From Daphnia carinata (Eukaryota > Arthropoda > Branchiopoda > Diplostraca > Daphniidae): a DNA stretch of 64,000 nucleotides. The notes under the pieces are model-generated. The model ran no database searches. It saw only the letters and a list, made by a program, of their open reading frames with translations, and was not told the DNA's origin. The DNA lies in assembly GCF_022539665.2 (NCBI RefSeq), contig NC_081335.1, positions 1,116,001 to 1,180,000 of the forward strand. Reading direction: 5' to 3'. Positions 1 to 64,000 of the stretch are shown here, one piece after another. Made by a program: the position numbers and the translations under genes. The stretch's first letter is position 1. Each line of letters opens with the position of its first letter.

Positions 1-50
1 CTTTTCATATTTTATTTTTTGACATAATTCATAAATCTTTTCTTTTGCAG

Positions 51-1694
51 CACAAACACAGTGCAACCAGTGCGGCAAAATGATTCTAGTAGCTCGAATG
101 AAATTCCATCTTAAAGTTCACAGTGGTGTGAAGTCACACTTATGTGAACTATGTGGCCGGGCATTTGCACTTAGGAATAGCCTTAACTCGCATATTCGAT
201 TCCATCATCGTGGACAGGCACGACCTAAACATTTCATGTGTAGCACATGTGGTTATACTTGTAGGTCGAAAAATCACTTGGAAAAACATGAAAGGATCCA
301 TACCAACGAAAGGGTAAACGAATTCGCAGTTTTTACTTTTGCCTGTTAAAATATGATGTGCTTCATGGTTTATTTTTTTTTTTACTGTAGCCGTTTGATT
401 GCAAATACTGTGACAAGAAATTTCGGGAAAAGGGAACGCTCGTCCGCCATATCCGGTATGCAAGTGGTCAATGTTTACAATGTTCTAGCATTCGCAATAA
501 CGTCTTGTACAAATCCAATAACAACAGTACCCATACTGGTGAAAAACCATACGCGTGCAACATTTGTGGAACGTCGTACGCTGCCAGGTGATAAGTGAAA
601 ACTGACTATGTTCTCCCCAGTTCTTCTGTGGAAAGTCGTAGTTCAACAAAACGAGAACCATTATATGAAATACTAATGCTAGTCATTATGTTTCCACTTT
701 GATGCTTTAATCTGAACGGCTGTTCTATGCCAGGCAAACGTACGTCAGCCACTACAGGAGAAAACATGAAAAAAGGGAACCAGGAAACGAACGGTTACCT
801 CGGTAATTCTCTTGAATTTGATATTTCATTCCGGTTATATTTATCACTTATCATACCTTAATTTTCTTCGATTTCTTGCTGAGCTAGGCGCGCTAACGGT
901 CCCACTTACAGTTGCGAATTTTGTCAAAAAACGTTTTACAGGCTTTTGACATACGAAAGACATCGCAGCACTCACACAGGAGTTGCCGCTGCCATCCGTT
1001 GTCGGGTATCCGGCTGTATTTTCACGTATTCGGATTTGGGACAACTAAAGGTATTCTGTTTCATTTTTCTTAAACTAATGGTTGAATTTTTTAAATTTGT
1101 TTGCTTTGTTTGCATAAGAATCATATGTTGGCAGAGCATCCTGAGAAAGCATATGTCTGTAAAGTGTGCAAGAAAATTTTTCTAACAAAGTTGAATCTGA
1201 CTCTACATCAGGTAGTTTTTCGTTTATTAAAATTTTTCTCAATCTTAACTTGGCGTAAACAATTAGTTAAATAAAATAATGTCTCCTATTAGTTTTCAGA
1301 AAATAAATATAAGAACAGAAGATTAGTTCTCCAAATCATTGAAATTTATTACATCTTTAAATTTATCTTTGTTTTCCCTTAGTCCGTTCATGATCCTTCG
1401 CGTGGTTTCCAGTGCTCTTTTTGTCCTACGAGATTGACGGCAAAGGCAAGTCTTCTCATAGCATTAGTTTAACATAAAAGTAATTTAAGTCTCTTGACTG
1501 TAATGATTTATATTTTGTTATTTTAGGAAAGCTTAGTTGCACACGAAAAGCTTCATACTCGTGAAACGCCGCATGAATGTTCGTTCTGTGAAATGCGTTT
1601 CCATAGCACGTATCTGTTGCAGATTCACGTGCGCACACATCAGCCCAATCATCTCAAAAGGAAACGTCGAAGAAAAAATCCTGTTGATAAGTGA
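51..1694 (+). CDS. C2H2 zinc-finger protein, 5' end outside window
   Basis: Probable nuclear DNA-binding protein with an array of about ten C2H2 fingers. Exons read as 51-313, 391-455, 528-587, 734-802, 888-1050, 1119-1211, 1383-1445 and 1527-1694, ending in a Lys/Arg-rich tail and TGA. Visible fingers include CNQCGKM, CELCGRAF, CSTCGY, CKYCDKKF, CNICGTSY, CEFCQKTF, CKVCKKIF, CSFCPTRL and CSFCEMRF, several followed by HTGE-like linkers. The first exon opens at an acceptor (tttgcag), so the start lies upstream of the window. Exon boundaries and finger order match the gene at 3381-7710, so the two are tandem duplicates. The intron after 1445 starts with GC (AAG/gcaagt) where the paralogue has GT. 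DNA target is unknown; whether a THAP domain precedes it cannot be seen. Confidence 0.85.
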
Positions 1695-2367
1695 ATCATC
1701 GATTACTTGATGTTGATATTTTAGCTTTGCTCCATAGAAAGAGTATTAAGAATCACGACTTGTGGACCCACCCCTCCAATCTAAGAACTTCGTTCAGCTT
1801 TCGTTATTCAAATGTCTTTCGCAGAGTTTTTTTTATTTTTCTTTTATTTTATAATTACTATCGTCTCTGCTCAGGGAATACCTCCCTTGAAGACAAAGCG
1901 CCGTATAGCAAATGTACGAAGTTTGATTTACAGTTATGTAATGAGTATATTACGTTTCATCTCTAAAAGGTATGGTATACTGAAAATTGTTATAATTGTT
2001 TTGATACGTTAGTAGAATTTTTCTGTTAGTTCTGCCTCTTTGATTCTCCAGTTGTTGAGTTCCTTGAAATGCCACATGTTTCCGTTTGGAGCTAGGAGAT
2101 GGCGTAGCAGAATTGCCAGTCTTGGCCAACTTATAACCATGAGGTATGCTTCATGAACGAACGATGGGAGTGTTACGTTATCCTCCGCCTCCCTGCTTGT
2201 ATCTGCATCCACATAGGTTTACCCGGCCTAGTTCTTCACATACCTTACTCAGCCATCTGGCCTACTAGCGCCAAACCAACGAATAATTTTCACGACATCG
2301 ATATTCGATTTCACTAGTGCGTGTGTTGTTGTTTTTTTTTAAACCGTTCGGCTGTCCATGACGTAGA
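1695..2367. other. Intergenic spacer between zinc-finger gene and THAP gene
   Basis: AT-rich sequence holding the 3' flank of the first zinc-finger gene and the 5' flank of the small THAP gene. Short ORFs here show no family motif. I see no repeat or RNA gene. Confidence 0.5.
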
Positions 2368-2781
2368 ATGGTAGGCAAAACAAAGTGCTTAGTGAAATCA
2401 TGCAACAATATTCACCCAATTCATAAAGATTGTTCTTGGCATCAATGGCCAGCACAAGAGAGTGCAATACATCGATGGATGATTGCATTACGGAAAAATA
2501 AATCGGCCACAGGATTTTCGGAGCATAGTCTTCCTGATGTGGAAGGCCAAAGAATTTGCAGTGATCATTTCGAAAAGACGTGTTTCAAAGAAGGTGTGGT
2601 AAGAAGACTCAAACCAACTGCAATTCCTACAATTTTCAGGCTACCAACACACAAGGATCCAACGTTATCAACTACTATTCTCAAACAACACACTGTTGAA
2701 TCAAGTAAAAATATTATATCACCAATTTTATCTACAAATTACCTTTTACAACCAATCCTTAGGCAGTTCCCATCAAAATGA
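2368..2781 (+). CDS. Small THAP-domain protein
   Basis: A 137-residue reading frame starting at ATG. Residues 1-93 form a THAP zinc-binding DNA-binding domain: a CX4C pair (CLVKSC, residues 7-12), a Trp-containing helix, the second pair in ICSDHF (CX2H) about 50 residues later, and the closing AIPTIF, equivalent to the family's AVPTIF signature. The remainder is Ser/Thr/Gln-rich. It sits between the two zinc-finger paralogues and upstream of another THAP exon at 3477. It could be a stand-alone gene, a 5' exon of a longer gene (the frame changes near 2760, where a cttag acceptor occurs), or a remnant of a duplicated THAP/zinc-finger gene. Domain call is firm; gene extent is not. Confidence 0.7.
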   Translation: MVGKTKCLVKSCNNIHPIHKDCSWHQWPAQESAIHRWMIALRKNKSATGFSEHSLPDVEGQRICSDHFEKTCFKEGVVRRLKPTAIPTIFRLPTHKDPTLSTTILKQHTVESSKNIISPILSTNYLLQPILRQFPSK

Positions 2782-3380
2782 AAATACTGCAACAAAAACA
2801 ACACTGATAGCAGACTTATCAACAAATGTGCAGCAATGTCCAGTCATACAACAAGGTATATCCTACACTTACATGATTTCCCAGGCTTTTTAAGCCTATG
2901 CTACATTCATCAATACTTTGTAAGATCACAGTGATTTGGCCAAACAAACTGACTGCATCAATATGGGGCACCAGGTGGGTCAACCAAAAAATGAGACACC
3001 GAAAAGGTAAGCTGGACATAGCAAAAAGGTGGCAGTACACTTCTCGAATGAGCTGATGTTTAAGCTTATGCTCCAACCATGCATTGAGTCTTAGCACTCA
3101 ATGCTTAAGATCTTTGAAGGGACAAACTGCGGAAGGATTTCTCCTCACGTTTATTGTTCGTGGGAAGTCTTCGCGGATAGATAGGTTAGTCTTGTTGGAG
3201 AGGACGGAGGGTGAGTGGCGAACCAATAGTTTAACTTTGCGGCGACTGAAAGTGTTATCGTGTAGATGAATTAGGGCGCTAGAATCTCTAGAATAGGCTA
3301 CATTTTGTTCATTAGGTTCAAGTAGCCGTACCCGATTTGTTTTACCGCTCAACCATATCCACATGTGAAACAAGAAAAAA
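2782..3380. other. Spacer with no convincing gene
   Basis: Follows the small THAP frame. Overlapping ORFs of 60-92 residues exist on both strands but lack domains or splice support. A Gln/Thr-rich frame to 2893 could be a continuation of the THAP gene through an unseen splice. It may also contain the promoter of the THAP/zinc-finger gene. Confidence 0.4.
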
Positions 3381-6300
3381 ATGTATCAAGCCAGGTCGTT
3401 GCATTAAGACGTTTGTTGATTATAACATTTTCTGGAGCTTACGATACTTATGTCTATCTTAATTCAATTGTTGTAGGATCGGTGCAAAGTGCTACGTGAA
3501 GGGGTGCAAATCTGGATATGATTCCTGCAACGGAAGTGTACACTTTTTCAAACCAAAAGATGAAAAAACTGTGTACCTGTGGCAGAAGTTCATAAGTAGA
3601 AACGATTTGAAACTGGGGAAGTTTCATTCGGTTTGTCACAAGCACTTTGACGACGCAGATATTATAAAAGAGACAACAATTCGAGGTGAAAACGGTCAAG
3701 CAGCAGCTTGTGACCCAACACCTTGGAAACTTGTCGGTGGGGCGGTACCAAAATTTTTTCTGGGTAACTTAGGAAAAAAATGTATATGTTTGATTCTTTT
3801 TAGTAATAATATTTCATACACAGAGAATCCTGCAAGTGAATTACGACCGTTTAGGAAAATTGCAATAAGGCCCACTGATTTAAGACCTCCTGCTGCGACA
3901 TCTGCCAAATCTGTGGTAGTGCCCAAGATAATTGTCCACAATGAAGCCCCAATGATGTCGCATACTAAGCAACAAGATGTTACAGATTTAATACTTCCTG
4001 AAAAACTTTCGCCTGTCCCTCAAAAGACTTATAGCAACCGGAAAAAATTTCCGGTCTTGGCTAAATCGCCCATTCTCCATTCAGATAATGAAGCCGGTAG
4101 AGACGTTGGTGAACCTGACAGTTTTACACTAAAAAGCGCCTTAAATCCTAAGGAAACGCTCATTGCGCTACCGTCTTCACCGGCAGGAAATTCTGCGAAA
4201 ATGTCTCAACCAGCCCGAAATAGTTCAGTAACCAGACCAAATGTGCCTGAAGATTCAAGTGGATGTGAAGTAGGAATTAGTAATCAAGACAAGCAGCTGT
4301 CCTTGCCCAACAAAAAAGTGCAGATGGATGTTATCGTGTCGAAACAAGCTACACTTCCTTCAACATGGATTTGCCAACCAGGACTTCTAATAAGACCGAA
4401 TATGCCTATGGATGGTGATCGTCCAATAGGTATTTCTGTCCACCAGATCCAACAATTTCCGGCACCTTGTATCGTTGCACATCAGACCCTGCTTAATCCT
4501 AAAGAAGCTGTTCTTCCACCATCGTGGTCCTGGCAAGAAAATTATCTGCCAAAAAAACAGTCAATTTGCTTAAAATTTAAATGGCTGGAAGAAAACAACT
4601 TATTTGAATTCACCAAGTCCGTCATAGTCAGCGAGGGTGTATGCGCAAACAACATGGGCAACCCTACCCATACCATTCGCTACTTTGTTCGAGGACGGCA
4701 GGTTTATCACCGAAATTTAAATTCGCAGTTCTCTACAATCAATGAACTTACATACTACTTGAAGGTTTATGATGACATTCCAGAGTGTGTTGGTTATGCA
4801 AATAAGAAATTCTACGAAAATTCACTTCTATCTCCATTTCCAAACTCGAGTGTAAGTCAATCAAAATCATGCCTTCTACTGGCGTCGGAAAAAAGCAACC
4901 TGTGCGCCTATTGTTTGTCTTTGATGACACCCACTTTTCAACATCGCGTGGTGATCAATAGCAACAATTTACCAGTAACAGATTCTATTCCTACAACCGA
5001 CTCTCAAGATGTTGTAGCATGTGGCAACGTCATGCCTCACAGCAAGGAAATCATGTGCAATTTTCTTCAATCCAATGGCAATGCGGTTATTCCTGTACTT
5101 GCAGAGGAAGGATCAATTTCCGAAGGAAATCCAGATCCTGAAGCCGTTACGCTGCCCGTTCCGAATGAATTAGTTGGCAGTTGTGTTCGAAAATCAGAAG
5201 ATCTTGAATCAGTCTTAATCAAACTAGGCAGTTCGTTTGATTCATCAAGCTACCCGTTGTTCCTCTATCATTTGCAAACATGGTGCTGTGGTATTTACGC
5301 TCCTGCTGAAGTGTCTGTCCTCCCATCAGCAACCTCTGCATCGGCTACACCGACACTAGATGAAGGGCAACCGATCATACATGACTGGACTTCATACAGC
5401 AAACCCACCTTCTTGGTTTCTCAACCACAGCGCGTGTACTGCCGCCGTAAAGCCGCTGCCGCAAGGCGAATAAAAGAAATCAAGGGGGCCCTAATAAAGT
5501 GGACCGATGTTGAGAACATGGCATATCACGATGGAAAAGTCCACGTCACTTTGAAGGGACAACCTGTTGTCCAGAATAACCTACCCCAAGTATTTCACGA
5601 CGAAATGGGTTCCTATGATGACGACTTTAACGAATTTAATATCAAGAAAAATGGACGCTCACTTAGTTATAGCAGTTTTTCGGAAAGTGAAGATTCATCA
5701 GTTGTAATAATGGTAGATGATAGTGAATATTCGCCGAGTGAAAGTAGCAGCACTGATGCCGAAGAAAATGAGAGCGACGAAATCGACCTAGCGTTGGCGG
5801 AGCGTCTTTTACGGGGAGAAATCCACTTAAAGAGAAGGTTGCAAAGGAAATTCCTATTTTACTCTAGGATGCTTACTAGGTAAAAATTTCGTTTTTGTCC
5901 GTTACGAGGTGTAATTTATAATTCCATCATTGGTATTACAGAAGCAAAGAAATAGGTCGTTCTATTTTAAAGGCATCACAGGAATTTGAGGATAGATGCC
6001 GAAATGGAACAATGAAGCAACAAATTGCGAAGAAATCCGGCCGTAAGTTTTTTAAACTTTTACTTCTACTTCACTTTTACAGATAATTTATATCAATTAT
6101 ACGTTTGTTCGCTTAGCTAAAAAACAGTGCAATGAATGCGGAAAAATGATCCACGCTAAGGGATTCCAAGATCATGTCAAACTTCATAGCGGCATAAAAT
6201 CACACTTATGCGAGCTATGTGGTAGAGCATTTGTGTTTAGATCCAGCCTGAATTCCCATATACGGCTAAATCATCGTGGAATATCACGCACCAAACCGCC

Positions 6301-7710
6301 CAAAAATTTCATGTGTAGTACGTGCGGTCATACCGTAAGTTCAAAGGAACGTTTGGGAATCCATGAGAGGATTCACACCGATGAAAGGGTAAGAAAAAAA
6401 GCGATTAGTTACCACGGGAAATTTATTAAAGTGGTAAATATATGGTATTTTCTAGCCATTCGATTGCAAATTCTGTGACAAAAAGTTTCGCGAGAAAGGC
6501 ACACTTGTACGTCATATTCGGTAATTCTCCATCATTCCAGTTTGAACGAAATTGAGAAGCTTCATAATTACAAATCTTGTTTTCAGAACTCATACGGGTG
6601 AGAGACCATATGCGTGCAACATCTGTGGAAAATCTTACCGGTCGAGGTAATAAAAATATTAGTGTTCTATGGTTCTATTTGAGAACCTTACCGAAAAATG
6701 CGCCATCAGTTAACGTTAAAAAAATGTACCTGTGATCTGCTGAACTATCATTATATCTCACCAGGTTCGCCTACGTCAGCCATCATAGAACTAAACATGA
6801 AACAAAACAAAAAGAAGAAAAAAAGGATCCGATGGAGGAGTAATTATAATTTTTTTTTTATACTTGAAGCATTCTGGTAATGAAGTTGAATGGTTTTCCC
6901 TAGTCACCGTATGAAAGTGGCATTTTGCTGATAGAAATGTCTCTTTTAATCGTCATTAAAATTTTTGTATTTAATCTATCTTAGCCGACGCAAACATCCC
7001 AAAATCGGATATCGCTGTGAATACTGTGGAAAGGAGTTTTGTCAAGGCCGAATCTTGGCATATGAAAAACATCTCACAACCCACACAGGTGTTTGTGCTG
7101 CTATTCCTTGCACACAGCCTGGCTGTGACTTCACATATTCGGATATGACGCAGCTAAAGGTATTTCGTGACATTACACACATAAATATTTAACAATCTTC
7201 TATTGTGAAATGAAATCGATATTGGTTGCCTGCCTAGGAACACACATTGGCACAACATCCGGAAAAGGCATACACTTGTGATGTGTGTAACAAAATCTTT
7301 CTCACGAAGCAAACTCTAACAGATCATCGGGTAATTTTAACGGTTTTTTTTAAATAATGGTTTATACGTCTGTCTTCCTTTTCTGCCGTTTATAGTCTAT
7401 GCACGATCCAACTCGAGGCTTCCAGTGCTCGTTTTGTCCCGTAAAGTTGACGGTTAAGGTGAGGTCCTAGGGAGTTGGTTGTAATTTGTGAAATATTTTC
7501 ACACCATGCATCGCATAATTTTTTTTTTCTTATTTTGCCTTTTATCTCTAGTCAAGTTTGATTGCTCACGAAAAGCTTCACACTCGGGAAACACCATATG
7601 AATGCTCTTTCTGCGAAATGCGTTTCCATAGTACTTATCTGTTGCAGATTCATATGCGCACTCATCAGCCTAGTCAGCTCAAGAGAAAACGCTATAGAAA
7701 AACCAGTTGA
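3381..7710 (+). CDS. THAP plus C2H2 zinc-finger fusion protein
   Basis: Likely DNA-binding regulator joining an N-terminal THAP domain to a C-terminal array of about ten C2H2 fingers. Proposed exons: 3381-3394 (ATG TAT CAA GCC AG), 3477-3763, 3824-5879, 5942-6042, 6117-6388, 6456-6520, 6587-6646, 6765-6839, 6985-7159, 7238-7330, 7396-7458, 7552-7710. The THAP domain has CYVKGC, Trp, VCHKHF and AVPKFF. The large third exon codes a low-complexity middle with a KWLEENN...YFVRGRQVYH segment, a basic patch and an acidic Ser-rich stretch. Fingers start at CNECGKM and end at CSFCEMRF, matching the gene at 51-1694. The 14 bp first exon is chosen because its phase fits; its donor (AG/gtcgtt) is weak. 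The 60 nt intron at 3764-3823 is in frame and could also be read through. Confidence 0.8.
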
Positions 7711-8429
7711 TAAGTAGTATCGAAATGGCCTATCATGACGTCATTGGTGGATTTAACAACTCTGCGTTCACATGTGCGACAAACCTTGATTTGAATTTTG
7801 ATATTCCCATGGATATACTAATGTACCAGCTTTGGAATAGAAAAATGTTTTCAAAAAGATTTTCTGTAAATTAATTCTACTAGGAACCAACTGGACGAAA
7901 CGAAGGAAAACAAGTACTGCTGTGTCAAAAACAACTACTAATATGTTTAACACACTATGAAGGTCAACAAGCAATACCGTTCTGTGGAACCGGAGTGAAA
8001 GCCGGAGTGAATGGGAGGCTGTCGCCGTGGCCATCCGGTTTCTAACCCACCTATGACTCTACCACTGACCACCGTGTGTCAATATGCGCCTTCGAGTAGG
8101 ACATCGTTTTCTTGTCACTCTTGTCACATTTTTTTTCAATGAACCAACTGATAGGGTTTCCAAAACATTTGTCTCAGCTTATAAACATAAACAGCAGTAC
8201 CTGTAACGAAAATGGTAACTACAGTAAGTAGCATTATGTAAGCAATTTAAAAAAACCGTCTGTTACTTCTACCTCCACAGTCATGCAGTTAAGAAAAGAG
8301 GCACAAAATAAAGAGGCCTTGTTCCCAAATGGTTAAGGCGTAGCAGCTGAGAATAATAAAAATGGCTTACAAATTGTTTCGTCTAATAAGAACATGTGGC
8401 AAAACATAATCACATGCAGTATAACTTTA
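7711..8429. other. Intergenic spacer
   Basis: 3' flank of the THAP/zinc-finger gene and the left flank of the palindromic element. No domain-bearing ORF. A short box-A-like stretch (tggttaaggcg, 8329-8339) has no matching box B or clover-leaf, so no tRNA is called. Confidence 0.5.
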
Positions 8430-9060
8430 TGACAATCCGTTTTACCCCCCCAAAAAAAAAAAAATAATTCGCCAAAAAAAAAAAAAATTACACTTTTTTC
8501 TTTTTTTTCCGACACGTAGCCATCTACCGCTCAGACTCGTTATTACTGGCATGTAGGCAATTTCAGTCCATTGGATGCCATTCGCAGTTAGTTGAGTAGC
8601 GTGGATGGTGAATAACGTGTGGCTGGAGAAAAATATGTTAAAATGGATAAGATAATAAAAGATAAGGATGGTAAGTACAAAGATTATTATATTAGTTTTC
8701 AATTATTAATTATTGTTTTTTAGCTCTAATTATGAACCTGCAGGCTCAATTATTGTTCGTAATCAGTCCATGCAGCGATGGAACTGAACAATTGTGGGAC
8801 TGTATTTGGGCCAAAAATGGGTGTGGCACGGAAACCCAGAAATGGCACGAGTTCAACCTAAAACATGGATTAGGTACTTCCCGGTTCTTTGTCTATCGAA
8901 AAAGTATTTTAATGCTATTATTTTGCATTCACAGAATTTTAGCGGGGGGATCAAGTCAAGTCTGGAAGTGTTACAGGATGGAAGAGTCAGCCTGTAGTTA
9001 AAAAAACACTGAGAGTGCATTACCGTTAAGGTGTGAGGTAAAGTAATAGAGTAATGCAAA

Positions 9061-9261
9061 TTGCCTAATGAGAAGTACCAACTTGTGTTAATGAATCCAG
9101 TACAACAGCAATCCTTTATAGTTCTGTCACAGCTAGAAGCCTCAAATAATTCTGTTTCTCTGTCTAAAGAACAACTTGTCCTTTACGTTCAGAGTGTTGG
9201 GGAAACTGGGTACTTAAATGGCCCTAAAGATGTTTTAATTTTGCTGCCATTGCAGAGATGA
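9061..9261 (+). CDS. Arm ORF of 66 residues (arm A)
   Basis: Short frame starting MPNEKY and ending LLPLQR. The same frame is kept in all four arms (also 11884-12084 -, 41601-41801 +, 44425-44625 -) with one to a few substitutions each. It lies downstream of the spliced arm gene on the same strand and may be an exon of it or its 3' UTR. No family recognised. Confidence 0.35.
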   Translation: MPNEKYQLVLMNPVQQQSFIVLSQLEASNNSVSLSKEQLVLYVQSVGETGYLNGPKDVLILLPLQR

Positions 9262-9478
9262 ACATCATACATGGACTCTTTAGGTATGAAAGGATTTTTC
9301 TTCAAATAATTTTGAATTTATGACGAAGAATTTCTCCTCCTTTTGCCAACCAGGTCTAATCTACCAAAAAATATTTTATCCAATAGGAAAGGATTTTCAT
9401 GTACTGGGAACACAACTATCAACAATGCAACACTCTACAGGTGCTAGTTTATCATTCAAGAGCCTTATACAATGATGT

Positions 9479-9844
9479 TCATCTGCAATTTGTATGTCCT
9501 TTCCCAAGCTTCCACCAGAAGTTGAATCTATGAGTCATGTAAGTTACATGATCAACAATTGATATGTTTAACGGTGTTGTTTTTCTTTTCTCAATATAGG
9601 TTAATAGTAACATTGGATCTGAAAAGATTCTTGGTTGGGGCAAGACACTGAATAAATTGTATTGATTGGATGGATGACATGACATTTCTATACTTAATTC
9701 GGATTCCCCAGACGGTATTTGATATTTAAAAAATTGAAGTGCATATCTGGGCTCCCTTCTTTTCTGAAGCCCCGTTTCCCCTTGACTCATAATAAGCCCG
9801 TAGGGGGTCATGCCCCTACTGTACGGTATATATAAAAACAACAT
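9479..9844 (-). CDS. Arm antisense ORF of 121 residues (arm A)
   Basis: Starts MLFLYIPYSRGMTPYG and runs opposite to the spliced arm gene. The same 121-residue frame is present at 42020-42385 (identical) and 43841-44206 (one substitution). In arm B an extra T near 11415 leaves only the C-terminal part (11459-11692). It holds an intron-like boundary near 9600 (tatag), so it may be antisense to a spliced transcript rather than a protein. No recognisable domain. Confidence 0.35.
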   Translation of the reverse strand: MLFLYIPYSRGMTPYGLIMSQGETGLQKRREPRYALQFFKYQIPSGESELSIEMSCHPSNQYNLFSVLPQPRIFSDPMLLLTYIEKRKTTPLNISIVDHVTYMTHRFNFWWKLGKGHTNCR

Positions 9845-10400
9845 ATACCGAGGTTTGGAGGGCTCTGGCCGGAAAGGGGACGTGGGGTGCCGCTTCGTCC
9901 GATGATGTGTTCACGGAGGGTGACGTGGCTGCCCACAAATCCGAACTAAAGGTTAATCGCTCCTGTAAAAATGTTCCAAATCTTCAGCTCTTCTTCCGGC
10001 TTCTCTTAGCCAATCACCGGGTAATCTCCCCGGTGGGTCAACAAGGCAGTGTCTCCCCCTGCCTGGGTTGACGGCAACTTTTGAAAGGGCTATTGTGCCT
10101 TTTTAAAGTTGCAAAAATAATTGTAATGTGCAGAGAATTGTCAATAAATTTTTTTTTATAAAATATGTTTTGCAAAATTTATTTCTTTCATTGTCTGTGT
10201 TCACACATTACATTTATCAACTTTTTTTTTTATTTAGCTTGCTCAATTCATCTTTACTGTATTTGCCACAGTAGTATCGTTTATCTGTAAGTATTCAATT
10301 ATTATTTATTACACTTTTTGAATTCTTGAACTTAGACAAGGATCAACGTGTAATACCTTGATATTTTCTGAAGTAATTTTGTATTTGTATATTGTTTTAC

Positions 10401-10468
10401 TGGCATGGGAATCGATCCCCAGACATTCAGCGTGCAACGCCTATGCTCTAACATTGAGCCACGAGATA
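10401..10468 (-). tRNA. tRNA-Ala-like sequence, degenerate
   Basis: On the minus strand: D-arm ggctcaatgttagagc, an anticodon loop gTTGCac giving UGC (Ala) with T33 and A37, and a box B-like gatcgattccc closing a T-arm. The acceptor halves do not pair, so it is probably not a functional tRNA. Same sequence at 43217-43284 on the plus strand. Confidence 0.35.
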
Positions 10469-10565
10469 TATCTAAATTTTTTATTATCGCATATCATATG
10501 TTATCGTCTAGGATGTTTATGCAGTCTTTCACAACTATATGTTTATCTTTCTATTGCTTTTATAA

Positions 10566-10632
10566 GGTCCATAGCTCTGTGGTAGAGCATTCATCTGCGA
10601 TAACTGTTACCCTGGGTTCAAATCTTACTAGA
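10566..10632 (+). tRNA. tRNA-Cys-like sequence, degenerate
   Basis: D-arm agctctgtggtagagc and box B gggttcaaatc are clear. The anticodon region ctgcga resembles tRNA-Cys (ctgca) but reads GCG. Anticodon and acceptor stems pair poorly. Reversed copy at 43054-43119 on the minus strand. Confidence 0.3.
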
Positions 10633-10750
10633 TGTATAAACATCTACATCTAAATGGAGAATATAATATTGCAGTATTGCATTTCAGTTTTATTCAAAAT
10701 GAAAATGCAAGTCCGCAAGTCACTAGAAAAAAGCCAACAAGACATCATAT

Positions 10751-10815
10751 GATTCATGGCTCATTGGTAGAGCATCGGCGCGGAATGCCGAACATCCAGT
10801 GTTCGATCCCTGGAT
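10751..10815 (+). tRNA. tRNA-like sequence with intact T-arm
   Basis: Strongest of the three. D-arm ggctcattggtagagc, a perfect 5 bp anticodon stem (TCGGC/GCCGA) around the loop gcggaat, and a T-arm CCAG-TGTTCGATCC-CTGG with a consensus box B. The loop lacks T33 and the acceptor stem does not pair. Reversed copy at 42870-42934 on the minus strand. Confidence 0.35.
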
Positions 10816-11458
10816 AATAATTGAATGCTTACAGATAAACGATAAACCAATGGAAACAATGCTTACCATTAAACGTGGCATAAACAATAAAGGAGAATTA
10901 AGCAAGCTAAATAAAAAAAAAAGTTGATAAATGTAATGTGTGAACACAGACAATGAAAGAAATAAATTTTGCAAAAAATATTTTATAAAAAAAAATTTAT
11001 TGACAATTCTCTGCACATTACAATTATGTTTGCAACTTTAAAAAGGCACAATAGCCCTTTCAAAAGTTGCCGTCAACCCAGGCAGGGGGAGACACTGCCT
11101 TGTTGACCCACCGGGGAGATTACCCGGTGATTGGCTAAGAGAAGCCGGAAGAAGAGCTGAAGATTTGGAACATTTTTACAGGAGCGATTAACCTTTAGTT
11201 CGGATTTGTGGGCAGCCACGTCACCCTCCGTGAACACATCATCGGACGAAGCGGCACCCCACGTCCCCTTTCCGGCCAGAGCCCTCCAAACCTCGGTATA
11301 TGTTGTTTTTATATATACCGTACAGTAGGGGCATGACCCCCTACGGGCTTATTATGAGTCAAGGGGAAACGGGGCTTCAGAAAAGAAGGGAGCCCAGATA
11401 TGCACTTCAATTTTTTTAATATCAAATACCGTCTGGGGAATCCGAATTAAGTATAGAA

Positions 11459-11692
11459 ATGTCATGTCATCCATCCAATCAATACAATTTATTCAGTGTC
11501 TTGCCCCAACCAAGAATTTTTTCAGATCCAATGTTACTATTAACCTATATTGAGAAAAGAAAAACAACACCGTTAAACATATCAACTGTTGATCATGTAA
11601 CTTACATGACTCATAGATTCAACTTCTGGTGGAAGCTGGGGGAAGGACATACAAATTGCAGATTAACATCATTGTATAAGGCTCTTGAATGA
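11459..11692 (+). pseudogene. Truncated copy of the 121-residue arm ORF (arm B)
   Basis: C-terminal part only, beginning MSCHPSNQYN. The upstream 40 or so codons are still present but out of frame because of a one-base T insertion near 11415. The end of the frame also differs from the other three copies. Confidence 0.4.
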
Positions 11693-11883
11693 TAAACTAG
11701 CACCTGTACAATGTTGCATTGTTGATAGTTGTGTTCCCAGTACATGAAAATCCTTTCCTATTGGATAAAATTTTTTTTGGTAGATTAGACCTGCTTGGCA
11801 AAAAGGAGGAGAAATTCTTCGTCATAAATTCAAAATTATTTGAAGAAAAATCCTTTCATACCTAAAGAGTCCATGTATGATGT

Positions 11884-12084
11884 TCATCTCTGCAATGGCA
11901 GCAAAATTATAACATCTTTAGGGCCATTTAAGTACCCAGTTTCCCCAACACTCTGAACGCAAAGGACAAGTTGTTCTTTAGACAGAGAAGCAGAATTATT
12001 TGAGGTTTCTAGCTGTGACAGAACTATAAAGGATTGCTGTTGTACTGAATTTATTAACACAAGATGGTACTTCTCATTAGACAA
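11884..12084 (-). CDS. Arm ORF of 66 residues (arm B)
   Basis: Same frame as 9061-9261, starting MSNEKY and ending IILLPLQR. It has a handful of substitutions relative to the other three arms, so this arm is the most diverged of the four at this point. Confidence 0.35.
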   Translation of the reverse strand: MSNEKYHLVLINSVQQQSFIVLSQLETSNNSASLSKEQLVLCVQSVGETGYLNGPKDVIILLPLQR

Positions 12085-12142
12085 TGTGCATACTCTATTA
12101 CTTTACCTCATACCTTAATGGTAATGCACTCTCAGTGTTTTT

Positions 12143-12874
12143 TCATCTGTAGGCTGACTCTTCCATCCTGTAACACTTCCAGACTTGATTTGATCCCCCA
12201 TTAAATTCTGTGAATGCAAAATAATAGCATTAAAAATACTTTTTCAATAGACATAAAACCGAAAAGTACCTAATCCATGTTTCATGTTGAACTTGTGCCA
12301 TATCTTGGTTTCCGTACCACACCCATTTTCGGCCCAAATACGGTCCCACAATTGTTCACTTCCTTCACTGCATGGGCTTATTACTAACGATTCTTTTTGT
12401 GCAGCACTAACAGAATTTAAATTTAACACACTGTCAGGTGGTAGACTGAATATCTAAACAATAAATAATTGTTTGTTAAAATTCTATACTTATTTTGAAT
12501 TCTTATTTGAAAAGTTTATGTACCTGAATGTGTTCGCCTAATGCCAATTCATCCTCATGTTCAGTTAGGTTTGAGTTTGGAAAAACCTCCTTCACTGTTT
12601 GGAAACTGTTCCGTTCCAATTTGTTCTTTTCCCCTAGCTGAGCTTGTAGACTCAAACTTTGAGCTACAAAACACAAATGAATAAAAGCAAATAAATAGAA
12701 TCATTATGTATTAGGCCTTACCATCCTTAGCTTTGCTGTTATCTAATATTTTGTGCTGTTGCAATAATTGAGCCTGCAGGTCCATAATTTGATCTAATAA
12801 ACAATAATTAATAATTCAAAACAAATATAATAATGTTTATACTTACCATCCTTTTGTTGTATTATCTTATCCAT
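12143..12874 (-). CDS. Arm gene: small coiled-coil protein, five exons
   Basis: Predicted 162-residue protein. Exons on the minus strand: 12847-12874, 12722-12793, 12524-12663, 12270-12453, 12143-12207; phases agree throughout and all junctions are GT-AG. The N-terminal half has two leucine/glutamine-rich heptad-like stretches (MDLQAQLLQQHK, LSLQAQLGEKNK) suggesting a coiled coil. The second half contains EQLWDRIWAENGCGTET and ends QVWKCYRMEESAYR. It lies just inside the terminal repeat, as a mobile-element gene would. Arms A and D carry broken versions (deletion, frameshift) and arm C only the 3' part. I see no transposase, integrase or polymerase motif. Function unknown; it may be a DNA-binding accessory protein. 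Confidence 0.45.
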
Positions 12875-13082
12875 TTTTCAATTGTTCCTCCAGCCACGCA
12901 TTATTCTCCATCCACGCTACTGAACTAACTGCGAATGGCATCCAATGGACTGAAATTGCCTACGCCAGTAATAATGAGTCTGAGCGGTAGATGGCTACGT
13001 GTCGGAAAAAAAGAAAAAAGTGCGATTTTTTATTTTTTTTTCCGCCATTTTTTTTTTTTTTTCATGTAAAACGGATTGCCAT

Positions 13083-13250
13083 ATCACCTTTCGAAATCAT
13101 CACACTATAAATAAACAATAAGAAACAGCTAGCTAAACAGCCACAAATAGCCGCGGTTGTCCTATTGACCCTATCATGAAAGCATCTAGCGAAGGCATCG
13201 CAAACTACCGAACGATTGCATTAAAAAGAAAACTCGGGACTATTTTTTTT
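13083..13250. other. Short spacer between repeats
   Basis: Unremarkable AT-rich sequence between the palindromic element and the MITE-like element. Confidence 0.4.
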
Positions 13251-13617
13251 GTCGGGCTTATTTTTTACATCCGGCTGAGTCTTATCTTTAAACGGCGATT
13301 ATTTCAAAAACGGCTTACTTGACAAAACAACAAAGGGCTTTTTCCGAATCAGCGTTAAAATTAGGTTATACTGTGGGATTTTCATCGCATTCCGAGAGAT
13401 TTCGATTTTTTCCGATTTTGACAAAAGTGGGAAGGCTATAGCCTTCTCACTTTTTCAATTTTGGCAAAATTTTAGATTTTGCTTTAAATACATAGTTTCG
13501 ATGCAGAATTGAACGGGCAACACGAATATGAGGGTTGTTTTCTCGTGGGATTCATAGTTTTTGAAAAAAAACGTAAAAAACGATGAAGTTGGGTTAAAAA
13601 ATAAGCCCGGGCTTATA
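13251..13617. mobile_element. MITE-like element with cgggcttatttttta ends
   Basis: A 367 bp block whose ends are inverted: gtcgggcttattttttac at 13251-13268 and gttaaaaaataagcccgggc at 13593-13612. No ORF of note. Related fragments with aagcccgac/gtcgggctt ends lie at 39640-39680, so the family is repeated in the window. Non-autonomous DNA transposon is the simplest reading; the flanks were not resolved into a target duplication. Confidence 0.55.
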
Positions 13618-13716
13618 TTGTCGTGATTAAAATTTTTGCCTATTAAAAAATAATAGCATTAAATCTAGATAACTGTAGATGATTCTGATTCAAAATTAAC
13701 CAAGGAACACGGAAAT

Positions 13717-13889
13717 GGAACTTGTTTTTACGTAGAGTTTATACTTTTGGAGTAATCTAAAATATAAAATTAGTGTGTGTGCGAAACGAAACCATTACTA
13801 ACCCGCCAGTACGCTACAGCGCTAGCGTGACACATCAAACTTCTTTGATTATTCAAAAACCATAAACTTTACGTAAAAACAAAGTTCAT
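13717..13889. repeat. Inverted repeat around acttgtttttacgta
   Basis: Arms ggaacttgtttttacgtag (13717-13735) and acgtaaaaacaaagttcat (13871-13889) are near-perfect inverse copies and extend inward through the tttata/tataaa parts. The middle has a small palindrome cgctagcg. Could be a second, shorter MITE. Confidence 0.5.
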
Positions 13890-14399
13890 ATAATAATTCC
13901 TAAAAATAAACATATTAAACTGTATGCTAGGACAACAACTTTATCTGGTACCAGTTATTATTTTATGTATAGTTCCACTCTTAAGGTGTAGTGATTTATT
14001 TGTTGGTGGATTGATACTGTATGATGCTACAGGTTCTCCTTAAATTGTGGTGATTAAAATCACGAGTGGTGTCGTTTCCAGTATGGGGAAGGTTTATAGA
14101 TCCCATATTCTGATATTGTAAAACAATCTTTTCTCCTTTATTGCCTGATGGGAAAAGCTAGAACTGATTCTAATCTAGAAATTAAACAGAAAGAGTTCTG
14201 CCCGCGAAGTCACAGTTGTGCATAATCTCGAGAGAAGAATTTTTAAATCCTAGGGTTGGAAGAATGATTATCTGGTGCCGAAAACTTTTATTTAGTATTG
14301 AAATTAAATTTTTTTTTTATTTTTTTTAATGATTATTTGCCTTATCCATTTGGATATGTTTGTAAGCAAAAAAAAAACGACGATTACCATAGGTTTAGT
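13890..14399. other. 3' flank of USP5-like gene
   Basis: AT-rich sequence with T-runs. No gene seen; probably contains the 3' UTR of the minus-strand deubiquitinase gene. Confidence 0.4.
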
Positions 14400-17300
14400 T
14401 TATGGTGATCGACGGTACAGATATAGATATCCCAACTCAAAGGGAGGGTTTTCAGACACGGCCACCTTTTCATCGTTGTAAATTACCCAGCGCCCATCTC
14501 TTTTAATGTGGCAAACGTAGTGACCGACACTTGTTGACGTCCCCATGTGTGAAATGAAAGCGGCCAATTCATAAACTAAGGCGAGGAAAAAAATAGTTAA
14601 ATTATCCATCTAGGCAAATAATCTCATCAAATCTAGGCTAATAATTTTCATACCAGGTGGGCCATCTATAAATGTGGGTTCAGAAAGAGCGGATGCGTTG
14701 GTGGGGGTTGCAGAAGGGGCTGGTGCGCAATCGCCGCTGCTTATCTCATCGGGATGAGAAAATATCCAGTCGGCTGCGCGTTCCACGTTATTATCTGTAT
14801 TTTGCAAGGCCTTGACGCACTGGGAACGACTAAATCCCATTGACTGAAGCATGGCGACGCCCTCTTCATCTGCTTTGAAGATACCTGTGGAGGGTGCAAC
14901 GATACCCCGTAATGATATCCTTTATTTATTTGTTACACAAATTATACCCGATGAAGAATTTAATAGTGGGGTCAAGAAATCTGGATCGTCCATGTGTTCC
15001 ATGATCCACTGGGTAGCGGCCTCAAGTCCAGCGCCATGCGTGAGAATAGCTGCACGCTTGCATGCAACCAGCGGGAATCCCATTTCAGTCAAAGATTCCA
15101 CGACGGCCAAATCGGCAGCGGGTTCAACAGCGGAATTGGAAGCTGTATCAAATATGTGAACGAAAAAAAAATTATAAAACAAAAAATAAAAGACTTGCAT
15201 TACTAACGGCTGTTTGTTTACCCAGCTGATCAATGGTTTCATCGGACATCAAAACTTCATTAGTTTGTTTTCCATCAGCTTTCATAAAGGACAGATCAAT
15301 AACCAGCGGAATTTCAACAGCAACGTCTAATTTTACTGGCGTCCAGTCCTCTGCCAAAGTGAACTTTCGCAACTGAATCCACAAATAGTCCGGAAAGGTA
15401 GCTAATTTTGTTGTTCTACAAGTAATAAATTACAATAAAATAATTTATCATTTTTATCCCATGAGCTAAATACTTCAGGGCAGTTGTTTTTGCATTGATG
15501 GCACTGCTGTAGAAATTCTGGACCTCTTCAGGACGGATAAGGGCTTCGAAGCATGATTGAAGTGTAACTTTTGGTCGTACCACATCGTCCGATTTGCTGT
15601 CAAAATGGAACAATCGATAAAACCTGAATTTAGCACGTTGTTGTACACAATAAAACTTACAATGGTTGTCCTGCAGCCATGGCCGCTTTCTTCTGCTCAT
15701 TGAATAGGCGAACTTCTTCGGTGTTAGATGCCGTATCAAGTGGAACAGGTACTGGTAAATGGTATTCAGGTCTAAAGAAAAAGATGTTTAACTTAAATAC
15801 ATGAAAACGTATTACGCTGGTCATCGTACCTGCGCGTATAACGAACTTGCCCAGATGCAAGGCACTGTAGTCGTTCTTCAACCTGAAACTTAAAGCTTTC
15901 GACCGGACTAGTTGAAGGCTTGGGATGAACTCTCATATTCCGCTAATGTAGTGAACATTATTGCCAAAACGAGTTCGCATTTTATATTAGTGCCCTTAAC
16001 ACTACATATAGTGAAAAATAGAAGTAAAGAAATTTCCTACCTCTGTGATGTTGATCATATGGAGTAAAAATTCCACGGCGTCTTGTTGTCGTTTTGTTGA
16101 AAATTCCGGGTGACCCTTACCGACTAGTGATTTAAACATGGAAGGTTTAATACCCTGCTGATGCTGGTTTTCTACATCGTCAATCGGGAGGGAATAACGC
16201 CCGGAAAGGATTCCCACAGCCAATTTTGACCTAGAAATACAGATCGATAATACAGCATTAGGAAAAAAGAAGGAAACCATTTGGCAGGGAAATTCCGCTT
16301 ACATTTGAACATTGAAATCCTGGAAGGCGTTTGTATCAGCAGCACTAATGATGGCATCTTGGTCGTTAAAAAAACTAAAGGTAGATTTATTAAATTCTAG
16401 TGAATAATCTCTTTGCCCTATGATTTTGTGCAACTACCGTTCTTGAAATGAAGGTACCGTGAAAAGAACTTGAATGACACTGTTAAGATAGCACGAATTG
16501 CCAAGGTTCGTCAATCCTGTATAACCCGGTCCAAACAATGGAACTAACGATTTTCCGGTTTCCTGAATGGAAGCCCATTCACCTACCCGCTGGTTTAAGT
16601 CAATCTCTAATTCGGCCATTGATTTATCCGTCTAAAACGTAACAAGAAAAGATTGAATATTAACAGCTAGGATTGTGAAGGAACTAACTATTACTTTTTT
16701 CATTCCATCCATATTTATGCCAAAGTGTGCAAGATGATGTTTCAGATATGGATCCTCAACCATGTCGTCTTCAGCATAGCTATACACATCTGCTTTACCA
16801 TCCCCTGAGATCGTACCCAACTTGACAGCTAATGGATAACCTATCAAAAATTTTTTTGATAAAAAATTAAAAGAAATAGTTACAGATAGGTGTCAAAATT
16901 ATGGTACTGATGCTTCTTCAACTAAATTTTACCAGTAGCTTCATAATGTTCGAGGGCGTGATTGTTACCCCCTGTTCCATCGAAAAATTTACGACCGCAT
17001 AACACGGTTCCATCTGATAAATTCATCCAGAGGTTTTCTGTTTTATCACACTTGGAGCATTGCCATCCTTGTGGTGGGACTCTTACGCCGTTGTGTAATT
17101 GCTCCAGATTTGCGGCAAATTTGGAAACCTGTCTGTTTTCTCCATCCCAAGTTGATTCAAGAGCTGACAATTCTTCTAAATGTCTAGCACTTGGTGCAGC
17201 TAGAATTCCTTGAATACTATTCTCCAGCTGCACATTACAACAAAAGAAAACAAATTTATCTTTATTGTTACGAATGGTTCTTTTATCAAGGCTAAATACC

Positions 17301-17859
17301 TCAAGTGGTAGATTAGGGTGTGGAAGTGGGATTTCAATTGGGCCAGGATATATGGCAACAGAATGTTTTTCTTCATATTCAAACTTTGTGGTACTTTCCA
17401 TGGGAAAACCCCCTTCTATACCAATAGCCAACCTAGTTATTTTCTTTTCAGGTTCTAATTCACTTTTCTCTTGTGGCAACAACTTTTTGATTTTCCTCAG
17501 GTGAAGGAAAATTTTGTTTCCAGTTTTCTTTACATGGTGATCAACATAATCACGACCATAACCCAGAAACGTGTTTAAGCACACATATAAGCCAGTCTCA
17601 GATTCCTTTAATAAACAATAGAGGGTATTAACTTTATGGAACAAATATTTTTAAAAAACCTAAAACAGGGGAGTAGGGCTATTCATACAGATATTATTCG
17701 AAGGCGAAATATACTATATGATTGCATAAAACCTGACATATTTACCGGCGTGTCAAAGGAAAGCAAACATTCATCCTTGAAGACTTTATCTCCAGGCTTC
17801 GGTACTCTCATAGCAGATAAATAAGGTTTTAAAGTTTCACCCAAATTCGAATCCTCCAT
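14400..17859 (-). CDS. USP5: Ubiquitin carboxyl-terminal hydrolase 5/13 (isopeptidase T)
   Basis: Cysteine deubiquitinase that disassembles free polyubiquitin chains and recycles ubiquitin in cytosol and nucleus. Starts [10 protein letters not shown] at 17859; exon 1 is 17746-17859 (38 codons), exon 2 17300-17605, exon 3 from 17228 down, with about a dozen exons to the stop at 14400. Domains in order: N-terminal cryptic and true zf-UBP ([13 protein letters not shown]...[11 protein letters not shown]), the Cys box [19 protein letters not shown] near 16450-16530, two UBA domains (around 15000-15140 and 14760-14850) and the His box [13 protein letters not shown] with WVIYND near the C-terminus. 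This UBA pair inside the catalytic core is the USP5/USP13 layout. USP5 is more likely than USP13 as arthropods usually keep one gene, but this is inference. Confidence 0.92.
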
Positions 17860-19017
17860 TTTATTTGGCTTTGTGTTCAAGAATCTGTCACTTCCAGCCG
17901 CTTACAGTTCCCTATTTCACTTTTCTTTGCTGATCTCACTAAGTTGTCTGCTTCACTACAGACCACGAAATAAAAGAACGTGATGGCCGCCATAAGGCTA
18001 AGAAGCAGCGGGGGTAGACAGGCTCAGTGTTGCCCATGATGGCGCGATGAACGTTTTGAAAATTTCACTGGCGTTTTTCCCGTTTTCCTTACTGATGCAC
18101 CGCTTCACATACGGGCTTTATTACGTGTAACTATTATTATAAGAAATTACGAACTACGTTTAAATATATTCATTTGTAGTTTTCCGTTTTCTAGTGCGTG
18201 TAAATTCTTTTAATATTTTTCTCTCGTCTCTAATCCTCCCTAATAAAATGTCAAATTGCCCTGTTAATATTCCCGTTGGTGGGATATTGTTTTTTTAGGA
18301 GGACTATAGTTGCGTGATAAATGGGAAAGAATTCATAAGAATTAGGGAAGGGCCCGTCCCCAATTCCAATAACTATTAAAATACATTCAAAAATTCATAT
18401 ATTTACATACAATTGCGTTTGATAAGGTCAGCGTGTGATGCGCTAGATCAGTATGGAAACGGGAAAAGGGCCAAACGTTTTCGAAGCGTACGACGCTACT
18501 CCATCGGTGAGATCGATAATATCCATCAAGCACAACATAGGGACAGTCTCTGTGCCCCTTTGTACTGCTACTGAGTTAAAAGGGATTGCAAATAAGGACG
18601 AGAGAGGATTTCTGCGGCTAATTCATAAACATTGCACTTCTGTACACATTATTTGTTACATTTGTTGAAATTTTATTAACAACCAAAGTATAACACTGGA
18701 TACCTATCTTACAACTACTATACGGAATATCTAGCTTTTTCTGTTGACGAGGTTGTCAAGAAGATCATACTTGGCGCGTTTTACTCTCTACTCATGTACT
18801 TGCCAATATATAAAACAAACTTTAACTTTGTTGATGCATACAGAGCGCACAACATTCTTTCATCTTAAAGGACACTTATTACGTAAATAATCCGTTATGG
18901 AAATCCTTTTACGCTAAACACATTTTCAATTTTATGTCAAAAGGGAAATCACAGTTTGTCAAAACAGCAGAAAGATTTGAATTTGATGAATTTTACAAGT
19001 TAACAAGTAGTAAAATA
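17860..19017. other. Spacer upstream of USP5-like gene
   Basis: Probable promoter and 5' UTR of the USP5-like gene at the left, and 3' flank of the YccV-domain gene at the right. A 71-codon plus-strand ORF at 18453-18668 has no domain or splice context and is not called. No repeats seen. Confidence 0.45.
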
Positions 19018-19855
19018 TTAATCTTTCGGATAAATTGCTTGAAGCCAAGGCCTTGGGATGTACCTACTGCCATCATAGAATTCAAAATATTCATCTAGAT
19101 TAGGATGAATTACATGGACATTCGTTAGTAGTTCTAGATTCTCATCTGGTGTATAGGTGAATTGTGGGTTAAGGCGATCTCTGGTATCAATGGCAATTAA
19201 ATAGTTTGGCTGATCTGCATCTTTGGTTTTATAAAGCTCTTTTAAATATTCAGGGGGAGCTTGGGCTTTGTAATCCCATCCAACAATGACTCCCCTCAAC
19301 TGTTTATATTTGTGCATAACAACATCCCCTATTCGAAAGTGTATGTTTGAAGACCTTACATAACGAGGTACAGTTGAACTAGCAAACATGTTGTTCTGAA
19401 GACTTCTAAATTCCAAGACTTCTTTTGCTGGAGATTCATCAGCTAGTTTGTCTCCTTGCCTAGATAACCCTGGTGTTAACACCAACAAGGAAAATGTACT
19501 ACTGATCACCTAAAAATGGCACATGACATTTTGTCCTTACCTGTTACATATTCAGCTAATGTGATGACATTTTCCCAACAACTTCGAGTATGTAGTCTAA
19601 GAAAATTTTGGCAGCCATCCATGAATTCCATGACTGATTTCAGTACTGGACGGGGTTGTTGGAATTCATGGGACAACCAGAACTGGAAAGGTACAACCAA
19701 CAGCTGCACAAATAGTTACAATATAGGAGACATTACATCTCTTCTAAAAAAAAAAAATCTGGAAAAAACTAACACCTGAAACACCAATCACTTGACTTGA
19801 GTACCCTTACCAATAATAAGAGTTGCACAGTGTCTCGGCGATTTAATAGTGGCAT
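19018..19855 (-). CDS. YccV/HspQ-like (hemimethylated DNA-binding fold) domain protein
   Basis: Predicted 219 residues from three exons: 19811-19855, 19541-19703 and 19018-19469, with phases summing to 220 codons. The N-terminus (MPLLNRRDTVQLLLL, then LLVVPFQFWLSHEF) is hydrophobic, so a signal anchor is possible. The C-terminal 110 residues match the YccV-like domain: FRIGDVVMHKYKQLRGVIVG, then WD, PNYLIAIDTRDR and a conserved RYIPRPWLQAIYP end. In bacteria this fold occurs in HspQ; in animals it is found in FBXO21 and in small proteins like this one. No F-box is seen here. Biochemical role unknown. It lies between the USP5-like and S2P genes on the same strand with its own start. Confidence 0.75.
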
Positions 19856-20125
19856 TTTAAAATAGCAACAACTATTCTGCCAATAAGCTAAACACAAACA
19901 ACGATATTTGAAAGACACGTCATATACGTAGTTCCTTAATTGTCCACTTGTTTTGACTGATAACTCAGGGATCATGAAAAATGCAACATAGACGCCAGAG
20001 TCACGCATCGGCCGAAGCGCCGTTAATGGCAACATTTTAAAATGTTTTTGTGCCTTAACCAGAGATTAGCTTCACTGAAATATGTATTTTAATGTAGGAT
20101 ACAGGGATTTTTGAAACTTGAATTA

Positions 20126-21901
20126 TTACAAAAACATTGAAAGCAAACTAAACGCAATATTGATAATCACAAGAGAAGTTCCAGAGAAAATAAGGGCGCG
20201 CTGAGCTTGCCGTTTCATAGAAACATTTTCGCAACCTTTAAATACCACTTCTGTAAGTGCTCCCACAATATGCTGACCATCCATATAAATGCAAGGAACA
20301 ACATTTAAGACAGCCAAACCAGCGGAGAAAGAAAACAAATACCACATTAAGTGGTATAACACATTAACATAGTTAGGACCAATAAATGTCCTGGGTACGT
20401 AGTTTGATACAATAACAGATCGATAAATTTCGTCAGGATTGCCTACAAAAATTATGGAGGCGGCATTCTTTCGCTGGATTAGTATTAGCCTTGAGGAATC
20501 AGCTTCGTTTTCTAATTCTGACTGAAATGATGGACTAAGGCACGTTTGGTTTTGGGAGCAATCTTTATGATTGGAACACCAAGCTGTGGATAATTCTGAA
20601 ACTTCCCTTGCTCTCAAGCAGTGCTGATTTGAGATTAAATCAGATGACGAAAGGAAGCACAAATGTGACTGACTTAATTCTGAGTTATTGCAGCAGCCTA
20701 ATTGATCATTTGCTACGACATCGGAAAGATATGCGTTATTAACACAGAAACCTGACGAAGATGCATGTAAAATAGCCGCCAAACATTGCTTCCAAGTCTT
20801 GTCCTCTGTAACACGACAACTATTGACACCTGTCAATTGATCTCCAATTTGAAAATCGTGATATCCACCTACCGAATACTAAAAATTTAAAGAGCGCAAA
20901 TTAAGTTCAATTTAACGAAGGAAAAAACAAAAAGCTATGATTGATATTTTGTTGTGCAACGCACCCCATCTAAGTTGAGAACAGAAACTCCGGCCCCGGT
21001 TTGAAATAAGGGCATCAGCAAGATAGGCAGAGATGTCACAATTAAAAACGCAACTATCGATAAAACAATGTTGTGCCAAATCTGCAAATATAAAAATGAT
21101 AGGTTCACTGTGTTAATACCTTTTAAACAAAGAAGATGTAGTGATACTAGAGGTTTTTTTAAAGGAATAGTACCCCAGCACAGTAGATCTTCAGTTGCTT
21201 CCATGGAGGAAGGCTAGTAACATCCTTTGTTGGCAACTCAACAAATGCAGCAGGAACAACAAGCCAAACAATAAGGCCAAAACTTATCAGCGGGATCTGC
21301 TCGCTGAAGGTAGAAAGAGTTAATGTTACAATGCATACACAAAACCAGTTTAACTATTACAAAGGAGATTGTAATACCTCACAGCAGCTAAGGCATGACC
21401 TATCTCATGAACAACTGTGCATACTAAGAGTGTAATTAAATAGTATGGTAAATCAGTTGAGGGTAAATTGACTCCTGGAACAACAGGTTGAAGTATGGCT
21501 TCGTGATTCTCATGTTGTCTTATATTTTCAAAACTTACAACTGCTGTGCTGGCCAACAGGATCAATGAAGGAATGCAAAGCAAAATTGTAATCATTGTTC
21601 CAAGACTATACCACCAGCTCAGTTTATATTTTTTCCTTGTTGCCCAGTTGCTAATTTTTTTATTAAACAGTGATGTAGTCCATCGTAAACTCATAAAATC
21701 AATTTGAACAGGAGCCATAGACAGAAAGTTCTTGTATCTTTGTGAATTATTTCCCTGTGAGAAGTAAAACGAAAAATGAGCAAAATAAATGATTGGAGAA
21801 AAGATAGTAGGTTCATGTTTTTTTACCTTCAGGCATCTATCAGAGCAATATATGAATATGTGTACAAGGATAACAAACCCAAATACATTTGTAACTTCCA
21901 T
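20126..21901 (-). CDS. MBTPS2: Site-2 protease, membrane metalloprotease
   Basis: Intramembrane zinc metalloprotease of the Golgi that releases membrane-bound transcription factors (SREBP, ATF6) after site-1 cleavage. Five exons: 21827-21901, 21378-21754, 21174-21303, 20965-21081 and 20126-20878, giving 483 residues (human about 519). The catalytic motif HEIGH is in exon 2 within a hydrophobic segment (LLVCTVVHEIGHALAAVR). The third metal ligand lies in LNVVPCIYMDGQHI near the C-terminus, matching the family's LDG motif. A Cys-rich luminal loop and several membrane segments surround them, and the N-terminal segment VFGFVILVHIFIY acts as the first membrane helix. All key residues are present, so it should be active. 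Confidence 0.92.
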
Positions 21902-22801
21902 CCTTTCAAGCCGAGGTTTAAATTAAGCCAAAACTTAAGAGAAATATTCGGTGAAATTCAATCGAGTCTATACAATACTGTTTCAGTACCTATTTATTGC
22001 TAAACTTGGTCTTCTTGGACTACAGGTAAAATTGTTTTTATCACTTTAAGAACCTTATTTAACTGGTGTATGCAATGCCAACTATGACTGGATTTATGAA
22101 CATACAGTGCTATATATACGAAAAACGAATATTCCACAATTACAGGTTGTCTACCCAAACTTCGCTTTCTTGGCAACAGTCGACAATAATTATTGTTGGT
22201 TTGTAGCAGACTTCATTCGAATTCGTTTCAGCGGGTGCTGCTTGTGCCTTCAGTCACCCATGTTTAGTACCAAAACAGCATGCGTGATGGCATTGCAGCA
22301 TAAATGAAAATGAGTGTGCTCAAAATGAACTTCAGCAAACCAGTTGGTATACTACCTTTTATCGAGCCAAAAGTATAATAGCAAACGACCACAGGTCTGA
22401 TGACGGCAGTTACGCCTACAACTTTCCAAAAACAGTGTAAAGATCGAAACACTGGATCGAATTTATTTAACAATCTAACATGGTATGGTCATGGACATAA
22501 GATCTTTATTGTCTTGATTTGTTTGTTGGTTTTTTTTTTCGTTCACATCGTCCACTTACAATTGTTTAAAAAATCATACACACAGATGGGGGAAAACACG
22601 GGCGGTGAACCCAGTAGTAGAAAGGAGTTTAGAAACAACGAGTTGCAGTGTTGGACAAGAGAGTATAACAATTCTCCTTTATCTATCATTGTTTAAAAAT
22701 AGGCAGAGCGATTAATTCAATCAAATGGCATCGGAGAGATGATTGATTCGATTGCAACTTTGCAAGTAATAGGGACAGACAAGATTCCTTTAGATAGTCA
22801 C
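21902..22801. other. Spacer between S2P and SIN3 genes
   Basis: Probable promoter of the S2P gene plus 3' UTR of SIN3. A 69-codon hydrophobic minus-strand ORF (22264-22473) could code a small membrane protein but has no recognised family and no splice partner, so it is left uncalled. Confidence 0.4.
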
Positions 22802-27992
<5,191 letters not shown>

Positions 27993-30585
27993 TTTCAATC
28001 CAGCTGTAGGACATCGCTTAGATGACCTACTGATGATGAACAGCGATCACAAATTAGTAAGTAATAGACTTCACGAAATACCACTAAAATCATTTTAGTT
28101 CACATCAGACTGGATATTTTTACGGAGTAGCGTCTGTTGCTGAAAGGGTGGATCGATTATTCAACTAACCCTGTGTCTTTCTCCTTAGTGCTCAACGCAA
28201 AAATATCGATCTCCCGGCCTTTCCCGCCCAAAGATAAGACAACATTGCTGCCGGACAAAGGAAATCACTTATAAGCAGACACCATTCACGCCACGCAGTT
28301 TTTCAGGCTTGTAAATAAAGCTCCACAGGAAAAGGCACTTATTCATAGGAAGTCGACAACTCAAGGAAAACCGAAAGAACCATCGCAGGATTCTGAATTA
28401 TTTCCAGAAATAGTGTGTGGGAGACCGGGGTCTCCATTTGTTAAGTCGGGCAACGCTGCGGTCCTACAAAAACCGTTCTGCAACCCGCCCCTTCTAGAAC
28501 AGCCATGCACCTATCAATAGACACAGCCTATTTAAAAAAAAATTCCAGTGCTCAACAACTCTTTAAGAACGATTTATGCCTCCATTGGCTATTGTTTCCT
28601 AATACATTGTCCAATGTTTTTAACGGTGTACGCTATACGACAAAACAAGTCAGAAATAAAAGAGTGGCGTAATCGTTGAAGCAAGCATGTCGGAGGAGCT
28701 TCGACAATAATCCGTCGATAGGGGACCGACTCCATATTGGGGAATTTCGAAGAGAGACGCACAGCTTCAGAACAGCTGTGTAGCGGTTCCGAACCGATTC
28801 CTTTTTGGCTCATCGAAAGGCGAAAAAGAGCGGTCTGCGCTTCACTTTAGCCAAGCAATGGGCACAGGAATGCCGTGCACAACACACGTCATATAATTTA
28901 ATAAGAAACAATTTTCTGCTACATTACCACATAAAAGACAACACTTCATCTACAAAACGGGTTCTTTTTTTAAATTACATGTTTGTATATCGGATTCGCA
29001 TTAAGTTTGAGATGAAATATTTTTTTTGGATCAGGACATCCAAGATTAAAAATCGAGCATCGGTCTTGAATTTAACTAGCTTGCTTCTAATCGCAAACAG
29101 TAAGGAACGTAAGATCAAAGAAGGTCACCTTTAAGGAGTGTAAGTCCTTGGTAAATGTCCATGTGAAGAACTTGAAAACTGGAGATCGAAAGTTACAGCC
29201 AACGATGATGCTCAAACTGTGTTTTGCTTTAACCAAAAGTACTAAAAGAGAAACTATGGTCGTCGTTTTCCCTTTTCTTTTCAGCTAGGGTAGTTCCAAT
29301 AAACTTGATTTTGCCGAAGTACAAATAACGGCTAGGTCACGTGAAGTTTTTTTTAAAGGTTTTTTCTCTTAACTCAATAAACGTTCACGAACAAATGGCG
29401 TTCACTTTCTTCATGAATCTCCCACTACTGCACAGAGAGAAGCAAACATGTACACACGTCGTCTAAGACTTCAAACAACTATGTGACGACGACCCAGAAG
29501 GCTTTTTACTGTAGTGCCTCATTGAAAGAGTGACTCGAATTTGCTAGCGTCTGAAAGTTCCAACACTACCCATCAAGCCAGATACGGTGCGACTAAAGGC
29601 AAACGCAACAATCGACCGAGAACGAACAAAATTTTTAAATTAAGATAACACTAAATCGCTGTCCTTAGGGGAATTGTGATTAAATGCCCTATTTCAAAAT
29701 GTGGGAAAAGGTTTTTTACGAACGGAAATTTTTCAAAATAAAAATAAAAAATAAATCTTGTGAATGTAAACGGGCTATACGGATAGCTGGCAATGCTGCA
29801 CTTTCGGGATGCAGTAAAACGGGGGTTGGGTGTTGTTTGGAGAAAGAAAGACAGAGGGGGTAGAGAGTGGGCCTGCTCTCACAAGGTCCGGAAACGGGTA
29901 GCCTGGAGGTAAGAACAGAATGATGGGGTTGGGTAAAGGGGACACAATCATCAGCTGTGTTGCCACGCTCAAACAGCCGAGTTCGATCCGTGAAGAGTAG
30001 CCAACATATACATACAGCCATATATCCAATAGTTAGCGTCAAAATTGAAACTCATTTTACTTCTATAATGTGAGGCTCTTATGATGTAAACATTTCTTGC
30101 CCTTAACTGTCAGATAAAGATCTTTTGTGCTTACAAGATCCTGTAAATGCCGTAAAATGTACGACACACTATTTAGTACATGAATAACGAGTGAACTTAC
30201 CGAAAGTGACAAAATGTTGATAGTAATCTATTGAGAGGGCAAGATTACTCAAGCATGCAGCATGTTCGTCAAGTGCAAAAAACTTTTTTAAAATTCACCA
30301 ACAAGAGTAAAACACGCTAGTTGTTTAAGGGAAGAACAGAGGCATCACCTCGCCAGACGACGAATGATGGCGGCGAAATGGGAAAATACAGCAGAAGGCG
30401 CTGTGTGAAAGCGGGAAGGTTTAAACCATAGATACATGGCCATCTGTTGTACAGTTCGAGAAGCAACCTTAGTAAATGAATATTAAAATAGCCAAATAAA
30501 CAAATAAAATATGTCAAAACGATTGTTGTGCATCTTATTGTATTTCGCACAGAATATTTTGAATCATACATTAAGAGCTATTACA
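27993..30585. other. 5' region of SIN3 and intergenic spacer
   Basis: A likely acceptor (ctacag) just upstream of the SIN3 start implies a 5' UTR intron, so part of this stretch is transcribed. ORFs of up to 109 codons at 28589-30571 show no domains. No repeats or RNA genes recognised. Confidence 0.45.
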
Positions 30586-31322
30586 TTAGAATTTCAGGTC
30601 TTTTATAGCTTGGGGTAGATCTGGTAGTTTAATATCCTTAATCTGTTGAGGAATGTTTGGTAAATTAGGAAGATTTACATTTTTAAGGCTAATAAGCCCT
30701 GCTTCGGATTTTTCCAATTTATTCTGATCCTCTATTCGACTAAGAATTTCAGACATGTTAGTCTCTAGAACCATTCCACCCATTACTAATTCATTCAAGA
30801 TGTAATGAACCTAGAATATAAAACAATGTACAATCATAACAGGATAAAGTAAAAAGATAATAATACCTTATCAACATGGAAGATCAGATCCAATTCACAA
30901 ACATTTTCAAAGCAGCGATCCAAAGTTTCAACAAATACTTGAATCAGATCTAATATCCCCAATTCTGATTCTGAGGAGTCAACACAGAACACAAAATACA
31001 ATGTGGCATAGTGCCTATATATCAGTTTATAATCAGATCCTCCTATCAAACTGAAATAAAAACTTAGAAATTATGTCACATCAAACACAAAACTACGTGT
31101 ACCTTCCGCCTTCAAGAAAATTGCAGACATTATCATCACGCTTGCTGACAAGCTGAAAGGTTTCACGAACTATTTGCTGCTGCATATCTTCATTCTGTAA
31201 AGTAACATCACTTATATCCTTTTCTGTAACACAAATGTTAAATACAAGCTTACAAAATACTGGTAGAATTTTGATAAACGGGGCTTGCCATGATTATTGA
31301 AAACAAGTATAGCTTTAATCAT
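30586..31322 (-). CDS. AP3S: AP-3 complex sigma subunit
   Basis: Small subunit of the AP-3 adaptor coat, which sorts cargo from Golgi/endosomes to lysosomes and lysosome-related organelles. Begins MIKAILVFNNHGKPRLIKFY at 31322 and continues QQQIVRETFQLVSKRDDN, GGSDYKLIYRHYATLYFVFC, LIQVFVETLDRCFENVC and MVLETNMSEI, the near-invariant sigma-3 longin-type core. The C-terminal tail is Leu/Pro/Asp-rich and diverges, as in other sigma-3 proteins, ending IKDLKF. Four short introns. Length about 190 residues agrees with the family. Upstream neighbour on the same strand is eS27. Confidence 0.94.
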
Positions 31323-31850
31323 CTTCCGGATTTGATTACAAATGAACAACAGAAGCTGTCAAAGTCAGACGACAATTTTCAACGACACCTAGCGGATAGA
31401 TGTATAAACATAAATAAATTTAAGCCCGTATTTCGACAAAAAAAACTGGGTACAATTACAATAAAAAAACTTGAGTATAATTACAAAATTTAAGGGGCGG
31501 CAATTTGGCTTCTGTGAAGAAACTAAACACATTTTCAGATGTGACGGTTATGTATGGGTTTCAGACTTCAGCCTGATTAATATCCTTAAGTTTAGCTAAT
31601 CACTTATTCAAAGACCATATAAATTGAACTATTAGCCTGTGCCAGTTTTTAAAAAATGAGGAATCTTACTTCTAACACTCAAGATATGACATTTTTGCAA
31701 TCAACATCAATTTAGGTAATGATGTAGAATCATTTTGATAATAATTAGAATCAAATTAGCCTTGACAATGCATCTTGTATTCACTCTTTACATAAGCATG
31801 GTATCTCAGATGAAATAATCAGGTGCAGCCAGGCCAATCTGCTTTTACTT
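31323..31850. other. Spacer between AP-3 sigma and eS27 genes
   Basis: AT-rich; a 67-codon plus-strand ORF overlapping the AP-3 start is a shadow. Holds the AP-3 promoter and the eS27 3' UTR. Confidence 0.45.
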
Positions 31851-32778
31851 TCAATGTTGTTTCCTGCGGAAAGAACAGCCTATTGGGAAGTAAGATATTT
31901 GTCTTAGATAAAAATATCAAACAGACTATAAAACAGAATAAAACCATAGCAAAAAATGAACACTGTCTGAATTGTAAATGAAACAAATAATTAAAATATT
32001 ACCCTCAGTCAGCCTGGCTCTTCCACCAGTTGGTTGACACAACACAGCTGAGCAGCCAGCACACACTACCACTGTCTGGGCATGGGAGAAAACTGTGGTG
32101 ATCTTGTAACAACCTGTAAACAAATTTATCAAAAGAATGAATAAACATACTAACACAACTAGAGCAAGTTAGAGCAACAGAAAGTATGCTCAAAAGAAAA
32201 ATCATTAAGAAGTGACTTAAAATGATATTTATAAAGGCTAATTTTAGGAATTTCTCATAACTGCTTTGGCATTTCATCTACTCAGTTCTGGCAAGAATTT
32301 CCTTACCATCTAAGAATTCAGCTTTCAATTATTCCATACAAGAATGAATTGGACTTCTATATGCATAGCAGTGAACTTATAACAATCTAGAAGTGCAAAC
32401 AAATTTAGAAACATACCAGGGCACTTGACATCCATGAAGTAACTGTTGGGATGTTGAACCAATCGTTTAAGTTTGTGCCTCCTGCGCTCCTCCTCAGGAG
32501 TTGGGTGCAATAAGTCGCGTGCGAGCTGAAAACGGTAAAAAAATTTGATTTAATGTACAAAATATATGGTCTACAAGTTAAGATTTTTCTCAAGAAAAAT
32601 GGCCGCCATGAGGCAACATGCATAGGACACATGGTTAATAGAAATATAAAACAAAGAGTATACAAAAATTAACGCAAACTTTTTCAGTAAACCCAAATAT
32701 TACATCAGGATGAGAGAACCACTATTAAATCTGAAGTATCGATTAAACTATAACTTATTCAGTAAGACTCACGGGCAT
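31851..32778 (-). CDS. RpS27: 40S ribosomal protein eS27
   Basis: Zinc-ribbon protein of the small ribosomal subunit. Exons 32773-32778 (ATG CCC only), 32417-32525, 32003-32113 and 31851-31878/31880 give an 84-residue protein of normal length. Sequence starts [15 protein letters not shown] and ends CSFRRKQH. The four zinc cysteines are present in CPGCYKI and CAGCSAVLC. The first coding exon holds just two codons, a layout common in ribosomal protein genes. A pyrimidine-rich stretch (ctttctttcc, minus strand, about 32813-32822) upstream may be the 5' TOP tract. Codon phase joins cleanly at each intron. Confidence 0.95.
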
Positions 32779-33662
32779 CTTGTTAAGGAGCTCTCTGCCG
32801 GCTACACGTTTATGGAAAGAAAGTAGTCAGATACGATGAAGCAACGAACGAAAGAAAATGGCCGCTAGAAGAAGTCAATACAAAAACTAATTTCAATGTT
32901 TGAAATCATAATACAATGACGAATAAGACAAAATTATATAAATAATTGATACGACCAGTTTTACTCGTCTTTCAAATGAATAGTTTTTTCAAACGAATTT
33001 TCATAAATGAAAATTATTTAATTAGTAGCTTCTTACTTGACTAAAAGAGTTAATGCCACCTGGTGCCCGAAAAGGGTTTCAAAGTAGGAGAGGATGGAAA
33101 AACAAACAAATTCATCAGCAAATTTAGCAAATCTTTTTACGCAGTAACAAGCATTCCAAGAAGTGAAATTTCTTTGTTTTATTGTTTAATTACATTTCGA
33201 ATCAGAAAAACATATTGAATTTTTGTAAGTGAATCCAAATATGGAGCGAAATCGAAAGAAAACTGACCACTACGTCCGCCTTTAATGAATTATAGGGTGG
33301 TGGGTTTACTCTATTTTGTTTCCATCCGGCAACCCTATATGCAATACATGGCGGTCGCAGTACAGAAGCGAACTCATGACGCGGATGCATTTACAATTTC
33401 ACATCAATAAGATAATACAGATAAACAGATACCTAAGCCCGAAAACTGAGGACACCAGATGGCCAGTCCTCAGTACCCCTAAATGTCAAATAAAAAATAC
33501 GCAGACGCCAATAATCTTCTGTACTTCTAAACACGTTGCCGTGTTGAAAAATCAGAGCCTATATAAGCATTAGTTAAGTTTACTTAATTGATTTATTTTT
33601 ATAACAGTAACACAAGCGGCTTTTCAATAACTATATGGCGAACGTTCAGATCAAGCAAAAAT
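32779..33662. other. Spacer upstream of eS27
   Basis: Contains the eS27 promoter and the RALBP1 3' UTR. No domain-bearing ORF on either strand. Confidence 0.45.
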
Positions 33663-36662
33663 TTAAGCAATTATTCCATTAGCTCCCACAATTGGTAATT
33701 TTGTCTTTTCTTCTCGTAATCGCAACTGGGCTCTGAATTTCAAACAAGCCTCTCCGATTTCTTCAATTTGGCTCTGCAGTAACATGTTCTGTTCCTAAAA
33801 AAAAGGTTAAACGATAACATTTACAAAGTATTTAGCATTCCTTTGGTCATCGAGTTACTACCTCCAATTGACGATTTTCACGGAGCACTTCTGCCAAAAG
33901 CTGTTCTTGTTCTTCTTCGCCTACATCTAGTCCGTCGTCGTCCTCAGAACTGTCAGTCCACGAACTACATATAAAAATGAAAAATGATAGTTCGGAAAAA
34001 CATTTAGAAAAAAACAATTGCTATGTGCTATTACGTAGTTGTATCTGCCAACAGTTCTTGCAATCGCTCTATCGACTTGCGCTCCTTTTCGATTGCTTCT
34101 GAAAGTTTTTCTATAATCTTCTCTCGTTCATGGTTTTCAATCATTAAAAGAAGTTCCATTTCTTCTTCCTTTGTTAACGGCGTTTCAGTTTCCGGCGCAT
34201 TCCATCCCGTGTTTTGATCAGATGATGCTGATTCTGCCGAATGACCAGTAATTTCAATAACAGTAACGTGGCACGCATTTTCTGTTGAATTCTTGGGTGG
34301 CGGCTCTTGAATGCTTTCATCAACTACTTCAGCACTGGGTGACTCGCCTTTTGATACTTCTTCATCCTGCTCCATTATATCTCTATCGCTTCTCAACTCA
34401 GGATTGGGGACCTGGTCAGCTGGTTCAGAAAGAACTTTAACGGGAAGAGCCAATTCCAACCTTAGCTCAACATCATGTCCACTAGGCCCCACATCTGGCA
34501 AAGTTGCTGGTTTTGGAGTTTCAGAAACTGTGTTTTGGACCACAGCAGCCATAGGAGCTGTAGAAGTGGGTGCCTGCAGTTTCAGTTGTCTCTTAAGCTG
34601 CGTAACGATGCGCTGTGCCTAGAAGAAAGCATTTTAGAACTAAAATCATTTAGAAAAGTGTCAGGTTGAGTCTTACTTCCCATAGTTGTTCTTCTCGATG
34701 TTTCGCCACAGATCCAACACTCATCTCACAATGGATTTGGGCAAGCAACGATTCTTGTTTCTTGAGTTCAATTGTCATAGCATCGAACTCGTCGGGTAAA
34801 CTGACTCCAACGCCAGATAGAGGTGGAATGTACCTAAAAATTAATGGGTGGTAAAATAAAACAAACGAATAAATCCAACAGCCTTTCAAAACCCAAGCGG
34901 ATGATCCGCCCACTTCCTATATAATTGATATCCTGCCAACATCTTTTAACAAGTCAGTAAGGCTACTGCTTTAAGAGTGGATGGTATAGAAAATATATTT
35001 AGAGTTGTGTTGCGTAATAACATGTAAATTACCTTATTATTTGAGTGCCAGCAAAAAGCGAACGACTATATGCGAAGAGACACCCCAGGACACGATGAGT
35101 CAAATTTAATGTTGGGCAAAGTACAATACTAAGATTTTGCACGTTCATTTTGTTAAATCGCTCCTGGAAAGCATACAGACACGTTATCGACGTAGAAAAA
35201 GTGAGGCATTATTTTTAATATTTTTTTTTTTGTTAAATCTTTCTACCTTTTCTATCACATGATCCATGAGCACCATCAACCAAGATAACAGTGTTCTATT
35301 GTATACAGGTAATTGCCGAATAAGACTGCTAAAGGTCTCCTCTTGAAGTTGGCTATCTTTGATAGATGAGGCATCCTCGAATTTGGATAAAAGCTCGTTA
35401 CTTAAAATATTATCAGGCAGTTCCCTACAAACGGAATAAAATGGTGTTGATGGCATTCAACGAAAAACTATAACATGATATACCGCAAGTATTGCTTCAG
35501 AAGGCTTGCTACGATCGGCGGGTCAACATCTTTTAGCACTACGTTTTCGCGGTTGTTGTATGCTCGTCGGAGTTCAACTACGCGAGTTTTGAGTCCAGAA
35601 CTTCGAAAAATTCCTTCTTGTTGCAATCCTGAATCAGGCAGGTGAAAAAGTAAATCCTAAATAGGCTATGAGGGAATAGAAATTTACCATAATCTTCTAT
35701 GTAGTCAATGCAACAGCGAACTACAACAGGCAAATCTATTCCGTCATGAGAACCACTTCTTTGAATGGCTAACTCTAAGGGCACGCCAAAAACAGGCAAG
35801 TCATCTAAAAACAAAGCTTTGAAATCTAGTGAAACAAATTATGACAGAAACAATGCTACCTTCAAGGGATGTGTGGGGTTTGGTTTTTTTCATTTTATCT
35901 TTGATTTTTAATTTGTTCTTAATATCTTTGCTTTTTACATCCTTTTCCTTGTCTTTGACTTTAGTCTCTTTCTCCTTCACCTTGGTTTCTTTCTCTTTTT
36001 CTTTTTTATCTTTCTTTTTGTCAGTTTTTTCCACCTTGCTTGTTTCTTCTCTCAATTCTTTTGGAGAAATGTCACTTTCTTTGGATAATTTCCTATCTTT
36101 CTCTTTTTTCTTTTCTTTTTCTTCATCTTTGCTCTTCTTTTCCTTGCGACTGGAGAACTTGAAGGAACGCTTCTTCCCCTTAAAAGGACTCTTTACTTCC
36201 ATTTCTGATTCTTCTGGAGAACTCTCGCCTTCTAATGCAGCATAACCTTTGTCTTTGTCCTTCTTTTTGTCTTTGTCTTTGTCTTCCTTATCTTTTTTCT
36301 TTACTCCAAGCTTACCTTCTTTGATCTTGCCAGGTTTTTCTTCAAAATCACCTGTTGAACACATTACAAAAATTTCAAATGAATTCTATTGACATACGAA
36401 GCAAAATGAAATAGAGAAAGTAGACCACCAAAACCAGATACGCTTACAACAGAAAAAAATCAATTAGGTATTCTATAACAAACAAAAAATTAATAAATCT
36501 CCTTGTGCATGCAAATAGGTGGGAAAAATAAAAAGCATATCTTCAGCCTGCATATAGCTACTCACGGTCACTCTCTCCACTCTCCTTACTCGATTCACCT
36601 TCCCCTGTAACTGTTTCCAATGTGTACAAACCCGAGGTATCTGCACCCAAGTTGATCTCCAT
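33663..36662 (-). CDS. RALBP1: RalA-binding protein 1 (RhoGAP effector of Ral)
   Basis: Effector of Ral GTPases with GTPase-activating activity for Rac/Cdc42, acting in endocytosis and at the mitotic spindle. Exon 1 is 36566-36662 (MEINLGADTS), exon 2 35860-36351 and the next begins at 35804. Exon 2 codes a very Lys/Asp/Glu-rich region (repeated KDKDKK and KEKETKV). Then the RhoGAP domain: VFGVPLELAIQRS, the exon around 35580-35690 that should carry the arginine finger, VASLLKQYLRELPDN and a Leu-rich end (LPVYNRTLLSWLMVLMDHVI). After it come the Ral-binding coiled coil (REEQLWE..AQRIVTQLKRQLKLQ), an acidic Ser/Thr/Glu section and a final coiled coil (QNMLLQSQIEEIGE). Domain order matches human RALBP1. 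Confidence 0.9.
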
Positions 36663-37422
36663 AGCTGAGTTAAAATAATTTACCAAACCTCAACCAATAT
36701 GTCACAGATATATACTGCCTGCACCGATAATGTCAGTTGTTCTCGCCTAGTTGCACATATTGAGAGCTCACCACATCATAATAAATAAAATATACAAAAC
36801 GCCCACCCAAGGTAACCAAATAATAAGCTGCACAAGATGAAGCCGCTCTTACAGGTAGACTACTGTGTAAATTGAAGCATTAAATACTGATGTTTATTAT
36901 TTACTTCCTGTCATACCACAGAGACCTATCAGGGATGTGCATCAGTTATCGCATCGATTGTTCATTAATCGATAGTTCTCCGATATGAAATATTCTTCGA
37001 TTGTTCAATTCCAACTGAGTAAAAATACATGCAAGTAGGAACGTAGCCTTAATGCTTGTAATTTTATATCAATAACAAACTAACTTTACCAAGTACGTAT
37101 TCAAATGTTTTCGAGACACATTGACCTGGTGACCTCGCAGTTGTTTATTAGTATGCTCATTAATTTTTAGGAAGGAATTTGATGTGTATTCTTTCAAATT
37201 CAAACTCTGTTCAAGTGGTTATAAAAATACAAATTATGGCAAAATATTATCATAAAAACACTAAAAACTATAAAAATTGAGCGTTAAAAGGCAAATTTGA
37301 TTCATTTGGCAGGAAAACTGTCAAAGATTCTCGTCTAATGATATATTAGATCGTAGATACGGGGTTAAAAATCCTAGCATGCGGATGAGGAATGCGCGTA
37401 ATAAAAGCGTCGTTTGATAAAG
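36663..37422. other. Spacer between RALBP1 and CDC20 genes
   Basis: RALBP1 promoter region and CDC20 3' flank. AT-rich, no ORF of note, no repeat recognised. Confidence 0.45.
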
Positions 37423-39447
37423 TCAGCGGAAATTGGACATGGCGTCAAGTGCAGACCGCGGCTCATTCCTGCGGCCAGTTGTTCCTTTCTTTTTGTTTGG
37501 GTCACTTTGAAAACAGTTCCACAACCGAAGTGTTTCATCAGCTCCGGCGCTCATCACAGCCGTTTCACCAGGTGACATGGCCAAGTGCAAAATGCGTTCG
37601 TCGTGGCCGGTCAGTTCTGCAACCTGTTACAGAACAATTATATTAAAACTAGTGGACGGTTTGGCAACAAAAATAATAAAGCGCGATAACCTTTGCCTTT
37701 GTCGGATACTTCCAAATTTGCAAAGTGTGGTTCGGAAAACCGTGAGATGAGATTATTTCCTGATATTCGGAGTTCCAGAAGATACCCGAAACCTGGCTTT
37801 TGGTGTCAATGGTGTCTACGCAGTCTCCAACGTTCATGTTCCAGAACTTGATGGAGCGATCGTTGGTACCACCGCCAGTAGCTAGCAATCTATTTTGCCA
37901 GGGACACCATGCCATTCCTTTAACTGCCGCTTGGTGCTGACTACGAAAGGAAACATTTATAGAAACGGAATGATAAACCGATAATAGGCATTCTATACTT
38001 AAATACGTGAAGAGGGGTGTTTCGTGTAATTTGACCACTGGTACCCTCCCAGACATGGACGAGGTTGTCATTGCCACCGCTCGCAAGGAATCTGTGGTCG
38101 CCGGACCATTTTAGTGAACAGACCTTTTGTTCGAAAAATACAGTTAAAGTTGGCTTCAAAGGTACACATCGAATGGCATACCTCTTGCGTGTGACCTTCT
38201 AAGGAAGCAACTAAATGCTGTGGGATTCGTACGTCATGGTGGAAGATTAGACCACTTCGCGAGCCGCTAGAAAGAACATGTTCATTCCATGCTAGGACGC
38301 CAATACGTGCAGCATGGCCGGCCATTGTGCGTAACCTTCTTTGTTGCTGGATATCCCACAGTTCAACGCAGCCAGTGTTGAGACCGATCGCCAAATAGCT
38401 CCCATCCTGAGTGAATTGGACTGAGGATACATAATTGTCATCGCCTTCACACTCCATCAATTCCTGAATATCGCCTGAAGCGGCATTCCAAAGGTAGACC
38501 TGTTTATCTAATGCGACGCTTATAAAATTTGTCTGGGACCAGTCCAAGAGGTTGAGATCTAGAAAGAAAAGAAAATTACCAACATCATAAAACGAAGATG
38601 TTACTGGTATATTAATACTCACAGTAATCATTCATCATCGCAGGAGCATCAAGAACACGATCAGCAGTGTTTGGGATGAACCTGGTACTAGGTTTCTTCT
38701 GCGTAGATGAGGATGCCGAATATAGTGCCTGCAAAAACAAAACAAAAAAACATTCAATAATGGCTAATTCTTATCATTTCTACATGACTTGTACTTTTTG
38801 ATGATTAATGTAAGCCTCCTGTGGCTTTGGAATTTGAGCAGTTTGGTAGGAAAGAACACGGTCACCAGAAGAATCTTCTGAAGTCAATTTGTGGTGAGCA
38901 GCCTCAAAGTCAGTGGTGCTTCTAGAAGGCACCATTCTGTCACCAAGTATGTTTTGTGTCTTACGAACAACACCACCCACTCCTGGGCTCTTCCAACTAT
39001 TAGGCTTTCCAAGGGTAGGTCCTTGTGTCATTTTAGGGGTTTTATTGTTGAATGAAGTATCTGTTCGTCTAGGGGTTTTTGTAGCTACACTTTGTGAGTT
39101 TGTGGAACAGTTCAAACTACAGTTAAAGAAGAAAACTTTTGGTGAAGCAATCACAAACTAATTTTAAATATAGGTAGAGAAACTATATAAATATGTGTCA
39201 TCATACCTCATGTTAATACTGCCATTACAGAGGGATTTTCCCAATTTGGTTGACTGGTCATTTTTGGAAATTTGATTTTCTTTCTTACTAGACATCAAAT
39301 TTACTTCACTAATATTCATAGTGATGGCTCGCAATCTGTTTTCAATGGAGAACTGAGCCACTAAACGAGAAATGCGTAAAGAACATAAGGATTTTTTTTT
39401 CATCAACACACTTCAAAATCTAATTTTAAACTTAACTCGATCTTACT
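37423..39447 (-). CDS. CDC20: CDC20/fizzy, APC/C activator
   Basis: WD40 adaptor that activates the anaphase-promoting complex and is held by the spindle checkpoint. Start [10 protein letters not shown] is formed by splicing: the A of ATG is the last base of an upstream exon (39447), and TG GCT CAG opens the next exon at 39360. Following exons include 39207-39360 and one opening at 39116. Motifs: a KEN box (SSKKENQ), the C-box DRMVPSR, then seven WD repeats ([80 protein letters not shown]). It ends SNFR, in the place of the Ile-Arg tail that docks on the APC/C. Human CDC20 also opens MAQF, supporting the start. Confidence 0.92.
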
Positions 39448-39705
39448 TGTCAGATATATATGATAAAGTAACTGCAGAGTGCATGTACCAAATGCTTGTC
39501 GTGTAATGAAGTAACCGTTTTCGAAAGCCCTTTAAGAAGCAAATTTTAAAATAAACTATAGCGTTGCCAATTCGCATAGAATAGAATTCTAGAGCAACTA
39601 GAAATTTGGCCGGTAGATGGCGATAGCAATAAAATTTCAAGCCCGACTAAATAAGCCCGACTTTTCTTGGTCGGGCTTAAAATATTTTGCTACAAAAACT
39701 GACAC
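39448..39705. other. CDC20 5' UTR exon and repeat fragments
   Basis: The CDC20 5' UTR exon lies next to 39447. From about 39598 comes aactagaaatttggccggtagatggc, which directly resembles 45823-45845 at the far end of element 2. A fragment with aagcccgac/gtcgggctt ends (39640-39680) belongs to the MITE family of 13251-13617. Confidence 0.5.
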
Positions 39706-39828
39706 TCCCTGCTACCGCCATCTACCGGTCGGTAGATGGTGACAGTAACCGAAACAAATGCCAGCAAAAAGCAAACGAATGCCAAAGGTGAGACATGCTG
39801 GAAAAGCTTGATACGAATGTGTAGGCGT
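39706..39828 (+). repeat. Left outer terminal inverted repeat of element 2
   Basis: Begins ccctgctaccgccatctacc and ends atacgaatgtgtaggcg; near-exact inverse of 45628-45749. Confidence 0.85.
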
Positions 39829-40338
39829 AGTTTTGGAATTCCGAGGTGCTAGCCGGCTGTTTGGTAAAACTTCAGTTAAATTTGGTTTCAATTCAATATG
39901 TTTTACTTATTATTTGTGTGATTACGCAAAGGATTGCGCCATCCAGGCAATGTGGATATTCTGCCATATACATGATAAACCTAGGATTCTTCGTCAACAT
40001 GCAAGATGTTACCCCCTGGTGATGCTTTTCCGCTGAGTTTGTTTAGTTTTCTAATTTAATCGTCAATGTCGTATTAGCAAACTACTGTTGACAGAAAAGC
40101 TGATACATTGGGACAACAGTTACGGCAAGTGTGATGAATAAATCACCATAGATCAGTTGCCTTGCCTTCCCAATTGCAACAAAGACAAATCCTGGAGTCA
40201 AAAACATTAAAAGATGGTACTATTTTAATTATTTTAATTGATATATCGCTAAGTGCTGATATGTGTGTAGAACGTGCTGGAATTCATGTCATCCTGGAGA
40301 GGACTAAAAAAAAAGAGCTGTATCCATGAAACAGCTCA

Positions 40339-40582
40339 TTAGTCACGTCCCAAATGAATGCCTGCGTCAGCCAGCAATCTTTCAATGGCTAACAAGCATT
40401 TAATGGTTTTGAAAATCGTGGTTTGCACACCCTGAGGCGACATTCCTAAATCCCCCTGTCAAAAGATTTGAATGCAACAATTTTTATTCTGAACTGATAC
40501 CTACCAAATTCTTTTTCCATAAAATGAGGTGATATGAGGTTATAATGGAAATTGCTGTCAAGACTGCCGAGACCAGGTACAT
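40339..40582 (-). CDS. Possible small two-exon membrane protein inside element 2
   Basis: Exon 40505-40582 (ATG start, 26 codons: MYLVSAVLTAISIITSYHLI...) joins in phase to exon 40339-40455 (39 codons, ending ADAGIHLGRD, stop) by GT-AG sites. Predicted 64 residues with a hydrophobic N-terminus resembling a signal anchor. I do not recognise it. It lies in the unique part of the composite element, so it could be a captured host fragment or a chance frame. Confidence 0.25.
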
Positions 40583-40997
40583 TGTTTACCTTAACGTTTA
40601 GTGATCAAAACAACCAACTTTGTAACCTTTCTGTTTTTTATGGTGCATGGAACGTCCAACCGGAAAGCCCATGGAAGATCTCTGTGGCCAACACGAAGGG
40701 TTCTTCCAAACTTTCGTATTCAAGTTTTGGTTATGGTGATCATTTGCAACTGCATAGCCTTTTAGAAGCTCCTGCCAGGAATCTACAGGAATATGGCAGA
40801 TGATGAATTATGTACCATGTAAGCTATATCAATAAGAATGTTTTATGCTTATCTATGTTTTATTTTCTTAATTTAGATTAATAGCAATAGTGAACCTGCG
40901 AAGGTTTCTGGTTGGGATGTGAGGACGAAAAGTTATAATAATTTGAAGTACGGAATTGAATTTCCCTCCATCAGTCGCCTGTGTATTCCTGCGTATT

Positions 40998-41424
40998 ATG
41001 GTATTAATTATTTAAAAATTGAAGTGCATATCTGGGCTCCCTTCCTTTCCGTAGCCCCGTTTCCCCTTGACTCATAATAAGCCCGTAGGGGGTCATGCCC
41101 CTACTGTACGGTATATTAAAAAAAACATATACCGAGGTTTGGAGGGCTCTGGCCGGAAAGGGGACGTGGGGGTCCTCATGGTCCGATGATGGGTTCACGG
41201 AGGGCTGTGTCGCTACCCACAAATCCGAACTAAAGGCTAATCGCTCCTGTAAAAATGTTCCATATCTTCGGCTCTTCTTCCGGTTTCTCTTAGCCAAACA
41301 CCGGGTAATCTCCCCGCTGGGTCAACCAAGGCAGTGTCTCCCCCTGCCTTAGTTGACGGCAACTTTTGAAAGGGCTATTGTGCCTTTTAAAAGTTGCAAA
41401 ACAATTGAATTGTGCAGAGAATTT
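40998..41424 (+). repeat. Diverged extra copy of an arm segment
   Basis: Matches about 9713-10140 of arm A (gaagtgcatatctgggctccc through the polypurine/pyrimidine blocks to ttgcaaaa) but with more substitutions than exist between the four main arms. It breaks off at the T-run where arm C begins, suggesting an older related element or a recombination scar. Confidence 0.7.
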
Positions 41425-41600
41425 TTTTTTTGTCTATCGAAAAAGTATTTTTAATGCTATTATTTTGCATTCACAGAATTTAACGGGGGATCAAATCAAG
41501 TCTGGAAGTGTTACAGGATGGAAGAGTCAGCCTACAGATGAAAAAACACTGAGAGTGCATTACCGTTAAGGTGTGAGGTAAATTAATAGAGTAATGCAAA

Positions 41601-41801
41601 TTGCCTAATGAGAAGTACCATCTTGTGTTAATGAATCCAGTACAACAGCAATCCTTTATAGTTCTGTCACAGCTAGAAGCCTCAAATAATTCTGCTTCTC
41701 TGTCTAAAGAACAACTTGTCCTTTACGTTCAGAGTGTTGGGGAAACTGGGTACTTAAATGGCCCTAAAGATGTTTTAATTTTGCTGCCATTGCAGAGATG
41801 A
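41601..41801 (+). CDS. Arm ORF of 66 residues (arm C)
   Basis: Same frame as 9061-9261 (MPNEKYHLVL...LLPLQR), differing at two positions from arm A and identical to arm D. Unknown function. Confidence 0.35.
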   Translation: MPNEKYHLVLMNPVQQQSFIVLSQLEASNNSASLSKEQLVLYVQSVGETGYLNGPKDVLILLPLQR

Positions 41802-42019
41802 ACATCATACATGGACTCTTTAGGTATGAAAGGATTTTTCTTCAAATAATTTTGAATTTATGACGAAGAATTTCTCCTCCTTTTTGCCAACCAGGTCTAA
41901 TCTACCAAAAAATATTTTATCCAATAGGAAAGGATTTTCATGTACTGGGAACACAACTATCAACAATGCAACATTCTACAGGTGCTAGTTTATCATTCAA
42001 GAGCCTTATACAATGATGT

Positions 42020-42385
42020 TCATCTGCAATTTGTATGTCCTTTCCCAAGCTTCCACCAGAAGTTGAATCTATGAGTCATGTAAGTTACATGATCAACAAT
42101 TGATATGTTTAACGGTGTTGTTTTTCTTTTCTCAATATAGGTTAATAGTAACATTGGATCTGAAAAGATTCTTGGTTGGGGCAAGACACTGAATAAATTG
42201 TATTGATTGGATGGATGACATGACATTTCTATACTTAATTCGGATTCCCCAGACGGTATTTGATATTTAAAAAATTGAAGTGCATATCTGGGCTCCCTTC
42301 TTTTCTGAAGCCCCGTTTCCCCTTGACTCATAATAAGCCCGTAGGGGGTCATGCCCCTACTGTACGGTATATATAAAAACAACAT
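42020..42385 (-). CDS. Arm antisense ORF of 121 residues (arm C)
   Basis: Identical in translation to 9479-9844. Identity between two elements 32 kb apart shows recent spread or gene conversion more than selection on the protein. Confidence 0.35.
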   Translation of the reverse strand: MLFLYIPYSRGMTPYGLIMSQGETGLQKRREPRYALQFFKYQIPSGESELSIEMSCHPSNQYNLFSVLPQPRIFSDPMLLLTYIEKRKTTPLNISIVDHVTYMTHRFNFWWKLGKGHTNCR

Positions 42386-42784
42386 ATACCGAGGTTTGGA
42401 GGGCTCTGGCCGGAAAGGGGACGTGGGGTGCCGCTTCGTCCGATGATGTGTTCACGGAGGGTGACGTGGCTGCCCACAAATCCGAACTAAAGGTTAATCG
42501 CTCCTGTAAAAATGTTCCAAATCTTCAGCTCTTCTTCCGGCTTCTCTTAGCCAATCACCGGGTAATCTCCCCGGTGGGTCAACAAGGCAGTGTCTCCCCC
42601 TGCCTGGGTTGACGGCAACTTTTGAAAGGGCTATTGTGCCTTTTTAAAGTTGCAAAAATAATTGTAATGTGCAGAGAATTGTCAATAAATTTTTTTTTAT
42701 AAAATATGTTTTGCAAAATTTATTTCTTTCATTGTCTGTGTTCACACATTACATTTATCAACTTTTTTTTTTATTTAGCTTGCT

Positions 42785-43441
42785 TAATTCTCCTTTATTG
42801 TTTATGCCACGTTTAATGGTAAGCATTGTTTCCATTGGTTTATCGTTTATCTGTAAGCATTCAATTATTATCCAGGGATCGAACACTGGATGTTCGGCAT
42901 TCCGCGCCGATGCTCTACCAATGAGCCATGAATCATATGATGTCTTGTTGGCTTTTTTCTAGTGACTTGCGGACTTGCATTTTCATTTTGAATAAAACTG
43001 AAATGCAATACTGCAATATTATATTCTCCATTTAGATGTAGATGTTTATACATCTAGTAAGATTTGAACCCAGGGTAACAGTTATCGCAGATGAATGCTC
43101 TACCACAGAGCTATGGACCTTATAAAAGCAATAGAAAGATAAACATATAGTTGTGAAAGACTGCATAAACATCCTAGACGATAACATATGATATGCGATA
43201 ATAAAAAATTTAGATATATCTCGTGGCTCAATGTTAGAGCATAGGCGTTGCACGCTGAATGTCTGGGGATCGATTCCCATGCCAGTAAAACAATATACAA
43301 ATACAAAATTACTTCAGAAAATATCAAGGTATTACACGTTGATCCTTGTCTAAGTTCAAGAATTCAAAAAGTGTAATAAATAATAATTGAATACTTACAG
43401 ATAAACGATACTACTGTGGCAAATACAGTAAAGATGAATTG
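42785..43441. repeat. Spacer of element 2, inverted relative to element 1
   Basis: Same 657 bp as 10244-10900 but reversed between the arms: it begins ttaattctcctttattg, the reverse complement of the right end of the first spacer, and ends cagtaaagatgaattgagc, the reverse complement of its left end. The three tRNA-like blocks are at 42870-42934 (-), 43054-43119 (-) and 43217-43284 (+). Confidence 0.85.
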
Positions 43442-43840
43442 AGCAAGCTAAATAAAAAAAAAAGTTGATAAATGTAATGTGTGAACACAGACAATGAAAG
43501 AAATAAATTTTGCAAAAAATATTTTATAAAAAAAAATTTATTGACAATTCTCTGCTCATTACAATTATTTTTGCAACTTTAAAAAGGCACAATAGCCCTT
43601 TCAAAAGTTGCCGTCAACCCAGGCAGGGGGAGACACTGCCTTGTTGACCCACCGGGGAGATTACCCGGTGATTGGCTAAGAGAAGCCGGAAGAAGAGCTG
43701 AAGATTTGGAACATTTTTACAGGAGCGATTAACCTTTAGTTCGGATTTGTGGGCAGCCACGTCACCCTCCGTGAACACATCATCGGACGAAGCGGCACCC
43801 CACGTCCCCTTTCCGGCCAGAGCCCTCCAAACCTCGGTAT

Positions 43841-44206
43841 ATGTTGTTTTTATATATACCGTACAGTAGGGGCATGACCCCCTACGGGCTTATTATGAGT
43901 CAAGGGGAAACGGGGCTTCAGAAAAGAAGGGAGCCCAGATATGCACTTCAATTTTTTAAATATCAAATACCGTCTGGGGAATCCGAATTAAGTACAGAAA
44001 TGTCATGTCATCCATCCAATCAATACAATTTATTCAGTGTCTTGCCCCAACCAAGAATCTTTTCAGATCCAATGTTACTATTAACCTATATTGAGAAAAG
44101 AAAAACAACACCGTTAAACATATCAATTGTTGATCATGTAACTTACATGACTCATAGATTCAACTTCTGGTGGAAGCTTGGGAAAGGACATACAAATTGC
44201 AGATGA
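43841..44206 (+). CDS. Arm antisense ORF of 121 residues (arm D)
   Basis: One residue (Thr for Ile in the SIEMS stretch) differs from the copies in arms A and C. Unknown function. Confidence 0.35.
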   Translation: MLFLYIPYSRGMTPYGLIMSQGETGLQKRREPRYALQFFKYQIPSGESELSTEMSCHPSNQYNLFSVLPQPRIFSDPMLLLTYIEKRKTTPLNISIVDHVTYMTHRFNFWWKLGKGHTNCR

Positions 44207-44424
44207 ACATCATTGTATAAGGCTCTTGAATGATAAACTAGCACCTGTAGAATGTTGCATTGTTGATAGTTGTGTTCCCAGTACATGAAAATCCTTTCCT
44301 ATTGGATAAAATATTTTTTGGTAGATTAGACCTGGTTGGCAAAAAGGAGGAGAAATTCTTCGTCATAAATTCAAAATTATTTGAAGAAAAATCCTTTCAT
44401 ACCTAAAGAGTCCATGTATGATGT

Positions 44425-44625
44425 TCATCTCTGCAATGGCAGCAAAATTAAAACATCTTTAGGGCCATTTAAGTACCCAGTTTCCCCAACACTCTGAACG
44501 TAAAGGACAAGTTGTTCTTTAGACAGAGAAGCAGAATTATTTGAGGCTTCTAGCTGTGACAGAACTATAAAGGATTGCTGTTGTACTGGATTCATTAACA
44601 CAAGATGGTACTTCTCATTAGGCAA
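44425..44625 (-). CDS. Arm ORF of 66 residues (arm D)
   Basis: Identical in translation to the arm C copy at 41601-41801. Unknown function. Confidence 0.35.
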   Translation of the reverse strand: MPNEKYHLVLMNPVQQQSFIVLSQLEASNNSASLSKEQLVLYVQSVGETGYLNGPKDVLILLPLQR

Positions 44626-44656
44626 TTTGCATTACTCTATTAATTTACCTCACACC

Positions 44657-45417
44657 TTAACGGTAATGCACTCTCAGTGTTTTTTCATCTGTAGGCTGAC
44701 TCTTCCATCCTGTAACACTTCCAGACTTGATTTGATCCCCCGTTAAATTCTGTGAATGCAAAATAATAGCATTAAAAATACTTTTTCGATAGACAAAAAA
44801 CCGAAAAGTACCTAATCCATGTTTCATGTTGAACTTGTGCCATTTCTGGGTTTCTGTACCACACCCATTTTCGGCCCAAATACGGTCCACAATTGTTCAG
44901 TTCCTTCACTGCATGGGCTTATTACTAATGATTCTTTTAGTGCAGCACTAACAGAATTTAAATTTAACACACTGTCAGGTGGTGGACTGAATAACTAAAC
45001 AATAAATAATTGTTTTTTAAAATTCTATACTTATTTTGAATTCTTATTTGAAAAGTTTAGGTACCTGGCTGTGTTCGCCTAATGCCAACTCATCCTCACA
45101 TTCAGTTAGGGATGAGTTTTGAAAAACCTCCTTCACTGTTTGGAAACTGTTCCATTCCAATTTGTTCTTTTCCCCTAGCTGAGCTTGTAGACTCAAAATT
45201 TGAGCTAAAAAACACGAATGAATAAAAGCAAATAAATAGAATCATTACGTATTAGGCCTACGATCCTTAGCTTTGTTGTTATCTAATATTTTGTGTTGTT
45301 CCAATAACTGGGCCTGCAGCTTCATAATTTGATCTAATAAACAATAATTAATAATTGAAAACCAATATAATAATGTTTATACTTACCATTTTTTTGTTTT
45401 ATTATCTTATCCATTTT
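44657..45417 (-). pseudogene. Arm gene copy D with frameshift
   Basis: Counterpart of the five-exon gene at 12143-12874. Exons begin MDKIIKQK and keep the LQAQLLEQHK and LQAQLGEKNK coiled-coil stretches, but a one-base deletion near 44885 disrupts the fourth exon after EQLW. Splice sites look preserved. Confidence 0.45.
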
Positions 45418-45519
45418 TCAATTGTTCCTCCAGCCACGCGTTATTCTCCATCCACGCTACTGATCTATCTGCGAATGGCATCCAATGGACTGAAATTGCC
45501 TATGCCAGTAATAACGAGT

Positions 45520-45920
45520 CTGAGCGGTAGATGACTACGTGTCGGAAAAAAAGAAAAAAGTGTGTTTTTTTTTGTTTTTTTTGACGAAATTTTTTTTTTT
45601 TTTTTTCGGGGAAAACGGATTGCCATACGCCTACACATTCGTATCAAGCTTTTCCAGCATGTCTCACCTTTGGCATTCGTTTGCTTTCTGCTGGCATTTG
45701 TTTCGGTTACTGTCACCATCTACCGACCGGTAGATGGCGGTAGCAGGGAAACAGAAAAAAAGGCCGATATTTTTTTTTTTTTTGGGTAAAACGGATTGCC
45801 ATATATATATATAGAGAATTAACTAGAAATCTGACCGTAGATGGCAGCAGTAAAACAGAAAAAAATATATATATATATTTTTTTTTTGGGGGGTGGGGGG
45901 AGGTAAAACGGGTTGCCATA
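45520..45920. repeat. Three tandem terminal modules
   Basis: Three successive modules, each with a gtagatgRc motif, an A/T homopolymer and a closing g(g)taaaacggattgccata: about 45526-45627, 45729-45803 and 45836-45921. The last two differ in homopolymer length and contain (TA)n. The same pair of motifs marks both ends of element 1, so the modules look like stacked element ends. Confidence 0.65.
45628..45749 (-). repeat. Right outer terminal inverted repeat of element 2
   Basis: Inverse of 39706-39828. It sits directly outside arm D, so the arm D end and the outer repeat are adjacent. Confidence 0.85.
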
Positions 45921-46369
45921 AATAATGGTCATCCTCGTAACAAAACCATTTTTCGTTTTTCGAATGGCTCATTCGACCAAGCTTTAAAACCTAGTCGTAT
46001 AGGGCGCAGAGTACGACTCTGCAGCTAGCAATACCAGTTTACCGGTAGGAGGCTTGGCATTCGTTTTCGTTTGTATTTTTTATTGTTGATTTAAGTCAAC
46101 TGAAATTGACAAATAACAATATAATTGAAACAAGTAAAAGAAGTTTCTACAAGTTCGATCTGGAGGCGCAATATTATTGTGGAAGAGACAAAATAACAAA
46201 AAAAAAATAAGACACCGAATTGTTTATCACGTAAAGGTTTTTTACGATTTAGACCGGGCCATTACATTGTGCAATATTAACTGTAGAACGAGAAATAAAG
46301 TTGACGGAAGCAATGACTACCACACTTGGGTGAATATAGTTGTTTCTTTTAAATACTATTTCTTAGGAA
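45921..46369. other. Spacer after element 2
   Basis: 3' flank of TMEM245. Short ORF of 84 codons (46177-46431) overlaps the real gene and is not supported. Confidence 0.4.
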
Positions 46370-49371
<3,002 letters not shown>

Positions 49372-51048
49372 TTTCAAAGATCTTTTTCTTGCGTTGAATA
49401 TTTTAGTTTCAATTATGTGACATTCGCTAGGTTTTACAACAAGGAGCTACTGTGTACACTACAGCGATCAAAAAGCATCAGAGAGCTGAAGTTATTGGTA
49501 AAAGCTGAATGTTTCCTTGCAAACTTAATGAAATTCATGGCACTTGATAACTGAAACAGTTCAGAAGGAACGAACGCTTCTCAAACTTGTATTGACACAA
49601 AATGCGTCTGTTCTTTCATTTGTTTTTAAAAACAAGACGCTGTTGCCGCGTGTTTATGTATTGATTCGACAAATTCTTTTACCTCTGTTTTTACGCCCAA
49701 AAACTTGCGAGTGGATTGTGGAAAGGAAAACATATTTCTAGGACAACTAGAATTCACGATGCAGTCTGAGGGAAAATAAAATAAATTTTTCTCTCAGATG
49801 GCAATATGACCGCGGTGCAAGCGTGCAACGATGGAAAAACTACCGCTTCTATTAGGACCAATATTGTAAGGAGGAGAAATAGTCTACGACATGTTATGTT
49901 ACCGAAATTTTAGAGTTTGTCATAATGCAAACAAACTACTGGGTGGTGTAAAACGGGAAAAAAAACATGCAGTGTATGACTTCTACGAGGTGCCATGTAA
50001 GTGACGGGTAGCATTCTATGTTTTCACGTAAGGAAACCTCATAAGCATAATTTACCATAGTGCTAATGATCGAAAAGAGGCAGTGAAAATGCCATAACTC
50101 TAAGAACACAATCGATTATTTTGTTCTTCCTCAGTTTTAGGTTACATGCCTTTGTCAAAGTTTTGATCGTCAGCGTAAATCCCCAATTTTAATAATTCCT
50201 TCGAATGATTGCTGTTGGCCTACTTACGAATGGATGAGGAAATTAAGCAAAAGTCTTTTGTTTGAATAATATTAAATGACGAAAGTCAAGTGAACGGCAT
50301 GCATTTCCAGTTGGGGGATAGCACTTAATGCCACTTCATTCCCCTTTCTTTGTGTCGTCTGCTGGCAACAAAGGCCTACAGCAACTATTCACCGAGGAAA
50401 TAAAACTGTCAGTTGCATCCATTTTGCGGCTGAATTACCCGTCCATCCCACTGCGTTCAATCGACTGAAAGAATCAAACAAATGCATTTCTACCCCACCT
50501 TGAGAAGTTATCCTCCACAAAACGAAACAATAAAACCAAAAGCATAGCAATGACTTGTTTGAAAAAATTTAGATTAGCAAGAACAGAACGTCCAAATGAA
50601 AATCGCAGAATGCAACGGTTTCTAGCTTTTTACTTGTTAAACCTAAATGAAATTGTAGGCCATCTGTGATGTAATCTAATCATAATTGGTGACATCATAA
50701 GCAGCAATAGCCTGAAAATAAAATGTTGTTCAGACTTTTTCCTAGAACGACTTAATAAACCAATTCCTCAGGCAGGGTATGTTGGGTGGCATGCATTTTA
50801 ATCCCGCGACAGGAAGGGGTGTCGTGGGGAAAAGGAATCCTCATCAGGTTCGTAATCCAATTAAGAAAAAAAAGGAAACACGCGTTTGCGTCAGCCGCTA
50901 GATGTTATTTTTTGTTTACCAACGTTGTAGTTGTATAAATACCGTGCTCACACCTGCGTTCACCATTACCGTGTTGGGTTTAGAACGGCCTTTACACTTC
51001 AGCCGGACGTTTCTGTATTTGTCCAGTAACTTTTCTCACCTAAGTAAT
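49372..51048. other. Divergent intergenic region
   Basis: Separates TMEM245 (-) and the EF-hand gene (+), so it holds both promoters. No domain-bearing ORF or repeat found. Confidence 0.5.
50934..50940 (+). promoter_or_regulatory. TATA box of EF-hand gene
   Basis: tataaat, 109 bp before the ATG at 51049, followed about 30 bp on by a pyrimidine/ca-containing stretch (gttcaccatt) suitable as an initiator. Strong TATA promoters are typical of abundant muscle-type genes. Not tested. Confidence 0.5.
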
Positions 51049-52024
51049 ATGGACGATTACACCAAGCGACTAGTGCTTTGCTTCAGCGAGAAACTCGACC
51101 AGGCTAAAGTCGGTTACATCGAGTGGGACTCGTTCAAACTTATGGCCATGGTATAGTATACTGGTGGACATTTAGTGTGTAGTTTTGCTGAAGAGAAACA
51201 AGTTTGATGTTTGTATACTATCGGTCGCTTTTTCCCACAGAGAGCCACTTTCCAGCAGTGCGGTGGAAGTCACCAAGATGACGTTTACCAGAAATATTTG
51301 CAACAGTCCAAGTTGTGGTGGGATTCTTTGGTTCGCGACGTCGGCGCCGACGCCCACGGACGAGTATGAAATGATTGCCAAAACGGCCAACGGCCAACGG
51401 CCTTTTTTTTGGTCTACTTCCAAAATAACGTCAAATGATGCATTGTTACAACATTGCAATTCGTATTGAATAACAGGTTCACTACGTCGACATGTCCAAC
51501 TATGTTCGCCGCATTTCCAAAGACGCCAAAGACTTTGAACAACTGCCGGAATTTATCAAGAATTTGGCCAATCTCGTCTTCCTCATGAACGACAAGAAAG
51601 GTTACAAGATCAAACAATACTCTTTGCTTAATTAAGTATCGGCCAGCTTTTAAAACATTTTGTCCTTGATGGACTATTAGCTGACGGTAAATGGGACTTG
51701 GAAGAGTACCGGAATGGAGCTGTCGGTTGGTGTCGTTACGTCACTGGCATCAACGATATTGACGCAGCCTACGAAACGTTGCTCACGGTATAACTTTGTG
51801 CATTATCTAAAAAAGAAAAATAAAGCGAAAGAATTCTATATTCAACGACAATACTTGACATGCAGGCAAAGGACGTTGATCGAACTATTTCATTCGAGCG
51901 TTACAAGGAACTCGTCGTCGAGTTCTTCACGTCGGAGGACAGCAACACTCCAGCCCGTCACATTTTCGGCCCTCTTGAACTAGCCAACATTGATTTGGCT
52001 CTAACTACTAGCTCCAAACAGTAA
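51049..52024 (+). CDS. Sarcoplasmic calcium-binding-like EF-hand protein
   Basis: Cytosolic EF-hand protein of the arthropod sarcoplasmic calcium-binding/calexcitin family, probably a calcium buffer in muscle or neurons. Exons 51049-51150, 51241-51363, 51477-51600, 51681-51787 and 51866-52024 give 204 residues (family about 190-200). One good EF loop spans the exon 3/4 junction: DKKADGKWDLEE has acidic ligands at 1, 5, 9, 12 and Gly at 6. The other three positions (around GYIEWD, GADAHGRVHYVD and AKDVDRTISFER) are degenerate. The C-terminus RHIFGPLE matches the FGPL end of crustacean SCPs. The start is MDDYTKRL; an upstream in-frame extension lacks an ATG before the TATA box other than 50902. 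With one intact loop, calcium binding may be weaker than in classic SCPs. Confidence 0.8.
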
Positions 52025-54962
52025 AGATTGCTGTGAGTGACGATATGAGAGGTCGAGCCTGAAAGTGAATAATGATTCCCCGTCTGGAAAAGAAAAAGGA
52101 GAAAATGATTATTTTAGTTTTAATTTAATCTTTTCTTTCCATTACCTTATCCTATGTTTCTTTATGTTAGTTTGTTTTCTTTGTGGATATTACAAGACGC
52201 AATTGCGCGTTCGCTTCTTCGTTTTTGGATTTTTTACTAAAAGTTTAATTGAAAAGGGATAGATTTATTTATTACAAATTCAATTCTGTTTGTTTTCTTC
52301 CCATCTGTTTTTTTTTTTCTAAGCCTCAAAAGAATGTGTTTACTAATTCCTTTTGGGCCAATTCTTCTCGCTTGCAAAATGTCAGACAGCAGTGAGCGAT
52401 GAAAAACTACTGCAGATTACTGACGAGTGTCCCGTAGATGTTAAACAAGTCGGTTTACGCGGTGACAGAAGATCTAACTTTATCAGGGCGACGGGGACTT
52501 TCCCGAGAATTTTCTTCCACAAATTTTAGTTTCTTCTATCCCACAATGCAAAGTCAACTGTCATTTTTATGGTTTTCCTTCTCTGTTTTTCCTAGGGATA
52601 CAAACAGGACGTCCAACCGCAAAAACTTTTCTTGAAATTGTTCCCAATTTTAGACCATGTTTTACTTCTTGTAAAAGAAAATACCTTGTGATTAAATGGG
52701 GAGACCCTACAAAATTCAAAAATTTTTGGGTCGTTTATCGACGCGTTGAGTGACTCAGATGCAAAACCATCAACCATGTCGACTGGGACCTGCCGAACAA
52801 ACTGTCCTCGACAAGCACTTTAACCATAAAAGCTACAATAAAAAGAAAACGAAATAGGTATTTTTGCGCTGTAAAAACACACCTTGTTTGCACTAAAACG
52901 ATGCATAATACATACCTGTAGTGCACACTCTTGTGTATAGACCTTTATACGTATCCGCAGGATGGCGTCCACAGCTGGCCACGTCCACCAGCATTTTATG
53001 TCATCGTCAATGTTTCTTTAATATAAAGGCCATCGGGTTATTCAGTGACACATGGCACACAAACGTTTTTTTTTTACCGTCTTTTGAACTGGAATAGCCT
53101 GCAATATCGGGAATTGAGATAGCAATAAAAAAAAAATAAAAGTAAGATGGGCCATGACCCTATATAGGTCATGGATACAAACGTAAAGAAAAATAAAATT
53201 GTCAAAAGGGACGAAAACAAAGGAACTTCAAAAAAAAGAAGACAAGGGTCTAGAAGATGTTAAGTAATCTCTGTCCCAGCTTCTAGGATGTCTGCCTTCG
53301 ATGCTGGCCGGTATTAAACGAGTATTCCCGTATCCCATCGTACGATCTTGGGTGATCGATAACCCCAACGGCCACCCCCGATTCTTTTTCTGAAATACTT
53401 TTCTCATCTTTTTTTTCTCTTTAATGTTCTATTGCTTTCGCAAAGCGAGCCGATGAAAAGAAACAAATAAAAAACATGAGGATCGAACTGTATGAATGCG
53501 AATCGCAATATCGCACGCTACTATAAATGTTTCTTTTTTCGTTTCTATCCATTTTATTTTCGATTTCTTTCTTGCCAGCTGCGTCGTTTGAGCACGTTCT
53601 CTTGTGAGACGATGATGGCTGCTCGATTTTCCTTTTTCGTCAAGACCTCGTTGATCTTCCTACTCGGCTGTTAACCTTTCTATTCTATTAAAGTGCATAG
53701 ACACACCTTTAACGGGTAGGGATCGACAACAACAAATGTAATCTTTGATCCTAGGCAGCTGATAGACACCCGTCCAACAGCGTCTTTGCGCTCTTAACGA
53801 TCCAACATTCTGTTTCGAGTAAGGAGAGCTCGTGCTAACGGCGCTATCTTATGTTCTCTTTTCATTTTTTTTTTGTTGTTGTTATGCTCACGCTTTTTCG
53901 TTTTTCACGATGTTTTTCAACAAAATGACAAAAAGAATAGATGCTTGAAAGACTACAGTTGTGCTAGCATAAAACATCTCCTGGAAACGAGCACTGAACG
54001 ATGCAAAAAAAAAAAAAAAAGGGGGAGATGTTTACCCAACGAAAGCGTAATAGTTTTAGATATGAAAGTATTACCAACATTTTGTCATTGACGGGAAAAA
54101 AATAAATTCAGAGGCAAAAGATAAAAGAAAATTTTGTTTTTTTAAACTTACATTCTATAGTAGTTGTTCCTTTTATTCTCTCGCATTTTTTTTTCCCGGA
54201 GTTGCTCCCGCCAAGTGCAAATTGCTGTCGACTCCCCCGGATGTCCTTTTAAATTCTTTTTTTTCTCTTGTCGGTTTTTGATTAAGTATTCATGAGTAGT
54301 CACGTCTTCTTCGGTGTCTCTTTGTCTTGCCTTTTTGTTTCCTTTTCGTTCCGTCAATGCATCTCGGCCACTACACGTACACGCTGATTTCCCGCTAGAT
54401 GTGCTTGCAAAGCAGTCACTGCATAATAATCAAGCCAACATTTAAACACGAAATGATACAGGATCAGTTCACATATTATATCGTTCGACATTGTGCGTTA
54501 AAGACGGGCGAAGAAGCACAAGAAAAGAAAAAATAATCGTGATAATGACGCAATTAGTCTCGTTGCACGTGTGTACACGCAAGCTATCTATCAAACAAAG
54601 AATAGCTCCCTATATACATATAACCACAATACGAATTATAAAGACCCACGGTTTTGCTGCGCTTGTCTGTTGCGGCTGAATCGAAGGGGCGGTCGTCAGG
54701 CATCTTTTGTACATGGAAGTCTCGGTGGCTGCGCTCTTCTGACTCGGGATTTCTACACGCTCCCGACGTGTGTGTATGTACCCTCTATGAAACGTCTAGC
54801 AAGGAGGGGGGACGGGAAAAAACGCTTTGCGACTGAGTTGGCTTTCAGTCGACGCTGTGCCACCCAACAGAACGGACGCACTCCATTTTTGACGAGGACA
54901 TTTACGCCCAGCTTCTCCAGCATCTCACGTCTGCGCGCTGTTATTTTTTTTTTTGCGCCGCG
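52025..54962. other. Long spacer upstream of the nicotinic receptor gene
   Basis: Holds the 3' UTR of the EF-hand gene and the 5' region of the receptor gene. Many A/T homopolymers. ORFs of up to 76 codons have no domain. A 5' UTR exon could be hidden here. Confidence 0.45.
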
Positions 54963-57900
54963 ATGGTGGCCCGCCACAGGTCATCAAGGAACAGCAGCAG
55001 AGGGCGTTGTACTACCGGTGTCACGACCACCATACTTATCCTCACCTGTGGAGGTGCGCATTTTTTTTTTTAAGCAATAAACATTTTTATTTTCAAATGC
55101 AATTTAAGTTTGACAATGTCATTGATTGCGTGTTTTTTTCTCTCTCTTTGTTGTGTCAGTGATGGTGACAGTGGCCAATCCGGACGCCAAACGGCTCTAC
55201 GACGACCTTCTCTCGAATTACAACAAATTGGTCCGGCCAGTGGCCAACGTCAGCGACGCCCTAACGGTCAAAATCAAACTGAAGCTCTCTCAGCTGATCG
55301 ATGTGGTAACAACCTCTACTTTTTCATCCGTAATTTTGTCGGCCATCCCATTCGTCTGTTAAAGTTGGCTAGCCAACCACGGCGATACTATTTAGAGAGA
55401 AAAGAAAACTAGAAGAAGCGCGAAACGACCAAACATAAAACATGTTTTTTTTACAAAAAAAAAAAAAAGGAAGAGACGGTCCATTATCGACCGGGCTGTT
55501 TTGGCTTCTATAGATCTCAAGTGTACACATACGGACGACGGTTTTTGTGAGCTCGTTGTAACAACTGTACTATTGTGCAAACACAAAAAAAAAGGAAGTA
55601 GCTAGACAGCCTTTTAAGTGGAAAATGGAAAGAGACAATCGCGAATGGCCAAATCCGGTTGTGTCTCTCAAAACTTACACAGCATGAACGAAAATTCTAT
55701 TTCTTCTGACAGTTGCTCCTACGTAATGCCATGAGCCCTTTAAAATTGAAAAAGAAAATCATGCATCCCGCCTCCTACGCCAAGACGCTCGTAAGCGCGA
55801 GAGCTCCAGTAAAAAGGGCGCTAGACGGGCAGGGATTCGAAAGTTTTGTTGTGATTCCCATTATATTAGATTTCCAAATTGGAAGTTTGGCGCTGCTCCG
55901 GCAGCATTCGACCATCTTGCAAGACGTTGATATGCAAAAGGGATTTGCTCTGCCGTGTAAAGGATCTAAACGGAGACGAGAAATAATGCGCTTGGGTTCG
56001 AGCAAAACTTGATGGTGTTTCACGGACTTTAGATATCAACGCGTCCACAGTAAATGAAATTGAAAAAAAGAAAATATTTTAATGTAATTTCCGACTGCTT
56101 AGCCGTATAATGTGAGGATTTTGGCAAGTACGTATAGGAATCTATACAGCAAAAGTTGGATAAGAGGCTTGTGGTTTTATTGCTGTCATATAAATCAATA
56201 CGATCCTACTGGCATTCATAGTTTCAATAAAAAAAAAATAGAAAAGCTATTACGTGATTTACGATTATCGAAAGTAAAGGGCTGAACATGTTGTCTGAAA
56301 GATTAAATGTCTGTGTAAAAAATCAAAAACTGTTGTAAGAGAAGGCGCGAACACGGAGAAAAAGGGATAACAGAAGTAGTTAAGGAAAACGATTCCAAGA
56401 AAAAGAGATCAAAGAATTCAATGGAAAAAAAAAGATAATCTTTGATTGTTTCTCTAATCTTCCATTTAGTCTTCTATGTCTTGTTTTCTTCGTGTCCTCA
56501 ATTACATCGCCGTACTACTTACAGTTGCACAACAGTATCATAAGCTTTTCTATCCCCTCCCTTAAGTTTGTGACTGGACAGCTACGGCCTGAATACTAGA
56601 TTGATTAAGCTCTCCGCTAGCGAGACGCTTTTATATTACACCATTGTGCGGATTTAGCGAGTTCTTCGTGTATCGAGAGAGCGATGCTAATCTTTGAGAA
56701 CACCCCGCTCGATTTCTAAAGCATTTCAACACAGCAAACGAAATCTTTTTGTTCCAATCGTTTTCGTTTTTACCCCTATCATCTAAAACCATTTCGCTTC
56801 CAGCTCTGTGCCATGGATGCACAAGATTAAGATCTAAACGCGATTCCCTGTTTGAATTACCCCGAGAGAAGAAATCCAATCAGAACGCCAATAGGTGCGG
56901 TAACAAACGATGTTGACACACCCGAAATGATGGGTCTCCAATATCTAACGTTAGGACAGTCGATATGTGGGGAGGGGTTCATTCAGCTGCAATAATAAAT
57001 ACAACGTGATGTGCCTAATAATACGCCAAGATAGATCTTTTTGCTAGCTGGCAAAAAAAAAAAAAAAAAAATGAGCAATAAGTACAAACAATCCCGAAAG
57101 CAGGAAATGAAAAGAAAAGATGGAAATAAATAAGAATGCGACGGACGAGGCTGTTATCGATTGGTTTTGCTCGTGGGAATCGCGGATATTGCATTAAGAC
57201 TCTGATATTATTCTTTTCTCTACTGTTGGGGTACGTTCGACATTTGGAAACGAAAGGAATCGTCCTTTACAAAACGCCGTGATGAACAGGCAGAACACCC
57301 ATTCATTTCAAATCATTTCGCATCGATTGCGGCGAATAGTAAATGAAAAAGATGTTGACAGTGGAAAAAAAAGGACAACTTTTCAACTTACCACTTGGCT
57401 GGGTTGATGATTTCTTGTTCCTACGACAATGGTGCTGCTAAATATTCATAGAAGATTCGTTGCACTTCATTGCTAAACAAAAACAAAAATCGATCAATAA
57501 TAAAGTATACAAACGAGCCCACAGTGGCAAATTAAAAAGCAAGTCTTTTGTTTCCCACCCCCCAAAAAAAAACAATTCCAGATGAAAGAAAACACCCACT
57601 AAGAAGACATCAAATTTCAAATGAAAACAAACTATTTCAAGTATACATTTGAATATGAGTGTTGCAGTTAAACTAAACTTTTCTTAGAAGACTCAAGATC
57701 TTTGAAACTAGATTACCTGATTAGAATGTTGAACTTGGTCATTTGTAATCACAACTTTACGTGGGACAAGCGTAGGATCGACTGACTTGAACTGAAACTG
57801 TCATCATCAGAATTCAAGGCTACGTTGCCTGATTTCTGTGAAATTCAGCTGTACGGAATCTAGCCTCGAGCTCATTACCGATTATCGTTTAAAAGATCAT

Positions 57901-60900
57901 TTGCTACAGTCATATCCACATGAAAAGTTTAGCTCGTTATTTAAAAAAAAAAAAGGAGAACTGTAATGAGAGATCTACTGAATATTAGACGCATTTAATT
58001 ACATCTTCTCCGGAAAGTGTAATATTCATGTGGAAAGCGACATCGAGCTAAGCATTCACATCGCAATCCAATAATGTTCACATAATTTCCACGTACTGTG
58101 CCAAAAATGGCGTGGCGTGTCTTACAGCACGTGCGCAAAATCATGACGTGGGTGGAAACACGGGGAAAAAAAAAGAACTAAAGTGTGATCCAGAAAAGCT
58201 CCGGCGGTTGTGTGTGTGCAAACATACAGACATGATTGGCATCAATGAAAAGCTCATCTATATAGTTTGCAAGCTGTTCCGCTGTAGCATTTTTGATTAA
58301 CAGGTTCTGCATACGAAAACGCGTCATGCCCGAAACGAACCTCTACACTCGCCGTCTGTATCGATCGGTTGTGTTTCGTTCTATTTTCACTCGCTTAACG
58401 AGCATCAGTGTTGTACGACTCGGATATTGAAGTGAGTCGATGGCTCCTCATTTCCTTTTTGGCAATCATCAACAACCATCGTCGGAATATCATACGCTAT
58501 GATTTACGCACTGCAACGTCTATTCTACATTGCTGACGGCCAGGAAAGAAAACATTTTTTTTTTTGCTGCATCCGCCATTTTCATGACTCAAATTTTTTG
58601 TTCATCTGCCTTTTTGCTTCCGTCTTTCCTTTTTTTTTTCAAAAATGTTCAACGTTGGCGATCCATATGGTAATGGATTCAAATCCCAAGTTGTGCGCGC
58701 CTCTCGCCAATCAAATTCAATGGTTATGATGAAACGAGCTGTGCTAGATTCACATGTATATATGACGGCTTTCCCGACAGACCTCAGGCTCTTTCAAGAC
58801 TCTATCCACCAGCTTTTTTTTTTAACTCCCGCGGGAGTTTAAAGACCAATCTCTTTGTCTGCTTCTCATTTTTCACGGGGCCCCTCTTTTACAACGCTAC
58901 ACATATAGTTGCGCGTACAATAGCTGGATGCCTGAGTTGCCATAAAAAATCGATTGCCATCATCATCGCTGTTGTTTTGCGTGAGTTCACGATAGGTGCA
59001 ACGTTAGCAAAATACTGTACTATATGATATGTAGATCACTCCTGTTGTTATTTCTACCGAAAAATAATTCCGGGGAAAGTGTTTCTTTTGCCATACATCC
59101 GCGGTTCTTTTTATTGCTTGCTTTTCTATCCCCCCCCCCATCCGCATTGAAAATAGAAGAAGAGAGAGGACAGGAAGCGCTGGCTTTGGGACGTCTGTGG
59201 CCTTGCCCCATTGTGATGTTTGTCTTTTGTTTTCCGAGCACTCCTCAGCAGTTGAGAGTGCTACCATCCTTACATGTATTGGTAACAGGGAGAGCTACTG
59301 GATGAGTACATATACCGTAAGGGAATTCTCGCTTGCTACCCGTCTTAAAAAGGAGACGAAACACAAACGAGTATTGCCATAGAAGACAATAAGAGAAAAA
59401 AAGGGAAATGGAAAAAGCTAAAAATAAACAAAGAAAAATGATGGAGAGCAAAAAAAGAAAGGAAAATCAAGTTTATTGCGGACAGCCGAGTTTTTGGCTC
59501 GCATCCAGCAAAAAAAAAAAAGGAAAAACTTTTTATATATTTTTTTTTCATCTGGCCCTTCCTTTCACTCATTCTTTAATAAAGAGCGCCGGCAGAATAA
59601 CTATATAACAACTGAGCTAACTGCTAGCTGCACACTCCCTTTCATCTTCTCTCTGTCCCTTTCATTTATTCCGGCTAGAGTAAACATATCGGATAAGAAC
59701 AACGCTGGTCGTTCATACATATGTGCACGAATGTGGATGACAAAAAGAAGGACTTTGTTGACCTTATAGATACCCCTCCCCAGTAATAATAATTTTTTTT
59801 TTACACGCAACGCGCGCAGAATTTGAAAAATCAAATTATGACGACAAATCTATGGGTGGAACAGGTACAATATTAAAAAAAAATAAATTATTTGATTGGA
59901 TGAAACGAATGAAGAAATGTTTTGCATGTTAGTATTGGTACGACTACAAGTTACAATGGAATCCGGCGGATTATGGCGGAGTCGACATGCTCAATATCCC
60001 TTCGGAGAACATATGGCGGCCTGATATCGTCCTCTATAACAAGTCATTTTACAGATCGTTTAGAATGATCGGTCATTAAACTTAATCCGCTCGTGATCGG
60101 TCAAGCGCTGATGGCAACTTTGAGGTGACGCTCTCGACCAAAGCCACCATGTATCACAGTGGGCTGATCGAGTGGAAGCCGCCAGCCATCTACAAATCCA
60201 GCTGCGAGATCGATGTCGAGTACTTCCCCTTCGATGAGCAGACGTGCGTTCTCAAATTCGGTAGCTGGACTTACGACGGATTCCAGGTCCGTCTCTCATC
60301 AACCCCCCCCCCGCTTCCAACTCTTAATTAATTGCATCCTTGTTGGCCAGGTGGATCTACGTCATTTGGAAGAGAAATTCGGATCGACCGTCGTCGAGAT
60401 GGGCGTCGATTTGAGTGAATTCTACATGTCCGTCGAATGGGACATACTAGCCGTACCGGCCACTAGAAACATGAAATTCTACACATGTTGCGACGAACCT
60501 TATTTGGACATCACGTTCAACATCACGATGCGCCGTAAAACGTTGTTTTACACGGTCAATCTCATCATTCCGTGCATCGGGATCACTTTCCTCACCGTTC
60601 TGGTCTTCTACCTGCCGTCCGATTCCGGCGAAAAGGTATAACCAATCATATTATTAGAAACGTGTGTCGTCTTTGCACACGTGCGTGAGTTTTTACCTTG
60701 ATGATGTAGGTGAGTTTGGCGATATCGATCCTGCTGTCATTGACCGTGTTCTTCCTCTTGCTGGCCGAGATTATTCCGCCTACCAGCTTAGTGGTGCCCC
60801 TCTTGGGCAAGTTTGTCCTCTTCACCATGATCCTCGACACGTTTAGGTGAGTCCCCCCCCCCCCTTTGTTACTCTCTTTCAAAAAACTAAGTGGCAGCGC

Positions 60901-62317
60901 TGATTTAAAATATCGGTGGCTTTTGTGTGGTATTGACGTCAGTATTTGCGTGACGGTCGTCGTGCTCAACGTGCATTTCCGTTCGCCGCAAACGCACACC
61001 ATGTCACCGTGGGTCCGTCGAGTCTTTATTCACATCTTGCCCAGGCTCTTGATCATGCGTCGCCCACTCTACGCCAAATTCAGGTGATTCCTAAACCGCC
61101 CCTTCCTTATTTTTTTATTCAACCCGTATATTTCCCATTTTATTCTTAAAACGATCGGAATTCTTTTGTACGTTGAAAAAAAAAATCGATAATCGATCAA
61201 ATCAGCTCGAATCCGAGGATGAATTCGCTCATTTATCGTTCGTGTCACAATGGCGTCATCGAATCGGGAGATTACTGGAACCAGCAAGGTCTCGAACATC
61301 AAAGCTGCACGTTTTCATCCATCGAATTGTTTGACTCGACAGCTGACTTGAACACATCGAGGTCTACCAAAGACGAAACCTTTTCCAGGTTAGCTTTTCT
61401 AGTAGCCGCAAAAAAAAGAAAGAAACGAAAGGCGTCCATTCAAAAAAAAAAAAAAAAAAAGAAAGAAAGAAATTCACGAAAAAAAATTGTTTGACAGGGA
61501 TATTACGAGTTCCATGTTCAACGGTCCGTGTCAGCTTCACGGCAGTGCCGGATTCAGTTCTGTGTGCGCTGTCGATGCTGACGACGCTCTCCTCACGCCC
61601 ACTGGCTCCTCATCGCGCTACGTCAATTCGGGCGTCGTCACCGGAATCACTACCACCACTGCCGCGGCTGCTACGCACGCCGGATTGAGACCCCGATCCG
61701 GACCGCCCCCACTGTCCGATCTACCGCAGCCGTGCTCGGCCGACCGTTGTCTGATGAGTCCGGGACTGACTTGCCCGGACGTCTACATGGCACTGGAAGG
61801 GGTCCAGTTTCTGGCTGAACACACGCGTCGAGAACAATATACCATCAGGGTAATAAATCAAAACATAAATATTCTAATTTCTTATTGGGCTTGGGTTCTA
61901 CCTAAAAATCGATTGTTTTGCTTTCATCTTAAAGATTTTGTGGGTGGCGGTATAAATAGCTCGTTATTTCTACGTCTAGTTTCGTTTTTCATTGACTGGG
62001 AACTTCTGAGCTTGATCGGTTTATTCATTCTATTTTTTTTTCTTCTTCTTTTCTTTGTGATTTATTTTTCATTGGCTCGGCCTCTATTATGCTGTCGGAT
62101 GCATCAGGTCCGAGAGGATTGGAAGTACGTGGCCATGGTCCTGGATCGACTCTTCTTGTGGATCTTCACAACGGCCGTCCTGCTGGGCACGGCGGCCATT
62201 ATCCTGCAAGCGCCCACTTTGTATGACGATCGCATTCCGATCGATATCAGGCTGTCGGAAATTGCTGCCGGAGCATTGGGTAAAGCTGCCGCCGCCGCTA
62301 CTCCGCCTACCATTTGA
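54963..62317 (+). CDS. nAChR alpha: Nicotinic acetylcholine receptor alpha-type subunit
   Basis: Cys-loop ligand-gated cation channel subunit. Eleven exons: 54963-55053, 55160-55305, 59820-59864, 59933-60042, 60106-60286, 60351-60635, 60710-60846, 60943-61083, 61206-61388, 61498-61849, 62108-62317; 626 residues. Exon 1 and the start of exon 2 give the signal peptide (ILILTCGVMVTVA) before [18 protein letters not shown]. Loop A region has WNPADYGG and [16 protein letters not shown]. The Cys loop is [15 protein letters not shown]. The adjacent cysteines in FYTCCDEPY mark an alpha subunit. M1-M3 follow ([22 protein letters not shown] before M2, cation-selective). The M3-M4 loop is long and Thr/Ala-rich; M4 is [16 protein letters not shown]. 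Intron 2 is 4.5 kb. The paralogue at 63706 is convergent. Confidence 0.93.
55306..59819 (+). other. 4.5 kb intron 2 of the nicotinic receptor gene
   Basis: By far the longest intron in the window. Full of homopolymers and short ORFs, with no domain-bearing frame, tRNA or transposon recognised. Large early introns in neuronal genes often hold regulatory sites, but none can be named. Confidence 0.6.
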
Positions 62318-63705
62318 TTCGCATTTTCCTTCTTTTAAGTTTTCCCCTCTCACTCTCCCGACCACACCCTTGTAAATAAATTCCTTTGGTCTGCTCTCTG
62401 CCTCATACATAACACAAACTAATGTCCTGAGCCTGTTCATTGAAATTTCAATCATCACAGAGACCAAACATGCCCACCTAATTACACCGTCCCTTCTTCG
62501 TTCCTTCAATATACACCAGGATTTTAATAACAATGTACATATAGAAAAAACGAATTCACGTGGCTATCGAAATGGAGTTCATTTCTATGTGTGAATCTCC
62601 CGTAGAAAAAAAAAGAAGAAAGGATCGTGTCCATTATGCATACATCCTGCGCGCAGAAAAATAGGAAAATTTCGAAAAAGGGATAAAGCAGATGCAACGT
62701 TCTCACGGTATGTGTGTGTGTGTATGTATGTAACAAAGAAAATTGCATTCTCTCGCCATGTTCAACAATAACAACACAGAAAAATTCTCCAAACAGCAAA
62801 AAAACGAAAAAAAAAAAAAAAAAGGCTGCGCCGCATTTGGTATATATATATACATATATAAATAACTGTGTACATAGAACTTGTTTTCTTGTTTTCTCCC
62901 TAATACATTCGTTTCATTTCGCATCGTCAACCATCAAAATAAAGCAGATTTCGGAATAAACATCCCATTTTTGTTTTATTTTGTCCCTACACATTTTTTT
63001 CCCCAACATTTTATTCAAATAATTATATTTGAGTTCCAAACGATAAATAGTTAGAAGGATAGCAGGCTCCTTTTTAGAACGATATTATCAACTGCCATTG
63101 TTTTAATGTGCCATTTTGTGTTCGTCTTTTGGCGGAATTCCCTTTTTAAAAATTCAAAATGCATTTCTACTATTTTGCCTACACAATTTTCAATATCATC
63201 TCTTCCGTGGGCTTTACAGAATAATAAATACTGTAGTCTGGGTCGTTCATTTGCATAGGAGCTATACATAACCAATCCCTTTCTTTCCCCCGCCGAAAAG
63301 ATATAAATAAAAAAAAAACAGGGGAAATCCAATGGTGATGGAAGAGGGGACGAGTCAGATGAATAAACGAGAAATAACATAAACAATTTACACATGTCAA
63401 TCATTTTTTTTTCACCCTCATTTTCTTACTTGTCTCTTTCCTTTACATCTACTGCAATCTATCCATTTCACAGTTTTATATCTCCCACTTTAACGGATGA
63501 ATTTCAAAAGAAAAATGGGCCTATCTATGTACACATTTCGCAATCCATTTGGCAACAGAATAAATGCTATATTTGTTGGGGAAAAAAATAAAGCCCAACG
63601 ACAACTGAGCGACGCTTCCAATTTTTGTTCACACCCCCCGTCTGTTTTTTTGAACTACAAATCTATTACAGTACACCACTCATGTGTGTGTTTTCTTATT
63701 TATTT
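62318..63705. other. Shared 3' region of convergent receptor genes
   Basis: 3' UTRs of the two nicotinic receptor genes meet here. Candidate polyadenylation signals for the plus gene are aataaa at 62375-62381 and 62937-62942. Contains (GT)n and (TA)n microsatellites near 62710 and 62840. No other gene. Confidence 0.5.
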
Positions 63706-63909
63706 CTAGAAGGGGTTCTTATTCTGCTGATGTCGATTCCTGACCGTGCTGAAGATCTCTGACAGTTGTTTGTCGATGGGTTCGCGGTCGTCGTACAACG
63801 AAGGCGCCTGTAGAATGATGGCAGCCGTTCCGACAAGGACGGCCAGGGTAAATATCCAGAGGAAGAGACGGTCCAACACCATGGCCACGTATTTCCAATC
63901 CTCGCGGAC
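63706..63909 (-). CDS. Second nicotinic receptor subunit, last exon only
   Basis: Exon opens after an acceptor (tttaag/GTCCGC) and reads [20 protein letters not shown] through [15 protein letters not shown]-type sequence to NKNPF and stop. It contains M4 and the short extracellular tail. The first 20 residues are identical to the last exon of the receptor gene at 54963-62317, and the exon starts at the same codon, so the two are paralogues in tail-to-tail arrangement. The rest of the gene lies to the right of the window; alpha or beta type cannot be told from this exon. Confidence 0.88.
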
Positions 63910-64000
63910 CTTAAAGATCGCACATCGACGGTGTTATTTTCAAGCGGATAGACAAGAAGAAAAAAAAAAATCAATAAATAAACAGAGAAAAAGAGGGGAG

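Follow-up and report, generated by a model that had tools for sequence, protein, structure and literature searches.

Palindromic, apparently nonautonomous foldback-like elements of Daphnia carinata with oppositely oriented centers and exchange between arms

Two palindromes with oppositely oriented centers

The window analyzed here, a 64,000-nucleotide stretch of the Daphnia carinata genome, contains two palindromic elements (copies 1 and 2; Table 1) whose centers raise the question of whether sequence held between inverted arms is flipped in place. The original prediction had read the 657-bp centers as flipped relative to each other, and the alignment that it proposed, of the copy 1 center to the reverse complement of the copy 2 center, gave exact identity (0/657 differences), versus 453 of 657 positions differing in the same-direction comparison. 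The junction words that it gave were both located in the sequence, and the inverted arms that it placed around each center were recovered by an inverted-repeat search of both copies, with a match of 1,385 nt at 99% in copy 2; copy 1 gave two shorter matches, of 929 nt (98%) and 291 nt (97%). Its description of the arms as near identical held for copy 2 (1,356/1,359 aligned bases; the right arm is 99.8% identical to the left wherever both are present) but not for copy 1, in which just 1,716 of 1,805 bases (95.1%) agreed.

The left arm of copy 2 was 98 to 99% identical to the inner parts of both copy 1 arms, and the full right arm of copy 2 matched the copy 1 arms at no more than 96%. Relative to the full arm of ~2.18 kb, the left arm of copy 1 carries an internal deletion, and it belongs to subfamily Y throughout (the X and Y cutoffs of 98.3 and 96.8% were chosen by the analysts). 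The 124-bp outer repeat at copy 2 is also dispersed elsewhere, its best other copy being 95% identical. Among 40 centers scored of 432 candidates, the window center type was found only in copies 1 and 2, the next being at 94%. The pair shares 810 identical inner-arm bases along with its identical centers, versus 24 differences in 1,358 bases for the copy 1 right arm (Fisher, P = 2e-8), so that the center and 810 bp of inner sequence from one arm were probably recently copied or inherited between the two copies.

Opposite centers do not by themselves show a flip switch, because a whole palindromic element inserted in reverse looks identical. The reversal in the window pair may reflect insertion orientation, conversion in inverted register, or a later flip.

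Table 1. Coordinates of the two palindromic elements and associated features in the window
Feature	Position	Strand	Remark
Copy 1 left arm	8429..10243	+	Starts with terminus ATGACAATCCGTTTTA at 8429-8444
Copy 1 center, 657 bp	10244..10900	+	Reverse complement of copy 2 center
Inner inverted repeat of center	10275..10305	.	Partner 10814-10844, 97% over 31 bp
tRNA-like stretch 1 (A/B-box-like words, by eye)	10399..10466	-	Column conservation 0.981 vs 0.965
tRNA-like stretch 2 (by eye)	10568..10637	+	Column conservation 0.979 vs 0.965
tRNA-like stretch 3	10750..10816	+	Sole Rfam match, below cutoff; conservation 0.970 vs 0.965
Copy 1 right arm, full length, subfamily X	10901..13082	-	Terminus ATGGCAATCCGTTTTA on - at 13067-13082
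Diverged inner-arm relic	40797..41423	+	81.8% to copy 2 inner right arm; adjoins truncated left arm
Copy 2 left arm, outer end truncated	41426..42784	+	Inverted-repeat and arm alignments
Copy 2 center, reversed	42785..43441	-	Alignment to copy 1 center
Copy 2 right arm, full length	43442..45626	-	Terminus 45611-45626, 1 mismatch
Outer inverted repeat, 124 bp, 99%	39706..39829	+	Partner 45626-45749 abuts copy 2 right end

A dispersed foldback-like family and its coding content

Further genome copies, for which the original prediction had proposed a search, were found as a large family of ~5.0-kb elements with centers in both orientations. A full-length member has two ~2.18-kb arms that end in TGGCAATCCGTTTTAC and are flanked by TA, with a center of ~655 bp between them. 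The 40 centers scored genome-wide lay on the + strand in 18 cases and on the - strand in 22, matching random insertion. The long form of the terminus gave 135 exact matches and the short form 803, with 0 matches to the reversed-pattern control of either. TA stood at both ends in 19 of the 20 loci with both ends printed (L033/34, with its left end not printed, is outside this count); in the remaining locus, L026, the left end had TG. The flanking TA could be a target duplication, as in Tc1/mariner-like elements, or could belong to the element itself as its terminal bases. No clean target duplication longer than TA was seen at the ends of the 20 loci, and inspection by eye showed no identical direct repeat of 7 or 8 bp shared by the two ends in any of the 20 (partial matches in L018 and L022). 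A candidate empty site for L037/38 at C3:11725874 was rejected on finding a terminus there too, with ~800 bp of diverged outer-arm sequence behind it.

Dispersed copies, made up mostly of inverted arms and sharing exact termini, have the structure of long-terminal-inverted-repeat (foldback-like) elements. The loci were taken from the best-scoring centers and from paired termini that matched well, a choice that undersamples old copies. Copy number, termini, and dispersal suggest that the family is or was mobile, with no transposase found in the copies, and its members are apparently nonautonomous foldback-like DNA transposons. A search of the open literature by title returned no such Daphnia foldback or long-terminal-inverted-repeat element, which may be listed elsewhere.

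Inside copies 1 and 2, no frames of at least 150 amino acids were present. A Pfam search of a subset of frames (6 from copy 2, together with a typed composite and 14 relatives) returned no match to a P-type or THAP transposase, and neither a DD34E/D transposase nor a recombinase was recognized in the frames scanned from these sources; autonomous relatives would lie outside this set. The analogies drawn earlier to plastid genomes and the 2-micron plasmid are accordingly loose, the scanned frames having no recognized recombinase. A BEN-like domain, suspected by eye in the arm protein, found no support among Pfam or PDB sequences. The arms have been annotated as separate uncharacterized proteins in 14 clusters. 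A THAP frame is present in the window at 3496-5883, outside the element.

The center had also been called tRNA-like, and this description fared poorly. Three stretches of the center carry, by eye, words that we take to be A- and B-box-like. The only Rfam tRNA match in 8400-13100 scored 21.4 bits (gathering cutoff, 29; E value, 0.54), ARAGORN (bacterial code) predicted no tRNA in either the window or the 20 related loci scanned, and the three stretches were hardly more conserved than the background (mean column value outside all three, 0.965). A conserved tRNA gene in the center was therefore rejected.

Exchange between arms and palindromes in flanking DNA

Arms were compared in 28 loci with both arms (L011 and L028, each with one short arm, were excluded). 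In 10 of these, each arm had its nearest relative among the sampled arms on the opposite side of the same locus (L010 was tied to two decimals), a count that, in so small a sample, depends partly on the relatives fetched. Eight arm pairings were mixed between young X and old Y (3 X-center-Y and 5 Y-center-X), and the remainder were X/X (6 loci), Y/Y (9 loci), or unclassified (5 loci). Replacement of an arm is clear in L053, which has a right arm 99.15% identical to X arms and a center 92.7% identical to X centers. X-like and Y-like identity switched at differing places along the arms, which speaks against one specific recombination site. When 26 loci were examined with the two window copies left out, polymorphic arm sites were associated with the side of the center at 7 of 16 near sites versus 0 of 218 sites beyond 150 columns, and center and arm identities were unlinked past ~70 columns. 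Cross-arm exchange does happen in this family. The closest-center pairs among those with at least 8 informative sites kept their arrangement (L009/L023, 30 parallel sites and 0 anti; L017/L018, 22 parallel sites and 1 anti), and exchange is therefore too slow to erase recent linkage.

A second record of exchange comes from marker J, a 35-mer across an arm deletion junction; base changes linked to it were noted by eye. The junction, probably of single origin, gave 28 matches, 22 of them exact. It lay on both arms in 2 loci (J/J); the 24 single matches, defined by no second match nearby at up to 2 mismatches and with the opposite arms partly read, were left of the center (7), right of it (5), ambiguous (5, including L065), or in fetched stretches from which the center was absent (7). 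Within one center subfamily, J occurred on the right in L060 and L061 and on the left in L076, L077, and L079. Its presence on either side can also be obtained by two conversions, for which the 2 J/J loci supply the intermediate.

In 4 of 20 loci (L010, L015, L031/32, and L037/38), the flanks were themselves inverted copies of each other. The L010 flanks match for ~4.0 kb outward, with 25 mismatches in ~3,811 aligned bases plus indels; beyond this point, mismatch rises to 13 to 16% in the next two 250-bp bins, and the stretches ~5 to 7 kb out on either side do not match each other. Only the pair itself matched bases 1 to 777 of the L010 flank query (among 40 scored of 707 candidates) and the first 200 bases of the L015 flank query (12 of 12 candidates scored). 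The L012 flank belongs to a repeat family, and the two flank copies at C3:11690992, which differ at 1 of 872 bases, have further local copies; some extended palindromes are therefore not unique DNA. An element landing precisely at the midpoint of a preexisting palindrome is an unlikely source of symmetric flanks, because long spacer-free palindromes in unique DNA would have to have existed beforehand. For L024, a locus on the 25-kb contig C44, a possible second copy that might have the other orientation was rejected: among 40 scored of 851 candidates, the 1.6-kb flank query fully matched only itself.

Origin of the reversed center and comparison with known systems

The family is best described, with good though not full confidence, as a foldback-like and probably nonautonomous transposon with arms subject to conversion and to copying during break repair. 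Each copy is a closely spaced inverted repeat, in which damaged or stalled arm DNA could be repaired from the opposite arm or, alternatively, from an arm of another copy of the family. Such break repair or conversion would yield alike arms, mixed arms, J on either side, and outward palindromes, and crossovers between arms would yield an inverted center. The claim that recombination between inverted arms reversed the center is partly supported: arm exchange was seen family-wide, but inversion and two-step conversion are indistinguishable in these comparisons. Center inversion is likely a product of arm recombination in the family and is unproved for the window pair.

For that pair, the account without any flip has a little less than an even chance: the elements were inserted or copied in opposite orientations, and their mirrored arms hide it. 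The orientations of the scored centers agree with plain opposite insertion, as do the copy 2 arms, which are so alike that they keep almost no orientation record. The copy 1 right arm alone differs at 21 sites, of which 15 have the X-majority allele; a later replacement of this arm is probable, and it is then no guide to the original orientation. Plain opposite insertion needs an extra conversion to account for site 10167, at which both copies have G on the arm that is physically to the left and none of 52 other arms has it, and it leaves the family-wide uncoupling of centers and arms unaddressed.

Strict in-place inversion, as originally predicted, in which the two arms of a single copy cross over, appears unlikely for the pair. 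Its predicted pattern is present at site 10167, the single such site among 36 variable ungapped arm sites in the pair, and would require a crossover inside the innermost 76 bp of an arm of ~2,180 bp; conversion can explain this site about as well, the copy 1 right arm having largely other-subfamily alleles. The confinement of center-side association to near sites also favors inversion, as does J on both sides within one center subfamily, which takes one inversion versus two conversion steps, but the visible arm conversion (J/J loci and overwritten arms) yields the same patterns, and the closest locus pairs show no flip. An assembly artifact, with reads shorter than the arms giving arbitrary center orientations, averaged arms, and folded flanks, is quite improbable: such errors typically arise at inverted repeats of 2.2 kb, several loci have near-identical arms, and the C3:11690992 flank copies hardly differ, but the copy 1 arms are 5% apart, the contig that contains the window is 9.75 Mb long, the L010 palindrome ends and its flank copies show scattered substitutions and indels, and the J marker recurs on each side of the center.

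Perfect palindromes are usually unstable, yet many putatively mobile ones of 5 kb are present in this genome, where inverted-repeat repair could be followed in dozens of naturally replicated copies. Daphnia reproduces both clonally and sexually, and rates of arm conversion, center inversion, and palindrome growth would be measurable with and without meiosis. A tentative proposal, which we consider doubtful, is that arm recombination turns the centers over appreciably often in living Daphnia, so that individuals or clones have both orientations, and that palindromes grow into host DNA; if true, the process that inverts centers also turns unique neighboring sequence into new palindromes. Arms annotated as separate proteins may inflate gene counts.

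The closest known systems are Galileo and Foldback. In Foldback elements a short middle is enclosed by inverted arms that make up most of the length, and the Daphnia element is likened to Foldback and Tetris on this layout. Target duplications in the P superfamily are 8 bp long, and neither these nor the 7-bp duplications of Galileo were found in the 20 Daphnia loci; a P-type transposase, likewise, was not recognized in the frames scanned. Tetris is included among Foldback-like elements in PMC4079207. For Galileo, a P superfamily element of Drosophila, PMC3573991 describes dispersed, transposase-less copies, many consisting almost entirely of inverted arms, with chimeric arms of different subfamilies in 12 of 170 copies and arm growth by copying across the inverted repeat, features resembling those of the Daphnia family; the mechanisms proposed by its authors are break repair, conversion, and ectopic recombination. 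The same text describes 7-bp flanking sequences that are usually identical duplications and arm growth that recruits inner element parts, whereas the Daphnia element is flanked by TA, has 2.18-kb arms with short gene-like frames and a constant center of ~655 bp, and grows outward into its flanks. Sex-chromosome palindromes, as portrayed in PMC8981503 and PMC7023750, have arms >99% alike that are maintained by arm-to-arm gene conversion; they are chromosomal, whereas the Daphnia palindrome is a repeated, putatively mobile element.

Centre orientation in the window pair

Within the 108-Mb Daphnia carinata genome (106 contigs; the window is C5:1116001-1180000), both elements in the window were palindromes with a 657-bp centre, and the centre of copy 2 was the exact reverse complement of that of copy 1 (0/657 differences), in line with the opposite orientation stated in the original prediction. 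The description of the arms as near-identical held for copy 2 (1,356 of 1,359 bases agreeing) but not for copy 1 (1,716 of 1,805). The left arms of the two copies were identical over the innermost 810 bp, as was the centre, and the copy 1 right arm differed at 24 of 1,358 sites; a core of ~1.5 kb is therefore recently common to both copies, and the remainder is not. Judged from the sequences, this core looks like the product of conversion between copies 1 and 2 or of common origin followed by arm replacement.

The opposite centres had been tentatively attributed to a flip, that is, inversion of the centre by recombination between the inverted arms. Because the arms mirror each other, insertion of the whole element in reverse gives an identical picture, and therefore only left-versus-right arm differences can discriminate between the two. 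Among 36 variable ungapped sites over the four window arms, one (10167) was informative, with G on the physical left arm of both copies despite the reversed centre and in 0 of 52 other arms. A flip explaining this site would need a crossover inside the innermost 76 bp of the arms. About equally simple is a history without a flip, in which both arms formerly carried G and one was then replaced or converted; the copy 1 right arm carried alleles of the young arm subfamily (X) at 15 of the 21 sites where that arm alone differed, as such replacement would leave, and copy 2 would require one short conversion. The opposite centres of the window pair are thus not yet evidence of a flip.

Other features were found nearby. 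To the right of copy 2 were two more termini, one exact and one with 1 mismatch to ATGGCAATCCGTTTTA, so that related insertions appear to be nested at this end of the locus. An inner-arm module of ~450 bp recurred apart from full copies at ~78 to 93% identity and may be shared by several palindromic families. Outside the palindromic elements, a 795-residue open frame with a THAP domain at its N terminus (Pfam, E = 1.1e-7) is possibly a transposase relic or domesticated gene.

Positions of features in the window and at other loci (window positions unless a contig is named)
Feature	Position	Strand	Extent and agreement
Copy 1	8429-13082		
Copy 1 centre	10244-10900		657 bp
Copy 2	41426-45626		
Copy 2 centre	42785-43441		657 bp
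Informative site, copy 1 left arm	10167		
Additional termini	45787-45919	-	
Inner-arm module	9714-10162, 41004-41420		~450 bp
THAP-domain frame	3496-5883	+	
Flank palindrome, L010	C6:3397382		~4.0 kb outward
Flank palindrome, L015			~0.8 kb
Flank palindrome, C3 locus	C3:11690992		823 bp outside element, 1 mismatch/872 aligned bases
Flank palindrome, C1 locus	C1:3695552		~0.4 kb, 97.5%
Flank palindrome, L012			568 bp, in repeat DNA
Apparent larger inverted duplication	C3:11683800-11733000		

Family structure and termini

Further copies were present across the genome: a centre query produced 432 candidates, and the best 40, which were scored, each covered the whole centre or the greater part of it (18 on the + strand and 22 on the - strand). 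Twenty loci, and later 8 more, were fetched with flanks. A complete member consisted of two ~2.18-kb arms and a ~655-bp centre, with arm ends of ATGGCAATCCGTTTTAC. The long terminus pattern occurred 135 times genome-wide and an 18-base terminus 803 times (reversed controls, 0 each), and of the 20 loci for which both ends were printed, 19 had TA next to each end. By eye, each arm contained short frames separated by gaps resembling introns; these frames corresponded to uncharacterized D. carinata proteins in the protein database (14 clusters on contigs C1 to C5 and C7 to C9), for which domain searches found no convincing domain.

Extra whole or partial copies of a 17-bp terminus adjoined element ends at six loci (L013, L019, L020, L024, L025, and L027), and closely spaced terminus pairs also appeared in the genome-wide terminus search, as if elements had inserted at the termini of other copies or beside them, or had left footprints.

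Uncoupling of arms and centre

In 26 other loci, aligned so that all centres pointed the same way, an association with centre side (P < 0.01) was seen at 7 of the 16 polymorphic sites lying no more than 150 columns from the centre and at 0 of the 218 lying farther away. At 10 of the 28 loci compared, a set that includes the window copies, the two arms were nearer to each other than to any other sampled arm, and other loci had arms from different subfamilies; arrangements of X and the old subfamily Y were X-centre-Y (3 loci), Y-centre-X (5), X/X (6), Y/Y (9), and unclassified (5). Loci L025 and L026 matched crosswise, each left arm with the right arm of the other locus, at 64/64 common informative sites, and L020 and L026 matched in parallel at 58/62. 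The two closest-centre pairs listed kept their arrangement (L009/L023, 30/30; L017/L018, 22/23), and linkage is therefore lost slowly. By itself, this uncoupling could reflect separate events in which X replaced one arm, on either side of the centre, and arm replacement does occur, as at L053, where one arm matched X arms at 99.15% and the centre matched X centres at 92.7%.

An arm deletion junction with linked base changes, recognized by eye (marker J), was searched with a 35-mer query allowing 2 mismatches at most, giving 28 matches (22 exact) that probably have a single origin. J lay on both arms around a centre at 2 loci, which speaks for arm-to-arm copying. Single J copies (24) lay left of the centre in 7 (L009, L023, C3:2764176, L071, L076, L077, and L079), right in 5 (L060, L061, L069, L074, and L081, the last called from a short match), on an ambiguous side in 5, owing to an inner inverted repeat within the centre itself (L065, L066, L067, L070, and L080), and in 7 fetched stretches without a centre (L059, L062, L063, L064, L072, L073, and L078). 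Within one centre subfamily, J was right in L060 and L061 and left in L076, L077, and L079; each such change of side would be explained by one inversion or two conversions.

Palindromic flanks and comparison with Galileo

Among the 20 loci for which both ends were printed, 4 (L010, L015, C3:11690992, and C1:3695552) had flanks that were inverted copies of each other. At L010, there were 25 mismatches in ~3,811 aligned bases plus some indels, and mismatch jumped to 13 to 16% in two bins beyond ~4.0 kb. The tested L010 flank (query bases 1 to 777) was found only in that pair among the best 40 of 707 candidates, which were scored; for the tested L015 flank, the initial 200 bases occurred only at L015 (12/12 candidates scored). 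The C3 flank also adjoined a diverged outer-arm copy 35 kb away. The simplest account is repair with overrun, in which the opposite arm would serve as template for mending a broken one and synthesis would continue beyond the element end.

In the apparent larger inverted duplication on C3, flanks of the two copies were 99.9% identical over 1,788 bp, and the copies diverged just inside the element terminus, which suggests that the elements may also mediate segmental duplication.

The nearest described case found was Galileo of Drosophila. In that report, 12 of 170 copies have arms of different subfamilies, as do D. carinata copies, and arms grow by copying, for which a break-repair explanation is offered (PMC3573991). 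No P-type transposase was recognized in the D. carinata element frames scanned. The D. carinata elements appear to resemble Galileo-type elements yet differ from Galileo, as described there, in target flank, arm content, constant centre, and outward growth (PMC3573991).
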